Virus record (IMG/VR): IMGVR_UViG_3300038701_000314
Location: 1-56,440 of that record
DNA length: 56,440 nt
Origin: a virus
Reading direction: 5' to 3' (one strand)
The notes beneath the pieces are model-generated. The model saw only the letters and a list, made by a program, of their open reading frames with translations, was not told the origin of the DNA and made no database searches. Positions 1 to 56,440 of this stretch are shown piece by piece (the stretch's first letter is position 1; every line of letters begins with the position of its first letter). The position numbers and the translations under genes are program-made.

Positions 1-161
1 AACTCCCACCCTGCTTTATACGCACAGTAGAGTTCATCTCTCCAGTCTTTAAGTTTCATATTGTGGTAGTTGTCTTCAATAAGCTCCCATTCAGTGAAGT
101 TCCCAAAACCTGAAGGACGGCCAAGGTAAAGTGAAAACTCGGTTATAAGATTTCTACTCAT
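1..161 (-). CDS. Hypothetical protein, N-terminal part only
   Basis: Open from an ATG at 161 to the window edge, so the C-terminus is missing. The visible 53 residues begin MSRNLITEFSLYLGRPSGF and are rich in Trp, Tyr and charged residues, with no motif I recognise. The start overlaps the stop of the upstream gene (154-372) by 8 bases, as is usual in this operon, and GGAGAG lies just upstream as a ribosome binding site. Function unknown. Confidence 0.6.
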   Translation of the reverse strand, partial: MSRNLITEFSLYLGRPSGFGNFTEWELIEDNYHNMKLKDWRDELYCAYKAGWE

Positions 162-372
162 TTAACTCTCCTTTAAAAACCCACATCAGTTTAGTCTGTA
201 AGCTGCTTTTCTTTAGTTTTCTATACTTGGTTAGATCTTTCATATCCTTTAAAAACAACTCTTCTGCGGAAGCATTTATTTCTAAGTTCTGCTCTTCTGT
301 TTTACCCCTCGGAACAAGAACTACTTCTGCATCACCCCAAGGGGTTACAATAATTGTCTGTAGGTTTTTCAT
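154..372 (-). CDS. Small hypothetical protein, 72 aa
   Basis: A 72-residue protein in the leftward early operon, preceded by AAAGGAG before the ATG. The N-terminal third is beta-like (TIIVTPWGDAEVVLVPRG) and the C-terminal half is basic and helical. No family recognised. Tight packing with its neighbours (8-base overlap downstream, 11-base gap upstream) supports it being a real gene. Confidence 0.65.
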   Translation of the reverse strand: MKNLQTIIVTPWGDAEVVLVPRGKTEEQNLEINASAEELFLKDMKDLTKYRKLKKSSLQTKLMWVFKGELNE

Positions 373-383
373 CTAGTTCTCCT

Positions 384-734
384 TTAAAAAAGATCATCCT
401 CTACGTTCTCAGGTTCTTCTCCGTTCTGGAGCATCTTATGCCAAGCGTACAGACAGTCATAGCACTCAGGGTGGATATAACCAGTGCCGTGCATACCCTT
501 CCACAAGGTCCACTCGATTGGTCCCGTATCCCAAGTAAACCCGAAGTCTACCCAATACCTTTGGTCTTCATCTAGGTACTCACCCGGTAGACGGTTGTAC
601 ACTACCTCACAGAGTTGCACAAACATATCGTAGTCGTCTACCTCAGGAAAAGGGATACGCTTGAAGTTCTTGCTAAGAGGTGGCTTACCTTCTTGCTTCC
701 TCAGGAAGTTAACTAGTCCGTTCTTAGGTTTCAT
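384..734 (-). CDS. Hypothetical protein with N-terminal shared peptide, 116 aa
   Basis: It begins MKPKNGLVNFLRKQEGKPP, the N-terminal form of a short basic amphipathic peptide found at the ends of about ten other small proteins in this arm (compare 12383-12667 and 11881-12396). The rest is acidic and rich in Trp, Tyr and Asp, with a Cys pair near residue 91 (PECYDC) and an acidic tail. The start overlaps the stop of the upstream gene by 11 bases. I do not recognise a domain; the shared peptide suggests a common partner or location, which is inference. Confidence 0.7.
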   Translation of the reverse strand: MKPKNGLVNFLRKQEGKPPLSKNFKRIPFPEVDDYDMFVQLCEVVYNRLPGEYLDEDQRYWVDFGFTWDTGPIEWTLWKGMHGTGYIHPECYDCLYAWHKMLQNGEEPENVEDDLF

Positions 735-1071
735 CTTTCAGAATCCAATCCCAGTTGTTTTTAATCCACTCTTGGTCCTCTAAGAGTTCTACTTTATCCC
801 CGTGTTTGTCTTTAAGTTGTGAGTAGATACCAGCAGTCATACCACCCAGTCGATAGGAGTCTACGTAGCACATGTAGCAAGAACCACTAGAACCGTAGAA
901 GTACCAATAGTCCCCGTCGAACTCATGTCGAGTGATACCTGAGTTCATTCGCCATGAGTCACCATCTAGGTATCCTCCTGACCAATCTGCTAGTACTCTA
1001 TAGTGAGGGTCATCGCCTGTAATCTTCAGGATTACCCAGTAGTTTGGTGTGTAAGTAGTCGAGTTTGTCAT
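724..1071 (-). CDS. Hypothetical protein, 115 aa
   Basis: A 115-residue protein with many aromatic residues and Gly (GGYLDGDSWRMNS; WYFYGSSGSCYMCYVD). It contains a CxxC pair near residue 65 but no second pair, so a zinc site is not shown. GAGGAGTAACC lies upstream of the ATG. No family recognised; it sits in the early operon between two other small unknowns. Confidence 0.65.
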   Translation of the reverse strand: MTNSTTYTPNYWVILKITGDDPHYRVLADWSGGYLDGDSWRMNSGITRHEFDGDYWYFYGSSGSCYMCYVDSYRLGGMTAGIYSQLKDKHGDKVELLEDQEWIKNNWDWILKDET

Positions 1072-1098
1072 AGTAGTGGTTACTCCTCCTCAGGTTTA

Positions 1099-1266
1099 CT
1101 AGTCATGTACTTCTACTTTCTTTACATATGAGTTGAGATAAAAATCTTTGTCGGTGTACCTTTTGCTTTCCCGAAACTTGAGAGCAGACTCCTCTGACTT
1201 AAAGATCATATTGAGTACATCTTCGTAAGCTTGTGTAGTGAAGAATAAACAGTGAACGTAGGTCAT
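1099..1266 (-). CDS. Small hypothetical protein, 55 aa
   Basis: A 55-codon frame that begins MTYVHCLFFTTQAYEDVLN. It has AAAGGAGTAAAC upstream of its ATG, and that ATG abuts the stop of gene 1267-1452. The sequence is mixed alpha/beta, ending in a basic stretch (YVKKVEVHD). It fills an otherwise empty 195-base gap, which supports it. Function unknown. Confidence 0.6.
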   Translation of the reverse strand: MTYVHCLFFTTQAYEDVLNMIFKSEESALKFRESKRYTDKDFYLNSYVKKVEVHD

Positions 1267-1452
1267 TTAGTTTACTCCTTTTCTTTTATTAATAAGTTTA
1301 GTCCACTCTTGAAACTCAAGGTACTCTACATCAGTCCGTGGGTCTGAGTAACACCAAGCATCGTAGTGACTCACTGTTTTTGCTTCGAGAGTATCTCGGC
1401 ACACCTCAAAGACCATCTTATCATAACAACGAACAACCAGTGGCCGCGGCAT
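1267..1452 (-). CDS. Small hypothetical protein, 61 aa
   Basis: A 61-residue protein starting MPRPLVVRCYDKMVFEVC, with AAAAGGAGACACTTT before the ATG. It is encoded immediately downstream of the primase-helicase with a 13-base gap, so it is very probably co-transcribed with it. No recognisable domain. Confidence 0.6.
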   Translation of the reverse strand: MPRPLVVRCYDKMVFEVCRDTLEAKTVSHYDAWCYSDPRTDVEYLEFQEWTKLINKRKGVN

Positions 1453-1465
1453 AAAGTGTCTCCTT

Positions 1466-3001
1466 TTAAAACGGCAACAAGCGTTCCTTCATAGTGAATG
1501 TCTTGAGGTCAAAGAGCATAGCCCCACCATTCCCTGTGATAGACGCTGGTCGGTTCTTCTCTACCTTGATGTAAGTAGTATTACTCTCATCAAAGTTTTC
1601 GTTGTCGATATCACGCTCAAGGTCAATGATTACAGAGGCTCGTTGACCAATCATCTTACAGTACTTAGGGTCACCATTGTCGTTAGTGTGGGCGATAGTC
1701 ACAATACCAATACCAAGACTAGCTGCAAGTTTTGATAGGCGAACAGACAAGTCAGCCAAGGATTGTTCTTTACCTTCCTCTGAGCTTGATGTGATTACAT
1801 CTTGTATAGGCTCAAAGAATACAAACTTACAACCACATACCTCAGAGAAGTACCTGATCTGGTCACACAGTTCGTCTGCACCCTCTGAGTCGTCAAGGTA
1901 AAACTGGTAGAAGTTCTCATCTTTAGTCAAGTCAACAATAGCGTCCTGCACTTCTTGGTCTTTCTTCTTACCTTCAATGATATCATCACGAGTAAGATCG
2001 TCCTTAAGGTGGTAAGACACAAGGCCCAAGAGGGAACGCTTCTTTGTCTCCTCTAGGTGCCAAGAGGCGATAGGTACGTTAAGCTGAAGCATCTGGTGCT
2101 CAAGGTAACGCATGAACTCAGTTTTACCCCGTCCGGTCGGAGCCTTGATGACTGTGAACTGACCTTGCATAAGCCCTAGGATTTTATCATCTAGTGCCTC
2201 GATACCCGTAGGAACGAACTCATGCTTAGGGGAGTCTTTGTAGAGAGACAAGAACTGGTCAGGGGTGTTCAATACGTTAGGTGGTGTATACTTCTTAGCA
2301 TTCATCCAAGCGTAGAGATAATCTGAGGACTCCCCGGCTTCAAGGTACTCGTTAGGGTCTTTGTGCTTAGTCATTGGTACTCGGTAACACTTACCGGGGA
2401 ATGCCTTGGTGAGTAGCTCCGCTGTCTTGTCCCCTGCCTCATCGTTGTCTGTCGAGATAATAATACTATCAAAGGACTTGAGGTAGTTGTAGCACTTAGG
2501 GTTCTTGAGTACCTGTTTGATAGTACCAGCACCGGGGAGGGCTACTACAGGCCAACGATCACCTAGCATCTGGATAGAACTAAGCCAGTCGTCTTCACCT
2601 TCTACGATAGTAAGCTTCTTGGAGGTGCCTGCATTGAAGAAGTCCATACCGAGAAGATGGTCATTGGTGAACCCTTTGTTACGGGAGAAGTCCTTGGGCA
2701 GAATACGTACCTTGGGTCGATGGGGGTAGGGGTACACACGGGTAACCTCCTTACCGTCAGCGTCTACACCTGTCAGTACGTTATACTTCTCAGTCAGTTC
2801 CTTGGAGATACCTCGGTACCCCCTGTGTTCTAGTGTTAGATCGGATTGATCGTATGATTCCACTTGTTGTTTAGCTCCTTTAAACTCAGGGTTATACCCT
2901 TTGAAACATTGGTGACAATAGGTACCACCATTGTCAAATATAGTCAAACACTCATGTCCACCACAGTCAGGACAGGTCTTATGTGTCTCTTTTGCTGTCA
3001 C
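1466..3001 (-). CDS. Primase-helicase, T7 gp4 type
   Basis: A 511-residue replication protein. Residues about 10-35 hold a Cys/His zinc motif (CPDCGG then CHQC), as in the T7 gp4 primase zinc domain. A TOPRIM region follows, with VEGEDD near residue 135 and STDNDEAGD near 184. A RecA-type helicase domain begins with Walker A APTGRGKT near residue 286. Members of this family unwind DNA as hexamers at the fork and lay down RNA primers. It is the only core replisome component in the window; a polymerase must lie outside. The next gene downstream in the transcript is 1267-1452, and the RNA ligase precedes it. Architecture and length fit the family well. I have not checked every catalytic residue of the primase half, so primase activity is less certain than helicase. 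Confidence 0.93.
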   Translation of the reverse strand: MTAKETHKTCPDCGGHECLTIFDNGGTYCHQCFKGYNPEFKGAKQQVESYDQSDLTLEHRGYRGISKELTEKYNVLTGVDADGKEVTRVYPYPHRPKVRILPKDFSRNKGFTNDHLLGMDFFNAGTSKKLTIVEGEDDWLSSIQMLGDRWPVVALPGAGTIKQVLKNPKCYNYLKSFDSIIISTDNDEAGDKTAELLTKAFPGKCYRVPMTKHKDPNEYLEAGESSDYLYAWMNAKKYTPPNVLNTPDQFLSLYKDSPKHEFVPTGIEALDDKILGLMQGQFTVIKAPTGRGKTEFMRYLEHQMLQLNVPIASWHLEETKKRSLLGLVSYHLKDDLTRDDIIEGKKKDQEVQDAIVDLTKDENFYQFYLDDSEGADELCDQIRYFSEVCGCKFVFFEPIQDVITSSSEEGKEQSLADLSVRLSKLAASLGIGIVTIAHTNDNGDPKYCKMIGQRASVIIDLERDIDNENFDESNTTYIKVEKNRPASITGNGGAMLFDLKTFTMKERLLPF

Positions 3002-3889
3002 TTAGAACAACTCCGGTTTTACTTCTTTCACCTTTTGAAATGTTAGGCGTTGAAGGTACTTGAAGTCGATCTTAGGGTTCTTGTGTTTCTTAAGAATCTC
3101 CCACATTTCCTCTTTAATAAGGTCGTAGTATACCGTGTTAAGTAGACGAGGGATAGCTTTGCTCGACCAACCATCCTCGTTCTTAATTTTCTCGTATACT
3201 TTATTTACTAGGTGCTCTGTTACGAACTCATTGGCAATACGCTCCTCATCCGTGATACCTCCTAGTTCAGTCCCACCCATCTCCTTTACGTGTAAGTCCT
3301 TGAATGTATTTGTGATTACTTTAGCCCAAGTCTCACGCCCAAAGCGGTTAGACCAACCATAGTTTTTAATAACTACACCTTCACCAACTCCCTTACCGTC
3401 CTCGATCATGAAGGTATTTCGGTCAACAGACTTTCGGAATGTCTCATCATCTCCGTTCTTCACAGTAGCTATGCAAGGAACATAATCAAATCCGTAGAGG
3501 TCTAGAGTCGCTTTATAGTCATTGTATGGGATGTAATCACCGCAAGGATCAACTACATCAAAGATGTAAAACCTGCGCCAAGCATCCTCACGGTAAGTCT
3601 TTAAACTATGCGGAACAAGCCATTCACCGTAGAGGTAGTGCTCAGGGTAGTCTGTAAAGAAAGCGACAAACATATCACTGTTGTCGATCACCCAACGAAA
3701 GAAACCTGCGTTATCGTTTTCTAGTGTTAGTTCACGGTTACGGGAACCACCCTTAAGGTTACCTTCAGAGTCCATCCAGACAGAGGCGTTAGTGCCGTCA
3801 AGCTTAGGGAATACGTGGCATACCCCAGATTGAATACCTTCCACTTCACTTGTACCTAGACGTTCTAGGTGTTGGTATTTTTTAAACAT
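3002..3889 (-). CDS. RNA ligase, nucleotidyltransferase superfamily
   Basis: A 295-residue protein with the ordered motifs of the ATP-dependent ligase superfamily. Motif I is KLDGTN near residue 39 (the Lys is the adenylated residue), motif III FYIFDVV near residue 112, motif IV GEGVVIKNY near 188 and motif V WAKVI near 206. The KxDGTN form and size resemble T4 Rnl2-like RNA ligases, which seal nicked or cleaved RNA, including tRNAs cut by host defences. I start it at 3889 because AAGGAGAAGAGT precedes that ATG; a longer reading from 3916 would add nine residues without a better site. It lies directly upstream of the primase-helicase. A DNA ligase role is less likely because no OB-fold or BRCT extension is seen. 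Confidence 0.85.
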   Translation of the reverse strand: MFKKYQHLERLGTSEVEGIQSGVCHVFPKLDGTNASVWMDSEGNLKGGSRNRELTLENDNAGFFRWVIDNSDMFVAFFTDYPEHYLYGEWLVPHSLKTYREDAWRRFYIFDVVDPCGDYIPYNDYKATLDLYGFDYVPCIATVKNGDDETFRKSVDRNTFMIEDGKGVGEGVVIKNYGWSNRFGRETWAKVITNTFKDLHVKEMGGTELGGITDEERIANEFVTEHLVNKVYEKIKNEDGWSSKAIPRLLNTVYYDLIKEEMWEILKKHKNPKIDFKYLQRLTFQKVKEVKPELF

Positions 3890-4095
3890 ACTCTTCTCCT
3901 TTTCTTTCGTTGTCATTCAAACCTTCCTGTAGTAGCCAAAGCATTTCCTCTGCTTCACTTTTGTTTTGAAGCAACCACCTAGCTATATCAGCTAGACTCA
4001 TTGCATCGTCAAAACATACGTACTTTATTTTACCCTCGAATCCCTTATCGACTAGAATTGTAACCGGGTCTGTTTTAACTTCAGGTATAAGTCAT
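3882..4095 (-). pseudogene. Small gene with a +1 frameshift at codon 5
   Basis: A good ribosome binding site (AGAAGGAA) and ATG at 4095 open a frame that stops after four codons (ATG ACT TAT ACC TGA). Dropping the T of that TGA gives a continuous 70-residue protein that reads like a normal phage gene (VTILVDKGFEGKIKYV, then SLADIARWLLQNKSEAEEML). It ends at 3882, overlapping the RNA ligase start by 8 bases as other genes here do. The long frame itself has no ATG or GTG start near its beginning. It could be a disabled gene, a sequencing error, or a programmed +1 shift at a UGA codon; the sequence alone does not decide. Confidence 0.5.
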
Positions 4096-4172
4096 TTCCT
4101 TCTACTCCATAGTTCAGCTAGGATTATCGGTAGTACGTATACTACGAGTATTAGTAGTACTAGTTCGAACAA
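4092..4172 (-). CDS. Candidate 26-aa membrane peptide
   Basis: A TTG-started frame encoding 26 residues, almost all hydrophobic (ELVLLILVVYVLPIILAEL) and ending in the basic SRRK. It would make a single transmembrane helix. AGGA sits 8 bases before the TTG, and its TGA overlaps the ATG of the next small gene in the classical ATGA arrangement, which suggests translational coupling. Too short to support by homology, so the call rests on composition and spacing. Confidence 0.35.
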   Translation of the reverse strand: MFELVLLILVVYVLPIILAELWSRRK

Positions 4173-4177
4173 TAGTT

Positions 4178-4585
4178 TTATCCTAACAGTTGGTAAATGT
4201 GGTACAGTTGAGTCTGACCTTCAGGTACAGCTACCATACCTTGAGGTTCAACCTGATAATAAGGTGGTGGCGTAACCTCTACAGAGTCGTCACCTGAGGT
4301 CCACTCATAGGATATTGTAACTGTGAGTCCTTCAAATGTCAAGGTAAAATCTTCACTGTCACTAGGGCCATGTACAGGAGTGTTGTAGTAGGTCACTGTA
4401 GCTACAGCATTAGGTACCTGGGGCGGGCCTAACAGGATGTACCCGTAGTCCCCTGCTGAAGACAGGTCGGGGTATACTCTCATACTCTCAGTTGACTCAG
4501 GGTTGTAAGGTTGTACATAGTCTGAGGCTTCAGCCATACAAGCACTGAGAGCAAAGAGTAGAGCTAACATAGGTTCTTTAATCAT
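4178..4585 (-). CDS. Early lipoprotein, 135 aa
   Basis: The start at 4585 gives MIKEPMLALLFALSACMAE: a short signal peptide with lipobox LSAC, so Cys16 should be lipidated after signal peptidase II cleavage. The mature protein is about 120 residues, acidic and beta-rich with a Pro-rich stretch (VTPPPYYQVEPQG). GGAGACGAAAG precedes this ATG; an upstream in-frame ATG at 4615 would disrupt the signal peptide. It lies in the early arm, far from the lysis genes, so a role in the infected cell envelope such as superinfection exclusion is plausible but unproven. Confidence 0.75.
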   Translation of the reverse strand: MIKEPMLALLFALSACMAEASDYVQPYNPESTESMRVYPDLSSAGDYGYILLGPPQVPNAVATVTYYNTPVHGPSDSEDFTLTFEGLTVTISYEWTSGDDSVEVTPPPYYQVEPQGMVAVPEGQTQLYHIYQLLG

Positions 4586-4748
4586 CTTTCGTCTCCATAC
4601 CTGTGGGTTCATCACCTAGGATAATTTCTTGGATATCTTCTTCCCTCAGGTCTCCAATAGCTTGTCGGATAGCATCTTCACATGGGAAGCAATGCCAATC
4701 ATTATAGACAAACCTAGTCTCTTGTCGGTCACAGATAGAACATTTCAT
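4578..4748 (-). CDS. Small zinc-ribbon-like protein, 56 aa
   Basis: Starts MKCSICDRQETRFVYN and has a second pair in WHCFPCEDA, giving CxxC-x14-CxxC, a typical treble-clef or zinc-ribbon spacing. The remainder is an acidic helix. The ATG overlaps the stop of 4748-5020 (TGATG), and its own stop overlaps the lipoprotein start, so the three genes are translationally linked. Possible nucleic-acid or protein binding; no target can be named. Confidence 0.65.
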   Translation of the reverse strand: MKCSICDRQETRFVYNDWHCFPCEDAIRQAIGDLREEDIQEIILGDEPTGMETKDD

Positions 4749-5020
4749 CAAGCTGCTCCTTTAAGTTCGTCTAGTTTACGGATGTGGCTCACGAAACCTT
4801 TCTTTTCCTTAGGGAGTGGTTCAAACCAGTTGGAACTGTAACACAAACAAAAGTCTCCGTTATCCTCAAAGGTGTGAAATGGTACCGTTATGTCCTTCCT
4901 GTTCGTTAGAAGAGCAGCACCCCCAAGGGTTTTAGCTACGTAGTAGACAGCCCCTACAGTATCGTGGGTATAGCAACTATCTAATAGTCTTACTTTGTCT
5001 CCGGGTTGTAGTTCAGTCAT
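4748..5020 (-). CDS. SH3-like small protein with C-terminal shared peptide, 90 aa
   Basis: The N-terminus reads MTELQPGDKVRLLDSCYTHDTVG, the GDxV start of an SH3-like beta barrel as in other small proteins of this arm. The C-terminus is PKEKKGFVSHIRKLDEL, a divergent member of the recurring terminal peptide (consensus KPKG-I-x-x-F-I-R-K-V-E), with His in place of the usual Phe. Acidic and aromatic residues dominate the middle. Function unknown; the peptide links it to 7356-7598, 7931-8161, 12651-12965, 13816-14094 and 14675-14947. Confidence 0.7.
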   Translation of the reverse strand: MTELQPGDKVRLLDSCYTHDTVGAVYYVAKTLGGAALLTNRKDITVPFHTFEDNGDFCLCYSSNWFEPLPKEKKGFVSHIRKLDELKGAA

Positions 5021-5205
5021 TCAGTTATCTCCTCAGGATCAGCAGGCTCAAGGTGCCAAACGTAGTTACAGTCATATACATTTTCTACTCTCTTACATGT
5101 TGTCTCCGAGACCCACATAATAAAAAAAGTACCAATGCTAAAGAAAGATATAAGTGAGGAGACAAGAAACCATACTCCAATTAGAGGGTGTACTTGGTTA
5201 TTCAT
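5017..5205 (-). CDS. Small membrane protein, 62 aa
   Basis: One long hydrophobic segment (residues about 9-31, LIGVWFLVSSLISFFSIG onward) forms one transmembrane helix, followed by a tail with two Cys (TTCKRVENVYDCNY) and an acidic end. The short Asn/Gln N-terminus suggests the tail faces the periplasm, where the two Cys could pair; this is inference. It overlaps both neighbours by 4 bases. No family recognised. Confidence 0.6.
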   Translation of the reverse strand: MNNQVHPLIGVWFLVSSLISFFSIGTFFIMWVSETTCKRVENVYDCNYVWHLEPADPEEITE

Positions 5206-6026
5206 ACGTCAGGTCCTTCTACCAGAGCCTTAGCACTTACAGGCCATTGTTCTTTCAGGTGCTTATACACTTCCTGTGCCACCAGTCGTGCTTCATACTG
5301 GGCCTCGGGGTGCAACCGTAGCTGACACATCTTGGCGAAGGCCCCTAGTGTACCGCTCCAAGTCCACTCAGTCATTGTACTTTGAGGCAGTACCATACGT
5401 GCTTGTTCAGGTGCTACTCCTTGTCGGATAAACTCTTCGAAAACCTCTCTAGCTTTACCCCAAATCTGCTCGTACTCACTGTCCACAACACCTTGAGCAG
5501 GTCCAATTACAGGTTCCTCAAGACTACCCTGCTTCTTGTTAGGTGCAGCTTTACGCCAGTAGTCAGGCTCGTAGAACTCGATACCGTCAGTGATATACCT
5601 ACGAGAGAACTCAGACATGATAAGGTACTCATGTTTTACCAACTGCGCTCTACAAAAGATCGGAGCCTTAACCTCGAAGCTGATGAACGTATGGTTAAAC
5701 GGGGTATCATGAGTAGGGGTATTACGCCACTGCCAGAGCATCTCCTTAAGTTTCTCAGTGTACTCCTCTTCTCCGATACACTCAACATCACCACAGAAAG
5801 CTTCAAAGTCATCCGCAGCCATACCACGAGCTAGGAACTCGATAAGTCGTTTGTCTTTGTCTTTGAGTTCTCTGCGCTCGAAGTAAGGCCCGTCTACAGT
5901 CTCTTGGCCTACCTTAAGGTCCCACTCACTACGAGTGTTGAAAGACCTACGGGCGGCGTTACAGACTGAGAGGTCGGTACCTGTAGGTGGTGTGTCGGGG
6001 TTAATTTTCACTTGGATTTTAGTCAT
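5202..6026 (-). CDS. thyX: Flavin-dependent thymidylate synthase, divergent
   Basis: A 274-residue protein of ThyX type, which methylates dUMP to dTMP with methylenetetrahydrofolate and FAD/NADPH. Family features are the signature region near residues 133-146 (KHEYLIMSEFSRRY) and a C-terminal segment with QLRLHPEAQYEAR, matching the conserved substrate-binding Arg region. The usual signature RHRxxSxNExSxRY is altered: KHE replaces RHR, Ile replaces the first Ser and Ser replaces Asn, while the E-x-S-x-R-Y half is intact. It supplies dTMP for replication alongside the class II reductase at 50615-52534. Family assignment is secure; catalytic competence should be treated with some caution. Confidence 0.88.
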   Translation of the reverse strand: MTKIQVKINPDTPPTGTDLSVCNAARRSFNTRSEWDLKVGQETVDGPYFERRELKDKDKRLIEFLARGMAADDFEAFCGDVECIGEEEYTEKLKEMLWQWRNTPTHDTPFNHTFISFEVKAPIFCRAQLVKHEYLIMSEFSRRYITDGIEFYEPDYWRKAAPNKKQGSLEEPVIGPAQGVVDSEYEQIWGKAREVFEEFIRQGVAPEQARMVLPQSTMTEWTWSGTLGAFAKMCQLRLHPEAQYEARLVAQEVYKHLKEQWPVSAKALVEGPDV

Positions 6027-6227
6027 TTACCATGTTCCTACATCTGTTACGTCAATAGTCTTTTCTTCTGTGTAAACAAGAGGCCCACCTGAGTAAAATA
6101 CAGCGTCTGTGTTCGGTCCAATGCCTGAGCCATTCTCTTTGTCTACTAGTCGTACCTGTATTAGACTAGGGTATTCTTTAAAGTGCTCGTAAAGTTTTTC
6201 TACTTGTTCTTTAGTCATAAGTGTCAT
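6027..6227 (-). CDS. Small hypothetical protein, 66 aa
   Basis: A 66-residue protein starting MTLMTKEQVEKLYEHFKEYPSL: an N-terminal helix followed by beta-like segments (LIQVRLVDKENGSG) and a short C-terminal strand. It abuts the thyX start directly. No recognised domain. Confidence 0.6.
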   Translation of the reverse strand: MTLMTKEQVEKLYEHFKEYPSLIQVRLVDKENGSGIGPNTDAVFYSGGPLVYTEEKTIDVTDVGTW

Positions 6228-6233
6228 AGTAGT

Positions 6234-6725
6234 TCACCCTTTCACAATCTTAACGTCATAGCCCAAGACTTTACTAATCTCTTCCACTGTCATTTCCTTG
6301 GTGACTGGCGGTGTATACTTCTTGGTGATCTTGAAAGCGAACACCCTTGAAGAATACGTATGGGTCCAAGTCTTAGATATCGTATTTACACCGTACACCT
6401 CGACACAACCATTAATGGTATTAAATACTTTAACCTTAACTACATCCTGAGGATGCAAAGGACATTCACCTCCACCCCACATGTACCACTTACCTTCTTC
6501 ATACTTGTGTGCTTCTTCTACCATCTTTTTATCTTCCTCTGCTAGTTCTACTGTCTTCTTGTTAATGTGAGTTTGAGTTTCTTTTAACCAAAGGTTACCA
6601 TACTTAAAACCCTCTACGGTCACCGTATAACTGCCGTTAGAAAAACTAGTACCATCTTTTCTTTTAATCTTATCTCCAATCTTAAAACACGGTAGTGCGT
6701 CGTCACTCTGTGACTTAAAACTCAT
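6234..6725 (-). CDS. SH3-like protein, paralogue of 7931-8161, 163 aa
   Basis: The N-terminal 60 residues (FKIGDKIKRKDGTSFSNGSY, then LKETQTHINKKTVEL) align residue for residue with the small protein at 7931-8161 (FKEGDRVRKVDGTPFSNG, then FETQSHLDEHKLVL). That module looks like an SH3-type beta barrel. The second half repeats a similar theme with a Trp-rich start (KWYMWGGGECP) and ends in a helix (MTVEEISKVLGYDVKIVKG). It lacks the C-terminal shared peptide that its paralogue has, so it appears to be a duplicated and extended copy. Function unknown. Confidence 0.7.
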   Translation of the reverse strand: MSFKSQSDDALPCFKIGDKIKRKDGTSFSNGSYTVTVEGFKYGNLWLKETQTHINKKTVELAEEDKKMVEEAHKYEEGKWYMWGGGECPLHPQDVVKVKVFNTINGCVEVYGVNTISKTWTHTYSSRVFAFKITKKYTPPVTKEMTVEEISKVLGYDVKIVKG

Positions 6726-6762
6726 GTCATTTTCCTATCTGGTAAATCTAGACGCTACTGCA

Positions 6763-7359
6763 TTAGTAAGCATAAGTATTTTCTTCTGTCTCTCGGTAAG
6801 GTACAGGGTCGATACCTACACGGAGGACATACTCGTTAGTCTTCATGTCGAACTCACAGAGTTGATCTACATTGTTCATCCAAGTGAAACACTCGATAGG
6901 TGTCTTGTAATACTTGGAGGGGTGTACCTTGACCTTAACCCTGTCGAAGTTGGTTTCATTCTCGTAGTAGGCGTCTAGCTCCTGCATAGCCTGAAGGTTA
7001 CAGTACACTAGCTTACCTTCCAGAGGCATAGCCCTACCCATAGTATACTCCTTAAGAGACAGGAAGTCAACATCATCCGGCTCCTCAAGACAGTAACTTG
7101 GGTAGTAACTATGGTCAGCAAAGATGTTGTACCAAGGGAGGTACTTCCTTTCGGTGATAGCGGTAGGATGCCTGATTTCTACACTCTTGGTGATATCAAC
7201 ATGACCTAGGACTGTCTTCAAGAGTCCATAGTCTTGGTTGTCATCCCAAAGGAACACAGGTATAGCTCCACCAAAGTAACGGAGGGAGGGTAGATCAGGT
7301 GTCCAGTTAGCTTGTAGATCAATGTCGATCCACTTCTTGATTGTTGTGTTAGCAGTCAT
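6763..7359 (-). CDS. Possible gamma-glutamylcyclotransferase-like protein, 198 aa
   Basis: A 198-residue protein. The segment from residue about 115 (LEGKLVYCNLQAMQELDAYY) followed by NETNFDRVKVKV resembles the late part of the GGCT/AIG2 fold: a G-x-L strand, an LD..E helix, then an R-x-x-V strand. The early part lacks the usual YGTL nucleotide; FGGAIPVFLWDDNQ occupies that place. If correct, this is a second GGCT-like protein next to the amidoligase cassette (GGCT at 10496-10942), four genes further along the operon. The match is by eye and weak; an unrelated fold is possible. Confidence 0.6.
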   Translation of the reverse strand: MTANTTIKKWIDIDLQANWTPDLPSLRYFGGAIPVFLWDDNQDYGLLKTVLGHVDITKSVEIRHPTAITERKYLPWYNIFADHSYYPSYCLEEPDDVDFLSLKEYTMGRAMPLEGKLVYCNLQAMQELDAYYENETNFDRVKVKVHPSKYYKTPIECFTWMNNVDQLCEFDMKTNEYVLRVGIDPVPYRETEENTYAY

Positions 7360-7598
7360 TTAGAGTACTCCTGATGTATTTTGCCCAAGAACTTACACAA
7401 TCCTTTCTTCTTGGTTTTAGCTTCGAGTAGGTAAAGAGATGATGCATGGAACATAATATCTGTGTGTACCTCACCGTTGTTCTCATACCAATCACCCCAA
7501 ACTTCTCCGTCCCTAGCTTCTGTTACGATAGCGTACTTGTACTCTGAGGCCCACACTTGTGTGGATTGAACCTTATCACCTACTTTAAACTGTTTCAT
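7356..7598 (-). CDS. SH3-like small protein with C-terminal shared peptide, 80 aa
   Basis: N-terminus MKQFKVGDKVQSTQVW (GDxV barrel start), C-terminus KTKKKGLCKFLGKIHQEYSK, a member of the recurring terminal peptide. The middle is Trp/Tyr/Asp-rich. It overlaps the gene on either side by a few bases. The order of barrel then basic linker then amphipathic helix is the same as in 7931-8161, 12651-12965 and 14675-14947, which suggests related roles. No function can be assigned. Confidence 0.7.
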   Translation of the reverse strand: MKQFKVGDKVQSTQVWASEYKYAIVTEARDGEVWGDWYENNGEVHTDIMFHASSLYLLEAKTKKKGLCKFLGKIHQEYSK

Positions 7599-7941
7599 GT
7601 CTATCTTTCTCCACTTTACGTAGGAACCTAGCGATACCCCTAAGGTGTTCCATACCTAAGATATCTTTCTCTGAGTAACGGATAACTTCTTTCCTACCGT
7701 CTTCAGTTTGATGTAGTACACCAGCAAAGTAGACTAAACTAAAGAAAGAGTTTCGGTACTCGTGGCAACAGTTGTCTGGTGTATTGTCTGGGTCGGAACT
7801 TATCCAACACTCTTGAGGATCATACTCTGACTCAGGGACTGCTACTACGTAACCTACGATAGGAAGAACATCATTAGGGATATCTCCGTCCTTGAGTACC
7901 AGTACTTTCTCACCTAGTTCAAGTGGTCTATTAACTGGCAT
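7585..7941 (-). CDS. SH3-like small protein with C-terminal shared peptide, 118 aa
   Basis: Begins MPVNRPLELGEKVLVLKDGD and ends with MEHLRGIARFLRKVEKDRHE, fitting the recurring terminal peptide (G-I-x-x-F-L-R-K-V-E). The central region has two Cys/Trp-containing acidic stretches. It overlaps both neighbours (14 bases downstream, 11 upstream), with CGGAGTAT-like spacing at its start. Part of a run of three consecutive genes carrying the peptide (7356-8161). Confidence 0.7.
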   Translation of the reverse strand: MPVNRPLELGEKVLVLKDGDIPNDVLPIVGYVVAVPESEYDPQECWISSDPDNTPDNCCHEYRNSFFSLVYFAGVLHQTEDGRKEVIRYSEKDILGMEHLRGIARFLRKVEKDRHETV

Positions 7942-8161
7942 ACTTTTCCTCCATATCTTTAATGAACTTAGAGATACCTAGAGCTTTAGGTTTAACATTA
8001 ACTAACACTAGTTTGTGTTCATCTAGATGACTTTGTGTCTCAAAGAACCACGGATTACCGTAAGAGGTGTATCTCTCTACAGTTACAACTAACTCCCCGT
8101 TGGAAAACGGAGTGCCATCGACTTTTCTTACTCGATCACCTTCTTTAAACTTCTTGGACAT
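7931..8161 (-). CDS. SH3-like small protein with C-terminal shared peptide, 76 aa
   Basis: A compact example of the family: MSKKFKEGDRVRKVDGTPF, then a second strand set, then KPKALGISKFIKDMEEKY at the C-terminus. Its first 60 residues are paralogous to the N-terminus of 6234-6725. At 76 residues it is little more than one barrel plus the terminal peptide, so it may be the simplest form for testing what the peptide does. Confidence 0.72.
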   Translation of the reverse strand: MSKKFKEGDRVRKVDGTPFSNGELVVTVERYTSYGNPWFFETQSHLDEHKLVLVNVKPKALGISKFIKDMEEKYAS

Positions 8162-8164
8162 AAC

Positions 8165-9067
8165 TCACCGTCCTTTCTTTTGGTTAGCTACCTTCAAGTC
8201 TTTCTCACAAGCTTGGAGAGAATAAATCAACTCCTTGATTAGAAGCTCAGAGTCCACAGGTTTACCTGCAATCTCACAGATAACGTCGTCGCTGAAGTGA
8301 AAGGAATCTGTGATACTCTTGAGGCCGTACTTCTTACTGAACTTTTGCACTGTACAATCCTTGAATTTACTTCCTGTATACGGGGTTACACTACCTTGAG
8401 AAGGGTAAGTGTTACGATAACTACTCGGAGTGACATAAGTAGTCGGTATTGGTTCTCGGTGTCTAGGGTTGAAGCTGTAAGTATTGGAGTAGTACCAACC
8501 GTCCTCTTGCTTACCACCATTACCCGTCTCGTTACAGATAAGAGAGTTACCTTCGCCATCTAGGAAGGTCAGGACACTGGCGTTAGACAACTGATCTTCA
8601 AGGAGTTTCTTGGTGAAGTCGTCAGACAACAACTCCTCAGGGTCCATACCTCGGGCCAATCGCTTGAACAAAGGACGAACAAACTCACGAACAAAGACAC
8701 GAGTATCACTCTCGGTGGATGTATTACTCTTGGGGCGATACTTACTGAGTGTACCGTTATGAGCCATACGAAGGTCAATGCCATCTACATCACGCTCAAG
8801 CACAGGGAAAGGATGAGCATTACGCAGGATAGTATCACCTACAGTAGTATACCGAAGGTGAACCATGACCTTCTGGTCAATAAGTTCTTCGTTGATTAGT
8901 TTGTAGAGTTTGTCGGGGTCAGCTTTGTCTGCACTACGAAGAGTGATAAGCTTACCGTCTTGGTCAGGGTAGGACAAACCATAGCCATCGGGGTTATTGA
9001 TGATAGCTGACTCGAACTTCTCGAAAGGAAGGATAAACTTAGGGTCCCTCTGGATGATTAGGCACAT
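8165..9067 (-). CDS. Class II glutamine amidotransferase-like Ntn hydrolase
   Basis: A 300-residue protein starting Met-Cys-Leu-Ile; Cys2 would be the N-terminal nucleophile after Met removal. Further family marks are NPDGYGLSY near residue 26, HLRYTTVGD near 71, AHPFP near 84 and MAHNGTL near 102, the standard order in class II (PurF-type) glutaminase domains. Such domains release ammonia from glutamine or cleave amide bonds. The ATG lies inside the last codons of the amidoligase gene, so the two are translationally coupled. In published surveys of phage amidoligase clusters, Ntn hydrolases of this kind accompany GS-like ligases; here it may supply ammonia or trim the product. The C-terminal 100 residues show no domain I recognise. 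Confidence 0.82.
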   Translation of the reverse strand: MCLIIQRDPKFILPFEKFESAIINNPDGYGLSYPDQDGKLITLRSADKADPDKLYKLINEELIDQKVMVHLRYTTVGDTILRNAHPFPVLERDVDGIDLRMAHNGTLSKYRPKSNTSTESDTRVFVREFVRPLFKRLARGMDPEELLSDDFTKKLLEDQLSNASVLTFLDGEGNSLICNETGNGGKQEDGWYYSNTYSFNPRHREPIPTTYVTPSSYRNTYPSQGSVTPYTGSKFKDCTVQKFSKKYGLKSITDSFHFSDDVICEIAGKPVDSELLIKELIYSLQACEKDLKVANQKKGR

Positions 9068-10509
9068 TGTGTTTGCTCTCCCTTGTTATACTTGAAGATG
9101 TTGTGAATAGCTGAGAACTTGGAGTGCTTCTTGATGAAGCTGGTGAACATACGGGCAAAGTTAGCATCAAACCCTGAGTAACCGATACCTTGACAGTACT
9201 CGAACATAGCCTCAGTAAACGATATACTACGCATGATGTGTCCAATGTCGAAGATACCTTGGTACACTCGTACTTCGATAGTCGCTGAGTTACCATCGTG
9301 GGCTACAGTAGCTCGCTCAGTTACCCGAATACCCTTGAGACGTTTAGCCAAGCTGCGTTGAGCACGTTGACGCTCGAACTTGGGGATACCTGTAACCCGG
9401 CTACTACCTTCACTTGTATTTTTGTATGTCTGGAAGATACGGCAGTAGCTATGGTCAGTATAACCTGAGGGGCGACAAGCTGCATCGGAGATAACACCTA
9501 CGGCATCCTCATCCCATTGGTGCCAAGCTGTAAGGAACTTGTTAGAGTGAGACTTGTCGATGAAACTATCCTTGGAGACATGGATGTGGAGACCATTGGT
9601 CAAGGAAGTACTGGTGTCGATGTAGTCACTGATAGTCTTACCCTTGGATTCAGCAAGACGCTCAAGCTTCTGGAAGAAAAGCTTCCAGTTCTTGCGGAGA
9701 TAACGGGGCGTACAAGGTACAGTCACAAGTTCGAGACGGTGGTCATACGCCCCTGAAATACTGCCATCTTGCTTGAAGATAAAGAATGGTTCCTGCTTAG
9801 GCTCAACGTCTGTAATGATGTACTGAATCTCCGTTGTAGTCAGCTTGGAGCTAATCTCAAGTTCCATACCGAAGAAAACACTGGACTCCTTGGAGGCTGA
9901 ACGGAACCAGTTGAAGTCATCACTACTCATGTTGAAAGAATAGTTATAGTGTTTGTTCCACTTGGTCTCAACACCACGGGTAGCCTGAGGGATGGTTTCG
10001 ATAGGTGTAAGGATCAAGTTCCCCAAGTAAGACATTGTAGGGGTGTAGCTCTTGGGTCCATTATCTACTACCTCAGGTTCATCCTCAACACAGAGAAGGA
10101 AGCGACCAGCAGACGCTGAGGTTGTAATACGAGGGTTGTTGTAGGTGACAGAAAGGGACTCCCTTGGAAGCATACCCGAAAGGGACTCCTTACACACCTC
10201 GTAGTTAGAACCCATAAGGTCATCCGAAGGAATGTGGTCAAAGAACCGGTACACTTGGTAGAACAGTGTGTCCCAAAGGCTAGTACCAACACCACCACAA
10301 GCCTCCTTGAGAAGATCACGGTTACTGATCCACCACTTGAGTACCGAACGGATAGTAGTGAACCCAAGCTGAAGGTGTAGTTCAGGATCGTGGAGGTACA
10401 TTTGGTTGAGTTTGACTTGCCTACCTGAGTGGTCAGTGAACTCAAGGACAGGGATAAACCAAGTCTCTTCGATCTTGAAGGTGTGTTCATTGAAGTTAAT
10501 AGTGCGCAT
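9058..10509 (-). CDS. Amidoligase, glutamine-synthetase-like COOH-NH2 ligase
   Basis: A 483-residue protein with the Amidoligase_2 pattern in its second half. FGMELE near residue 213 is the acidic metal-binding strand; DGS then RLELVTVPC follow near 248-262, NGLHIHVS near 306, and IEVRVYQGIFD near 415 followed by a helix with SFTEAMFEY. These enzymes use the glutamine synthetase fold to activate a carboxylate with ATP and join it to an amine, making peptide-like or isopeptide bonds. The first 200 residues are a non-catalytic extension without a recognised domain. Start chosen at 10509, where AAAGGAATTAACT precedes ATG and overlaps the GGCT stop; an in-frame ATG at 10551 lies inside the GGCT gene. 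Substrate unknown. Confidence 0.85.
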   Translation of the reverse strand: MRTINFNEHTFKIEETWFIPVLEFTDHSGRQVKLNQMYLHDPELHLQLGFTTIRSVLKWWISNRDLLKEACGGVGTSLWDTLFYQVYRFFDHIPSDDLMGSNYEVCKESLSGMLPRESLSVTYNNPRITTSASAGRFLLCVEDEPEVVDNGPKSYTPTMSYLGNLILTPIETIPQATRGVETKWNKHYNYSFNMSSDDFNWFRSASKESSVFFGMELEISSKLTTTEIQYIITDVEPKQEPFFIFKQDGSISGAYDHRLELVTVPCTPRYLRKNWKLFFQKLERLAESKGKTISDYIDTSTSLTNGLHIHVSKDSFIDKSHSNKFLTAWHQWDEDAVGVISDAACRPSGYTDHSYCRIFQTYKNTSEGSSRVTGIPKFERQRAQRSLAKRLKGIRVTERATVAHDGNSATIEVRVYQGIFDIGHIMRSISFTEAMFEYCQGIGYSGFDANFARMFTSFIKKHSKFSAIHNIFKYNKGEQTQCA

Positions 10510-10942
10510 AGTTAATTCCTTTGCTAACTGGGTTCCATACCCATTCGTCATTCTCAGTTACGTCACATTTATAGCAACGACACAGGTCAGACAGTTCTTT
10601 GTTTACGTAAGTCCAGCAGGTAAGTCCGTCTGCAAGCTGGATTAGTTCCCGCTGGTAGTGGTGAGGTACACCTTCAAGTCGGTCAAGTTTACCTACTACA
10701 CTATCGTCTGATACCTTGAAGACATCAACGACTACAGGTTTAAGCAAGTGCTCAGGTACTAGGTTGTCTGTATCCTTGAAGAGATAAGGAAACCCAACGT
10801 CCCCTAAGACATATTTATCAAGGGTTACGTTAGGTCCTACATACTCAGAGTCAGACAAAACCCACCGCCAATTACTACAACCGTATTTCAAAGTTCCGTA
10901 TACTGCGAAAAGTGGGGTAATACTCAGGTCGTCTTGTTCCAT
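10496..10942 (-). CDS. Gamma-glutamylcyclotransferase-like protein (GGCT/AIG2)
   Basis: A 148-residue protein with FAVYGTLKYG near residue 12, the phosphate-type loop of the GGCT fold, and LDRLEGVPHHYQRE near 80-93, whose Glu is the expected catalytic acid. The family cleaves gamma-glutamyl amides to 5-oxoproline or acts on related isopeptides. Start at 10942, with AAAGGAGTAACT before ATG; an ATG at 10966 falls in the upstream gene. Its stop overlaps the amidoligase start. Its place in the cassette suggests it processes or reverses the linkage made by the ligases, which is inference. Confidence 0.83.
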   Translation of the reverse strand: MEQDDLSITPLFAVYGTLKYGCSNWRWVLSDSEYVGPNVTLDKYVLGDVGFPYLFKDTDNLVPEHLLKPVVVDVFKVSDDSVVGKLDRLEGVPHHYQRELIQLADGLTCWTYVNKELSDLCRCYKCDVTENDEWVWNPVSKGINYAHY

Positions 10943-10944
10943 AG

Positions 10945-11184
10945 TTACTCCTTTGATACCACCCAAGCTTCAAAGACTACAAACTCTATAGTCCTACCTA
11001 AACTTGAACCAGTTAGGTCACCCCAAGTGTATTGCCATTCATTCTCTATAGCACTCCAAGCTTCTTCCTCTGAGGTGTAACCCCAAGCATTGAAGGTAGT
11101 TTCACCCCAACTATTCATAGGGTCTTTAATAAGACCATCCCGAGATATCTCCTTGATGTAGTACCTTTTAGTTCTACTGTACAT
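10945..11184 (-). CDS. Small hypothetical protein, 79 aa
   Basis: A 79-residue protein starting MYSRTKRYYIKEISRDG, with several Trp (FNAWGYTSEEEAWSAIENEW) suggesting a compact alpha/beta fold. It is embedded between the ATP-grasp and GGCT genes of the amidoligase cassette, overlapping a stop at each end. It could be a substrate or accessory of the cassette, but nothing in its sequence shows this. Confidence 0.65.
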   Translation of the reverse strand: MYSRTKRYYIKEISRDGLIKDPMNSWGETTFNAWGYTSEEEAWSAIENEWQYTWGDLTGSSLGRTIEFVVFEAWVVSKE

Positions 11185-11354
11185 TAGTTATCTCCGTTCA
11201 ACATAGCTACCACTTCTTCACAAGACACATCAACAGAACGGCTAGACCCGACAAGCCTTACCAAACACTGTTTATCCCGGAAGTCAAACTCCTCTACTAC
11301 TTCTACCATACAGGGGTTAAACCAGATACCAGAGATTAAGATTAGAGTACACAT
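11184..11354 (-). CDS. Small hypothetical protein, 56 aa
   Basis: A 56-codon frame (MCTLILISGIWFNPCMVEVV at the start) between the ATP-grasp stop and gene 10945-11184, joined by a TAATG overlap. AGAATAG precedes the ATG, a weak ribosome binding site. It has four Cys and a hydrophobic beginning, possibly a small soluble alpha/beta protein. Located within the amidoligase cassette; role unknown. Confidence 0.55.
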   Translation of the reverse strand: MCTLILISGIWFNPCMVEVVEEFDFRDKQCLVRLVGSSRSVDVSCEEVVAMLNGDN

Positions 11355-11357
11355 TAA

Positions 11358-12326
11358 CTATTCTCCTTCTGTGATAGATGGGTGGATCACCTGTCGCCAG
11401 TTGTCATACCCTTCAGGTGTATTGAAGTGTTCCTTACCTGTCTCAGCAATGTACTTGAAGCACTTAGCCATTACTTTTTGGCGATAAGACACAGAGCCAT
11501 CAGACAACAGAGGTAGGCTAGGTGCTGAGTTAAGCTCAAGGATATAGGCTCTACCCTCACGGTCAACCATTACGTCTACCCCTGAGAAGTCAAGACCTGA
11601 GTACTTGAAAGCTTCAAGGGCTACACGGCATACCTCAAGGTTCCAATCACCCCAACGTACTACATCGAAGCGACCACCTTGGTGTACATTCCAAGCTACA
11701 GCAGATGGATCATCAGGTGTTTTCTTGGCTACCGTAGCTACCCTACCTGATACGACATAGACACGATACTCAGCTACCTTGTCGATCAACTCAGAAGCAT
11801 ACCAACCGTTACGGAACACATGAGGACGTTCATGCACTACATTAAGTAGTTCGTCCAAACTGTTGACAACGAAGAGGTTTCTACCCTGAGCGTGGGTTGC
11901 TGGGCGAAGGACTGTAGATGTACTGAACTGATTCCAAAATGTCTGTGAGTGAGACTCTAGTTGTTGTCCCATCATAGAGGTCATTGTAGTTGGTACCAGA
12001 GACTCGTCCTGTTGCTGTAGCTCTTGCCGGAACATCATCTTGTTGTTGACCTTGGTTATGCTGGAGGATGTATTCAACTGCCTTGTCAAGGGTACTACTC
12101 CTGTCGCCGTTGTACATCCCCAACGAATCAGTAGTGTGTCCTCCTGCTCCAAGGCACCGCCTGATGCTGAGGCAAGCTTGTCGTTCCGACATACCGAGGC
12201 GACAGACCCAATGGATGTAACTACGCCAGTCTCGTTCACCGGCGATCCATTCAAGTAAGCCCTCATACCTCTGATAGAGCCTGCTCCCAAGCCTTTCCTG
12301 CGCAAAAAGCAAATCCGTTGTGTCAT
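11358..12326 (-). CDS. ATP-grasp ligase, RimK-like
   Basis: A 322-residue protein with the layout of phage ATP-grasp ligases. It has an N-terminal segment with FLRRKGLGAGSIRGMR, LLIRWG near residue 80, NNKMMFRQEL near 106 (start of the ATP-grasp domain), VLRPATHAQGRNLFVV near 152 (nucleotide Lys/Arg and Gly loop) and, near the end, FSGVDVMVDREGRAYILELN, whose Asp/Glu/Asn coordinate Mg. The family joins a carboxylate to an amine with ATP. It heads the cassette with amidoligase, GGCT and Ntn hydrolase. GAAGGGA lies 9 bases before the ATG. Its first 149 codons overlap a second open frame (11881-12396) in the +1 frame. Confidence 0.82.
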   Translation of the reverse strand: MTQRICFLRRKGLGAGSIRGMRAYLNGSPVNETGVVTSIGSVASVCRNDKLASASGGALEQEDTLLIRWGCTTATGVVPLTRQLNTSSSITKVNNKMMFRQELQQQDESLVPTTMTSMMGQQLESHSQTFWNQFSTSTVLRPATHAQGRNLFVVNSLDELLNVVHERPHVFRNGWYASELIDKVAEYRVYVVSGRVATVAKKTPDDPSAVAWNVHQGGRFDVVRWGDWNLEVCRVALEAFKYSGLDFSGVDVMVDREGRAYILELNSAPSLPLLSDGSVSYRQKVMAKCFKYIAETGKEHFNTPEGYDNWRQVIHPSITEGE

Positions 12327-12396
12327 CTTGTGTATTCCCTTCTAACTTCTTCATGAAGCGGATAAAGCCGCCTTTAGGTTTCCTATTTGCTCGCAT
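11881..12396 (-). CDS. Overlapping frame with N-terminal shared peptide, 171 aa
   Basis: This frame begins MRANRKPKGGFIRFMKKLEG, an N-terminal copy of the recurring peptide, with GAGGAG upstream of its ATG. It then stays open for 171 codons, of which about 149 overlap the start of the ATP-grasp gene in a different frame. Its early part reads like a natural protein (YQRYEGLLEWIAGERDWRSY, then an Arg/Cys-rich helix); the last third looks more like a shadow of the ligase frame. The N-terminus is well supported by the shared peptide. How far the product extends, or whether a ribosomal shift joins it to the ligase, is open. Confidence 0.5.
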   Translation of the reverse strand: MRANRKPKGGFIRFMKKLEGNTQDDTTDLLFAQERLGSRLYQRYEGLLEWIAGERDWRSYIHWVCRLGMSERQACLSIRRCLGAGGHTTDSLGMYNGDRSSTLDKAVEYILQHNQGQQQDDVPARATATGRVSGTNYNDLYDGTTTRVSLTDILESVQYIYSPSPSNPRSG

Positions 12397-12667
12397 GATA
12401 GTTATACAACTCCTCTAACCATTGGTAGTCTTCAGGACTTAGAGGTACACTACCTAGGTCCCTAGAGTTCCAGTAATTAGACCCTTGTAGTGTAGTATCC
12501 CAATCGAAAGAATTAAGCAACTGAGGGTAGCAGCCCCTAAGGACTTCAAGCAAAGGTTGTAGTCGTACACACTTAACCTCTGAGATGCCCTCTAGGACTA
12601 CAGAAGGTTTACCATCCCTCTTCCTAACGAAGTCCTTGAACCCTCCTCGTTTACTCCTTGTGAACAT
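12383..12667 (-). CDS. Hypothetical protein with N-terminal shared peptide, 94 aa
   Basis: Starts MFTRSKRGGFKDFVRKRDGK, the N-terminal form of the recurring peptide, ending in GKP like the copy at 384-734. The body is acidic-aromatic and helical, closing with PEDYQWLEELYNYHASK. AAGGAGGTACAGG before ATG is a strong ribosome binding site. Function unknown; it is one of three genes where the peptide is at the N-terminus rather than the C-terminus. Confidence 0.7.
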   Translation of the reverse strand: MFTRSKRGGFKDFVRKRDGKPSVVLEGISEVKCVRLQPLLEVLRGCYPQLLNSFDWDTTLQGSNYWNSRDLGSVPLSPEDYQWLEELYNYHASK

Positions 12668-12965
12668 CCTGTACCTCCTTAGGTTGCCTTGGGTACTCAG
12701 ACTCTACCTTACGGATGAAAGCCCCTATACCTTTGGGTTTCCTTGCCCTTACCTTGAGCCTACACATCAAGTCATAACCGTTACAGCCATAAGCTACCTC
12801 AGGGCCATAGTCAGAACTAATATTGACAACAAGAGTATCACCGTGTCTGGTATATAGTTCAGTAGAACCCTCAAGTACCTCAAGCACATCTCCATCTTTA
12901 AGGGGTACCCACTCAACAAGGCGCATACCCCTAGGTTTTATTTCAGGTTGGTTAGTCGTAGTCAT
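12651..12965 (-). CDS. SH3-like protein with C-terminal shared peptide, 104 aa
   Basis: Start taken at 12965, where GGAGGTCTACTACT precedes ATG and overlaps the stop of the HAD gene. The body has beta-barrel-like strands (LKDGDVLEVLEGSTELY). RARKPKGIGAFIRKVESEY is one of the clearest copies of the recurring peptide, here followed by a 13-residue tail. The end of the gene overlaps the start of 12383-12667, itself a peptide-bearing gene. Confidence 0.72.
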   Translation of the reverse strand: MTTTNQPEIKPRGMRLVEWVPLKDGDVLEVLEGSTELYTRHGDTLVVNISSDYGPEVAYGCNGYDLMCRLKVRARKPKGIGAFIRKVESEYPRQPKEVQDVHKE

Positions 12966-13300
12966 AGTAGTAGACCTCCATCGTATTGAGTTACCCAACC
13001 GGGATCATCCCCAATGTCATAACCTGTAACCACAGTGTCAGGCATATCGTCTACCCAAACATCAGCGTACACACCTTTGTGTTTGAACAGGTAGTCTCTC
13101 TTGGCTACACCATTAGTTCCTACACACTTGTCCTCACCAATGATCCTACCGATAGTTTGTACAGGCTCTTCCATGTGGGTTTGATGTCTAGCCGAGACAC
13201 ACCAGACTGTATGCCCTCGGTCCATAGCTTCTTGGGCCACCCAGTTCCAGAACAAAGGGTCTCTAGTGTACGTATCGTCGTAGTCAATAGAGAGTATCAT
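12962..13300 (-). CDS. HAD-like hydrolase, small
   Basis: A 112-residue protein starting MILSIDYDDTYTRD; DYDDT is HAD motif I (DxDxT/V) with the nucleophile at the first Asp. TVWCVSARH near residue 31 fits motif II (Ser/Thr), and WVDDMPD near 82 fits the acidic motif IV. Small HAD proteins of this size in phages are usually phosphatases for nucleotides or polynucleotide ends; the substrate here is unknown. The leader (AGGAGGTACATACTT) is identical to that of the next upstream gene, 13315-13635. Confidence 0.72.
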   Translation of the reverse strand: MILSIDYDDTYTRDPLFWNWVAQEAMDRGHTVWCVSARHQTHMEEPVQTIGRIIGEDKCVGTNGVAKRDYLFKHKGVYADVWVDDMPDTVVTGYDIGDDPGWVTQYDGGLLL

Positions 13301-13315
13301 AAGTATGTACCTCCT
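13293..13315 (-). repeat. Duplicated 23-bp leader, copy 1
   Basis: This 23-bp stretch contains the ribosome binding site AGGAGG, a spacer and the ATG plus first codons (Met-Ile-Leu) of the HAD-like gene. It is identical to 13628-13650, which does the same for the neighbouring gene 13315-13635. The two genes are otherwise unrelated in sequence. Confidence 0.85.
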
Positions 13316-13635
13316 TATGAGTAGTTAAAGATACCGTAAGGCCAAGGAGTACCTTGAGAGAGCACACCTTTACTATCGAACATATGGGTACCTTCAGTAG
13401 TTAATACAACAAAAGCTGATGCCGGGTACTCTTCCCTTTCGATCCACTCTCCTAGAGCGTTGATTACATCTCCTGTGCTCACTCTAATAGTAAGCAGCTG
13501 ACCCTTTGTGTCTCTACTAGACAACCACTCAAGGAAGTTCTGGACAAGTTCTTTGGGTAGGTAACCGTAGTGACCTTGGTTCCAGTCAGCAATACGGTTG
13601 TTCATTACATCAGGGCCTACAAGAATAAGTATCAT
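13315..13635 (-). CDS. Hypothetical protein, 106 aa
   Basis: Start placed at 13635, where AGGAGGTACATACTT precedes ATG; an upstream in-frame ATG has no such site. The protein begins MILILVGPDVMNNRIADWN and is alpha/beta in character, with RVSTGDVINALGEWIEREE in the middle. It is the first gene after a promoter and leader hairpin at 13665-13802. No family recognised; the beginning resembles nucleotide-binding proteins only superficially. Confidence 0.65.
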   Translation of the reverse strand: MILILVGPDVMNNRIADWNQGHYGYLPKELVQNFLEWLSSRDTKGQLLTIRVSTGDVINALGEWIEREEYPASAFVVLTTEGTHMFDSKGVLSQGTPWPYGIFNYS

Positions 13636-13650
13636 AAGTATGTACCTCCT
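13628..13650 (-). repeat. Duplicated 23-bp leader, copy 2
   Basis: Identical to 13293-13315: ribosome binding site, spacer and first codons. The copies lie 335 bp apart, at the starts of adjacent genes. Confidence 0.85.
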
Positions 13651-13664
13651 AGTACAAACAAATA

Positions 13665-13709
13665 CGCCCCGTACAATCCTCAAGGTATGATCCTCTAGGA
13701 CACGGGGCG
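13665..13709 (-). promoter_or_regulatory. Leader hairpin, attenuator-like
   Basis: Arms CGCCCCGT (13665-13672) and ACGGGGCG (13702-13709) form an 8-bp GC stem, extended inside by TCCT/AGGA. On the minus strand the stem is followed by TATTTGTTTGT, a loose T-rich tract. It lies in the presumed leader between the promoter at 13774-13802 and the gene starting at 13635, so it may act as an attenuator or as an mRNA-stabilising structure. Confidence 0.55.
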
Positions 13710-13773
13710 GTGAGTATCTTCTCTTTAAGTTACTAGTACCCTTAGGGTATATTACCCTTGGGACTACAAGTCT

Positions 13774-13802
13774 ATTGTACCATTTGTTTGAGTACCTGTC
13801 AA
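13774..13802 (-). promoter_or_regulatory. Sigma70-type promoter, leftward
   Basis: On the minus strand TTGACA (13802-13797) and TACAAT (13779-13774) are separated by 17 bases. That is a full consensus -35 and a five-of-six -10. It falls in one of the few gene-free gaps of the early arm (13636-13815), just upstream of the leader hairpin and gene 13315-13635. Confidence 0.75.
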
Positions 13803-13815
13803 GAGTTATTTTAAC

Positions 13816-14094
13816 TCAGGAAGCCTTTTCTTCAAGTTTCCTCAAGAATTTACAGATACCCTTCACAGGTCTGTCTTTAGGGCCAACAGGTTCCCAAGTG
13901 TGATCCTCAAAGCTGTGTTGGTCCTGAGGGTCATCTTCATCACCGTAATCGTAGTCTTCAAACCTCACACCGTACCCAAACCTAGGGGAGATAAAGACTT
14001 CAGCCACAGACCCTGTAGAACCACCGGACTCGCCACACCTATACCCTGTACACCTAAGCCTAGTACCTTCTGGGTATCTCCTGTTAGCAGGCAT
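13816..14094 (-). CDS. SH3-like protein with C-terminal shared peptide, 92 aa
   Basis: Start taken at 14094 (MPANRRYPEGTRLRCTGYRC), overlapping the stop of 14084-14488; a GTG at 14133 would add 13 residues. A Gly/Asp/Tyr-rich beta-like body (FGYGVRFEDYDYGDEDD) is followed by RPVKGICKFLRKLEEKAS, a clear copy of the recurring peptide at the very C-terminus. It is the last gene before the gap holding the 13802 promoter. Confidence 0.7.
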   Translation of the reverse strand: MPANRRYPEGTRLRCTGYRCGESGGSTGSVAEVFISPRFGYGVRFEDYDYGDEDDPQDQHSFEDHTWEPVGPKDRPVKGICKFLRKLEEKAS

Positions 14095-14488
14095 AGTAAG
14101 CACCCGTTTCTTCCACGTAGGTCCAGTTGTCACCTACCTCAAGGTGTCCCTCGGTAATCTCGTACATAACGTCAAGGGCTTCACGTACACCTGAAGCTTG
14201 GTACTCCAAGACACAAGGTTGACGGGTATCACCGGGTACATGCAGGAAACTCTCTTGAGCAGACACAAACCCTGAGTTACGTACATGCTTGTCGAAGTCC
14301 ACCAAGAGCATCATGTAACTACGCTCTAAGACCCCGTTGTACGAACCAATACATTGAGACACACCGCCCACAAGCTTACCCATAGCACGTAGACTATCTA
14401 CATACCGAAGGAACTTGGCTTGTTTGTGTACACTGTAACTGGTGTCGATAGCGAATATCACCATTGCTAGTCTGTTAGTCTTGGTCAT
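14084..14488 (-). CDS. Hypothetical protein, 134 aa
   Basis: A 134-residue alpha/beta protein starting MTKTNRLAMVIFAIDTSYSV, with GGAGGTTAAATA before the ATG. The AMVIFAIDTS strand with Asp-Thr-Ser resembles the start of an actin-like or VWA-type metal/nucleotide site, but I see no further supporting motifs. Its gene overlaps the next one downstream. Function unknown. Confidence 0.62.
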   Translation of the reverse strand: MTKTNRLAMVIFAIDTSYSVHKQAKFLRYVDSLRAMGKLVGGVSQCIGSYNGVLERSYMMLLVDFDKHVRNSGFVSAQESFLHVPGDTRQPCVLEYQASGVREALDVMYEITEGHLEVGDNWTYVEETGAYYAC

Positions 14489-14673
14489 TATTTAACCTCC
14501 AATTCACTTAGTCTCACTAACCTCAGATGAGCTTTAGCTTGGTCTATAAGAGCCAACACCAAGAGAAGATGCTGTTCACCTCCCAAAGTCACAGGATCAA
14601 AGGCGTCATCAAAGAGTATCTCTTGTTTAACCCTATCGAGGTCGTCGTACCACTGGTCAAGTATTTCAAACAT
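14488..14673 (-). CDS. Small helical protein, 61 aa
   Basis: A 61-residue, Leu-rich helical protein (MFEILDQWYDDLDRVKQEIL at the start, LLLVLALIDQAKAHLRLVRL in the middle). It shares one base with the ATG of the next gene. The heptad-like Leu spacing suggests a helical hairpin or dimer. No family recognised. Confidence 0.6.
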   Translation of the reverse strand: MFEILDQWYDDLDRVKQEILFDDAFDPVTLGGEQHLLLVLALIDQAKAHLRLVRLSELEVK

Positions 14674-14674
14674 G

Positions 14675-14947
14675 TTAATACTCCTCCTCTACCCGACGGA
14701 TGAAAGCCGAGAGACCCTTAGGTTTAGCTGGTGTTGCAACAAACGGGATAAGATCACCCTTTTTGTAGACGTTAGTTTGACTAATAGACCACTGGACTCG
14801 GTATAAAAAACCAGTATCATAACTAACTGAGTCACCAGTCTCGATAACTGTACCCTCAGTATCCCTAGGGTTGGACCTAGTGTCTTCACCCCAGTACACA
14901 GACTCAGGGCTAATCTTCACCTTGTCCCCTACTTTAAACTCAAGCAT
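14675..14947 (-). CDS. SH3-like protein with C-terminal shared peptide, 90 aa
   Basis: Begins MLEFKVGDKVKISPESVYWG and ends AKPKGLSAFIRRVEEEY, among the best matches to the recurring peptide. Between them are beta strands typical of a small barrel (GTVIETGDSV, FLYRVQWSIS). The start at 14947 overlaps the stop of 14940-15125. With 12651-12965 it defines the consensus: barrel, basic KPKG linker, then a short helix with Phe, Ile, Val and Tyr on one face and Arg/Glu on the other. Confidence 0.74.
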   Translation of the reverse strand: MLEFKVGDKVKISPESVYWGEDTRSNPRDTEGTVIETGDSVSYDTGFLYRVQWSISQTNVYKKGDLIPFVATPAKPKGLSAFIRRVEEEY

Positions 14948-15125
14948 CCTTCTCACCCCTCAAGTTAAGCACCAAGGCTGTGAACTTGGCTGTACTCTGT
15001 GACACACCTGAGACCAACACCTTGTCTTTAAGGAGGTCCACAACTGTCCACTCAAGGTAGTCCTCCCACTCTGCATAGTAGCGATAGCTACGCTCTCTAT
15101 AGTAGCGCATGTATTTACCTCTCAT
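14940..15125 (-). CDS. Small basic protein, 61 aa
   Basis: Starts MRGKYMRYYRERSYRYYAEW, strongly basic and aromatic, then a mixed helix-strand region ending in charged residues. A second ATG five codons in (15110) is a possible start. No known domain; the Arg/Tyr-rich beginning could bind nucleic acid, which is speculative. Confidence 0.55.
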   Translation of the reverse strand: MRGKYMRYYRERSYRYYAEWEDYLEWTVVDLLKDKVLVSGVSQSTAKFTALVLNLRGEKDA

Positions 15126-15189
15126 TTACGTATCTATTTGACACCATCTCTAAGTTTCATGACCCTAGGTAGCCTAAACTACAAGACCC

Positions 15190-15330
15190 CTACTCAGTGA
15201 GGCTCTCTGTGGCTCTTAGCTTATCTTGGAGCATAACCACCATATCAGCCTTACGAGCCATGTCCTGAGTTATGATAGCGTAGATCAACTCGTGTACTTC
15301 ATCTTCACTAAGTGTCACAGTAGTAGACAT
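15190..15330 (-). CDS. Small helical protein, 46 aa
   Basis: A 46-codon frame, MSTTVTLSEDEVHELIYAII followed by DMARKADMVVMLQDKLRAT, mostly one amphipathic helix. GGAGATTTAGT precedes its ATG. It sits two bases from gene 15332-15853 and fills a gap otherwise without a gene. Composition and codon use look normal for the operon. Confidence 0.55.
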   Translation of the reverse strand: MSTTVTLSEDEVHELIYAIITQDMARKADMVVMLQDKLRATESLTE

Positions 15331-15331
15331 A

Positions 15332-15853
15332 CTAAATCTCCTTAGTGCCAGCTATCTCTTGCATCTTGACTGAGCTACAGTCTACCACACCATCTACCAC
15401 ATCGAAGGTGATCTTGTGTGTATGGTAAATCTCCAAGTCATGACCAAATGCAAAGTCATCACCACCGTGAGTATGCCCAAACAGGACCACAGAGATAGCC
15501 TCAGGCTTCACACGGTAGTACACACCGTCAACCCACTGAGGAACAGAGTCAACCCAATGGATACCATCGTGAGAGTGTTGAATTTGTTTGAACTCATGAT
15601 GAGCCAAGAGCAATTCACCCTTCTCCTCACGGGTCATGTCACCCCACTTCTTGTAAGCCATTGGTTGTTCCTTCTCTTCTAAGAGTTCTAGTTCATGAAA
15701 CCCGAAGGTGTGGAAGTCTTCATAGCTTTCATAGGGGTGGTTTCCTATGCGAATACGTACACCGTAAGTAGTCACCCAAGAGACAACACCAGTCTGGTTA
15801 TGCTTATACCTACATACCACCTTTACACGGTCACCTACTTTAAACTTGCTCAT
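15332..15853 (-). CDS. Two-part small protein: SH3-like plus phage W-x-D domain, 173 aa
   Basis: Residues 1-60 (MSKFKVGDRVKVVCRYKHNQ onward) look like the SH3-like barrel found in several neighbours. Residues about 65-120 (MTREEKGELLLAHHEFKQIQ, then WVDGVYYRVKP) match a motif common in small phage proteins, where a Trp/Asp-rich repeat follows an LLLAHHEGK-type helix. A third part has GHTHGGDDFAFGHDLE. It reads as a fusion of two small phage modules. No enzymatic role is evident. Confidence 0.65.
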   Translation of the reverse strand: MSKFKVGDRVKVVCRYKHNQTGVVSWVTTYGVRIRIGNHPYESYEDFHTFGFHELELLEEKEQPMAYKKWGDMTREEKGELLLAHHEFKQIQHSHDGIHWVDSVPQWVDGVYYRVKPEAISVVLFGHTHGGDDFAFGHDLEIYHTHKITFDVVDGVVDCSSVKMQEIAGTKEI

Positions 15854-15856
15854 GTC

Positions 15857-16711
15857 TCAATACTCCTCAGCTTCTGTATAGGTTTGAAAGAAATGGATAC
15901 CGTTAGTACACTCCACACGGATATCCCCATCGTACTTGTCAGGGTAAATCGTAGCACCGGGTTTGTAGTACACCTTACCTGTGTGCCTGTCGTATCCTTC
16001 CCCTGAGATTACTTCTACGTACTCAGCACGACATTTACGCCCAATCAGTGAGGCAGTACGTTCAGCTTCAGAAGGTATCACCAATACAGCAACTGTATCA
16101 TCGGCAAGTTTCTTGAACCCGTACATAGGGTAGCCTTTAGGTGTGATCTGGAATCGTGGAAGGCTAGAATCCTGAAGGTCAGCACCCCGAAGGTTAGAAC
16201 CCTTAAGGTCAGCACCCAGAAGGTTAGAATCCTGAAGGTTAGAATCCTGAAGGTTAGCACCCAGAAGGTTAGAATCCTTAAGGTTAGCACCCAGAAGGTC
16301 AGCACCCTGAAGGTCAGCACCCAGAAGGTTAGAATCCTTAAGGTTAGCACCCAGAAGGTTAGAATCCTGAAGGTCAGCACCCCGAAGGTCAGCACCCTGA
16401 AGGTTAGCACCCAGAAGGTTAGAATCCTGAAGGTTAGAATCCCGAAGGTCAGCACCCTGAAGGTTAGCACCCAGAAGGTTAGAATCCTGAAGGTCAGCAC
16501 CCCGAAGGTTAGCACCCAGAAGGTCAGCACCTCGAAGGTTAGCACCCAGAAGGTCAACACCCTGAAGGTCAGCACCCCGAAGGTTAGAATCCTGAAGGTT
16601 AGCACCCTGAAGGTCAGCACCCTGAAGGTTAGAATCCCGAAGGTCAGCACCCTGAAGGTCAGCACCCCGAAGGTTAGCATAAGGTTTGATTTTGTACCCG
16701 TTCACGATCAT
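15857..16711 (-). CDS. Pentapeptide-repeat protein with C-terminal DUF5758-like domain
   Basis: A 284-residue protein. After MIVNGYKIKPYANLRGADL come about 34 uninterrupted pentapeptides of the form A(D/N)Lxx or SNLxx (residues about 13-184), which fold as a right-handed square beta-helix. The last 95 residues (VLVIPSEAERTASLIGRKCR onward, then CTNGIHFFQTYTEAEEY) match the C-terminal domain often fused to phage pentapeptide proteins (DUF5758). Such helices can mimic DNA and bind gyrase (MfpA, Qnr), so host gyrase modulation is one idea; the sequence does not prove it. GGAGGCATAAACC precedes the ATG. The DNA of the repeats is unusually uniform. Confidence 0.9.
   Translation of the reverse strand: MIVNGYKIKPYANLRGADLQGADLRDSNLQGADLQGANLQDSNLRGADLQGVDLLGANLRGADLLGANLRGADLQDSNLLGANLQGADLRDSNLQDSNLLGANLQGADLRGADLQDSNLLGANLKDSNLLGADLQGADLLGANLKDSNLLGANLQDSNLQDSNLLGADLKGSNLRGADLQDSSLPRFQITPKGYPMYGFKKLADDTVAVLVIPSEAERTASLIGRKCRAEYVEVISGEGYDRHTGKVYYKPGATIYPDKYDGDIRVECTNGIHFFQTYTEAEEY
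16166..16680 (-). repeat. 15-bp tandem repeats coding the pentapeptides
   Basis: About 34 near-identical 15-bp units (on the plus strand, versions of CCCGAAGGTTAGCA and CCTGAAGGTCAGCA). Only a handful of variants occur, including at third positions, so the copies have been homogenised recently or are kept alike. Such an array can gain or lose units by slippage in steps of five residues. Confidence 0.9.
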
Positions 16712-16714
16712 GGT

Positions 16715-16915
16715 TTATGCCTCCAAAAGGGTTTTAACTGAAGTTTCATTGATAGGGTAAGCCACACGATATCCTTGCAAGCAGCCACGGGAATACACAG
16801 GCTTCACCTTGGTCTTGGCAAGTATAGTATCAGTGGACACACCACGGGCTTGAGCATGACGGATACCATCACGCAAGGCTGATTTCTTCGAGATATAAAG
16901 AGCAGCTTGTTGCAT
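16715..16915 (-). CDS. Small hypothetical protein, 66 aa
   Basis: Starts MQQAALYISKKSALRDGIRH at 16915, overlapping the stop of the upstream gene (TGATG). Helical and basic in the first half, with a short beta part at the end (RVAYPINETSVKTLLEA). Three bases separate it from the pentapeptide gene. No family recognised. Confidence 0.6.
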   Translation of the reverse strand: MQQAALYISKKSALRDGIRHAQARGVSTDTILAKTKVKPVYSRGCLQGYRVAYPINETSVKTLLEA

Positions 16916-17076
16916 CACACATTCTCCTCACGGAATACCATTTCGATCTTCTCCATGTTATAACTGGACCATGGAAAGAGACTGTCTTGGAGGAACTTAG
17001 TACAAGCCTCAAGGTTTACGAAGGGACCAAACTCACCTTGAGTACCACCTTCAAGGGTTTCTACTACGTACCACAT
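16915..17076 (-). CDS. Small hypothetical protein, 53 aa
   Basis: A 53-codon frame, MWYVVETLEGGTQGEFGPF at the start, joined by TGATG overlaps to the genes on both sides. Mixed alpha/beta with Trp and Phe. The perfect stop-start packing supports it as a real gene despite its size. Function unknown. Confidence 0.6.
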   Translation of the reverse strand: MWYVVETLEGGTQGEFGPFVNLEACTKFLQDSLFPWSSYNMEKIEMVFREENV

Positions 17077-17357
17077 CACACGTACTCCATTTTGCTGAGG
17101 TTAATCTTGAAGAAATCTTCAGCGGACATTACAGGTTCAAAGTCCAAGTCTACATCATCCATGTTGCTGAACTCATGCTCAATAGTTTCAAGTGCCTGCT
17201 CAGTTGTCCACTTCTGGTCATGCCACATACCATTGGCGTCCACAGAGTAGACAGTAGGTTTGTCACGATAAATCAAGTAACTATCCAGTACGTCATAAAG
17301 AGCATTGCCTTCATACGTGACGGAAGAGCCATCGGACCATTGGAATACGTACTTCAT
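17076..17357 (-). CDS. Hypothetical protein, 93 aa
   Basis: A 93-residue acidic protein (MKYVFQWSDGSSVTYEGNAL at the start). The second half is negatively charged (NMDDVDLDFEPVMSAEDFF). It is preceded by a gap that holds a hairpin (17400-17423) and one copy of the 24-nt hairpin element. A DNA-mimic or partner-binding role could be imagined from the charge, but nothing specific is shown. Confidence 0.6.
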   Translation of the reverse strand: MKYVFQWSDGSSVTYEGNALYDVLDSYLIYRDKPTVYSVDANGMWHDQKWTTEQALETIEHEFSNMDDVDLDFEPVMSAEDFFKINLSKMEYV

Positions 17358-17399
17358 TTCATCACCTCATCATAGTAGTTAAAAGTGGACGTAAGAATA

Positions 17400-17423
17400 C
17401 GCCCCAAGTATTACCTTGAGGCG
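17400..17423 (-). terminator. Hairpin before gene 17076-17357
   Basis: CGCCCCAAG (17400-17408) and CTTGAGGCG (17415-17423) pair with one mismatch around a 6-base loop. On the minus strand it is followed by TATTCTTACG, like the hairpin at 13665-13709, which also ends GGGGCGTATT. It may be a weak terminator or leader structure between genes 17460-17663 and 17076-17357. Confidence 0.45.
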
Positions 17424-17429
17424 CATATC

Positions 17430-17453
17430 GAGCTAGACTCTAGCGAACTAGAC
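17430..17453. repeat. 24-nt hairpin element, copy 1
   Basis: Core TCTAG-CGAA-CTAGA hairpin preceded by GAGCTAGAC. Related 24-nt sequences occur at 20060-20083 and 33125-33148. In all three the stem is conserved, and in the third a stem pair changes on both sides (see findings). All three lie in non-coding leaders or gaps. Confidence 0.7.
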
Positions 17454-17459
17454 TAACAT

Positions 17460-17663
17460 TCACTTAGTACTCCACGACCGGAACACGAAGGGACGACCAG
17501 TGGTCACAGCCTTATTATACGCTTCCATAGCGTCACCCTCAGTAACGAAGGGGCCGCGTACATCCGCAATATCAGTGTAGACAAGGATCAGGCTATCCAC
17601 CTTTGCCCGACCGGGGTTGAAAGCAAACTCACATAGGTTTTTCATCACAGTCTTATCGGTCAT
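17460..17663 (-). CDS. Small hypothetical protein, 67 aa
   Basis: Start at 17663 (MTDKTVMKNLCEFAFNPGRA), with GGAAGGAAAAGAT before the ATG. The rest is alpha/beta (VDSLILVYTDIADVRGPFV, then a helix and SWSTK). It is flanked by a terminator-like hairpin upstream (17698-17726) and a hairpin downstream, so it may be its own transcription unit. No family recognised. Confidence 0.6.
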   Translation of the reverse strand: MTDKTVMKNLCEFAFNPGRAKVDSLILVYTDIADVRGPFVTEGDAMEAYNKAVTTGRPFVFRSWSTK

Positions 17664-17697
17664 ATCTTTTCCTTCCATGTTTTAAATGTCCACAAGA

Positions 17698-17726
17698 AAA
17701 CCCTAGGCACATTGCACCTAGGGTTT
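17698..17726 (-). terminator. Rho-independent terminator, leftward
   Basis: Perfect 10-bp stem AAACCCTAGG (17698-17707) with CCTAGGGTTT (17717-17726) and a 9-base loop. On the minus strand it is followed by TCTTGTGG after a T run shared with the stem (GGGTTTTCTTGT). It lies directly downstream of 17756-18313, so most transcripts from the control region may stop here. Confidence 0.7.
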
Positions 17727-17755
17727 ATCCAGTAGTCACTTAAGATTGTTCTTGG

Positions 17756-18313
17756 TTAGTGAGACACAGCTTGACCATTGGCAATGGCCTTGAGGGCCGC
17801 AAGTTCAGCTTCACGGTCCTTGATCTTTTCAGCAAGCTCAGTCTTGTCATGGTTCTTGGCCCACAACTTAGCCGACGCTTGCACCTTGTCCAAAGGACGT
17901 GCCTCAAATTTAGGTGTAGTATCCGTGCCATCACCCTTGACCACCTTACGGAATGTCGAATGGCGGATAGACAGCTTACGTTCAACGGCATCCTTGAGGC
18001 GAGCAATGGCCGCAGTATCCGCGTTGATACCTTTGATTTTAAGGGTCGGGACACCTTTGGTATCCTTCGGTTTCACAATCTTGGCACCGGGGAACACCTG
18101 ACCTGTAACGAAACGGATCACACCACTAGCCGCAGTATCACCTTTGTTTTCTGCACGGGACAAGACACGAGCGATCACAGTGGTATCACGGGAAACACTC
18201 ACGCTTTCCATGAGTGTAGCAAGGTGTTCCGCAGCGGACACACCACTACCTAGGCCATTGATAAACTTATCTTCAACAGCTTTGATATCGTTTACTTGTG
18301 TTTGAGTAGTCAT
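17756..18313 (-). CDS. First gene of the leftward arm, 185 aa, unknown
   Basis: Start at 18313, where AAAAGGATTAACGCT precedes ATG. A 185-residue soluble, charged protein. Residues 1-40 are helical (MTTQTQVNDIKAVEDKFING), the middle is Ala/Val/Lys-rich and basic (KPKDTKGVPTLKIKGINAD), and it ends in an acidic-basic helix (KTELAEKIKDREAELAALKA). Being nearest the control region and followed by a terminator, it is probably the most strongly expressed early gene. Its base composition is a little more GC-rich than its neighbours. A small DNA-binding or host-takeover protein is plausible, but I do not recognise the family. Confidence 0.7.
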   Translation of the reverse strand: MTTQTQVNDIKAVEDKFINGLGSGVSAAEHLATLMESVSVSRDTTVIARVLSRAENKGDTAASGVIRFVTGQVFPGAKIVKPKDTKGVPTLKIKGINADTAAIARLKDAVERKLSIRHSTFRKVVKGDGTDTTPKFEARPLDKVQASAKLWAKNHDKTELAEKIKDREAELAALKAIANGQAVSH

Positions 18314-18350
18314 AGCGTTAATCCTTTTCATAACTTGAGGCTATGTTGCG

Positions 18351-18424
18351 TTTAGGTGTTTAAAGAGAACACCTTAAGGCAACCCTAGGGAATGTGGCCT
18401 AACGCATCACACTATAGGGTTGCC
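18351..18424 (-). promoter_or_regulatory. Two hairpins in the leader of gene 17756-18313
   Basis: AGGTGTT (18354-18360) pairs with AACACCT (18368-18374) around a 7-base loop. GGCAACCCTA (18378-18387) pairs perfectly with TAGGGTTGCC (18415-18424) around a 27-base loop. Both stand 40-110 bases upstream of the start at 18313, so they would form in its mRNA leader or as protein sites in DNA. Confidence 0.55.
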
Positions 18425-18936
18425 CATACTATTCTCTTATTTCAACCAGACTGTCCTAGATAAAACTAACATATTCAGTATCCCGAATGTTACATGATAA
18501 CACTCAAGTGATACCGCCTAGTTAGCACAACGGCTTTTCAACGTATGGGTTTCACACATCTAGTATAGGTACCATTGATCCATTTTAGCTTGGATTTTCT
18601 TTCGCGTTTTGCATCTGCCACGCGGGACCCGTTCAGCCGTGGACTAGGAAACATGGGGCTTTCTCTATATGAGAATACGCCACGTAACTTTGCCGCCTAT
18701 ATGGTCGTACGCTTTTCAGTAAACGCACCTATCCTTTAGAAATATAGCACGCTAGGGGGATAGCTTCACCTAACGCGGCCCCTAGTCCTGTCACCTATCC
18801 GTAAGCAATGCCTACAAGTGACGCCGCTAGGGCTATGTCAAAGAGCGTTCAAGGTCTGAGACCTATGGCCAAAACCCCTAGGGGAATCCGCCAATCCCTG
18901 GTCGTTCGGGACAAACAACCAATGAAGGAAAGTTTT

Positions 18937-19044
18937 ACCGTTGTCTAACCTATTGATTTTAAACAGTAATTAGCGAATCAGTAAGCAATGCTGACCTATT
19001 TAATCTAATGTTTTCAATAGGTTAGGTTTACAGTATGCAACGGT
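18937..19044. repeat. Nested inverted repeat
   Basis: CTAACCTATTGA (18945-18956) and TCAATAGGTTAG (19014-19025) are perfect 12-bp complements. Outside them ACCGTTG (18937-18943) matches CAACGGT (19038-19044), leaving a 12-base bulge on the right arm. The loop of 57 bases is AT-rich and includes GTAAGCAATGC, also found at 18801. The whole could extrude as a cruciform or fold as RNA. Confidence 0.7.
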
Positions 19045-19460
19045 ATACCAAAAAGCATCTTTTTCAGGTGTGATACCTTGAAACAAATTGAAACAATAGC
19101 GTGATCTGCTATCTCGTAGGTTGTATATTGATTCTTGAATGTGTCTCTACCTTTAGTTGTCTGATACTACCGGCATATGATAGGTGTGTATTCCTGACTG
19201 TTTTAATGGGGTATCATACATGAAACTTTTATTCCTGACAAGAAACACCCAGAATCCTGTTAAACTTGACTGATTCCCTCAAGTATAGACGTTGTGTATT
19301 AGGTAAGAAATACTGACCTATCTCGTTAGAGCCATATAAACAAGGGGTGCATGGTCCACTGGGGGTCCCCCGGACGTATATATACACACTCTGCCAGCGG
19401 GGGTATTTTTAAGGGTTGTTAACCACATAGATTTATACGTATAGATAGTTCTAAATCGTA

Positions 19461-19733
19461 TTAAGTCCTTTGTTTACTTAGGTAAAAGGTAGTATAGTAC
19501 CCCATCAGTGTTAAAGCCTCTAAAACAGCCCTCTGAGTGCCATCTCTTACGTTCGGGTACCTCGGGTCATGAAACTTGGAGAACCCCTCTAGAAAGGGCT
19601 GGATGGCAAGGCAGAGGCGATGTCTGTTAAAGATGGAGGTGGTAGTGGTAAAGGACAGTCTAAAGAGGACTAATCTTAGGATTCTAGTAAAAATGTTAGC
19701 AGGAGTACTTGAAATCCTGACAGGTCGGCCCAC
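19461..19733 (-). CDS. Doubtful 90-aa frame in the control region
   Basis: A GTG-started frame of 90 codons. The C-terminal half reads plausibly (AIQPFLEGFSKFHDPRYPNV, then ALTLMGYYTTFYLSKQ), but no ribosome binding site precedes the GTG and the N-terminal half is low in complexity (RISSTPANIFTRILRLVLFR). It could be a remnant or chance frame inside the control region. Confidence 0.25.
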   Translation of the reverse strand: MGRPVRISSTPANIFTRILRLVLFRLSFTTTTSIFNRHRLCLAIQPFLEGFSKFHDPRYPNVRDGTQRAVLEALTLMGYYTTFYLSKQRT

Positions 19734-19750
19734 CCTTGGTGCCTTTAGAC

Positions 19751-19932
19751 CTTGAGAGACAATACTTAAGGTATGTAACTTTAGGTTATAGCCTTAAGGT
19801 ACTACTACTTAAGATACATGTCCTTTAGTAGAAAGACTTAAAGCTTAAAACCTAAGGTATATACCTAAGATACTTGTCTTTAAGATAAAAAACCTGAGGG
19901 TATAACCTTAAGTATATACTTAAAGTATTATA
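19751..19932. repeat. Array of ~13 degenerate 14-bp iterons
   Basis: Units of the form C(T/C)TAAG(G/A)TA(T/C) recur at 19751, 19765, 19779, 19793, 19808, 19822, 19837, 19851, 19864, 19879, 19893, 19907 and 19919. The spacing is 12-15 bases, mostly 14. A 14-bp period is not a multiple of three, so this is not coding. AT-rich iterons like these commonly bind a replication initiator or regulator. Confidence 0.72.
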
Positions 19933-19954
19933 GGGTACTACAGTTTCTTGTCTT
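19927..19954 (-). promoter_or_regulatory. Possible leftward promoter at the edge of the iterons
   Basis: On the minus strand a perfect TATAAT (19932-19927) is preceded, 16 bases away, by AAGACA (19954-19949), a four-of-six -35. A perfect TTGACA lies 6 bases further out but at 22-base spacing. Transcription would run through the iteron array toward the early arm. Confidence 0.4.
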
Positions 19955-20059
19955 TGTCAAGTAAAAATAACACCTTTTTGGTAAAAATACCTAAAACTAG
20001 CCTAAGTACCAGTAAAATAAGGATATTTTGTTTGATTGTCTGTCTTTAGACAAGGAAGC

Positions 20060-20083
20060 GAGCTAGAGCCTAGCGACCTAGTG
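20060..20083. repeat. 24-nt hairpin element, copy 2
   Basis: GAGCTAGAGC followed by CTAG-CGAC-CTAG, matching copies at 17430 and 33125. It lies 34 bases upstream of the -35 box of the late promoter at 20117. A separate hairpin TTGTCT/AGACAA (20036-20053) precedes it. Confidence 0.7.
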
Positions 20084-20116
20084 ACGAGAAATATGCCGCT
20101 TCAGGGTAAAAATCTC

Positions 20117-20145
20117 TTGACATTGGTGTTCTGGTGTGTTATAAT
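20117..20145 (+). promoter_or_regulatory. Consensus sigma70 promoter for the lysis/late operon
   Basis: TTGACA (20117-20122), 17-base spacer, TATAAT (20140-20145): a perfect match to the bacterial housekeeping consensus. Transcription would start about 20152 and give a short leader before the endolysin ATG at 20176, preceded by AAGGGGGTTCT. It points to use of host RNA polymerase. Confidence 0.9.
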
Positions 20146-20175
20146 GTTAGTATAAGACAGACTTAAGGGGGTTCT

Positions 20176-20565
20176 ATGTCTAATTTTCAGTGGGGTTCAC
20201 GCAGCCTGAAGAATCTTGAGGGTATCCACCCGCATCTCCGGGCTGTATGTGACAGGGCACTGGAGATTACCCATCAGGACATGACTGTCATTGAAGGTCT
20301 TCGTACCTACGCTCGTCAGAAGTCTCTTTTCAACAAAGGTTTCTCCAAGACAATGAACTCCCGGCACCTAACAGGTCATGCCGTGGATATCGTACCCTAT
20401 CCTATTGCTCATCGGTTGTCTTACCCTGACTACATGTGGGAACAAGTAGCCGAAGCAATGGAGAAGGCAGCTAAGGAACGTGGAGTTGACATGATCTGGG
20501 GTTTTGCAGCTTGGGGTTGGGACAAACCTCACTACCAGTTGACTTGGGAAAGCTACCCGGGGTAA
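20176..20565 (+). CDS. Endolysin, M15-family peptidase
   Basis: A 129-residue peptidase of the VanY/D-alanyl-D-alanine carboxypeptidase superfamily, as in the T5 and related endolysins that cut the L-Ala-D-Glu or D-Ala-D-Ala bonds of peptidoglycan. Zinc ligands are visible as SRHLTGHAVDI (His and Asp, residues about 56-66) and DKPHYQL (last His, near residue 119). IEGLRTYARQ near residue 39 is the usual strand before the active site. There is no signal peptide, so a holin must let it out; candidate membrane proteins follow immediately. It is the first gene after the consensus promoter, with a strong ribosome binding site. Expression so early in the transcript is notable for a lysis gene. Confidence 0.9.
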   Translation: MSNFQWGSRSLKNLEGIHPHLRAVCDRALEITHQDMTVIEGLRTYARQKSLFNKGFSKTMNSRHLTGHAVDIVPYPIAHRLSYPDYMWEQVAEAMEKAAKERGVDMIWGFAAWGWDKPHYQLTWESYPG

Positions 20566-20568
20566 CTA

Positions 20569-20847
20569 ATGATGAGTGCACCACAGAACGAAAAAGAACA
20601 TTGGCATCTGTCAAAAAGCTTTAACATTACCCAAGTACTAGCCATCATAGCGCAAACAATCGCTCTTATCTGGTTTGTCCTAGACATTCGTAACGATGTT
20701 GACAACAGCATGGTCATGGACTCAGTACAAAACGAACGTATTCTATCCCTAGAAATAACAGCCCAAGGACAAGAAGTCATGTTGGGTCGGATCGACGAGA
20801 ATCTAAAGGCTATCAGAGATGCAATCGAACGACTCGACCGAAGGTAA
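20569..20847 (+). CDS. Single-pass membrane protein, possible holin
   Basis: A 92-residue protein (two adjacent ATGs; the first is given). A short polar N-terminus, one transmembrane helix at residues about 21-40 (ITQVLAIIAQTIALIWFVLD) and a charged C-terminal coiled coil (LGRIDENLKAIRDAIERLDR). Encoded directly after the endolysin, overlapping the next gene by 29 bases. This shape fits phage holins/antiholins of one transmembrane segment with a coiled-coil tail. It could also be an inner-membrane spanin part. Confidence 0.65.
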   Translation: MMSAPQNEKEHWHLSKSFNITQVLAIIAQTIALIWFVLDIRNDVDNSMVMDSVQNERILSLEITAQGQEVMLGRIDENLKAIRDAIERLDRR

Positions 20848-21205
20848 CCAAAAGAAAAAGACTTGGGGCAGAGAAGTAGCTTTTCTTATCCTAGTTTGGT
20901 TCTTCTACATAGTGGAGACTAAGGACGTTGAATACACTAAAATTCTCAGCCTTCCGGTCTTTACGTTTGTATTCGCTGCTTATGGTCTTAAGCGTGTTAC
21001 TACTGATACCGAGTTGTTCCAGCGGGCCTCTTTCACTACTGACGGGAGGGGGTCCGAACGTAGCAGCCAATACTCAGTTAGGAAAGACGAACACCCAGAC
21101 GATAGGCAGTTCTACACAGCAGAGTTTCGCCCCCAATCAAATAACAGTTACAACTCCCGAGATATCCGTAAGACCCCAGACACGACCTACGGTACAGACA
21201 CCTAA
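20819..21205 (+). CDS. Two-pass membrane protein, possible holin
   Basis: A 128-residue protein. After a polar start (MQSNDSTEGNQKKKTWGREV) come two hydrophobic segments (residues about 19-33, AFLILVWFFYIV, and 42-56, ILSLPVFTFVFAAYG), then a long hydrophilic tail with many Arg, Ser and Asp. It begins inside the previous gene, and its second half overlaps the u-spanin candidate in another frame. Two helices joined by a short loop resemble class II holins, though the long tail is unusual and may exist because of the overlapping gene. Confidence 0.6.
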   Translation: MQSNDSTEGNQKKKTWGREVAFLILVWFFYIVETKDVEYTKILSLPVFTFVFAAYGLKRVTTDTELFQRASFTTDGRGSERSSQYSVRKDEHPDDRQFYTAEFRPQSNNSYNSRDIRKTPDTTYGTDT

Positions 21206-21347
21206 AGTAGAACAAGTCCAGAATCAGACAAACAACGAACTACCCGGTTGGGTCTGGATTGGACTACTGGTTCTGTTCGTAGTAGGTTGGGTCACAGATA
21301 CACCAAATACAATGTTGAGAAATTTGAGGAGTAAGAACAATTCCTAG
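20928..21347 (+). CDS. Candidate u-spanin: lipoprotein with C-terminal TM
   Basis: A 139-residue frame beginning at a TTG. A hydrophobic signal (SLLMVLSVLLLIPSC) contains a lipobox ending at Cys30, a Gly/Ser/Thr/Gln-rich stretch follows, and near the C-terminus is a transmembrane helix (WVWIGLLVLFVVGWV). An outer-membrane lipid anchor plus an inner-membrane helix in one chain is the hallmark of unimolecular spanins (T1 gp11), which fuse the two membranes at lysis. It overlaps the previous gene by 278 bases. The exact start is uncertain; ATG at 20982 would shorten the signal. Confidence 0.68.
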   Translation: MNTLKFSAFRSLRLYSLLMVLSVLLLIPSCSSGPLSLLTGGGPNVAANTQLGKTNTQTIGSSTQQSFAPNQITVTTPEISVRPQTRPTVQTPKVEQVQNQTNNELPGWVWIGLLVLFVVGWVTDTPNTMLRNLRSKNNS

Positions 21348-21609
21348 TTCCCCTAACTACAAACGCAAGTACAAAAAAGAATACGCTACGGCCAAAAAGC
21401 GTGGGGAAGTATCCGCAGGCTCTAATGGTGATAACGCCAAACGTAAGGCTGCTCGCCGTAAGCTAGAAAAAGCTGGGGTAAAGGTCAAAGGTAAGGACGT
21501 TGCGCATAAAAATGATAATCCGAAGGACAACTCCCGCAAGAACCTGACTACTCAGTCCAAGAAAACCAATCGTTCATTCCCTAGGAACTCAAAGGCAGGA
21601 AAGAAATAA
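21340..21609 (+). CDS. HNH-like small basic protein with probable AUU start
   Basis: An 89-residue basic protein beginning IPSSPNYKRKYKKEYATAKK. Its C-terminal half, GKDVAHKNDNPKDNSRKNL then KKTNRSFPR, has the His-Asn-Asn/Arg order of phage HNH-type nucleases, and HNH proteins often lie near terminase genes. A TGA two codons upstream of the frame rules out a longer N-terminus. The only candidate start with correct spacing from GAGGAG is ATT at 21340, an unusual codon known from infC. It overlaps the end of the spanin gene. Nuclease activity is inferred from pattern only. Confidence 0.7.
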   Translation: MPSSPNYKRKYKKEYATAKKRGEVSAGSNGDNAKRKAARRKLEKAGVKVKGKDVAHKNDNPKDNSRKNLTTQSKKTNRSFPRNSKAGKK

Positions 21610-21610
21610 A

Positions 21611-21916
21611 ATGGCTACAGGACAAAGCAAAAAGCGGGACAAGAAGTCCTATCACAAAAAGACTACATCTCCCAAGATGCCCAAAGACTCCGAGGAAAAG
21701 GCCAAAGGTGGTCCTTCAGGGTTCCGTCCGGGGCAAGGCGGGAAGTGGTCAGCCAAGGTAGGTCAGCGGGATGTCCGTCGTATTACCGAGGGTGGTAGAG
21801 AAAAGATTCGTACTCGCTCAGACAACTACAACTCAGGTTCTGAAGCTGGTTCCCCCAAGATTTCAAAGCAACGAGCAGCAGATACCAAAGGTATTACTAA
21901 AATCGGTAAGTATTAA
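21611..21916 (+). CDS. Basic hypothetical protein, 101 aa
   Basis: A Lys/Gly/Ser-rich protein (MATGQSKKRDKKSYHKKTTS at the start), low in hydrophobic residues and probably disordered. GGAAAGAAATAAA precedes ATG. Together with 21916-22227 it forms a pair of very basic small proteins upstream of the virion genes; DNA binding or packaging help is possible, but no domain supports it. Confidence 0.65.
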   Translation: MATGQSKKRDKKSYHKKTTSPKMPKDSEEKAKGGPSGFRPGQGGKWSAKVGQRDVRRITEGGREKIRTRSDNYNSGSEAGSPKISKQRAADTKGITKIGKY

Positions 21917-22227
21917 TGCCGGAAAAAAGTAAAAAAGACCCTCGGTTAGCTCGTGCTGGTGTCTCAGGGTACAACAAACCTAAGCGTACACCTGACCACC
22001 CTAAGAAGTCTCATGTCGTCGTAGCTAAAGAAGGTGACAAAGTAAAGACTATCCGTTTTGGTGAGCAAGGCGCTAAAACAGCAGGTAAACCTAAAGCTGG
22101 TGAGTCTGACAAAATGAAAAAGAAAAGGGCTTCCTTTAAGGCTCGCCACGGTAAGAATATTTCTAAAGGTAAGATGTCAGCGGCTTACTGGGCTGATAAG
22201 GCGAAGTGGATGTACCCGTGGAAATGA
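21916..22227 (+). CDS. Basic hypothetical phage protein, 103 aa
   Basis: Starts MPEKSKKDPRLARAGVSGYN. The second half, IRFGEQGAKTAGKPKAGESD then RASFKARHGKNISKGKMSAA, resembles a conserved small protein seen next to terminase or portal genes in several marine phages, with a fixed R-x-S-F-K-A-R-H box. TAATG overlap with the previous gene, ATGA overlap with the next. Function not established. Confidence 0.68.
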   Translation: MPEKSKKDPRLARAGVSGYNKPKRTPDHPKKSHVVVAKEGDKVKTIRFGEQGAKTAGKPKAGESDKMKKKRASFKARHGKNISKGKMSAAYWADKAKWMYPWK

Positions 22228-22565
22228 AAGCCAAGACCCCTATTATTTCCTGCACTGTAGACGACCAGATGGAAACTCTATACACTTGCCCCCCTAACTG
22301 TCGGGCTAAGGTAACTCTTATCTTTGTTGAGAATGCCAACGGAACTGTAACTGCTCAGGTAGAAATCTACAAAGCTGACGTAGACACGCACTTCATTATA
22401 CTCAAGGCTAAAACAATCACAGAAACTGAGTACATCTACTTCAACGAGTCTTACATCATGTTGGAACCGGGGGACAAGATCAAGATTACACCTGACGGTA
22501 CTGACCCTGTAGTAAACGCTTTCTGCACAGTAGAAGAACAATTCATCGCTAACCAAGGACTTTAA
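22224..22565 (+). CDS. Probable virion-associated protein, 113 aa
   Basis: Start set at 22224 (MKAKTPIISCTVDDQMETLY), which overlaps the previous stop as ATGA; an ATG six codons earlier lies in the previous gene. All-beta in character (AKVTLIFVENANGTVTAQVE, then KIKITPDGTDPV), consistent with a small head or tail surface protein. It precedes another beta protein and the tailspike. Confidence 0.6.
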   Translation: MKAKTPIISCTVDDQMETLYTCPPNCRAKVTLIFVENANGTVTAQVEIYKADVDTHFIILKAKTITETEYIYFNESYIMLEPGDKIKITPDGTDPVVNAFCTVEEQFIANQGL

Positions 22566-22568
22566 CAA

Positions 22569-22913
22569 ATGGCACTAAGTTTCACTTCTACTATCCCTGT
22601 AAGTGGGGTCGCTCTTTACACTTACGACAATCTAGACACGGCAGATACTTCTCCTACCGTTATTAATCCCGGTGGTACGGAGCCTATAGCAGGTTCAATG
22701 CAAGTTATTGGTACTTTTGGCGGGGGCACAGTCAAACTTCAAGGCTCTAACAACGGAGCTAATTGGGTTGACCTAAAGGATAGTTACGGCACAGCTATTG
22801 GCCTTACCTCTGCTGGTGGGGTAGAGTTTTCTACTTCTTTCCTCTACCTTCGCCCTTTGGTTACAGGCGGAAGCAGTGATGACGTAGATGTCTTTATCGT
22901 AACACGAGGGTAA
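22569..22913 (+). CDS. Probable virion surface protein, 114 aa
   Basis: A beta-rich, Gly/Ser/Thr-rich protein: GSMQVIGTFGGGTVKLQGSN then NWVDLKDSYG. The motif of GGGTVKLQGSNNGxNW is common in small phage decoration or tail proteins of jelly-roll type. It lies just before the tailspike, from which it is separated by four bases. Confidence 0.62.
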   Translation: MALSFTSTIPVSGVALYTYDNLDTADTSPTVINPGGTEPIAGSMQVIGTFGGGTVKLQGSNNGANWVDLKDSYGTAIGLTSAGGVEFSTSFLYLRPLVTGGSSDDVDVFIVTRG

Positions 22914-22917
22914 GCTA

Positions 22918-25314
22918 GTGAAAACCTCTCTTAAGGTATCCTCTGCTTTAAAGTCAAGGAGAGCTTCAGATAGCGTACCTGCACCTTCCGCGTCTAATGC
23001 TTTAACCGACCAGACCTACGACTACGGCAGCGGTAACCAGACATACGATGTCTCTGGTGATTTTTCTAATGCAACGGATGGTACTTGGTCTGTATCAGGT
23101 GCGGGTGCAACAATTAGTACCAGCGGTGTTGTAACTATTCCTACTTCTTCCTTCAGGAACAGTGTCACAATTACAGCTACGTATACTAACGACTCAGGCA
23201 CAGCTAATAGTGCTTTCTCTGTTGATGTAGGTAAGGTAGTCTCGACTGATGCTGAGTTCCATGACGCATTCTTTGAGGATAGCGCCCTAGATGGTGGTAT
23301 CTTAATCCTAGACGATGCGTCTTTTACTACCCTACTCGTACCTGACCTTGAGTTTGTTACTGAGACCGTTGTAAAGATTACTTCAGGTGCGTCTATCACC
23401 ACGCTCTACAACACCACAGGTGCCAACGTGCAAACCGCTGGCCTCGTGTCTCTGGCTGGCACAGTGGTGACGCTCTCTGGCACGGACCTCGCAACGGATA
23501 CCGCACCGGGCGAAATCACGGCCTTCGGTGGGGACGATGTGATTGTTCAGAACGCTGCGGCGACGGTCAGCACGGATTATATCATCGCCTTCTATGTCTC
23601 GGCCAACCCGAACAATCGCGGCGTGTTTGTCACGAACGTGGGCGGCTTTCCAAACCAATTCGGCATCGACGCATCACCGGGCTTTCACACCGTGTCCGTC
23701 ACGGCGGAAGACACGGCGGTCAATGACGTGCTGCGGGCCGGGGCCGGTTCACCAGACAACACCGGGCTTGTCGTGCCCTTCGCCAGCTTGAGAGCAATCG
23801 TCAGCACTCCCGCGACCCACTACGTTTCCACCACGGGGACGGACAGTGGTGTGAGCAGCCTTGCATCTCCATATGCAACGCCCTCATATGCCTTGGCGCA
23901 GGCAGTCGCGGGTGACACTATCATCATGCGCCCCGGTGTTTATGCCCCGTTCTCGATTACCAAGAGCGGGTCAGCCGGTTCCCCTATCACCTTCACGACG
24001 CTACCGGGTGAGGAGCGGCAGGCCATCATTCGCGGCGATCTGGCAGACCATACCTGCTACAACGGCAATTTCCCGACCTACAACGCTGGTACAGACCCGT
24101 TCTTGGAGAACGGTACGGCGATTACCGAAGACACGTCAAAGCGTGACGGTATCGTCATCGACAGCCAAGACTACATCGACATCAAGAACCTGAAGATTGA
24201 GCAGGTTTACCGCAACCCCGTCTTTGTAAGGGGCACGAACGGCGAGCGCCACGGCAATATCAACATCACCGGCAATCACATCGAATACTGCGGTGATGCG
24301 GGGATCTTCGTCGGCGGCAAGGCGCGGTTCAATGACTTGATTGCGTCCAGCCTGACCGGGGCCGGAGACCAGCCAATCCACACCGTCCACATCTGGGAAA
24401 ACGCCGTCACGAAAACCAACGTGGCGACGGACTTCAACGGCACGGATGACCTCGGGCGGCGCGGCGGTGCAAATGAATGCGTCACGGTCGGCAACGGGGT
24501 TGAGGGCTGCATTGTCGAGTTGAACGACATTTACGATTCCAACCAGTATGGCGTGGACTTCAAGTCTGGCGTTCGGGACAGCCGGATAAACGACAACCGC
24601 GTTTGGGGCATGGAAAAATATGTTCTCTACCTCGACGCTGGCGAACGCTTCATCACCAACGTGGATATCTACAACAACATTTGCTGGGACAGCCAGACCG
24701 GCATCACGACTTCGCGCGAGGAAGATAACGACGATGACGCGGGCATCGCCCTGACCGATATCAACATCTACAACAACATTCTTTTCGATATCAACGGGAT
24801 TGGCTTGTTTGCGTACAAACACCCGAAGGACAATCAGGACACCGGGTCCATCGTCAACAACGTGTGGGCGTTCAACACGGTTTATAACGCCGCTCGGACG
24901 TTCCAGTTTGGCAGTACCTATTTCAATGACGTGAGCCTGAGCAGCTATACCGGGTTTTCCAGCGCGACCCTGAGCGGAAACCAGTTCGTCGGGAACATCA
25001 TCCATTCCGACAAGGCCATCCGCATCAATGACGGTTGGACGGCTGACAACGACGCGCAATTCCTCGTGGATGACAACCTGAACTTCTCAGCCGGAACGCC
25101 GACCGATCCGAAGTTCGTGGACCCGGACGTGACCGTGGTTATCGGTTCCGGGCATCGCCCGACCATCACGCTTCCTGATTTCTCACTGCAATCGGACAGT
25201 CCGGCCCTTGGTACTGTTGCGTCTACTTACACAGGTTCTCCGCTGAATGAAGATAGGGAAGGAACCACACGAGGTGACCCAGCGGACGCGGGTGCTTTGG
25301 AATATGTGGGTTAA
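22918..25314 (+). CDS. Tailspike-like protein with right-handed beta-helix
   Basis: A 798-residue protein starting at GTG. Residues about 25-105 form an Ig-like/repeat region (VTITATYTNDSGTANSAFSV). Residues 110-290 are beta-rich linkers. From about 300, HYVSTTGTDSGVSSLASPY then DTIIMRPGVYAPFSI marks the start of a pectate-lyase-type right-handed beta-helix, with many N-x-I-x-x-N turns to about 740. Such proteins bind or cleave host surface polysaccharide. Bases about 23395-25205 are much richer in GC than the rest (a sampled line has 38 of 60 G/C, against 27 of 60 in a nearby structural gene), while both ends match the phage. The core was therefore probably acquired. Catalytic acids cannot be assigned by eye. 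Confidence 0.82.
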   Translation: MKTSLKVSSALKSRRASDSVPAPSASNALTDQTYDYGSGNQTYDVSGDFSNATDGTWSVSGAGATISTSGVVTIPTSSFRNSVTITATYTNDSGTANSAFSVDVGKVVSTDAEFHDAFFEDSALDGGILILDDASFTTLLVPDLEFVTETVVKITSGASITTLYNTTGANVQTAGLVSLAGTVVTLSGTDLATDTAPGEITAFGGDDVIVQNAAATVSTDYIIAFYVSANPNNRGVFVTNVGGFPNQFGIDASPGFHTVSVTAEDTAVNDVLRAGAGSPDNTGLVVPFASLRAIVSTPATHYVSTTGTDSGVSSLASPYATPSYALAQAVAGDTIIMRPGVYAPFSITKSGSAGSPITFTTLPGEERQAIIRGDLADHTCYNGNFPTYNAGTDPFLENGTAITEDTSKRDGIVIDSQDYIDIKNLKIEQVYRNPVFVRGTNGERHGNINITGNHIEYCGDAGIFVGGKARFNDLIASSLTGAGDQPIHTVHIWENAVTKTNVATDFNGTDDLGRRGGANECVTVGNGVEGCIVELNDIYDSNQYGVDFKSGVRDSRINDNRVWGMEKYVLYLDAGERFITNVDIYNNICWDSQTGITTSREEDNDDDAGIALTDINIYNNILFDINGIGLFAYKHPKDNQDTGSIVNNVWAFNTVYNAARTFQFGSTYFNDVSLSSYTGFSSATLSGNQFVGNIIHSDKAIRINDGWTADNDAQFLVDDNLNFSAGTPTDPKFVDPDVTVVIGSGHRPTITLPDFSLQSDSPALGTVASTYTGSPLNEDREGTTRGDPADAGALEYVG
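23395..25205 (+). other. GC-rich foreign segment in the tailspike
   Basis: Codon choice changes from A/T-ending (GTA, TCT, ACT) to G/C-ending (GTC, GCG, ACG, GGC) around 23395 and back around 25205, within one open frame. Both borders are in frame and the flanks look native. Confidence 0.75.
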
Positions 25315-25331
25315 TTAAAAGGATTTAACTA

Positions 25332-26030
25332 ATGATTTCAGACTCTAAACGTAAACAACTTGAAGCTGCTGGTTACAAAGTAGGTAAGAGTGGTAAGACA
25401 GTTCAGACTAAAGAAGGTGGCACTGTCGCAGGTATCAACTCTAATGGTAATCTCTTCGGTTCAGGTAAAGCTCTAGACATCCTTAAAGGTGAAGCTAAAC
25501 CTACTAAAACTAAAGAACAACCTAAAAGCAAATCAACGAGTAAACCTAAAGCTTCTGCTGCTCCTAAAGAGTCTAAACGCCCTATGCGTCGTACAGGTAA
25601 GATGAGTGATGACGCTAAAGCTGCTCGTACTGCCGATACTACACCTAAGAAGACTACTACAACTACCTCAGGACCGTCTACTCGTCAAAGCAATAAACCT
25701 ACAAAGTCCAAAGGAACAAGTGAAGGTACAACTCTCCTTCGTAGTCCTTCCAAGAATGTAACCTACCCTGAGTGGGACTCCATGTCTAGGTCTGAACGTC
25801 GTGCTGCTGGACTGCCTGAGACTATTCTAGGGTGGCAGAATCAAAACTGGGTAAGTGGTTTCAAGAAGTGGAAAGAACGTATTGGTGGTGGTGGAGAACC
25901 ATCTGAGGGTTCCAGTTCCCGTAAGAATACCCGTGGAATGGCTAAAGGCGGTATGGTACGTAAAGGTAACACAGACTACAAGAACAAAGGTATGTTCTAC
26001 AAATCAGAATCCCCGAGAGGTTATAAGTAA
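25332..26030 (+). CDS. Lys/Ser-rich structural-type protein, 232 aa
   Basis: Residues 1-50 (GYKVGKSGKTVQTKEGGTVA onward) form a short folded part; residues 55-135 are a disordered Lys/Thr/Ser-rich stretch. The end contains GMAKGGMVRKGNTDYKNKG. The AKGGMV piece matches GG-(L/M)-V peptides in 30579-32063 and 40493-42760. Lies just before the small terminase gene, joined by TAATG. Possibly a minor virion or packaging protein. Confidence 0.62.
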   Translation: MISDSKRKQLEAAGYKVGKSGKTVQTKEGGTVAGINSNGNLFGSGKALDILKGEAKPTKTKEQPKSKSTSKPKASAAPKESKRPMRRTGKMSDDAKAARTADTTPKKTTTTTSGPSTRQSNKPTKSKGTSEGTTLLRSPSKNVTYPEWDSMSRSERRAAGLPETILGWQNQNWVSGFKKWKERIGGGGEPSEGSSSRKNTRGMAKGGMVRKGNTDYKNKGMFYKSESPRGYK

Positions 26031-26404
26031 TGGTTGATCGTCCTCTAAATGAAAGAGAACAGAAGTTTCTTGAAGTGCTCTTTGAGGAAGCAGAGGGCGA
26101 TTACACTAAAGCCAAGAAGCTTGCTGGCTACAGCCCTAACTACCCGACTAAAGAGATTACAGATCGTCTCGCAGATGAAATCTTTGAACTAACCAAGAAG
26201 TATATCAACTCTCTAGGTGTCAAAGCTGTCTGGTCCATGAAATCAGTAATGGAAAATCCTACTCAACTAGGTAACAGGGACCTCATGACTGCCGCCAAGG
26301 ATATCCTCGACAGGGCTAACCTCAAAGCTTCCGAGAAGATCGAGATTAAGTCTGAAAGTCCTTTGTTTATTTTGCCTGAGAAGAAGTCTAACGACGATGA
26401 TTAA
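26030..26404 (+). CDS. terS: Terminase small subunit
   Basis: A 124-residue protein with the usual phage TerS layout. LNEREQKFLEVLFEEAEGDY then KAKKLAGYS is an N-terminal helix-turn-helix; a helical middle ends in AAKDILDRANLKASEKIEI; a short tail LFILPEKK follows. TerS binds the packaging site on concatemeric DNA and presents it to the large subunit. It lies two genes before the large subunit. Confidence 0.8.
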   Translation: MVDRPLNEREQKFLEVLFEEAEGDYTKAKKLAGYSPNYPTKEITDRLADEIFELTKKYINSLGVKAVWSMKSVMENPTQLGNRDLMTAAKDILDRANLKASEKIEIKSESPLFILPEKKSNDDD

Positions 26405-26834
26405 AAAGAAACCACAGTTTAGGCTTCCTCCTCCTGAAGACACAGGTGACGAGTATGTCTGGGTTCCTCTGGTACGAGTAGGTAGGTGGGTTCCTTGGGG
26501 TTACGAACAAGACCCTGATGACCCTGATATCCTAATCCCTATTCCTGAGCAACTGGAACTCTTGGAGCAAGCTAAACAACACCTCAAACAGTACTCCCTA
26601 AGAGATGTAGCTGTTTGGCTCAGTGAACAAAGTGGTCGGTCTATCTCTCACGTAGGCTTGATGAAAAGGATAAAACTTGAGTACAAACGAAAGCAAGAAG
26701 GAGCTAACCAAAGATACCTTGCCCAAAGGTACAAAGAAGCCCTTGCCAAAGCCGAAGCGATTGAAAAAAACTTCACAGGCCAACGTATCCTCGTTGAAGA
26801 AACAGACGACTCCAGCGAAAGCCAAGGAACCTGA
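26397..26834 (+). CDS. Helix-turn-helix protein next to terminase, 145 aa
   Basis: Residues 1-45 are Pro/Trp-rich (FRLPPPEDTGDEYVWVPLVR). Residues 60-95 carry a resolvase-like helix-turn-helix, YSLRDVAVWLSEQSGRSISH. The remainder is a charged helix. Its start overlaps TerS by 8 bases and its end overlaps the terminase large gene by 158 bases in another frame. It may be a second DNA-recognition protein for packaging. An alternative is a regulator; the context favours packaging. Confidence 0.68.
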   Translation: MIKKKPQFRLPPPEDTGDEYVWVPLVRVGRWVPWGYEQDPDDPDILIPIPEQLELLEQAKQHLKQYSLRDVAVWLSEQSGRSISHVGLMKRIKLEYKRKQEGANQRYLAQRYKEALAKAEAIEKNFTGQRILVEETDDSSESQGT

Positions 26835-28290
26835 GTTAGACGTAGAAGTAGTACAAGAAAAACTCCAAGAAGTAGCTCGTGAACGTAAGATTATCTTTGA
26901 ACCTAACCCCGGCCCACAGACTGACTTCCTAGCTGCCTCAGAGCAAGAAGTACTTTACGGTGGATCCGCTGGAGGTGGAAAATCCTTTGCGATGGTAGCT
27001 GATCCAGTTCGTTATGCTACCAACCCTAACTCAAATAAACTACTCCTCCGCCGTAGTACAGAAGAACTTAGAGAACTTATTTCTGTCTCTAAACAACTTT
27101 ACCCTCAAGCTATACCCGGTTCTAAGTTCCTAGAGAGAGACAAGACTTGGGTGTTTCCTTCAGGTGCTCAACTTTGGATGTCCTATCTCGATAGAGACGA
27201 TGACGTTATGAGGTACCAAGGACAAGCTTACAACTGGATTGGTTTTGACGAACTTACCCAATGGCCTACTCCTTACGCTTGGGACTACATGAGGTCTCGT
27301 CTACGTACTTCCAAGAACTCAGGACTACCTCTTTGCCAACGAGCTACAACTAACCCCGGTGGCCCCGGTCACTTCTGGGTTAAAAAGATGTTCATTGACC
27401 CTTCTCCTGCCGGTAAGTCCTTCTGGGCTTTAGACGAAAACGGTAAGGAAATGGTCTGGTCAGAGAAGTCCAAGTTTGCTCAAGCTAATGACCTAGTAGG
27501 CAAACCTATGTTGAAGCGCAGGTTTATTCCCGCTAACCTGATGGACAATCCGTACCTTGCTGAAGATGGTATGTACGAAGCTAACCTTTTGTCTCTCCCT
27601 GAGGACCAACGTAGGAAGCTCCTAGAGGGTGACTGGTCTGTAAGTGAAGGTGCAGCATTTACTGAGTTCAACCCGAGTATCCACGTAATTGAACCTTTCG
27701 ACATCCCTGACAACTGGCCTAAATTCAGAGCTTGTGACTACGGATACGGTTCTTACACTGGTGTCGTCTGGTTTGCAGTACACCCTTCCGGTCAGTTGAT
27801 TGTCTATCGTGAGATGTATGTCTCTAAGGTTACAGCCAGCGACCTAGCTGATATGATCCTAGAAGCTGAATCAGGTGAAAAGATCAGGTATGGTGTCTTG
27901 GACTCCTCTCTGTGGCATCAACGTGGGGATACAGGCCCTAGTCTTGCTGAAGTAATGATTATGAAAGGTTGCCGTTGGCGTCCCTCAGATCGTTCTCGTG
28001 GTTCTCGTGTTGCAGGTAAGAACGAAATCCATAGGCGTCTACAGGTTGACGAGTTTACAGAAGAACCGGGTCTTGTTTTCTTCAATACTTGTAGGAACAT
28101 TATCTCTCAGTTGCCTTCTCTACCCCTAGACAAAAACAATCCAGAAGATGTAGATACTAAAGCTGAAGACCACTTGTACGATGCTCTCCGATATGGAACG
28201 ATGACGAGACCTAAGACTAATCTATTCGATTTGGATACGTCAAACTTACGAACTGGTTTTCAAGCTTCGGATGGTATCTTCGGTTACTGA
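26677..28290 (+). CDS. terL: Terminase large subunit
   Basis: A 537-residue packaging motor. Walker A is GGSAGGGKS near residue 98, Walker B lies around YNWIGFDELTQWP near 185, and the nuclease domain starts at ACDYGYGSYTGVVWF near 351 and ends with a conserved EDHLYDALRYG near 498. The enzyme cuts concatemers and pumps DNA into the prohead. The frame starts at TTG 26677 with AAAAGGATAAAAC upstream. That gives about 70 Lys-rich extra residues before the ATPase core, encoded where the previous gene still runs. No ATG occurs before the core, so a TTG start is required. Confidence 0.93.
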   Translation: MSTNESKKELTKDTLPKGTKKPLPKPKRLKKTSQANVSSLKKQTTPAKAKEPELDVEVVQEKLQEVARERKIIFEPNPGPQTDFLAASEQEVLYGGSAGGGKSFAMVADPVRYATNPNSNKLLLRRSTEELRELISVSKQLYPQAIPGSKFLERDKTWVFPSGAQLWMSYLDRDDDVMRYQGQAYNWIGFDELTQWPTPYAWDYMRSRLRTSKNSGLPLCQRATTNPGGPGHFWVKKMFIDPSPAGKSFWALDENGKEMVWSEKSKFAQANDLVGKPMLKRRFIPANLMDNPYLAEDGMYEANLLSLPEDQRRKLLEGDWSVSEGAAFTEFNPSIHVIEPFDIPDNWPKFRACDYGYGSYTGVVWFAVHPSGQLIVYREMYVSKVTASDLADMILEAESGEKIRYGVLDSSLWHQRGDTGPSLAEVMIMKGCRWRPSDRSRGSRVAGKNEIHRRLQVDEFTEEPGLVFFNTCRNIISQLPSLPLDKNNPEDVDTKAEDHLYDALRYGTMTRPKTNLFDLDTSNLRTGFQASDGIFGY

Positions 28291-28308
28291 AGGTTTTAAG
28301 GATAAATA

Positions 28309-30393
28309 ATGGACGAAGAATTTGAAGAAATGGTAGACGAAGCTCCGGTGCGTGAGGGTAACAAGGTTGCTGCTTACGTAGAGGAACGCTTCCGTAAATC
28401 AGAGGATTCTAGGTACAACGAAGAATACCGTTGGATTACAGCTTACCGTAACTATCGTGGTATCTATGGTCCTGACGTGCAATTTACTGAGACTGAGAAG
28501 TCACGAGTATTCGTCAAGGTAACAAAGACTAAGGTTCTCGCAGCTTCAGGGCAGATTACTGAAGTACTCCTAGGTAACAACAAGTTTCCTATTACTATCG
28601 ACCGTACTACTCTTCCTGAGGGTATCGAAGAGTCAGTTCACTTTGAGACTAATCCTCAACTTGAGCAGATGGAGCAACAACAACAAGGTGGTACGGGTAC
28701 TCCTGAGAGTCCTCGTCCTGAAGTAGCTCCCGGTGAGACCTACGATGAATACCTTCTTCGCCTTGGCGGTATGGAGGAAGAACTTGAGCCTGTAAAGGAT
28801 AAACTCAAGCCGGGTCCCGGTACGTCTCCTACTGCCGTCACCTTTCACCCTGCTGATATTGCAGCCAAGAAGATGGAGAAAAAGATTCATGACCAACTAG
28901 ATGAGTCTAAAGCTTCCAAACACCTTCGTAGTGCTTCTTTTGAGTGTGCTCTCTTCGGTACTGGTATCATGAAGGGTCCTTTTGCTTTCGACAAGGAGTA
29001 CCCTAACTGGGACGATGAAGGCACTTACGACCCTACAATCAAGACTATCCCAATGGTGTCTTACACTTCGATCTGGAACTTCTACCCGGATTCAGAAGCC
29101 AACAACATGGATGAAGCTGAGTATGTAGTTGAACGACACAAGATGTCCAAGACTCAACTCAGGGGTCTCAAGCGTCGTCCTCATTTCCGTGAAGACTCTA
29201 TCGAAGATGCTTTGTCCTATGGTCCTTCCTACGAAAAGAAGTGGTGGGAGCTTATTATGGAGGACGACAGTACTGAAGTAGGTACTGAGCGTTATGAAGT
29301 CCTTGAGTTCTGGGGTAACATTGACGAAGATATCATTGAACGGTATAACATTGATGTCCCTAAAGAACATAAGAACAAAGAGTCTGTAAGTGTAAACGTC
29401 TGGGTCTGTAACGGTGAAGTACTTCGCATTGTCTTTAACCCTTTTACACCTGTAAACATTCCTTACTACGCCTTCCCTTATGAGGTTAATCCTTACAGCT
29501 TCTTCGGTATTGGTGTAGCTGAGAACATGGAAGACACCCAAATGCTTATGAACGGCTTTATGCGCATGGCTGTTGATAACGCCGCTCTTTCAGGTAACCT
29601 TATCTTTGAGGTTGACTCGACTAACCTAGAGCCGGGACAAGACCTCAAGGTTTATCCGGGTAAAGTATTCCGCCGTCAAGGTGGTGCTCCGGGTCAGGCT
29701 ATCTTTGGCACCAAGTTCCCTAACGTCTCCAACGAAAATATGCAGATGTTTGACAAGGCTCGGGTACTTGCTGATGAATCCACTGGTTTCCCAAGCTTTG
29801 CCCACGGGCAGACGGGAGTAAGTGGTGTAGGTCGGACAGCTTCAGGTATCTCTATGTTGATGTCTGCTGCTAATGGCTCAGTTCGTACTGTTGTCAAGAA
29901 CGTAGATGACTATTTGCTTGCCCCCCTTGGTAAAGCAATGTTCTCGTTTAATATGCAGTTTGACTTTGATCCGTCTATCAAGGGTGATCTTGAAGTTAAA
30001 GCTTCTGGTACTCAGTCTCTTATGGCTAACGAAGTACGTAGTCAGCGTCTTATGCAGTTCCTTGGAGTTGTACAGAACCCGACTCTTGCTCCCTTTGCCA
30101 AGATGGACTATATCATCCGTGAGATTGCGACCTCTATGGACCTCGATCCAGACAAAGTTACTAACTCAATGCAGAAAGCTGCTATCCAAGCTGAAATCCT
30201 CAAGCAGTTTCAAGCTACAATGCCTCAGCCGCCCCAAGGTCTGCCGGGTGCTCAAGGGGGTCAGACTCCTGCTGGAGTACAAGTACAGGATACTCAAGGT
30301 TCAGGTGGAGGTATGATGGGTACAGGTACCGCTCCAACACCGGGCGAACAGGGCTTCTCAGCTAACACAGGTGAAGGAGGTATGAGTGGATAA
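28309..30393 (+). CDS. Portal protein, podovirus type
   Basis: A 694-residue protein whose length and character fit head-tail connectors of short-tailed phages. It has an acidic start (MDEEFEEMVDEAPVREGNKV), a long mixed alpha/beta body, and the conserved region RTASGISMLMSAANGSVRTV near residue 508 leading to a DYLLAPLG helix. The last 70 residues are Gln/Gly/Pro-rich. Twelve copies form the ring through which DNA enters and leaves and to which terminase docks. It lies directly after the large terminase. Confidence 0.88.
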   Translation: MDEEFEEMVDEAPVREGNKVAAYVEERFRKSEDSRYNEEYRWITAYRNYRGIYGPDVQFTETEKSRVFVKVTKTKVLAASGQITEVLLGNNKFPITIDRTTLPEGIEESVHFETNPQLEQMEQQQQGGTGTPESPRPEVAPGETYDEYLLRLGGMEEELEPVKDKLKPGPGTSPTAVTFHPADIAAKKMEKKIHDQLDESKASKHLRSASFECALFGTGIMKGPFAFDKEYPNWDDEGTYDPTIKTIPMVSYTSIWNFYPDSEANNMDEAEYVVERHKMSKTQLRGLKRRPHFREDSIEDALSYGPSYEKKWWELIMEDDSTEVGTERYEVLEFWGNIDEDIIERYNIDVPKEHKNKESVSVNVWVCNGEVLRIVFNPFTPVNIPYYAFPYEVNPYSFFGIGVAENMEDTQMLMNGFMRMAVDNAALSGNLIFEVDSTNLEPGQDLKVYPGKVFRRQGGAPGQAIFGTKFPNVSNENMQMFDKARVLADESTGFPSFAHGQTGVSGVGRTASGISMLMSAANGSVRTVVKNVDDYLLAPLGKAMFSFNMQFDFDPSIKGDLEVKASGTQSLMANEVRSQRLMQFLGVVQNPTLAPFAKMDYIIREIATSMDLDPDKVTNSMQKAAIQAEILKQFQATMPQPPQGLPGAQGGQTPAGVQVQDTQGSGGGMMGTGTAPTPGEQGFSANTGEGGMSG

Positions 30394-30589
30394 TCTTAAA
30401 CCTCTGGTCAACAACAAAGACCTCTGGACTGCGTACCAAGAAGATATCTTGGAGGAAATTGAGAACTCTAGAAAAGCTTTGGAACAAGCTACTTTACAAG
30501 AAGATATGTTCAGACTCCAAGGTGAAGTTAGAGCACTTCGTAAACGACTAAAACTTAGGGATAGGGTGAACCACAGTCATGCAGGATGA
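30386..30589 (+). CDS. Small coiled-coil protein, 67 aa
   Basis: Starts with GTG at 30386, preceded by AAGGAGGTATGA, and overlaps the portal stop. Almost entirely helical with heptads (ILEEIENSRKALEQATLQED, then LQGEVRALRKRLKLRDRV). Its position between the portal and an internal/structural protein suggests a small assembly factor. No family recognised. Confidence 0.65.
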   Translation: MDNLKPLVNNKDLWTAYQEDILEEIENSRKALEQATLQEDMFRLQGEVRALRKRLKLRDRVNHSHAG

Positions 30590-32063
30590 ACAACAAATGA
30601 GTTTCTTTGAGGAGGGTGGTATGACTGCCCCTGAAGTACAAACAGACCCTGAGAGTGGTAATGACGTACCTCCCGGCTCCCTCCCTGAGGAAGTACGAGA
30701 CGATGTAGACGCCAAGCTATCTACTGGAGAGTACGTGGTCCCCGCTGATGTAGTTCGTTACTTCGGTATGAAGTTCTTCGAAGACCTACGGGAAGCCGCT
30801 AAAAATGACCTAGAAAAGATGGACTCTGAGGGTCGTATAGGGGGTGAACCTATGGACGAACAAGAAGGCCCCCAAAGTGAGCTTTCTGAACAGGAAATGG
30901 CCCTACTCCAAGAGGTAATGAGTGAAGGAAATGGAGAACCTCAGTTTAACCAAGGTGGCATGGTCACACCAAATCCTGAAGGTCTGACTTTCTCGGGAGG
31001 TACTCCTAGTTTTGCTGAAGGTGGGCTAGCTGAACAACCTACCTTTAATCCTGCACAGTGGCAAACAGTAGGTTCGTCTCTTTCTCGTCCTCAAGGCAGT
31101 GGTTCAGGTATTGGTGTTGGCTCTTACTATAAAACTTACGTAGGACCCAATGGCGAGACTCGTCTAATCCTGTTCGTCAACGGTGAACCATCTACTCCTA
31201 TCCCTGAAGGCTTTACTGAACAGAAGGACGCAGCCTCCGAGTTTAAGGAAGAACAAGCCAAAGAAGAGACAGAAGACTTTACAGATAGTGAGTCAGACCA
31301 GAGACGTAGGGAACAAGAAGAAGAGCGACAAGAAGCTCAGTCATGGGCTGAACGTAACTACGACGCTGTAACCAATGACCCCGTAGCCTTCGGTATGGAG
31401 CAGCTACAGGGCGACTTCACAGATAGGCTAGGTGGGTTAGCCCCTCGTGCAGGTATGGCTCTCCTAGGCCCTGTGGGCGCTCTAGGGGGTGCTGTAGCTT
31501 CGGGTGCTATGCAAGTACAGAATCTAGCGGCGGCTAAAGCAGCTAAACTACAAGCTGAAGCTCAAGGGATGGATACCTCTACTCTGGACGCCAAGATTGA
31601 AGAGTACGAAAGTAACCTAAGTGGACCAGCCAAAGCTATGACCAAGTTTGGTGCTGGTACCGGAGAGAAGTACTTTGAGTCCCTGAGGGAGTATACTCCG
31701 GGTGAAGCTACTCAAACTGATGAAGCTATTCCTACCTTCTCGTCTACACGAGGTACTGGTGGTGGTTCCAGTGAGCGCCCGTCTACTCTAGCTCCTGCCA
31801 CAAGTACTCGTCCTAAGGCACGTCCTGACGGTGAAGGCGGGGGTTCCCCCGGTGCTCGTGGTGTAGGCCAAGAGACAGCCGCAGGTAACAAAGCTAAGGC
31901 TCAAACTGCCGCTAGGGGTGCTGGTGTATCAGCAAAGACTGCTGCTGGTCTTTCAGGTCAACAGATGTCTAACCCCGGTGGGTTTGATAAAGATGAAGGC
32001 GACTGGGCTACAGGTCCGATGAACAAAGGCGGTCTCGTAAAACGTCGTAAGAAGAAGAAATAA
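30579..32063 (+). CDS. Virion-associated protein with GG(L/M)V peptides, 494 aa
   Basis: Residues 30-75 (GSLPEEVRDDVDAKLSTGEY then VVPADVVRYFGMKFFEDLR) form a block I have seen in many marine podophages. Around it are four short peptides of one pattern: FEEGGMTAP, FNQGGMVTP, FAEGGLAEQ and, at the end, MNKGGLVKRRKKKK. Residues about 285-320 (APRAGMALLGPVGALGGAVA) are hydrophobic and could insert in a membrane. Much of the rest is Gln/Ser/Thr-rich. It may be an internal protein that is ejected, or a packaging partner of the portal. Confidence 0.7.
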   Translation: MQDEQQMSFFEEGGMTAPEVQTDPESGNDVPPGSLPEEVRDDVDAKLSTGEYVVPADVVRYFGMKFFEDLREAAKNDLEKMDSEGRIGGEPMDEQEGPQSELSEQEMALLQEVMSEGNGEPQFNQGGMVTPNPEGLTFSGGTPSFAEGGLAEQPTFNPAQWQTVGSSLSRPQGSGSGIGVGSYYKTYVGPNGETRLILFVNGEPSTPIPEGFTEQKDAASEFKEEQAKEETEDFTDSESDQRRREQEEERQEAQSWAERNYDAVTNDPVAFGMEQLQGDFTDRLGGLAPRAGMALLGPVGALGGAVASGAMQVQNLAAAKAAKLQAEAQGMDTSTLDAKIEEYESNLSGPAKAMTKFGAGTGEKYFESLREYTPGEATQTDEAIPTFSSTRGTGGGSSERPSTLAPATSTRPKARPDGEGGGSPGARGVGQETAAGNKAKAQTAARGAGVSAKTAAGLSGQQMSNPGGFDKDEGDWATGPMNKGGLVKRRKKKK

Positions 32064-32067
32064 CCAC

Positions 32068-32101
32068 TAAGACATAAGTGGCTACCCTAGGAAGTCCTAG
32101 G
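32068..32101 (+). promoter_or_regulatory. Small hairpins before the scaffold gene
   Basis: CCACT/AGTGG (around 32068-32083) and CCTAGGAAGTCCTAGG (32087-32102) lie in the 58-base gap before the scaffold gene. Neither is followed by a T run, so they look like mRNA processing or stability structures rather than terminators. Confidence 0.4.
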
Positions 32102-32121
32102 CCCCAACAAAAGGAAAATAT

Positions 32122-33015
32122 ATGTCTGAACAAATGATTAGTTATGCTAAACCTCGTCGTGCTGCTCGTCTGGAGCGTGAAGAGAAAGAACTAGAAGAGC
32201 TTATGAACCAAGGTAAAGCTCCGCAGGAAGAAGAACCAGAAGAGCCTGAGGTAGAAGAGAAACCTAAAGTTAAAGAGAAACCCACTAGCTCTAAGGAAGA
32301 CCCTAAGGAGGAGCCGCAAGAAGAGGAACTTGAAGACGAGAACCTCCCTAAAGAGGAGAAGACCTTCAAGAAGCGTTACGGTGATCTTCGTCGCCACTCT
32401 CAGAAAGTAGAGCAAGAGCTAAGGGACCGTATCGACCAACTTGAGAAGAAGAACCCTTCAGTTGTTCCTCCCACTACAGACGAAGACCTAGAGAGTTGGG
32501 CCAAGAAGTATCCCGAAGTAGCTTCTATCGTTATGACTATTGCTGAGAAGAAAGCTAACGAGAAGTTTAAGGGTGCTGAAGAACGCCTAGCTCAGATTGA
32601 TGAACTACAGGCTGAAGCTAATCGTAAGACAGCGGAATCCAAGATCATGGAGGCTCACCCTGACTTCGATACTATCCGAGACTCAGATGACTTCCACGAT
32701 TGGGCTGAAGAACAAGCTAAGTGGGTTCAAGATGCTCTCTACGAGAACGACGATGACCCTAAGTCTGTAATCTCGGTTATTGACCTGTACAAGTTCAAGA
32801 CAGGTAAGACCCCAGCAGACAAGAAGAACACACAGAAAGCTGCTGCTACATCAGTCAAGTCCAAAGTAAGTGAACCTGACACTAGTGGTGGTAAGAAGAT
32901 TCGTGAGTCTGAAGTTGCACACCCTAGTTACGACTACGAAGCTAACGAAGAAGCTATCATGGAAGCTATGCGTACAGGTAACTTCGTCTACGATATTACT
33001 GGTGGTGCTCGTTAA
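32122..33015 (+). CDS. Capsid scaffold protein
   Basis: A 297-residue, highly charged protein directly before the capsid gene. Residues 15-110 are Glu/Lys/Pro-rich (LEREEKELEELMNQG, PKEEPQEEELEDENLPKEEK), residues 90-190 are coiled-coil helices, and the end is basic and aromatic. This is the usual layout of podophage scaffolds, which form the core of the prohead and leave or are cleaved on maturation. AAAGGAAAATAT precedes the ATG. Confidence 0.78.
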   Translation: MSEQMISYAKPRRAARLEREEKELEELMNQGKAPQEEEPEEPEVEEKPKVKEKPTSSKEDPKEEPQEEELEDENLPKEEKTFKKRYGDLRRHSQKVEQELRDRIDQLEKKNPSVVPPTTDEDLESWAKKYPEVASIVMTIAEKKANEKFKGAEERLAQIDELQAEANRKTAESKIMEAHPDFDTIRDSDDFHDWAEEQAKWVQDALYENDDDPKSVISVIDLYKFKTGKTPADKKNTQKAAATSVKSKVSEPDTSGGKKIRESEVAHPSYDYEANEEAIMEAMRTGNFVYDITGGAR

Positions 33016-33058
33016 GAGCCTACTGGATAAAATAATCCTAGTTGAGTGAAGAAAACAC

Positions 33059-33087
33059 TTGACATGCAAACCTAGGTATGTTATAAT
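33059..33087 (+). promoter_or_regulatory. Consensus sigma70 promoter for the capsid gene
   Basis: TTGACA (33059-33064), 17-base spacer, TATAAT (33082-33087), again a perfect consensus. The 21 bases from 33079 to 33099 (core TATAATAGTACTATAGG) are identical to the leftward promoter at 50532-50561. They include the 10-bp palindrome ATAGTACTAT over the start point. Confidence 0.9.
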
Positions 33088-33101
33088 AGTACTATAGGTT
33101 G

Positions 33102-33167
33102 TTACGGAGGGTGATCTATACCTAAAGCTAGACTCTAACGAGTTAGTGTGTATAGAGCCTTCCGTAA
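33102..33167 (+). promoter_or_regulatory. Structured leader of the capsid mRNA
   Basis: TTACGGA (33102-33108) pairs with TCCGTAA (33161-33167), TCTATAC (33115-33121) pairs with GTATAGA (33150-33156), and inside is CTAAC-GA-GTTAG (33135-33146). The three stacked helices begin just after the promoter start point and include the 24-nt hairpin element (33125-33148). Lacking a T run, it is more likely a 5' stabiliser or processing site than a terminator. The rest of the 320-base leader to 33337 shows no gene. Confidence 0.65.
33125..33148. repeat. 24-nt hairpin element, copy 3
   Basis: AAGCTAGACT followed by CTAA-CGAG-TTAG. Relative to copies at 17430 and 20060, a G-C stem pair is replaced by A-T on both sides, preserving the hairpin. 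Confidence 0.7.
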
Positions 33168-33337
33168 GGATACTCTAAAAGCCTAAACATCAAAGAACTA
33201 CCTGAACTAGTACAGGCCCAAGTATCGTAGTACCTAGCTGATCCCTAGAATACTATAATTACTTGTTACCCTAGAACAGTCAGCCTCTTTATAACTGTGT
33301 TTAGCTGTTTAAGCCAATCATTATAAGGAGATTAAAT

Positions 33338-34411
33338 ATGGCTTTTGCGTCTGCGGTAGGTCATGGTAACCTGCCAAATGGAAACTTTTCTTCGGTAATC
33401 TACTCGAAGAAAGTCCAACTTGCTTTCCGCAAGAAAACTGTTGTTGGTGATATCACTAATAGCGACTACTTTGGGGAGATTGCGGCTCAAGGTGATACAG
33501 TTCGTATCATTAAAGAACCGGAAATCAGTGTCTCCGAATACAAGCGTGGTACTCAGATTCAAGCACAAGACCTTGATGATGAAGACTTCTCGCTCGTTAT
33601 TGACAAGGCTAACTACTTTGCCTTCAAAACGGACGATATCGAGGAGGCTCATAGCCACGTAAACTTCATGGACCTTGCTACTAACCGGGCGGCTTACCGT
33701 CTGGCTGACCAGCACGACCAAGAAGTTCTCGGTTATCTGTCTGGTTACAAGCAGTCTGCCCGTCATGAGAATGCGGACACTGTGAATGACCAAGTAAATG
33801 GTACCAAAGCTGTTGACACCGCTGGTTCGGATGAACTGCTTTCGAGCATGAAACTGAAAAAGGGTGACTTCGGTAACATCACTACAAGCTCTGCTGGCGA
33901 TCACTCGATCCCTGTGGCTGCTCGTCTCCCCGGTGCAACTGCACTTCCAACTGCTTACGTCTCCCCTGTTATGCTCATCAACCGTATGGGCCGTCTCTTG
34001 GACCAACAGGATGTAGATAAGTCGGGTCGTTGGATTGTTATTGATCCGGTTCTTATGGAAATTCTGCAAGATGAAGACTCGCGCTTCTTGAATGCGGACT
34101 TCGGTGATTCCGGTGCTCTTCGTAACGGTCTTATGCTCAACAACTGGAACGGCTTTCGTGTCTATGTATCGAATAACACTCCCCAAATTGGTGGTGGTGC
34201 GGCTACTACAGGTACGGCCAACCAGAACACTGACTACGGTGTAATTGTTGGTGGTCATGACTCTGCGGTCGCTACTGCGGAGCAAATCAACAAGACTGAG
34301 ACTTACCGTGACCCTGACAGCTTTGCTGACATTGTTCGTGGTATGCACCTCTACGGCAGGAAGATTCTTCGCCCCGAAGCTATCGTAACTGCTAAGTACA
34401 ACATCGCATAA
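33338..34411 (+). CDS. Major capsid protein
   Basis: A 357-residue protein, MAFASAVGHGNLPNGNFSSV at the start, with a long alpha segment containing DDEDFSLVIDKANYFAFKTD. The end holds YRDPDSFADIVRGMHLYGRK then ILRPEAIVTAKYNIA, the closing strand pattern common to HK97-fold coat proteins of podophages. It has its own strong promoter, a structured leader and an excellent ribosome binding site (ATAAGGAGATTAAAT), as expected for the most abundant virion protein. Its codons are visibly biased toward G/C-ending ones, also consistent with high expression. Confidence 0.88.
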   Translation: MAFASAVGHGNLPNGNFSSVIYSKKVQLAFRKKTVVGDITNSDYFGEIAAQGDTVRIIKEPEISVSEYKRGTQIQAQDLDDEDFSLVIDKANYFAFKTDDIEEAHSHVNFMDLATNRAAYRLADQHDQEVLGYLSGYKQSARHENADTVNDQVNGTKAVDTAGSDELLSSMKLKKGDFGNITTSSAGDHSIPVAARLPGATALPTAYVSPVMLINRMGRLLDQQDVDKSGRWIVIDPVLMEILQDEDSRFLNADFGDSGALRNGLMLNNWNGFRVYVSNNTPQIGGGAATTGTANQNTDYGVIVGGHDSAVATAEQINKTETYRDPDSFADIVRGMHLYGRKILRPEAIVTAKYNIA

Positions 34412-34423
34412 GGAGACTGAACT

Positions 34424-34918
34424 ATGGCTACTGTTACTACACTCGCTGGTGGTAAGACCTCAGGTCGTACTGCTGGTTCTGTCCCCTACTTCGTCGATGT
34501 AGAGATTGATCTGGCTGCTGCTGCAACTGCCAAGGGTTCTGCTCTTGCTGCTGCTGACGTAATCGAAGCAATCTCTGTACCCACTAACACGATGATCCTT
34601 AACGCTGGCATCGAAGTTATTACCGCTGTTGATGGTAGTGCTTCGGCTGACAACGCTTGGGACCTTGGTGTTACAGGTGTCGATGCTGATGCTTTTGTCG
34701 ATGCTTATGCACTTGACACTGGTGTTGCAGGGGAATACGCACAGAATGCTGCTGCTTACCAACCGATTGTAATTGGTGGTACAGCGGATACTATCGACCT
34801 TCTGATCCAAGCTGCTACAACTGCTCCGGTCTCCGGTGTGGTTCGTGTCTTTGCTGTCCTGATGGATATTGATGGCCGTATCGGTGCTGATGAAGTTGAT
34901 CGTGACAAGCTTGCGTAA
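34424..34918 (+). CDS. Capsid-associated (decoration or head) protein, 164 aa
   Basis: A 164-residue Ala/Val/Asp-rich beta protein (TSGRTAGSVPYFVDVEIDLA, then SVPTNTMILNAGIEVITAVD) directly after the capsid gene and followed by a terminator-like hairpin. Proteins with this position and composition in related phages are decoration or head-surface proteins. AAGGAGACTGAACT precedes ATG. Confidence 0.68.
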   Translation: MATVTTLAGGKTSGRTAGSVPYFVDVEIDLAAAATAKGSALAAADVIEAISVPTNTMILNAGIEVITAVDGSASADNAWDLGVTGVDADAFVDAYALDTGVAGEYAQNAAAYQPIVIGGTADTIDLLIQAATTAPVSGVVRVFAVLMDIDGRIGADEVDRDKLA

Positions 34919-34935
34919 CAACTAACTAAACTAAA

Positions 34936-34962
34936 GGGTCATCCCTCCAAAGGGGGTGGCCC
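34936..34962 (+). terminator. Hairpin after the capsid genes
   Basis: GGGTCATCCCTCC and GGGGGTGGCCC form an 11-bp stem with three G-T pairs and a short loop. The tail is only ATTCTCAT, so termination is likely partial, allowing high capsid expression with read-through to the tail genes. Confidence 0.6.
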
Positions 34963-34986
34963 ATTCTCATATCCTAAGGGTACTTG

Positions 34987-35682
34987 ATGTCTACTTTTGT
35001 AACACTCACTAATCTAGTTCTTACTCGTCTTAACGAAGTTACCCTAGACACTGCGGGTGACGGGTTTACGACTGCTCGTGGTGTTCAAGCTATAGCCAAG
35101 GATGCAGTCAATAACGCTATCCGTCAGATACTCCACAACGGACAAGAGTGGCCCTTCCAGAAGACTACTTATACTCAGACAATGACCAGTGGCACTAGGG
35201 AGTACGACTTCCCTGCTGATTACTCGTCCCCTGATTATGAAAGCTTCTACCTAAAGAAGACAGACAACCAACAGGGTACTTACCTTCCTCCTTTGACTTA
35301 CGAGGAATACATTCAGAACCACAGACAATCAGACGACAATGGGGCTACAGGTGCTCCTGTTTACGTCTACCAGACCTACGGCAACTCCTTTGGTATTTCT
35401 CCTACTCCAGATTCAAGTACATACGAAGTTGAGTACACCTACTGGTCCTACCCTACAGAACTAACAGCCTACGACGATTCTAATGTAATTCCTCAGAGAT
35501 GGGACTATGTTGTAGTCGAGGGTGCTTTGGTTGACATGATGCGTCATAGGTCAAACTCAGACAATGCCATGATGCACCTACAGTCTTTCCAAGAGGGAAT
35601 CCGCGAAATGCGTAGAGTCCTTCTTGACGAAGAACCACGTGTAACTTCTACAATGATTGAAGGAAAACGAGTTGCCCGATAA
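34987..35682 (+). CDS. Head-to-tail adaptor / tail tubular A-like protein
   Basis: A 231-residue protein starting at ATG 34987 (a TTG one codon earlier is less likely), with AAGGG upstream. LTNLVLTRLNEVTLDTAG then KDAVNNAIRQILHNGQEWPF is the helical N-terminus typical of adaptor proteins in T7- and P22-like phages. EYDFPADYSSPDYESFYL and FGISPTPDSSTYEVEY follow in the beta part. It joins the portal ring to the tail. The next gene starts within its last codons. Confidence 0.78.
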   Translation: MSTFVTLTNLVLTRLNEVTLDTAGDGFTTARGVQAIAKDAVNNAIRQILHNGQEWPFQKTTYTQTMTSGTREYDFPADYSSPDYESFYLKKTDNQQGTYLPPLTYEEYIQNHRQSDDNGATGAPVYVYQTYGNSFGISPTPDSSTYEVEYTYWSYPTELTAYDDSNVIPQRWDYVVVEGALVDMMRHRSNSDNAMMHLQSFQEGIREMRRVLLDEEPRVTSTMIEGKRVAR

Positions 35683-37213
35683 TATAAGATCATTTCCTGT
35701 TTCTTGTCAAGGTGGTCTTGTAACTAATCTGGACCCTTTAAGCCAGTCCATTAACATGCCGGGGTCTAGTTCTCTCATGTTAAACATGGAACCTTCTGTT
35801 GAAGGGGGTTACCGTAGGATTTCAGGGTTTACTAATGACTACGGCACTGTCTCAGGTACAGGTAGTATTTTAGGTGTAACCGTCTTTAGTAAGTTAAATG
35901 ATGGTATTTTTGCATGTCGTGCCCCCTCCTCAGGGAATAACTACCTACACAAGTGGAATGATGGTACTGACTCTTGGGATGCTATCACTACTTCTGGTTC
36001 TCCTACAATGACAGGTGTTACTAGGGTTAGGTTTGCTAAACTGAACTGGGGTACTCCTTACCTAGCTATGACCGATGGGGTGAACCCACTAGCCCTTTGG
36101 GATGGTACCACCTACTCTCAGGTAACTGGTGGGTCTGTTCTAACCGACCCTAAGTTTTGTGAAGACTTTGCCAATCACTTATTTATTTCGGGTGACCCTG
36201 CGGAACCTCAGAACGTAGTCTTCAGTGCCCCTCTTGACCCTACTGATTTTACCCCTGCTAATGGTGCTGGAGTTATCAACGTAGGTTTTGATGTAACGGC
36301 CATGAGGGCTTTCAGGAATCAGTTGTTTATCTTTGGGGATAACCAGATCAAGAAGATCGTAGGTAATTCCTTTGCTGACTTCCAGCTTCAAGATGTAACT
36401 AAAAACCTAGGTTGTGTTGCCCCAGACACTGTTGTCGAGTTCAATGGTGACTTGATTTTCTTGGGACCCGACGGTATCCGTCCTATCAGTGCTACAGATC
36501 GTATTGGTGATATTGAGCTTCGTAGTTTGTCTAAAGCTGTTCAGAGGGTGTTTAACAACTTTTACGATGTAGAAGATATTACTACCGCTTTGATTATAGT
36601 TGTTAGAAAAAAGTCTCAGTTCAGGTTTTTGTTTTCTGGTGCCGAGTCTAGTGGTATTATAGGATCAATTCGTATCTCAAGTGACCAAAACTTGGGGTTT
36701 GAGTACTCACAAATGTTTGGGTTAGGCGCTACAGCGGGAGACTCTGGGTACATAGGTGCTGAAGAGTTTGTAATTCACGGGGACACTGCGGGTAAAGTCT
36801 ACAAGCAAGAAAAGGGTAATAGTTTCGACGGGGAACCAATTATCTCCGTGTTTAAAACTCCTTACTTGCATATGGACGACCCTATAGTCCGTAAGACTTT
36901 CTATGATGTGCATTCTTACCTAAAAGCTGAGGGTTCTGTTGAGGTAGACTTTTCTGTAGACTTTGACTACGGTGATCTTAATGCTCTGACTCCAGTAGAT
37001 TACGTTTTTAGCACCATAGGGTCCCCTGTAGTATACGGAGTAGGGACTTATGATGGTGATGGTACTTTTGATGGAAACCCAAACCCACTGAGAAAGACCA
37101 ATATACAAGGTTCAGGTCTGTCTATTTCCCTTACGTATGTAAGTACTACGATACAACCAAGCCATACAATTCAATCATACGTTATTTCGTATGGTCTAGC
37201 TGACAGAAGGTAA
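35672..37213 (+). CDS. Tail tubular B-like / tail hub protein
   Basis: A 513-residue beta-rich protein after the adaptor, where short-tailed phages encode the tubular B or nozzle protein. Start set at TTG 35672, since GAAGGAAAACGAG precedes it; a TTG at 35657 has no such site. Repeated W-D-G and N-G-x-x-Y elements (PLALWDGTTYSQVTGG, then LFIFGDNQIKKIVG) suggest a beta-propeller, as in T7 gp12. PDTVVEFNGDLIFLGPDGIR in the middle is typical of this family. Confidence 0.75.
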   Translation: MPDNIRSFPVSCQGGLVTNLDPLSQSINMPGSSSLMLNMEPSVEGGYRRISGFTNDYGTVSGTGSILGVTVFSKLNDGIFACRAPSSGNNYLHKWNDGTDSWDAITTSGSPTMTGVTRVRFAKLNWGTPYLAMTDGVNPLALWDGTTYSQVTGGSVLTDPKFCEDFANHLFISGDPAEPQNVVFSAPLDPTDFTPANGAGVINVGFDVTAMRAFRNQLFIFGDNQIKKIVGNSFADFQLQDVTKNLGCVAPDTVVEFNGDLIFLGPDGIRPISATDRIGDIELRSLSKAVQRVFNNFYDVEDITTALIIVVRKKSQFRFLFSGAESSGIIGSIRISSDQNLGFEYSQMFGLGATAGDSGYIGAEEFVIHGDTAGKVYKQEKGNSFDGEPIISVFKTPYLHMDDPIVRKTFYDVHSYLKAEGSVEVDFSVDFDYGDLNALTPVDYVFSTIGSPVVYGVGTYDGDGTFDGNPNPLRKTNIQGSGLSISLTYVSTTIQPSHTIQSYVISYGLADRR

Positions 37214-37217
37214 CTAA

Positions 37218-39143
37218 ATGTCCTCAGGATACACTAGACAATCTGCTGCTGAGATTATTCCCTCCGCTGTTGTTAAGTCGTCTTCGTTTAACGCTGAGTT
37301 AAATAAACTCAGAGATGCTTTTGTCTTCAGTACGAACGGGACCACAGGGCATACTCACGATGGGTCTTCTGACGAAGGCTCTTACGTACCTCTCATTGCA
37401 GATGTAGACGGCAACAACAAAGCTGTAGTAAACACTACCAACAATCGTATTGAGTTTTATGTCTCAGTCTCTGATTCCCCTATAGAACAAGTCCGTGTCC
37501 AAGACGGAGCTATTGTTCCCGTGACTACTAATGATGTAGACCTAGGTGCTTCAGCAGCTAAATTTAAAGACCTTCACCTAGCGGGTGATGCGGAAGTAAC
37601 TGGTACTGTCACCTCTACAGGAGGTTTTGTTGGGGATGTTACGGGTGATATTACAGGTGACATTGTAGGGGACGTGACAGGAGACCTTACAGGGAATGTA
37701 ACTGCCTCCTCTGGGTCTAGTACTTTTACTAACGTAACGATCAATGGTACTATTGACGTAACTAATACCCCTATTGTAAACGTAGCTGATCCTACCCTAG
37801 ACCAACACGCTGCCACCAAAGCATACGTAGATACTCAAGTAAGTGGCCTTGTGGACGCTGCTCCGGGTACTTTGGACACTCTCAATGAGCTTGCTGCTGC
37901 TCTAGGAGATGACCCTGATTTTGCTACAACAATTACTACGAGTATAGGCACTAAAGTCTCTAAGTCTGGGGATAGTATGACAGGTTCTCTGGCTATGGGG
38001 TCTAACAAGATCACAGGTTTGGGGGCACCGACAACAGGTACTGATGCTACAACTAAAGCTTACGTAGACGGTATCCTTGGGTCTGCTACTTCTGCTTCTG
38101 ATAGTGCTGACGAGGCCGCTGCTAGTGCCGCCGCTGCTGCTACAAGCTATGACGCTTTTGATGACCGCTATCTAGGTTCTAAAGCTTCTGACCCTTCAGT
38201 GGATAACGACGGAAATGCTCTCCTCACTGGAGCACTCTACTGGAATACCTCTGACAACCAACTAAAAGTCTACAATGGGGCTACTTGGAGTAACGCCGTA
38301 TTCGACACAGCAGGTGCTCTTTTTAGCTCTAACAACCTTTCAGATGTAGCCGACCCGGATGAATCTTTAGTTAATATACTCCCCTCCCTCACCGGCAACG
38401 CGGGCAAGTTCCTGACTGTCAACGGCGCTGAGACCGGTCCAGAGTGGCAAGCATCGCCAGCGAAACAGGTGGTTAGCTATCTCGACACATTCACGGCGTC
38501 CGGCACTTGGACAAAGCGGGCTGGTGCTTTTGCTGTCGAAGTCTATGCCGTTGGCGGCGGGCAAAGCGGCGGAAGGGTATCGGTCTCTTTTCAAAGCGCC
38601 GGTGGCGGCGGGGGTGAAGGGGCTATTCGGGTTTTTCGAGCCTCTGCCTTGTCCGCAACCGAGACGGTCACAGTTGGTGCTGGAGGCGCTGCCCGAACAA
38701 CAGGGGATCAAAACTACGGTTTGGTAGGCGGGTCAACTTCATTCGGAACTCATGTTACTGCAAGAGGCGGGGGGAAAGCTGGAAACGTAACTACTAAAAC
38801 AAACCAAGGCGGCGGTGGTCAGCTTGGTGGAGGAACCACATCCCCTCACGTGCATGGTCAGGGTGGCTATTCTTCTGGCGGGGGCACCGGTGCTGTCTTT
38901 TCAGCCGATGGCGGGGATTCAACTATTGGTGGCGCGGGAGGTGCATCACCAAGCGGTACTCCCGGCACGTCAACCTTTGGTGGTGATGGTGGCGCTGGGT
39001 CTACAACGAGCGGTGTAGCTGCCAGTGACGGTGAAGTTCCGGGCGGTGGCGGTGGAGCATCCCGAGCAGCAGCACCCGGTGATTCAGGGGCTGGCGGTGA
39101 CGGTGCTGTCTACGTGACAACTTATTGCTTGGAGGACGTGTGA
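37218..39143 (+). CDS. Tail fibre protein with Gly-rich C-terminal domain
   Basis: A 641-residue fibre. Residues 1-120 bind the virion; residues 130-165 contain GDVTGDITGDIVGDVTGDLT, short repeats of a triple-stranded shaft. Residues 195-285 have the fibre pattern LNELAAALGDDPDFATTITT then SLAMGSNKITGLGAPTTGTD-ATTKAYVD, as in T4-type fibres. Residues 430-641 are Gly-rich (FQSAGGGGGEGAIRVF, VPGGGGGASRAAAPG), resembling receptor-tip domains built of polyglycine helices. From about 38384 the DNA is more GC-rich than upstream, so the tip appears to have been exchanged. The stop overlaps the next gene's ATG. Confidence 0.82.
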   Translation: MSSGYTRQSAAEIIPSAVVKSSSFNAELNKLRDAFVFSTNGTTGHTHDGSSDEGSYVPLIADVDGNNKAVVNTTNNRIEFYVSVSDSPIEQVRVQDGAIVPVTTNDVDLGASAAKFKDLHLAGDAEVTGTVTSTGGFVGDVTGDITGDIVGDVTGDLTGNVTASSGSSTFTNVTINGTIDVTNTPIVNVADPTLDQHAATKAYVDTQVSGLVDAAPGTLDTLNELAAALGDDPDFATTITTSIGTKVSKSGDSMTGSLAMGSNKITGLGAPTTGTDATTKAYVDGILGSATSASDSADEAAASAAAAATSYDAFDDRYLGSKASDPSVDNDGNALLTGALYWNTSDNQLKVYNGATWSNAVFDTAGALFSSNNLSDVADPDESLVNILPSLTGNAGKFLTVNGAETGPEWQASPAKQVVSYLDTFTASGTWTKRAGAFAVEVYAVGGGQSGGRVSVSFQSAGGGGGEGAIRVFRASALSATETVTVGAGGAARTTGDQNYGLVGGSTSFGTHVTARGGGKAGNVTTKTNQGGGGQLGGGTTSPHVHGQGGYSSGGGTGAVFSADGGDSTIGGAGGASPSGTPGTSTFGGDGGAGSTTSGVAASDGEVPGGGGGASRAAAPGDSGAGGDGAVYVTTYCLEDV

Positions 39144-40015
39144 TGCGGGCGCTAATTGTTGAGAACGGCGTTGTTGTCAATGCGACGAAGGTGGCAGATG
39201 CAGACTTTGCCGATGCGCAAGGCTGGATTGTCTCGGACTTGGGGCAGATCGGTGATCTTTGGGACGGCGAGGCGTTCACCAGCCCACCGAAGCCTCCGGT
39301 TTACGCCACAGCCGCAGAAGCCCGCCTTGCGATGGTCAAGTGGATCGACGGGCTGACCGCGCAAGTGATGGACCAGTACCCCCGCGCAGTGCAAGCCCGG
39401 TGGTCAATCGAGGAAGCGGCGGCGCGAGCGGTCAAAGCGGACACCGCCACGGCTGACCAGCTTGCGCTTGTGACCAACGAAGGGGCAGCAAAGGGCCGGA
39501 CGCCAACCGAACATGCGGACGCCATCATCGCCAATGCCGACAGGTTCCGCGCCATCGCTGACCAGATCAACACGCTGTTCTTGGCGACTGACAAGGCGCT
39601 GACCGACGAAACCAACCCTGAGCAGTACGAGGCCATCCTTGACGGGGCAAAAGCGCAAGCGGCACCACTCGCAGCAGCGTATGGATTGAGCACATGACCT
39701 ACGCCGAACACTTCCGCGAATTGACAGGCCGCGACATGACCAAAGCGCAGGAAGCGCAGGCGTCGGGTATCGTGGACATCGCCACGGCCAAGCGTAACTT
39801 AGAAGCTCAGATCGGCAGCGCGATTGACGTGGTGCGGGACGCAACGGGCTTGCCGGTCACGGCTGCGGACATTGCACCACGGCTGACAACAACGGGCAGC
39901 GTGTCGCGGGTATCACCGGGCAGCGCGGGGCGGTTTGTTGATGCCATCCCCGCCGAACGGCTGATTGAGTTGGCACGGCAGGACTTGGACCCGGTGATAT
40001 GGGCATTCCGACGGT
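38384..40015 (+). other. GC-rich foreign segment in the fibre locus
   Basis: From about 38384 (inside the fibre gene) to about 40015 (inside 39694-40137), codon use is shifted to G/C-ending forms, with a milder stretch near 38720-38880. It covers the fibre tip, the whole of 39143-39697 and most of 39694-40137. The right border coincides with the start of a repeat domain that belongs to the phage (RRYLNRTPEESG). Confidence 0.72.
39143..39697 (+). CDS. Tail fibre assembly-like protein, 184 aa
   Basis: Starts at 39143 (MRALIVENGVVVNATKVADA) and shows the common fibre-chaperone form: short N-terminal beta unit, LWDGEAFTSPPKPPVYATAA at residues 42-61, then a long helical region (EAADRALKADT-like, QLALVTNEGAAKGRTPTEHA). 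Such proteins help fold or trimerise the fibre encoded immediately upstream. Wholly within the GC-rich segment, so it probably moved together with the fibre tip. Its stop overlaps the next gene. Confidence 0.7.
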   Translation: MRALIVENGVVVNATKVADADFADAQGWIVSDLGQIGDLWDGEAFTSPPKPPVYATAAEARLAMVKWIDGLTAQVMDQYPRAVQARWSIEEAAARAVKADTATADQLALVTNEGAAKGRTPTEHADAIIANADRFRAIADQINTLFLATDKALTDETNPEQYEAILDGAKAQAAPLAAAYGLST

Positions 40016-40137
40016 ACTTAAATCGTACTCCAGAGGAGTCTGGCTACAGGTACTACACCAACCAAATAAACAATGGCCGACCCGAGTGGGAAGTAATTCG
40101 AGAGATTGAACTAAGCGACGAGGCTGAATCAAAATGA
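39694..40137 (+). CDS. Hybrid small protein with a DUF4214-like end, 147 aa
   Basis: Residues 1-105 (MTYAEHFRELTGRDMTKAQE onward) are GC-rich in coding and helical, with no family I recognise. Residues 106-145 (FRRYLNRTPEESGYRYYTNQ then INNGRPEWEVIREIELSDEA) return to phage codon use. They match the repeats in 40493-42760 (FxxYxGRxPxxxGLxYYxxQLxxGRPLxEVxxEI), like DUF4214. The gene thus looks fused at the border of the foreign segment. Confidence 0.68.
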   Translation: MTYAEHFRELTGRDMTKAQEAQASGIVDIATAKRNLEAQIGSAIDVVRDATGLPVTAADIAPRLTTTGSVSRVSPGSAGRFVDAIPAERLIELARQDLDPVIWAFRRYLNRTPEESGYRYYTNQINNGRPEWEVIREIELSDEAESK

Positions 40138-40496
40138 CCTTTTACAAAGGAGGTTCTAGAGGTTGGGTAGTCTCTGAGGATTTGCTTTGGGGTCGCGGAC
40201 GTAACTGGGAAGACACAGAGGATAAACCTGATCGCATTCCTTCAGGTTTTGAATTTGAAAGCAGCGTACCTAAGTGGGTTCCTTCTTTTGTACTTAGTAG
40301 AGACGATCCTTATTTTCTTTTACCGGCTGCTGTCCATGATTGGTACCTTGATAACGGTTTTAGACGTTCTTTTTGTGATAGTCAGTGGTACGACGCGGCC
40401 CTTAAAAGTAAGGCACCTAAGTTAAAGAGAAATATAATCTACTTATTTATGGTCCTTAGATCATGGTTACTAGGAAAGAACGAGATATTTAAATGA
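40134..40496 (+). CDS. DUF1353 phage protein, 120 aa
   Basis: Residues 35-75 (RIPSGFEFESSVPKWVPSFV, then LLPAAVHDWYLDN) match the DUF1353 signature: a GF-x-x-x-x-S-x-P turn followed by A-A-x-x-H-D-W. The family is common beside fibre and lysis genes of many phages; its function is not established, though the invariant His-Asp suggests a metal or hydrolytic site. A hydrophobic helix near the end (IYLFMVLRSWLLG) may bind membrane. Confidence 0.78.
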   Translation: MTFYKGGSRGWVVSEDLLWGRGRNWEDTEDKPDRIPSGFEFESSVPKWVPSFVLSRDDPYFLLPAAVHDWYLDNGFRRSFCDSQWYDAALKSKAPKLKRNIIYLFMVLRSWLLGKNEIFK

Positions 40497-42760
40497 ATAC
40501 AGACCAGAAGTATAAGCTCCTTAGTATGATGGGTTACAAAGGCCCTAAAGATGAAGGTCTGATGTCTTCCTTTATCGAGTCTAACCCAGCGGCTGGGGCT
40601 AAAATGGGTCAGTTCATGTCTGCGTCTCAAGGATTTGCTGACGGGGGTTTGGTCATAGGCCAAAAAACTGACTTAGGTGGTGGTGTTTCTCTGAGACCTT
40701 ATACAACCTCCCAAGGACAACAAAAGTATCAAGTCATGGGGACAGACGCGTCTAATAGATTTAGGAAAGTTTTTAACTCAGAGAGTGAAGCTCAACAATT
40801 TATTTCCTCCTTAGGTTCAACCTCAAGCAGTCCTCGTCAGACTACTACTACTACCGCTACTTCAACCCCTCAAACTAACACTTCTTCTACTGGTGGTAGC
40901 CAAATCAATAATCTTTTTCAGCAGTACCTAGGTAGAGCGCCCGCAAGCGACTATTACTCCAATCAATTAGCTCAAGGTCGTCCTATCTCTGAGATTGAGG
41001 CTGAACTTAAAAATAGTGAAGAAGCTAAGTCGTATAGTCAGACTTCTACACAGAACCCTAACGCACCAACAACGCCAGTTCAATCTCCTGCTCAAGACAA
41101 CTCAGGTGGTTACGGTAATTGGAAACAGGGTGGTTACTGGACTACAAACAACCAAGGAACTCCTACTTTTGTTAGTCCTCAAGGAAATCCTGCCACCCCT
41201 CCGGCTAACGAACAAAGTGCTTATCAAGATGTAACTAGATTATTTCAGTCTTACGCTGGACGTGCGCCTGCTATAGAGGGTTTGAACTACTACGTAGGAC
41301 AACTAACAGGTGGCAGACCACTGGCTGAAGTCGAGGCTGAAATAGCTCGTAACTCAGGTGTAGCTCCCGCTGAAGGCTCCGGTACTCAAACTCCAGCTTG
41401 GCAGAAGGAGACTCCTACAGGTGGTCAAGGTGTATCTACTCAAGTAGGTAGCGTTGAACAAGCTGAAGCTCTGGGTAGGATAAGGGATACCTTTAGGTCT
41501 AACCTAGGCCGTAATATCGAGCAAGAAGGTCTTGACTATTACATGCAGCAGGTAGCCGCCGGTCGCCCTTTGTCTGATGTCTTGAATGAGATTATTAGGT
41601 CTCCTGAGTCTCAACAGTACGGCAACGAACAGTGGAACCAACAGCAAGGTGCCGCTCAGGCTCAAAGGGACATGGCTACTACTGCCTATACAAATCCTGC
41701 TGGTTTAACTACTCAACAAACTGTTGCACAACTTACTCCGGGTGAAGGCACACTTATCCCTGAAGGCACAGGGCAAGTTACTGGTACTGTAGGTTACGAT
41801 GCTTCTACCATTGACCCAACTACAGGTCAAGCTCAAGCTCCCGAGGATATCGGTACAGCTACGTATGAAGCACAGCAGATCAGTGACCAACTACAAGGTA
41901 CACTTGGTGACCTAGAAGCTCAGACTGCTACACCTTCCGCTGAAGCTACGGTACGGGGTCAGCTTGAAATCCTTATGGATGACTTTGAGGATGGTACTCC
42001 TCCGTGGGCATCAGGAGCCATGCGGCAGGCTACAGCTATCATGCAACAAAGGGGCCTTGGTGCTTCCTCTATGGCTGGTCAGGCTATCACTCAGGCTGCT
42101 CTTGAGGCGGCAACTAACATTGCACAGCAAGATGCTCAGACCTACGCTACATTTGAACTACGTAACCTAGATAATAGGCAACAAACGGCTATCTTCAAAG
42201 CCCAGCAGCGTATCACAGGTCTATTCACGGATCAAGCTGCTGTCAATGCTTCTCGTCAGTTCAATGCTTCTAGCGAGAACCAGACCAATCAGTTCATGGC
42301 TTCTCTTCAGGAGTCTGTGTCTAGGTTCAATGCCTCTCAGGTAGCAGCTATTGCTGAGATTAATGTCAACGCTGAGAATGCAGCTAAACAGTTCAACTCC
42401 CAGATGACTGACATGAGGGAGCGATTCAATGCTTCTAACAGCTTGGTTATCTCTCAGGCTAATGCTCAGTGGCGTCAGAATCTGAACACTATCAACACTG
42501 CTGCTCAGAATGATGCTAACAGGGACTACGTTAAGACTGTCAATGCAATTACTACTGCTGCTCTGGACCAGTTGTGGCAAAGGGAACGAGACCTTATGAC
42601 CTTCGCCTTCAGTGGTTCTGAGTCGTCTTTGGAACGTGAACTTCAGATGATGTTGGCAGACAAACAAGAAGACCTAGTGAAGTGGCAAGAAGGTAAAGCT
42701 GAAGATGCCGCTTGGGGTGAACTCTTAGGTTCAGTTGTAAGTAAGGTGCTTGACTGGTAA
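40493..42760 (+). CDS. Internal/virion protein with three DUF4214-like repeats, 755 aa
   Basis: After MNTDQKYKLLSMMGYKGPKD and a GFADGGLV peptide come three related repeats separated by Gln/Thr/Pro-rich linkers. They are FQQYLGRAPASDYYSNQLAQ (near residue 142), FQSYAGRAPAIEGLNYYVGQ (near 251) and FRSNLGRNIEQEGLDYYMQQ (near 331). Residues 470-740 are a long helical, Gln/Ala/Asn-rich region. The repeats resemble DUF4214, usually found in extracellular carbohydrate-binding or S-layer-like proteins. Size and position next to other large virion genes suggest an ejected internal protein. Confidence 0.75.
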   Translation: MNTDQKYKLLSMMGYKGPKDEGLMSSFIESNPAAGAKMGQFMSASQGFADGGLVIGQKTDLGGGVSLRPYTTSQGQQKYQVMGTDASNRFRKVFNSESEAQQFISSLGSTSSSPRQTTTTTATSTPQTNTSSTGGSQINNLFQQYLGRAPASDYYSNQLAQGRPISEIEAELKNSEEAKSYSQTSTQNPNAPTTPVQSPAQDNSGGYGNWKQGGYWTTNNQGTPTFVSPQGNPATPPANEQSAYQDVTRLFQSYAGRAPAIEGLNYYVGQLTGGRPLAEVEAEIARNSGVAPAEGSGTQTPAWQKETPTGGQGVSTQVGSVEQAEALGRIRDTFRSNLGRNIEQEGLDYYMQQVAAGRPLSDVLNEIIRSPESQQYGNEQWNQQQGAAQAQRDMATTAYTNPAGLTTQQTVAQLTPGEGTLIPEGTGQVTGTVGYDASTIDPTTGQAQAPEDIGTATYEAQQISDQLQGTLGDLEAQTATPSAEATVRGQLEILMDDFEDGTPPWASGAMRQATAIMQQRGLGASSMAGQAITQAALEAATNIAQQDAQTYATFELRNLDNRQQTAIFKAQQRITGLFTDQAAVNASRQFNASSENQTNQFMASLQESVSRFNASQVAAIAEINVNAENAAKQFNSQMTDMRERFNASNSLVISQANAQWRQNLNTINTAAQNDANRDYVKTVNAITTAALDQLWQRERDLMTFAFSGSESSLERELQMMLADKQEDLVKWQEGKAEDAAWGELLGSVVSKVLDW

Positions 42761-43449
42761 TGGATTATACAAAAGCATACCTCAAACTAGCTAACTACCA
42801 ACCTGAGACTATCCGAGAGGAAGCCTCTAAGGGTGGTCTTGGCGGTCGTCGTAGAGAAGTGACTAGAACTCCCTTGGATGTACCTGAACAAGAAGACATA
42901 GCACAAAAGTACTACGGTATGGTCAAGTCTATCCGTAGGGAACCCCCTAAAGAAGAAGAGCTTACTGACTACCTAGACCGTGATATGTCTAAGTCAGAAG
43001 AAGCACCTAAAGCTTCACCTAGACCTAAGGGCCGTCCTATTCGGGTTGAAGATATGGACGAAAGGGAACTCTTAGCTAAGACTATTCAAGCTGAAGCCGG
43101 AAACCAAAACTTTAAAGGTAAGCTTGCAGTTGGCGAAGTTATTTCTAACCGAGTAGCCTCAGGACGTTGGGGTGGTTCTCTTGAGTCTGTTATCCTTGCT
43201 GATGGACAATTTTCAGCTTGGAACTCAGTGACTGGTTACGCAGGCGGGGAACAAGGTCAAGACATGAACAAGATGAGACCTAGTAAAGAAGCCTACAAAG
43301 CTGCCGATGCTATCTTGTCTGGTGAGTATCAACCTATTACAGGTGGTGCTTTGAATTACTACGCGATTATCCCCGGTGTCTCAGAGAAGCCTGCTTGGGC
43401 TAAAGAGAACTTCAAGAAAATTGGCGACCATTACTTTGGAACTGCATAA
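42760..43449 (+). CDS. SleB-like cell wall hydrolase, 229 aa
   Basis: Residues 1-95 are charged and helical. From about 105, ELLAKTIQAEAGNQNFKGKL then AVGEVISNRVASGRWGGSLE and FSAWNSVTGYAGGEQ give the SleB/CwlJ hydrolase domain, with the catalytic Glu in AEAGNQ. ALNYYAIIPGVSEKPAWAKE closes it. Such domains cleave peptidoglycan. Set among internal virion genes, it probably opens the wall during DNA entry, distinct from the lysis endolysin at 20176. Confidence 0.85.
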   Translation: MDYTKAYLKLANYQPETIREEASKGGLGGRRREVTRTPLDVPEQEDIAQKYYGMVKSIRREPPKEEELTDYLDRDMSKSEEAPKASPRPKGRPIRVEDMDERELLAKTIQAEAGNQNFKGKLAVGEVISNRVASGRWGGSLESVILADGQFSAWNSVTGYAGGEQGQDMNKMRPSKEAYKAADAILSGEYQPITGGALNYYAIIPGVSEKPAWAKENFKKIGDHYFGTA

Positions 43450-43458
43450 GGATTACAG

Positions 43459-43995
43459 ATGATTACTGGACCTATTCCCGGTGAGTCTCTCACCAAACCC
43501 CCTAAGAACTATAACTGGGAGCGTCCTCCTGAGATTAGTGATCCTGAGGAGGCTATCATTGTACACCTTGAACGTCTACAGGACGAAGACCGTATGAACA
43601 TTATCCTTGATGCTCTGGAGTTTGAAGCCCTTGACCTCAAGACTTTGGTTCAAGGTATGATGAGGAGTGCTGTAGCTAACGGTGTTCACAACATTGATGT
43701 TGGCCTCATCGCTGCTCCTATCGTGCATGAGTACATCAAGCAGACTGCTGAAGCTCTAGATATCGAGTTTGACGAAGGTCTTGGTGTCGAAGAAGAACGT
43801 GAGAAGTCTCAAATGAATCGTACTGCTCTCATGGCTCAAAAGAAACTCAAGAAACTCAAGATGGAACCTACAGAGTTTACTCGTGATGAAGTAGTTGAGG
43901 AGGATGCCTCTGAGATTGCTAAAGAGGTAGCGCCTTCTAACGCTAAGGGTCAAGGTAAGGGCCTAGGTGCTCGTCCAATGAAAGAGGAGATGTAA
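43459..43995 (+). CDS. Probable virion protein, 178 aa
   Basis: A 178-residue helical protein. It starts MITGPIPGESLTKPPKNYNW, continues with IIVHLERLQDEDRMNIILDA and ends in a Lys-rich helix (MAQKKLKKLKMEPTEFTRDE) plus a Gly/Lys tail. No domain recognised. Its place between the wall hydrolase and the large internal proteins suggests a small internal or assembly protein. Confidence 0.62.
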   Translation: MITGPIPGESLTKPPKNYNWERPPEISDPEEAIIVHLERLQDEDRMNIILDALEFEALDLKTLVQGMMRSAVANGVHNIDVGLIAAPIVHEYIKQTAEALDIEFDEGLGVEEEREKSQMNRTALMAQKKLKKLKMEPTEFTRDEVVEEDASEIAKEVAPSNAKGQGKGLGARPMKEEM

Positions 43996-43996
43996 G

Positions 43997-44968
43997 GTGG
44001 GTTTCGCGGCTGGATTTACGAAAGGTTTCATTCGTCAGAGTGAGATGAACCAAGCTCGTAGGGAGCAAGAAGCTGACCGTGAGTTCACAGCTAAACGGGA
44101 TGAAGAAGCTTTTGAACGACAGAAGCAACTAGCTGACTATCAAGCTAAACTAGAAACTCGACAACAGATGTTACTTAGTGGTTTGGCCTCTAGGCGTGGT
44201 GCTGCCTCCAAGGATGCTTCCAAGATTTCCACTGACTTTGCACAGCTTCAGGCTATTGGTGTGGACGAAGAGAACCTACAGAGGATTCAGTCAACTAACA
44301 ACCCTGAGTCTATTTCTAACATTACTAAGATGATTAGTGACCAGTACGAGGCTGCACTTGAAGCTGGTCCTCAGTTTGCTCAAGAGTTCAGGACTAATAT
44401 CAACCAATACCTTGAGACTGGTCTGGTTATCAACCCCTCCGAGGATGTATCCTTTGAATTTCAAGGTGAAATCTTTGATACTACTCAACCGGGGTCTGCT
44501 GGTCTTGTCTTTGACGAGCGTCCTACTGCTCCTGCTGAACTGACTGAGATTGAGAAAGTAGAAGAGCGTGTTGTACGAGACACTATTACAGCAGCCAAGA
44601 CGGATAACTCCCGTATCAATACTGCCGTTACCCAACTGAACAAACTCAAGGAACAGGCTGATCCTACTGAAAGGGCTGCACTCCAGTACACTGAACAAGT
44701 ACTACTGAACCGTAGGGAACTAATCGAGCAAGCTACTAACTTCTGGTCTGAAAATCAAGACCCATCTGCTGTCTTCCAACTTTACGGTACTCAGAACACA
44801 GATGCTATTCTTGAATCTCTAGGTACTCGTGTCAAGAAGACTCAGCTTTCACCTATGTTTAATCAGGACTACGGTAAAGGAGCTAACCTAGATTTGTCTG
44901 GGGTTCCTGACGCCTACAAACCTTTTGTCAAAACTGCTCTGGATCGTCTAGGTTTTAAGTATGAATGA
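43997..44968 (+). CDS. Internal virion protein, coiled coil, 323 aa
   Basis: Starts at GTG (MGFAAGFTKGFIRQSEMNQA) with GAGGAG upstream. A short N-terminal hydrophobic piece is followed by coiled-coil helices (EQEADREFTAKRDEEAFERQ) and a mixed C-terminal half. It overlaps the start of the 1211-residue gene by 8 bases. By analogy with podophages, such a pair forms part of the ejection machinery; no enzymatic motif is seen. Confidence 0.66.
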   Translation: MGFAAGFTKGFIRQSEMNQARREQEADREFTAKRDEEAFERQKQLADYQAKLETRQQMLLSGLASRRGAASKDASKISTDFAQLQAIGVDEENLQRIQSTNNPESISNITKMISDQYEAALEAGPQFAQEFRTNINQYLETGLVINPSEDVSFEFQGEIFDTTQPGSAGLVFDERPTAPAELTEIEKVEERVVRDTITAAKTDNSRINTAVTQLNKLKEQADPTERAALQYTEQVLLNRRELIEQATNFWSENQDPSAVFQLYGTQNTDAILESLGTRVKKTQLSPMFNQDYGKGANLDLSGVPDAYKPFVKTALDRLGFKYE

Positions 44969-47900
44969 AGAAGATGAAATCATTGAGCCTACAGGTATGG
45001 ACCCAGACGCCTTTGCCAGTAAGTTCTTTGATAAACCTATCGAGGTAGACGAAGCTGAAGAACCAGAGGTACTAGCTGCTCCTGAGCCTGTAGGTATGGA
45101 CCCAGATGCCTTTGCTGATAAGTTCTTCTCCACTCCTGACCCTACCGAAGAGACTGATATGTCTTTCATGGGGACTAGAGTTGATCCCGGTTTTGACTTG
45201 AACGAAGTGTTCTCTCGGTACGAAGAGTCTCTAGTCAAAGAAGACTTCCTTGAAGATAAGGACCTTCAGGAGATTGTCTACAAGTCCCTTGAGGCCCGTG
45301 GTAGAGCTAACCCTAACTTGTTCAAACAAACAACTAGTGCTCTATCTCGTCTAGCTGGTGGAGCCAATGTAAGTACTTACTCGGATGACCTTAGGGAACA
45401 ACCTTTTGAGGAAGTATTCGAGACTTGGCAAAACTGGATGAGAGGTTTGTCCTCTGCTCAGTCTGTTACTACAGCTAACGAACTAGCCTATGTACTCAAC
45501 CAAGACGACGAGACCAAAGCTCAACTAGCTTCTGGTTATCAACTGTTTGACCGTATGGACAACGCCTTTACAGGTGAAGGTTCTTGGGGTGAGATGGGCG
45601 ATGCTATTTGGGACTATGGTCGTAACGCTGTCTGGGACCCAGTAAATATTCTTACCTTTGGTATTGGTCGGGCAACTACAGCCGCTAGTTCCAAGGTGGG
45701 TATGGGTGCCCTTAAGAAGATGGTAACTAAGGCTGGAGAGAAGAACCTCACAGGGGCTGTCCTTAGGGCTACCCCTTTTGTTGCCCCTGACCTTGCGTTT
45801 AACGTAGGGGTTGACGCTATGGAACAGTCTGTGAAGATGACTGTAGGCGCTCAGGAGGAGTACAGTGTACCTCAGGCTGCTGCTGTAGCTGCCGGTACTA
45901 TCCTTATCCCTGCGGTAGCCGGTGGCCTCTACGGTATGGCTAAACTCCGTAAGAGTAAAATCTTTAAAGGAACAGCCTTCGATACTCCTGACTTGTCTAC
46001 TGAAAGGGCGTTGAACCTCAGCAAGGACGACGCTTGGGAAATCCTGAACAAAAAGGTAGACAAAAAGACTCTTAATACTTTAGCTAAGGAGAATTTTGAT
46101 CTTCTTGTGGAAGGGGTAGACGACAGATTCGGTTCTATCTCTGGGGACACTTCCAAGTTCACAGATTGGGCTACCACTAAGTTGTACGCTGAACCTGCTG
46201 GTAAGAATGTAACTCAGAACGACATGCCTTTGGTATTTTTCAAACATTTCTTTGAGGGTGAGGAGGGTGTATCCAAGGGGTACATGCAAGCTCTCAACGA
46301 AGCCGGGTTTAGAGCCGTTCCTTCAATGCTGGAAGAAGCGGGTGGTACGACTAACATCTATAAGCAAGCCATTGAGTTTGTAGACGACGAGGTGATGGAA
46401 AAGATCATCAAAGATTTCGAGAAGGTTTCAGGCACTAAACTTAACATTGGGTACACCTCTGAAGAAGTAGCTAAACAGTACGCTAGTATGTCTTCTCAAG
46501 CAGGTAAGACCTTTAAGCTTATCAGTGACCAGAGGAAGCTTACTGAACTGGGTATGGACTCAGAAGATATTGCCAAGTACTTTATCGGTGCTGACAAACC
46601 TGAGAAGCTAGACCCTAAGACAATGCAGTATACTTTGTCTATCTACAAACGTCTTCTCACGTCTCACCTTGCCACCACAGGTGCTAACCTTAAAGGTTTC
46701 CAACAACTCGTTAGCTTAAATACCTATGCTGATATCTTCTCTTCAGCTACCTATCAAGCTCAGTCCAAGTTCTACAAACTAGTTAAAGGCGATGCCGATA
46801 AGGCTGCTCTATACGCTAAGAAAGCTTACGGATCATATCGTTCAGTAGCCCGTAAGGTTGCTGGTGTCTTTGACCCTGTAACTGAGTACAAGTACGCTCA
46901 GGACCTCTTGGATACTCTACCTGAGAAGCAGTCTGAGTATGTCCAAACTAAACTCTTTAGAGATATCGCAGGTGATGGTGGTATTCGTGATACTGCTGAG
47001 ATGTACAACATAGACAGCAAAGCTATTGGTTTTATAGATAGCACTACATCTAAGGTCCAGTCAGCTACTCTTGTTCGTATGCAGGATGAGATTACAAAAA
47101 CATGGGCTTTTGGCTCTAACTTCGATAGGGCTTTGGAACGTAAGTATGGTGTCTCTGCTCAACAGTTCTTCAACGACCCTGAGAATGCTTTTAAGCTTCA
47201 GTCCAAGGAGTTCCAAGAAGTACTCGATGAGTCTATCTTCAAGACCCTGAGGGAGACTGCTTCGGTTAACTGGTCCTTGTTACCTGCCAAGAGTGGTTTC
47301 AGAGGTGCTGCACGAGTAGTGGAGTTTATCACTAACCAGACTCCTGTAGGGTTTGTTGTTCCTTTTGGTTCATTCTTGAATACTACCCTAGCTACTCTAG
47401 GTGACTTGTCAGGTGTAAACCTTGTACGCCATTCCCTTAAGGTAGGTATGGGGCATACGCTAGATTATGCTTCAGGGGACTTCGGTGAACTCTTAGGTAG
47501 AACTGCTGCTGGTTGGACTGCTGTATCCTTTGCTGTACCTAGTGCCTATGAGAAGGTACTTCAAGGTTTTGCTTGGGATCAAGAGGTTCAACCTGATGGT
47601 TCTATCAAAGAGAAAACCTTTATCTGGCCTGAGTCTGTCATTGACTTGTCTTCTACTATCTTGGCACACGGTATTGTACCTCAAGGAGACTTGTCTGTCC
47701 AACAGATGATAGGTGAAGGTGAACTACAGTTTAAATGGGATCGTATCCCTGATGACCTGTGGGCTGAGTTTCTTACCCAATCTGGTGGTCAAGCTGTCAG
47801 GGACATTGATGACGTTAGTAAGACCTTGAAGGAAACATTGGTCAAGTTCAGGGAAAATCCTGATGATTGGAAAGTCTACAGAGATGTTCTTCTTAGTCTC

Positions 47901-48596
47901 GCTTCTCGACCAGTTCAAGGTGTAACTCGTCCGCTTGATCCTCTTAACGTAGCTGTAGGGTTGTCTACCGGACAAGAAATGAACCCTGATCTGCGTCAAG
48001 GGTCTAAAATGTGGAACGAGATGTTCAAGTACGTCGATAAGATTCTACCTGTAAGAGAAGACCTACCTAAAAGAAATGATCCTTTGTCTGGCCCTAGGGA
48101 TAGGGTTGACCTAGGTAAGCAAATCTTGGGCAACAGGACTTCAGCTTCACCTAACTTGACTAAAGCGATGTTCACCGCCGCTGGTATTGAACACTGGAAA
48201 GCTATCAGGTGGAATGGAGACCCTGAGATTAAGAACAGACTTGATGGTATGGCTGCGCCTCTGTTTGAGCGTGAGGCTATTCGTCAAATGAAAGAACACC
48301 CTGATTTCTTCAAGTACCCTCAGGGCCGTAAAGAGTACATAATCGACAAGATGAACACTAATGTTAGAAACAGGATAGAGGAAACCTTAGAAAAAAGTGT
48401 TCCTAACTCTCTGAATATGGTCCGTATCTTGTCTGGTAAAACCAAACGGAAGGTACAGGATGTAATGGACAGACTAGGTTACGAAGACACTAAGCTAGTT
48501 GACTTGCTAGACCAAGAGGATGGACTCTCTGAGTTACAGAGGATTAACTTCTTTGTTGACAACTACGATGATCTGTTCTATGGCGATATAAAGTAA
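44961..48596 (+). CDS. Very large internal (ejection) protein, 1211 aa
   Basis: The largest gene of the window. It begins with two copies of a short unit (TGMDPDAFASKFFDKP and VGMDPDAFADKFFSTP, residues about 9-24 and 42-57). A helical body follows, with a hydrophobic segment near residues 305-325 (AAAVAAGTILIPAVAGGLYG) that could cross a membrane, and another near 795-815 (TPVGFVVPFGSFLNTTLATL). Length, position at the end of the late operon and amphipathic segments fit the T7 gp16-type core protein that is ejected to form a DNA conduit. I see no transglycosylase motif; the separate SleB-like gene may do that job. Confidence 0.78.
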   Translation: MNEEDEIIEPTGMDPDAFASKFFDKPIEVDEAEEPEVLAAPEPVGMDPDAFADKFFSTPDPTEETDMSFMGTRVDPGFDLNEVFSRYEESLVKEDFLEDKDLQEIVYKSLEARGRANPNLFKQTTSALSRLAGGANVSTYSDDLREQPFEEVFETWQNWMRGLSSAQSVTTANELAYVLNQDDETKAQLASGYQLFDRMDNAFTGEGSWGEMGDAIWDYGRNAVWDPVNILTFGIGRATTAASSKVGMGALKKMVTKAGEKNLTGAVLRATPFVAPDLAFNVGVDAMEQSVKMTVGAQEEYSVPQAAAVAAGTILIPAVAGGLYGMAKLRKSKIFKGTAFDTPDLSTERALNLSKDDAWEILNKKVDKKTLNTLAKENFDLLVEGVDDRFGSISGDTSKFTDWATTKLYAEPAGKNVTQNDMPLVFFKHFFEGEEGVSKGYMQALNEAGFRAVPSMLEEAGGTTNIYKQAIEFVDDEVMEKIIKDFEKVSGTKLNIGYTSEEVAKQYASMSSQAGKTFKLISDQRKLTELGMDSEDIAKYFIGADKPEKLDPKTMQYTLSIYKRLLTSHLATTGANLKGFQQLVSLNTYADIFSSATYQAQSKFYKLVKGDADKAALYAKKAYGSYRSVARKVAGVFDPVTEYKYAQDLLDTLPEKQSEYVQTKLFRDIAGDGGIRDTAEMYNIDSKAIGFIDSTTSKVQSATLVRMQDEITKTWAFGSNFDRALERKYGVSAQQFFNDPENAFKLQSKEFQEVLDESIFKTLRETASVNWSLLPAKSGFRGAARVVEFITNQTPVGFVVPFGSFLNTTLATLGDLSGVNLVRHSLKVGMGHTLDYASGDFGELLGRTAAGWTAVSFAVPSAYEKVLQGFAWDQEVQPDGSIKEKTFIWPESVIDLSSTILAHGIVPQGDLSVQQMIGEGELQFKWDRIPDDLWAEFLTQSGGQAVRDIDDVSKTLKETLVKFRENPDDWKVYRDVLLSLASRPVQGVTRPLDPLNVAVGLSTGQEMNPDLRQGSKMWNEMFKYVDKILPVREDLPKRNDPLSGPRDRVDLGKQILGNRTSASPNLTKAMFTAAGIEHWKAIRWNGDPEIKNRLDGMAAPLFEREAIRQMKEHPDFFKYPQGRKEYIIDKMNTNVRNRIEETLEKSVPNSLNMVRILSGKTKRKVQDVMDRLGYEDTKLVDLLDQEDGLSELQRINFFVDNYDDLFYGDIK

Positions 48597-48624
48597 ACTA
48601 CTACTCTAAGCTATAGACAAAAAG

Positions 48625-48656
48625 AAACCCCCTAGGAAATCAAACCTAGGGGGTTT
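48625..48656. terminator. Strong bidirectional terminator between convergent operons
   Basis: AAACCCCCTAGG (48625-48636) and CCTAGGGGGTTT (48645-48656) make a perfect 12-bp stem with an 8-base loop. A T run follows on the plus strand and, from AAAAAGAAA, on the minus strand. It closes the late operon (ending 48596) and the leftward right-hand operon (ending 48668). Confidence 0.92.
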
Positions 48657-48667
48657 TGCTTTGAGTA

Positions 48668-48892
48668 CTAGTCTTTAAGCATGAAGTCAGCTATTTCTTC
48701 TGACTCTCGTTTGATGTCTTCCATCCTTGGTAGTCCGTGACCCCTAGACAACAGAGCATTCATTGCCATACCGATAAGGTATACCCTAGAGGTCATTGGT
48801 TTAGGTTTAGGAGGAGGACCCTTACGTTTCTTGAACTCCTTGGCTTCTCTCTCTAGAGGTGAGGTTGTTAAAGTAGTTTGTTTGGAATCCAT
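48668..48892 (-). CDS. Small hypothetical protein, 74 aa
   Basis: Starts MDSKQTTLTTSPLEREAKEF, passes through a Lys/Pro-rich linker (KKRKGPPPKPKPM) and ends in a helix (RMEDIKRESEEIADFMLKD). It overlaps the previous gene by 71 bases, more than usual; a start at the internal ATG (48796) is possible but lacks a ribosome binding site. Last gene before the terminator. Confidence 0.5.
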   Translation of the reverse strand: MDSKQTTLTTSPLEREAKEFKKRKGPPPKPKPMTSRVYLIGMAMNALLSRGHGLPRMEDIKRESEEIADFMLKD

Positions 48893-49019
48893 ACTCCCAG
48901 TCCCTGTAATCTTTAGTGTTCTCCTTGTAGGGGTTTTCCTCTAGGAGAAGATTGCCTTGTTTACCTCGGTAGAACCTAGGGTTCTTAAAGGCTCGTTGTC
49001 CTTCGTGAAAAGGTTTCAT
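48822..49019 (-). CDS. Ribosome-modulation-factor-like protein, 65 aa
   Basis: MKPFHEGQRAFKNPRFYRGK followed by ENPYKENTKDYRDWEYGFQ has the pattern of small RMF/CrpP-like proteins: a Gly-containing helix, an NPY box, then W-x-x-G-(F/W). RMF parks ribosomes in stationary phase. In phages similar short proteins are common and mostly unstudied. Fold assignment is by eye and the function here is open. Confidence 0.58.
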   Translation of the reverse strand: MKPFHEGQRAFKNPRFYRGKQGNLLLEENPYKENTKDYRDWEYGFQTNYFNNLTSRERSQGVQET

Positions 49020-49021
49020 AC

Positions 49022-49225
49022 TTAAGCATCATCTCCTTGAGCTTGTACCTCGAAACAGTTAATGACGTAAGGGGGTGCTTGAGTACTATCGAAGTACTCT
49101 TGGGCTGCTTTACGACGAGCTTCACACTCTTGGTATGTATCGAAGAACAGTGGAAGGTATCCATCTGCGAACTGGGGTTCAGGCCCACCGAGGTTAAACA
49201 GTACAACCAACATAAACTCTTTCAT
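49022..49225 (-). CDS. Small hypothetical protein, 67 aa
   Basis: Starts MKEFMLVVLFNLGGPEPQFA. A hydrophobic first strand is followed by PLFFDTYQECEARRKAAQEY and a short end (YVINCFEVQAQGDDA), an alpha/beta pattern common in phage SPOR-like or ferredoxin-like small proteins. It overlaps the next gene by 4 bases. Function unknown. Confidence 0.58.
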   Translation of the reverse strand: MKEFMLVVLFNLGGPEPQFADGYLPLFFDTYQECEARRKAAQEYFDSTQAPPYVINCFEVQAQGDDA

Positions 49226-49506
49226 TCTGTGTCTCCTAAATCTTTCTGTGCCTCGTGTAAGGCTTCTGTTGCATCTTCAAGTGTCTTGTAGTATCCTATG
49301 TGGCACTTCTTTCCTTCTATAGTTAGAACTACTTTATACTTACCTCTCGTAAGGGTTATGCCATTAGGTTTAGCCACTTCTATACCTTTCTGATTAGGCT
49401 TAGATTCCCTGTCGTGGTTTAGTTTATTTAGGATGTAATCAGGTGTCAATTCTTGCTGTTCGCTTCTTCCCACCACTGTTTTATTCCATCGGTGGAACAC
49501 AGCCAA
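49222..49506 (-). CDS. Stand-alone AP2-domain protein
   Basis: Residues about 40-88 (KGIEVAKPNGITLTRGKYKV then VLTIEGKKCHIGYYKTLEDA-TEALHEA) fit the AP2/ERF DNA-binding fold: three strands with W/Y-x-V and G-Y/F before a helix. In phages this domain is normally attached to HNH homing nucleases; here there is no nuclease part. Start is uncertain: ATG 49506 overlaps the zinc-finger gene by 61 bases, while TTG 49449 would avoid that. Confidence 0.65.
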   Translation of the reverse strand: MAVFHRWNKTVVGRSEQQELTPDYILNKLNHDRESKPNQKGIEVAKPNGITLTRGKYKVVLTIEGKKCHIGYYKTLEDATEALHEAQKDLGDTE

Positions 49507-49622
49507 CAGGTTCCACTCCTTTTGGGACCGCAGTACCTATTACCACAATTACTACATACGCACAAATAATCTGAGTTATAGGGCCACTGTCTCTGTGGTA
49601 TACCGAAAGGCTCTACAATCAT
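49446..49622 (-). CDS. Small zinc-finger-like protein, 58 aa
   Basis: A 58-codon frame beginning MIVEPFGIPQRQWPYNSDYL with CVCSNC then CGPKRSGTCWLC, giving at least two Cys pairs at zinc-ribbon spacing. The ATG overlaps the stop of 49619-49771. It ends inside the AP2 frame. Likely a nucleic-acid or protein adaptor; no closer assignment. Confidence 0.55.
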   Translation of the reverse strand: MIVEPFGIPQRQWPYNSDYLCVCSNCGNRYCGPKRSGTCWLCSTDGIKQWWEEANSKN

Positions 49623-49771
49623 TGTACTGTCTTGAGAGTAGTTACGTTATCGTCGGTACCTTTGAGTTCAAGCTCTTCCATGAGCCATTCGTACAAAGGC
49701 TCTGCTTTCTCCTTGGTAGCTGCTTCTCCGAGAATAGACAGGACTGAGAGTTTGATTTCGAATGTGTTCAT
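49619..49771 (-). CDS. Small helical protein, 50 aa
   Basis: MNTFEIKLSVLSILGEAATK then PLYEWLMEELELKGTDDN: two helices in a compact acidic protein. Start overlaps the stop of 49768-50355, stop overlaps the next start. Real-gene status is supported by this packing. Function unknown. Confidence 0.58.
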   Translation of the reverse strand: MNTFEIKLSVLSILGEAATKEKAEPLYEWLMEELELKGTDDNVTTLKTVQ

Positions 49772-50355
49772 TGGTCTTCCTTGGTTTTGAATTGTGGGTC
49801 GTCTAGAAGCTTCTGGAGGTAGTCTCTAAGTGTTTGTCGTCCAGACAACATAATCATGGCTCGACAACCTGAGTAGATCATCTTCTCTATGTCGTACTGC
49901 ATTGAAGTACCATCTTTAGAACCAAACCTTACCAGAGCTTTGAGTAGGTCTTTGAAGTGTAGGCTGTACTCTTTCCACCTGTTCTTGGCTAGGTACTCCC
50001 CCATATCATTGGTAGTGTCCCACTCTCGGTATGGGAGGTCGTAGTAGGTAGCTGGCCCCCCTGTGAGTCTGGTTCCTGAAGGTTGTTGGTTTAACCACGG
50101 TTTAGGTAGATTCTTGCCGTAGTTTATAGCTAGTTCGACAACCTGCTCTGTAGTGTAAAAGTCTCTAGCGATATCCTTTGGAATTAGGACTCTATCAGTA
50201 GGTTGTAAGTTTATATAATCGACTAGGGCTTTGAACTGACCTACCGTGTAGTTTTGAGAACCAGCCTGTTTGTCTGAAGCGTTAGCTCCTGTTATTTTGT
50301 CCCAGTTATCCATGTGTTCATTAATTGTTTCTACTCCTTCAAGGTACATCGCCAT
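49768..50355 (-). CDS. Hypothetical protein, 195 aa
   Basis: A 195-residue soluble protein (MAMYLEGVETINEHMDNWDK at the start). GGPATYYDLPYREWDTTNDM in the middle and MIYSGCRAMIMLSGRQTLRD near the end give no family I can name. It is the largest gene of the operon driven by the promoter at 50561. AGAAGAAGAG precedes the ATG. Confidence 0.65.
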   Translation of the reverse strand: MAMYLEGVETINEHMDNWDKITGANASDKQAGSQNYTVGQFKALVDYINLQPTDRVLIPKDIARDFYTTEQVVELAINYGKNLPKPWLNQQPSGTRLTGGPATYYDLPYREWDTTNDMGEYLAKNRWKEYSLHFKDLLKALVRFGSKDGTSMQYDIEKMIYSGCRAMIMLSGRQTLRDYLQKLLDDPQFKTKEDQ

Positions 50356-50494
50356 CTGTAAGCTCTTCTTCTATTTTGTTTCCTGCTGAAGCTAACCCTT
50401 GCCTTACTAGGTTACGAGTATGAGTATCTGGTATGATCCACACCCCTAGTTGTAGTAGATAGAAGGACAGCCTAAGTCTTAGTCCGTATAGCAT
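50339..50494 (-). CDS. Small hypothetical protein, 51 aa
   Basis: First gene after the promoter at 50532-50561. Start at 50494, 13 bases after GGGAGGG; an in-frame ATG at 50518 would add eight residues but leave almost no leader. MLYGLRLRLSFYLLQLGVWI forms a hydrophobic amphipathic helix, followed by an acidic tail. Possibly membrane-associated. Confidence 0.52.
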   Translation of the reverse strand: MLYGLRLRLSFYLLQLGVWIIPDTHTRNLVRQGLASAGNKIEEELTDGDVP

Positions 50495-50531
50495 TAAGTG
50501 TATATACCCTCCCGGCATAGCCTATAGTACT

Positions 50532-50561
50532 ATTATAACATTTAGTTAAGTAGTGTGTCAA
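50532..50561 (-). promoter_or_regulatory. Consensus sigma70 promoter, leftward
   Basis: On the minus strand TTGACA (50561-50556) and TATAAT (50537-50532) are spaced 18 bases. The 21 bases around the -10 and start point are identical to the capsid promoter at 33059-33087, including palindrome ATAGTACTAT. It drives 50494 down to the terminator at 48656. Confidence 0.88.
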
Positions 50562-50614
50562 GGGCTATCTTAACTTGAGTAAGCCTTTTTTGTGTCATGC
50601 TCAGGACATTTGCT

Positions 50615-52534
50615 TTAAGTTAGGTCTACAATCTCACACACATCGCCGGAGCAAGCCATAGTCTGCATACTCACAGTGTTGTCTTCTGTCTCGTAGGCTG
50701 AGAGCTTAGTCCAGTCGATTGACTTAGGCATCTTGCTCAGAGCTTCCTCGTACACTTCCTTGGGGCACTCTTGGTAGGGAGCCTGTTGGTACGTCCCACC
50801 ATCGTAGGGCAGGAAGCTGACACCTGACATCTCATCGAAGTGTTTGAAGACAAAAGCACCTACGTCCAACCATTCATCTTCTTTGACTGACACTGTGATA
50901 CTAGGTTTATGTTCACACCAGTGCCGTTGGTAAACTAACCAAGTCTCAAGCTGTTCGATAGCTGTAAGGTCATCACGAGTAACTGCACCTTCAGGGGCCT
51001 TTACAGGGAAACTAAAGACTGTAGTAGTATCAGGTTTCATTACACAAGGTTCGCTAGGTACTCCTTGGTCAATCATAAGCTGTGTTAGTGGGTCTTTGTT
51101 ATCACCACGAACAGTGCGGACATAATACTCAGAGTGCCGAGTATGGATGCCAGAGGCACTGTCTACCAACTGACTGACGGTGCCAGACGGTTTAACGCAA
51201 GTGATAGCAGTGGAAACAGGAATACCCAGACGGTTAGCCCAGTCAGCATTAGTGTCAACAGCCACATCCCTAAGATGCTCAAGAGTTTTCTCCAGTCCTT
51301 GATTCTTGGAGGTCATCAGTGGGTTGTCCATGATACCTGTAAGAGATACTCCGAGCAACCGCTCTTCCTCAGTGTTCTTCTGCCAAATCTTTCTCAGGTA
51401 CGGAAAGTGGGTGTACGTTGACTGGATAGTTCCAAGGATAGTCGCAAGGCGAACCTTTCGTTCAAGCTCCTCCAGATTATCTGTTCTTCGGACAACAACT
51501 TCGGTGAGATTACAGAACTGGTAGGGTCGTAGAATGATTTCGCTACACGGGTTGGTGCCGAACTCAAAGTTAGGGTCTCGTCGTCCATTCTTTTCTGCCT
51601 GTTTCTGTGCTGCTACTCGGTTGAAAATACCCCGCTCACCTGATTTACTTTCGATCAGTGCGGTCCACTCACGCATGAATGTCTCTACGTCAGGCTTCTC
51701 AGTGTAGGAGACGGAGTTGTTAGCCAGAGCACGTTGACCTTGGTGTTCCCACCACTGACCACTCTTGGCATGACGCATACGATCATCTGAGAGGTTAGAC
51801 AGAGAAATCATAGCGGAGCGGCGTACCCCCCCAACAACGACGACCTCTCCAATCTTACACATGATGTCGTGGCACTCGATGGAAGATAGTCGTCTACCGC
51901 TCGCACCCTTAAACTTACTGACCGTAAAGTTAAACAAATCCACCAAAGGCGCTGGACCGCTGGCGCGTCCTCCAAATGTTCGAAGTTTGGCCCCAGCAGG
52001 TCTAACCCTAGACACATCCCACTTTGGGATTTCACCTGAATACAGCAGCGCGACCAGTTGCCGGTAGGATTTAGCCCACCCTTCCTTGCTGTCTTTAACC
52101 ACAATTTTCGTATCAGATTCATAAAGTCGGTCGGGGACTTCAGGTAGCTTACTGATGTACTGTCGTTCAACACTGAAACCTACTCCTGTTCCACAAAGAA
52201 GAATAAACATAGCTTCGTCAAAGGATTTAGGATCGTCTACAGGGAGATAACTACAGTTGTACATACAGGTGTTATCGCGCTCTGCTGCTTTACCCGCTGT
52301 CATCATAGCCCGCATACTAGGCATTACTTCAAGGGAGAGGATAGCGTCGTGTAGCTCCTGTTGTACGTCATCCAAGCCATCCCACACAGTATTAAAATTA
52401 ACGATATTACTGATGTAGCGCCATGTAGTCTCACCCCAGTTCTCTCGTCGTCCTTCCTCAGGCAACCAACGAGCATACCGACTAAGGGCGATAAACTCTT
52501 GGAACTCTGTCGGTAGATAGTTACTCTTTGTCAT
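50615..52534 (-). CDS. nrdJ: Class II (B12-dependent) ribonucleotide reductase
   Basis: A 639-residue monomeric-type reductase like that of Lactobacillus leichmannii. CMYNCSYLP near residue 93 carries the first active-site Cys, GVRRSAMISLSN near 239 is a conserved core strand, NPCSEIILRP near 331 holds the thiyl-radical Cys, KPSGTVSQLVDSASG near 447 binds substrate phosphates, and ACSGDVC near the C-terminus is the shuttle Cys pair. It reduces NTPs to dNTPs using adenosylcobalamin and works under any oxygen level. The cofactor must come from the host, implying a B12-containing host. Shorter than the 739-residue lactobacillar enzyme, with no intein. Confidence 0.92.
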   Translation of the reverse strand: MTKSNYLPTEFQEFIALSRYARWLPEEGRRENWGETTWRYISNIVNFNTVWDGLDDVQQELHDAILSLEVMPSMRAMMTAGKAAERDNTCMYNCSYLPVDDPKSFDEAMFILLCGTGVGFSVERQYISKLPEVPDRLYESDTKIVVKDSKEGWAKSYRQLVALLYSGEIPKWDVSRVRPAGAKLRTFGGRASGPAPLVDLFNFTVSKFKGASGRRLSSIECHDIMCKIGEVVVVGGVRRSAMISLSNLSDDRMRHAKSGQWWEHQGQRALANNSVSYTEKPDVETFMREWTALIESKSGERGIFNRVAAQKQAEKNGRRDPNFEFGTNPCSEIILRPYQFCNLTEVVVRRTDNLEELERKVRLATILGTIQSTYTHFPYLRKIWQKNTEEERLLGVSLTGIMDNPLMTSKNQGLEKTLEHLRDVAVDTNADWANRLGIPVSTAITCVKPSGTVSQLVDSASGIHTRHSEYYVRTVRGDNKDPLTQLMIDQGVPSEPCVMKPDTTTVFSFPVKAPEGAVTRDDLTAIEQLETWLVYQRHWCEHKPSITVSVKEDEWLDVGAFVFKHFDEMSGVSFLPYDGGTYQQAPYQECPKEVYEEALSKMPKSIDWTKLSAYETEDNTVSMQTMACSGDVCEIVDLT

Positions 52535-52727
52535 ACAGTTTGTCTACTTTCTGTGTCTGTTCAATTAGTTCTTCTCGGGTGTTAGCCATGTAACGACTAT
52601 GTTTGAGAGCTATTGGGATATCCTTCTCGGGGTATCCTGCGTTCTTTAGTTGTTGCTCATAGTCATCTTCCAGTGGTGCCGGGAATCCGTACATCCAACC
52701 ACTAGGCGGGTCAACTATCAGGGTCAT
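52521..52727 (-). CDS. Small hypothetical protein, 68 aa
   Basis: MTLIVDPPSGWMYGFPAPLE then a helical end (NTREELIEQTQKVDKLYDKE). It overlaps nrdJ by 14 bases and the previous gene by 4. No domain recognised; constant company with nrdJ might suggest a linked role, which is untested. Confidence 0.58.
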   Translation of the reverse strand: MTLIVDPPSGWMYGFPAPLEDDYEQQLKNAGYPEKDIPIALKHSRYMANTREELIEQTQKVDKLYDKE

Positions 52728-52906
52728 TCTAGTTCCTCGTATACTGTGATGATTAAAGAAGATACACTACCTGAAGTGTGTACCTTTACGTCCTCTTCTG
52801 GTAGTAGTCCTTCTAGGATGTGAGACAACTTCTTAAGAGAGGACTCCGAGGTACTCGGAAAGGTAATCTCGTAGATAGTGTCCTTGCAGTCTACACCTCT
52901 ATTCAT
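52724..52906 (-). CDS. Small hypothetical protein, 60 aa
   Basis: MNRGVDCKDTIYEITFPSTS then LKKLSHILEGLLPEEDVKVH and SSLIITVYEELE: a beta-alpha-beta-like small protein. It overlaps both neighbours by four bases. Function unknown. Confidence 0.58.
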   Translation of the reverse strand: MNRGVDCKDTIYEITFPSTSESSLKKLSHILEGLLPEEDVKVHTSGSVSSLIITVYEELE

Positions 52907-53202
52907 AGTAGATACTCGTCTCTGTGTACATGTTTTGTTACTTCCTCAGTCACTTGGTATACTTTAAGTGTGTCAGGTTTAATCCTACAGAACCAAGGTT
53001 TACCATCGTACTCTTTCAAAGTAGCCGAAGTGGGTTTAGTTTTGAACTCTACAGCACTTGTCTTCGAACAGAACACTTGAGGCCCCCACTCGCATTCCCC
53101 TAGCCACCCTAACTCACCTTCCTTAGTAAGGATACTCCCATCAAAAGCTTTAACTTGGTATAATTCGACTGAAGCAATATAGAAAGTTTTCCTAGTTTTC
53201 AA
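52903..53202 (-). CDS. Hypothetical protein, 99 aa
   Basis: A beta-rich protein (MKTRKTFYIASVELYQVKAF at the start; EWGPQVFCSKTSAVEFKTKP in the middle). It contains three Trp and a basic end (VTKHVHRDEYLL). Overlaps the MazG gene by four bases. Not recognised. Confidence 0.58.
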   Translation of the reverse strand: MKTRKTFYIASVELYQVKAFDGSILTKEGELGWLGECEWGPQVFCSKTSAVEFKTKPTSATLKEYDGKPWFCRIKPDTLKVYQVTEEVTKHVHRDEYLL

Positions 53203-53657
53203 ATCAAATCTCCTAGTTTAACCTGTGGGTAGTCTTTGTTCTTCACGATCTTACCCATCTCATTACGTTTGATAGTACCGTCAGGTTGGTACATACGTCC
53301 TGTGTTGTTTTCATGAATACGAACGAATGCCCCTTCGATATCCCACCCCTTGGAAATAGCATAACCGTAGATGACGTAGAGTAGGTCAGTTAGCTCCTTC
53401 AGTTCAGCAGTAGGACTACTATTGATCTGTAGCCTCTCGGCATTCCACTCATTGAACTCCTCTTTGACCAGTGCAGCGTAGAGACCTTGGGTTGGTGTCT
53501 GACCTGAGAGCTTGATGTACTCCTTGACCATCTGGGTTGGTGTCTTGTAGACATGATCGTCTTCTACTTCTTGATCCTCAGGTGTCCAGTAATCCCAGAA
53601 GTCCATTTGTTGTTTAGTCTTGATCGAACCTAGGATGTCTTCTCTTGTAATGCTCAT
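53199..53657 (-). CDS. MazG-like nucleotide pyrophosphohydrolase
   Basis: A 152-residue protein. Residues about 46-90 (VKEYIKLSGQTPTQGLYAAL, EEFNEW, then ELKELTDLLYVIYGYA) show the EExxE and ExxD metal motifs of the all-alpha NTP-PPase fold. FVRIHENNTGRMYQPDG near 110 is a typical phage MazG C-terminal signature. These enzymes hydrolyse NTPs or dNTPs, or lower ppGpp, in infected cells. It sits in the nucleotide-metabolism operon with nrdJ. Confidence 0.82.
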   Translation of the reverse strand: MSITREDILGSIKTKQQMDFWDYWTPEDQEVEDDHVYKTPTQMVKEYIKLSGQTPTQGLYAALVKEEFNEWNAERLQINSSPTAELKELTDLLYVIYGYAISKGWDIEGAFVRIHENNTGRMYQPDGTIKRNEMGKIVKNKDYPQVKLGDLI

Positions 53658-53822
53658 TTAGTCATCTTCTCCTACAATTAGCTCATCTTCGTAAAAGTAA
53701 TCGTTGAGGTTCACATGGCCTTCATCTACAAGCCACTTAACCACTGCGTATTCCTCTACGTCATTTTGCTCCAACATGTCACCCAAGGGGTAGGTGTCTG
53801 CCAGTATTTGAATCTTATCCAT
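53658..53822 (-). CDS. Small acidic protein, 54 aa
   Basis: MDKIQILADTYPLGDMLEQN then EEYAVVKWLVDEGHVNLNDY and an acidic tail (YEDELIVGEDD). GGAGAAGATGACTAA of its own end provides the ribosome binding site for MazG. Short and helical; function unknown. Confidence 0.58.
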   Translation of the reverse strand: MDKIQILADTYPLGDMLEQNDVEEYAVVKWLVDEGHVNLNDYFYEDELIVGEDD

Positions 53823-54049
53823 CAGTCACTCTTATCCTCCTCTGTGTTACTGACTACGCTAGGTTCACTAGCCACCGTTTCGCTAGAAACTACCTTGTCT
53901 GCTACCTGAATTACGATGTAATTACCTTTAGGGTCTTCTACGCCCATCATGTTGCTTTCCTGTACGAAGACTACCCTACACCCCTCTCGAATACAGTGGA
54001 TGAAGTACTGAAGGTATTCTTCTGTGATCTGTCTCTGTTCTTTACTCAT
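53822..54049 (-). CDS. Small hypothetical protein, 75 aa
   Basis: Start at 54049 (MSKEQRQITEEYLQYFIHCI), preceded by GGAAGAAAAGA and overlapping the stop of the membrane-protein gene. An alpha part is followed by a strand pair (CRVVFVQESNMMGVEDPKGN) and a Ser/Val/Glu-rich tail. Unknown. Confidence 0.58.
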   Translation of the reverse strand: MSKEQRQITEEYLQYFIHCIREGCRVVFVQESNMMGVEDPKGNYIVIQVADKVVSSETVASEPSVVSNTEEDKSD

Positions 54050-54266
54050 TCTTTTCTTCCAAACTTTTCTTGAAGCCACCGGGGTCTACCATAAAGGCTG
54101 CCCAGATTACCACCCCTAAGGCGGCTGCAACTCTAATAGTTACAGGTAGGAAGATTAACTCCCACATAACAAAAGAAGCGAGAAGGTTACCTACTACCCC
54201 GATTAGTGCTCCAACTGCTACAAAAAACAGGAAATTTACCAATGCTAGTGTAATACCTTTACTCAT
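54042..54266 (-). CDS. Small membrane protein with two helices, 74 aa
   Basis: MSKGITLALVNFLFFVAVGA leads into one long hydrophobic segment (residues 5-34), and a second follows at about 38-60 (LIFLPVTIRVAAALGVVIWA). The tail is charged. It could lodge in the inner membrane. It is distant from the lysis genes, so its role is open. Confidence 0.6.
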   Translation of the reverse strand: MSKGITLALVNFLFFVAVGALIGVVGNLLASFVMWELIFLPVTIRVAAALGVVIWAAFMVDPGGFKKSLEEKNE

Positions 54267-54637
54267 TCCTTAACCTCCACTACTTCTACTCCGGCTTTCT
54301 TAGCTCTACGTACCATATCCGCTGTACCTGTACCACCGGGGAATGCTACAACAAGATCAGGGTTTCCTTTATCTAACATCTGTTTATTACGGATACTACC
54401 TGCTGCTTTACCGTATTGTTTCCAATCGGCTGGGTATTCTATGACCTCGACAGGGTATTCGATAGCTTTGTACTTACCCCAAACTCTCCCTAAGAAATCA
54501 GCACCTTTAGCACCGCCTTGGATAATTACGAAAGGTTCAGTCAAATCCCTAAGACCACTATCGAAAAGTTCATACAGAGTGTGATTCAGTAAATCCCAAT
54601 CATCAAACTCTCTCCCACCACAAACTAGTACTCTCAT
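54263..54637 (-). CDS. SLOG-fold (DUF2493-like) protein
   Basis: Start at 54637 (MRVLVCGGREFDDWDLLNHT), with AAAGGAATATTC upstream. VCGGREF at the start, QGGAKGADFLGRVW near residue 47, and FPGGTGTADMVRRAKKAGV near 97 form the Rossmann-like nucleotide-binding fold of the SLOG/DUF2493 group, related to DprA and LOG proteins. Members bind nucleotides or their derivatives and some are sensors in defence or counter-defence systems. It neighbours a metallophosphoesterase. Confidence 0.78.
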   Translation of the reverse strand: MRVLVCGGREFDDWDLLNHTLYELFDSGLRDLTEPFVIIQGGAKGADFLGRVWGKYKAIEYPVEVIEYPADWKQYGKAAGSIRNKQMLDKGNPDLVVAFPGGTGTADMVRRAKKAGVEVVEVKE

Positions 54638-55413
54638 GAATATTCCTTTCTGAGTGCGTCGAGGGAAACCCAAGAGTGGTCATAGACACCGTTCTCTAGG
54701 TTACGTTTAACTACCACACCCTGCCTCCAGCTATCGTTGCTCTGTCCGGCCCAAGACTCCTCTTTGCCCTTGAAGCAGCCGACCACATGCCCAATAATCG
54801 GATTAGGGAACGTAGACCCGTGATAGTAATAACCGTATTTATGGCTATGGCCGACACTAACAGAACATCCCACGTTGGATAGAAGAGTATAAGCATGATG
54901 GATGCCTGAGATAGCAGTACCAAAGTTCCCGCTAGAGATAAAATGGCTATAGAGTACACCGTCGTACTGAGCCTTGGCGGGGCCTGAGTTATGATACTCG
55001 TGGTAGTCGTCGAACCAGTGGTCTGTTTGAAGATGGGAGAAGGAAATCCCGTACTTTTGTCCCTCAAGTCGTGGGTCTGTGGCAATAGCCTTTTTGATTC
55101 GATGTTCGTGGTTTCCTTCAAAACCAACCCAATACGGTCTTTTCTTCCGGTGATATTTGAACTTATGTCTGAGACGGTCCTGAGCATCATTATAGGATTC
55201 GATATCTGCTTCATAACTTTGACTCACGATAGCTTGAGGGTAACGAGTATCATAGGTGTTGAGACTACGCATGTCAGCCCCATCCCCTAGGTCTACAACC
55301 ATGTCAGGCTTAAGGTCGTAGAGGAATGCCCCTAGCCAATCAAACCTTTCGTTGGATGCTTCAGGATCGCTATGCGCACAACTATAGACTACGGTTGTTC
55401 GAGGATTACCCAT
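54634..55413 (-). CDS. Calcineurin-like metallophosphoesterase
   Basis: Start at 55413 (MGNPRTTVVYSCAHSDPEAS), with GGAGTAAAC upstream. Metal motifs run in order: CAHSD near residue 12, VVDLGDGAD near 39, FEGNHEHR near 98 and GHSHK near 187. HFISSGNFG lies between. Such enzymes hydrolyse phosphoesters in nucleic acids or nucleotides. Coupled to the SLOG-fold gene by an ATGA-type overlap, so the two may act on related nucleotide substrates; that is inference. Confidence 0.85.
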   Translation of the reverse strand: MGNPRTTVVYSCAHSDPEASNERFDWLGAFLYDLKPDMVVDLGDGADMRSLNTYDTRYPQAIVSQSYEADIESYNDAQDRLRHKFKYHRKKRPYWVGFEGNHEHRIKKAIATDPRLEGQKYGISFSHLQTDHWFDDYHEYHNSGPAKAQYDGVLYSHFISSGNFGTAISGIHHAYTLLSNVGCSVSVGHSHKYGYYYHGSTFPNPIIGHVVGCFKGKEESWAGQSNDSWRQGVVVKRNLENGVYDHSWVSLDALRKEYS

Positions 55414-55561
55414 GTTTACTCCATTGAATATAAAGAGGCCCAAACTCTAAGTACCAAAAACCTCCAAATGTAGAGACTCCGATACACCAAGAGTGCCAAT
55501 CTAGACCGAGGTGGTTATGGTCTGGTATGTCTATACTAGTAGTGTTTTTAAAACAAGTCAT
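55406..55561 (-). CDS. Small hypothetical protein, 51 aa
   Basis: A 51-codon frame, MTCFKNTTSIDIPDHNHLGL then DWHSWCIGVSTFGGFWYLEF. Rich in Trp, His and Gly. Its ATG overlaps the previous stop, and its stop overlaps the metallophosphoesterase start. Unknown; packing supports it. Confidence 0.5.
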   Translation of the reverse strand: MTCFKNTTSIDIPDHNHLGLDWHSWCIGVSTFGGFWYLEFGPLYIQWSKHG

Positions 55562-55731
55562 TGCATCTTCACCGTATATGATCCTTGGTTACGAATGACT
55601 ACGAACTCATTGCCGTCCTTGATGCCATTCCCTGTGCCTACCTTTTGTTGAGGGTTGTCTCTCATCACTCGTCCTGCTGAGTTCATTGCTTTAGCCCATT
55701 TCTCTGCTGGTACATCAAGTATTAGTTTCAT
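55558..55731 (-). CDS. Small hypothetical protein, 57 aa
   Basis: MKLILDVPAEKWAKAMNSAG then GRVMRDNPQQKVGTGNGIKD and a closing strand (FVVIRNQGSYTVKM). Basic, alpha/beta. Overlaps both neighbours. No family recognised. Confidence 0.55.
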   Translation of the reverse strand: MKLILDVPAEKWAKAMNSAGRVMRDNPQQKVGTGNGIKDGNEFVVIRNQGSYTVKMQ

Positions 55732-55906
55732 CTTCAAAATCCTCTGGGTAGAATTTAATTTCCCTTACTTCCGTGATATACTTAGGTGGATTATTTACCC
55801 AGTAGGTGTCTGAGTTAACAAACTCCCAAGCACTATAAATATCACTTACTTGATACAGAAGTTGCCTACCTGCTTCATTAACTGCGTAGTATTTAAGTTT
55901 CCCCAT
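55715..55906 (-). CDS. Small hypothetical protein, 63 aa
   Basis: MGKLKYYAVNEAGRQLLYQV then DIYSAWEFVNSDTYWVNN: a small alpha/beta protein with many aromatics and an acidic end. Overlaps the next gene by 17 bases. Unknown. Confidence 0.58.
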   Translation of the reverse strand: MGKLKYYAVNEAGRQLLYQVSDIYSAWEFVNSDTYWVNNPPKYITEVREIKFYPEDFEDETNT

Positions 55907-56087
55907 AGTTTACCTTTTGGTACACAGCACTAGGTTGGTAGAAAGTGGCAACCCTGCCGTTTTTACTGTAGAAATTAATGAAACCGTCTTCTTGAAAAAA
56001 TGTAGTTGCTTTGACTGTAATAGCAACCATAGAATCTTTTGGATGTACGATGTACTCAATCATTTCTTTCTCTTTTCTTTTCACCAT
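55893..56087 (-). CDS. Small hypothetical protein, 64 aa
   Basis: MVKRKEKEMIEYIVHPKDSM then AITVKATTFFQEDGFINFYS and YQPSAVYQKVNYGET. The second half resembles short beta proteins found in other phages (INFY, VATFY). AAAGGTGATAT precedes the ATG at 56087; an internal ATG at 56063 is an alternative start. FINFYSKNGRVATFY also recalls SDQINFYKHTPIGWI in the next gene, hinting at related ends. Confidence 0.55.
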   Translation of the reverse strand: MVKRKEKEMIEYIVHPKDSMVAITVKATTFFQEDGFINFYSKNGRVATFYQPSAVYQKVNYGET

Positions 56088-56410
56088 ATATCACCTTTAT
56101 GTTTTCCTTTTATCCAACCAATAGGTGTATGTTTGTAGAAGTTAATCTGGTCAGACTTCTCAATGAACCCTGAACACTTACTAAAGTCTTCTGTTGTTGG
56201 ATAGGGATAACACCCTTCTTGACCGTAGTAGAAAGTAAAAAAGGTGTTACGGTCACTAAGGTGAGAAATCCAAGCAACTTGGTTACAGACATCATCGTAC
56301 TGAAGGTGTAAACCACAGCGAAGAAATCTCTCTTGAAGTTTTTGACAGACTAGGAATTGCACCCAGCCTTTACGCGTGAGATCATCTGTTTTTCGTCTTG
56401 GGTTAAACAT
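56081..56410 (-). CDS. Hypothetical protein, 109 aa
   Basis: MFNPRRKTDDLTRKGWVQFL at the start, with aromatic-rich middle (FFTFYYGQEGCYPYP) and the end FIEKSDQINFYKHTPIGWI. No domain recognised. It overlaps the following gene by 7 bases. Preceded by GAAAGAGTAGTATAAG. Confidence 0.55.
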   Translation of the reverse strand: MFNPRRKTDDLTRKGWVQFLVCQKLQERFLRCGLHLQYDDVCNQVAWISHLSDRNTFFTFYYGQEGCYPYPTTEDFSKCSGFIEKSDQINFYKHTPIGWIKGKHKGDIW

Positions 56411-56416
56411 CTTATA

Positions 56417-56440
56417 CTACTCTTTCAACCACTGAGGCTC
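56417..56440 (-). CDS. C-terminal end of a further gene (partial)
   Basis: The last bases read EPQWLKE followed by TAG in one minus-strand frame, ending seven bases before the next ATG, the same spacing as in the rest of the operon. Only eight codons are visible. Confidence 0.35.
   Translation of the reverse strand, partial: EPQWLKE

Follow-up and report, generated by a model that had tools for sequence, protein, structure and literature searches.

MinD and FtsA carry short terminal basic amphipathic helices that target the membrane, and in encapsulins and microcompartments one short terminal cargo-loading peptide is found on several unrelated proteins. LysW, a small carrier protein whose terminal peptide is acidic and conserved, is used by the RimK-like ligase LysX. 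RimK itself acts on the tail of ribosomal protein S6 by polyglutamylation (PMC7343187), and the TTL/TTLL ligases act on tubulin tails (PMC4431377). In phages, neighbourhoods of amidoligase, ATP-grasp, glutamine amidotransferase (GATase) and gamma-glutamyl cyclotransferase (GGCT) genes were described by Iyer et al. in 2009, as cited in PMC6256558 and PMC10580990; the passages of these two papers that treat them give predicted roles in cell walls, metabolites and peptide modification, and tagged phage proteins are unmentioned there. The literature examined gives the amidoligase/ATP-grasp cassettes of phages no settled role.

The stretch analysed here, a 56,440-base IMG/VR virus record of a marine-type phage (in the following, the window), carries one terminal peptide of about 12 residues, the tag, at either end of small early proteins. 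Like RimK-S6 and TTL-tubulin, the known systems in which protein tails are the substrates, it has a Pfam-related ATP-grasp ligase; it differs in that a recognition-like helix is common to many small phage proteins, at the N-terminus too. The enzyme kinds of the Iyer-type neighbourhoods are likewise found in one early operon. LysW and LysX involve one carrier as against ten or more, and no lysine or arginine biosynthetic genes were noted in the window. Unlike the helices of MinD and FtsA, the tag has a conserved G and E/D, is found on many proteins of one virus and is associated with a ligase cassette. The cargo peptides of encapsulins and microcompartments are alike in being one terminal peptide on several proteins. 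No description of shared terminal tags of this kind was found in the open-access papers searched, a search that the 2009 amidoligase paper fell outside.

The tagged proteins of the window

The terminase large subunit of the window is 65-74% identical to those of the Roseobacter phages CRP-13 and CRP-9 and the Puniceispirillum phage HMO-2011, and the virus therefore probably belongs near the HMO-2011-type podophages; a DNA polymerase, a criterion for the HMO-2011 group (PMC9038755), was not identified in the window. A first-pass annotation had described a terminal peptide recurring on at least ten unrelated small early proteins and portable between their two ends. All ten peptides were confirmed, each in a minus-strand ORF:

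384-734, minus strand: N-tagged small protein (MKPKNGLVNFLRKQEGK...) with an FTWDTG-motif body, adjoining the primase-helicase
4748-5020, minus strand: SH3-like small protein with C-terminal tag KKGFVSHIRKLDEL
7356-7598, minus strand: SH3-like small protein with C-terminal tag KKKGLCKFLGKIHQEY
7585-7941, minus strand: small protein with C-terminal tag LRGIARFLRKVEKD; a similar C-terminus, ENLKGIARFFKEKE, is found in loci L085 and L086
7931-8161, minus strand: SH3-like small protein with C-terminal tag ALGISKFIKDMEEKY
11881-12396, minus strand: N-tagged ORF (MRANRKPKGGFIRFMKKLEG...), sharing about 445 nt with the ATP-grasp gene in a different frame
12383-12667, minus strand: N-tagged small protein (RGGFKDFVRKRDGK...) with an FDWDTTLQG-motif body, upstream of the ATP-grasp gene
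12651-12965, minus strand: small protein with the tag KPKGIGAFIRKVESEY close to its C-terminus, the last 14 residues lying beyond it
13816-14094, minus strand: SH3-like small protein with C-terminal tag VKGICKFLRKLEEKAS
14675-14947, minus strand: SH3-like small protein with C-terminal tag KPKGLSAFIRRVEEEY; AlphaFold helix at residues 79-89

With an HMM of the ten peptides, scores were 18.3-26.6 bits for its members, 4.1 bits for the highest-scoring other ORF of the window and 2.7-7.0 bits for the best hits in 20 shuffled ORF sets, and no further copies were found elsewhere within the 56 kb. When each peptide was left out in turn, nine of the ten were recovered above every non-member, the exception being 12383-12667. 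The single peptides are each short and weak, as a chance likeness among short basic peptides would have them, but the tag stands well apart from every other ORF and from the shuffled sets and recurs in relatives, which has already refuted that explanation.

The core of the tag reads G-Φ-x-x-F-Φ-x-K/R-Φ-E/D, and the residue before K/R is often basic. G is present in 10/10 tags of the window and in 12/12 of locus L156, and E/D in 9/10 and 11/12, respectively. Since the codons vary at conserved residues, the tag is conserved as protein and not as DNA: in the window, all four codons occur for the invariant G and both codons for K and for E, R is encoded by AGG and CGT, and the codon variety in the tags of L156 is similar.

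In AlphaFold2 models the tag region is a helix and is the most confidently predicted part of each model (block means 86-87); a low-confidence stretch separates it from the body, and the rest, with a mean pLDDT of 65, is of low quality. The helix is amphipathic (hydrophobic moments 0.45-0.84), the discriminant D reaches about 0.8 or higher in 16 of 17 tags, and the net charge is positive for nearly all tags. This predicted helix on a linker is shaped as a docking motif would be. A Foldseek search with the C-tag model gave no significant match (best E 0.26), and its matches to eL21 and nitrile hydratase, being non-significant, are suggestive at most.

The earlier suggestion of a common docking site or anchor thus retains a real, portable, amphipathic terminal helix on a linker and loses the unrelatedness of the proteins, which had been put too strongly. 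All seven C-tagged proteins have an SH3-like start of the F-K-x-G-D-x-V type. Two N-tagged proteins (384-734 and 12383-12667) form one body family with the signature F-x-W-[DS]-[TS]-x-Q-G, which is recovered by a body-only HMM without the tag, and the third N-tagged ORF is the one lying partly across the ATP-grasp gene in another frame. Portability itself was borne out: copies are found at both termini, and at least two families of bodies carry them. Starts of this SH3-like type were also observed at 15332-15853 and 6234-6725, there fused to other C-terminal sequences and untagged.

The body-only profile of the N-tagged family detected many cassette relatives with the tag and gave a weaker match in phage PQ867843, which lacks it; the neighbourhood of 384-734, including the tag, is also present in L002, L004, L006, L085, L086 and L089. 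PHROGs 11307 and 9469 match the body of 14675-14947, which has relatives at 34-46% identity in Shigella, Morganella, Pseudomonas and Acinetobacter phages; in the homologues from Shigella vB_SdyM_006 and Pseudomonas ventosus other sequence replaces the tag. Because body homologues occur without it, the tag is separable from the bodies, and these are not ten unrelated folds. Loss of the tag from retained bodies, proposed as an argument against it, was encountered in distant phages only; within the clade, members that have the N-tagged body family have kept it.

The ligase cassette and the distribution of the tag

The tag is no isolated curiosity: it co-occurs with an ATP-grasp/amidoligase/glutamine-amidotransferase cassette, and some other cassette phages have different tags. 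The ATP-grasp, amidoligase-like, glutamine amidotransferase and GGCT genes all lie in one operon of the window:

6763-7359, minus strand: 198-aa protein of unassigned function, accompanying the cassette in relatives
8165-9067, minus strand: class II glutamine amidotransferase (GATase_4), by profile match
9058-10551, minus strand: amidoligase-like protein; no Pfam match, PHROG 16683
10496-10966, minus strand: gamma-glutamyl cyclotransferase (GGACT/AIG2-like), by profile match
11358-12326, minus strand: ATP-grasp ligase, above the Pfam cut-offs for TTL, GSH-S_ATP and RimK

The ATP-grasp scored 33.1 bits against TTL (cut-off 20.1) and 28.9 bits against RimK (cut-off 21). The amidoligase assignment is weak, being based on weak PHROG matches, among them that of the L087 homologue to an amidoligase PHROG, and on synteny. 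A single-sequence search of IMG/VR with the amidoligase-like protein found no relative, and neither did a search of bacterial genomes with the ATP-grasp alignment.

The tag is present in the close relatives L002, L004 and L006 and in the cassette loci L085, L086, L087 and L089. In an unbiased test, IMG/VR was searched with the ATP-grasp sequence alone, and 7 of the 12 new loci carried the tag (L151, L152, L154, L155, L156, L158 and L160), with about 12 tagged proteins in L156 and at least 8 in L158; loci with an ATP-grasp and no tag were L008, L150, L153, L159, L161 and L162. Among 73 loci fetched with the helicase at 54-56% identity none had the tag, and no cassette was detected there either. 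Fisher's P for the ATP-grasp set against the helicase set was 1.6e-7, a value to be taken as descriptive, given the relatedness of the loci and their unequal lengths. An extended tag HMM, with a threshold of at least 11 bits, found tags in 14 of 35 cassette loci; in 117 loci with no detected cassette the tag was found only in L002 and L004, which are short contigs of the closest relatives, and as five matches in loci fetched by a tag-like DNA pattern. This degenerate pattern of the tag DNA yielded 26 stretches across IMG/VR, mostly chance matches, and it hit no cassette locus because R/V variants were missed by the pattern. Occurrence at chance frequency, which the first-pass annotation had named as the outcome that would count against the tag, is not what was seen, as relatives carry it well above chance. 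Tagged genes were nearer to cassette genes than other small genes were, both in the window and in the phages CVT22, CW02, RHph_N3_19 and phiM6 with tags of their own (permutation P <0.0002 to 0.027).

A tagged ORF starts 34-70 nt before the ATP-grasp start, in an identical relative frame, in the window and in L085, L087, L151, L152, L154 and L155. In these seven loci the overlapping ORF is open for 107-200 codons, against an average of 16-30 in synonymous shuffles (P 0-0.006), and in eight ATP-grasp loci with no tagged ORF that frame closes at 7-31 codons. Between L085 and L086, 24 of 140 residues differ in the extension of the overlapping ORF as against 10 in the ATP-grasp frame. An ordinary overlapping gene was rejected, as the extension is not conserved as a protein and only the absence of stops is kept; a frameshift fusion of the tag to the ATP-grasp was likewise rejected, as it would leave the 107-200 open codons unexplained. 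The overlapping tagged ORF is regarded as translated. In several loci its tag codons coincide with a purine-rich stretch before the ATP-grasp start.

Shared C-termini in other cassette phages

A genome-by-genome scan for recurring terminal peptides, in which no prior knowledge of the window tag was used, revealed large families with different peptides in four other cassette phages (L101, L104, L107 and L111). About 15 small proteins end in QxGDTEEDI in Rhizobium phage RHph_N3_19, about 14 in DQEPxEDEE in Sinorhizobium phage phiM6, about 12 in LLEEN in Salinivibrio phage CW02 and about 19 in LENE in Citrobacter phage CVT22. The tag sequences are unrelated between phage groups, although the cassette enzymes are homologous. 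RHph_N3_19 and phiM6 vary in codon use at the invariant tag residues. In CVT22, GAG encodes the first E of LENE in 17/17 cases, and CW02 is similarly biased, so that the shared ends of these two phages may embed a ribosome-binding site. A likeness of VEEEY to the tubulin tail GEEY was set aside, as it holds for some tags only.

The same scan found no recurring tag family in the cassette phages PA11, TL, Phriendly, Marvin, MEP401, PQ867843 and PQ867840, and in the CRP, HMO-2011 and T4 regions tested there was no comparable family, with scattered pairs at most. One strong terminal-peptide pair was detected in the 50 kb covered of phiEco32. The cassette phages RIO-1 and HP1 had only two or three paralogues with shared ends; in RIO-1 (7457-7744 and 13205-13459) and in HP1 (L114) these share the C-terminal PELPLN[QH]VIGIP.

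Readings of the shared peptide

Because the tag tracks ATP-grasp loci, tagged genes cluster near the cassette, the overlapping tagged ORF stays open and four other cassette phages have shared C-termini of their own, and because the ATP-grasp passes the cut-offs of the TTL and RimK families, whose known members act on protein C-termini, we tentatively infer that the tag docks small proteins to the peptide-ligase cassette, for modification or for use as carriers. The tag would be a helix dedicated to docking or recognition, borne on a flexible linker at one or the other terminus of small early proteins, and may bring small effectors to the phage's own ATP-grasp, amidoligase-like enzyme, class II glutamine amidotransferase and gamma-glutamyl cyclotransferase. 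This machinery would then modify the tagged proteins or use them as carriers, in the manner of RimK with ribosomal protein S6, TTL with tubulin or LysX with LysW. Against it count the seven cassette phages with no tag family, the six loci with an ATP-grasp and no tag, the misfit of N-terminal tags with a chemistry at the C-terminal carboxylate, and tags that are unrelated between groups despite homologous enzymes; tag and cassette might be nothing more than markers of a single clade, and earlier predictions, as quoted in PMC10580990, put the cassette to work on cell walls or metabolites.

The predicted helix on a linker would fit any docking partner, and a common partner other than the cassette, of phage or host origin (the replisome or an assembly scaffold), with the cassette as a mere neighbour, is a possible but doubtful alternative. 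In L085, L086 and L089 one N-tagged gene is placed between the primase-helicase and the DNA polymerase, and in L002, L004, L006 and the window it adjoins the helicase, as such a partner might lead one to expect; the clustering of tagged genes near the cassette speaks for the cassette instead, as does the finding of no tag in moderately related helicase-bearing phages with no detected cassette. Membrane targeting, as by the ends of MinD or FtsA, would agree with the high hydrophobic moments, the basic face and the values of D, and the terminal position and portability are compatible with it, but we consider it improbable: the invariant G and conserved E/D are unnecessary for membrane binding, residue identity is not free, the hydrophobic face spans only about 11 residues and the shared peptides of other cassette phages are acidic. 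There is a similarly small chance that the tagged proteins are fast-diverging paralogues whose ends happened to be kept best, with no separate role for the tag. The SH3-like start of all C-tagged bodies and the common family of two N-tagged bodies point that way, whereas a paralogue relic would hardly be expected to recur across body families, at the start of some proteins and the end of others, and in an overlapping ORF, nor would body homologues be expected to lack it in other phages. A constraint on the DNA, either a Shine-Dalgarno sequence embedded for the next gene or a recombination boundary, is very improbable as a general explanation and largely excluded for the window tag. It draws on the purine-rich site that tag codons in the overlapping ORFs provide before the ATP-grasp and on the codon bias in CVT22 and CW02, and it conflicts with the varying codons at invariant residues in the window, RHph_N3_19 and phiM6.

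If docking to the ligase cassette is right, a phage-specific set of small proteins with one terminal peptide would be candidate substrates for the cassette enzymes, and dozens of uncharacterised small early proteins would gain a common function. It is conceivable, though rather unlikely, that some cassette phages run a private protein-tagging economy, in which a group-specific peptide on about 10-20 small proteins marks them for modification by the ligases or for use as carriers and in which tags have been replaced by unrelated sequences in separate groups. A swapping of tags between phage groups while the enzymes stay would make this a phage-encoded recognition code for protein modification.

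Two other features were observed in these genomes. The window contains near-perfect pentapeptide-like repeats (ANLQGADL...) at 15857-16711, with a long alternative-frame ORF at 16078-16680. Relative to its shorter homologues in L003 and the window (54634-55443), a 560-aa metallophosphoesterase ORF of L006 (12811-14493) contains an intein-like insertion.
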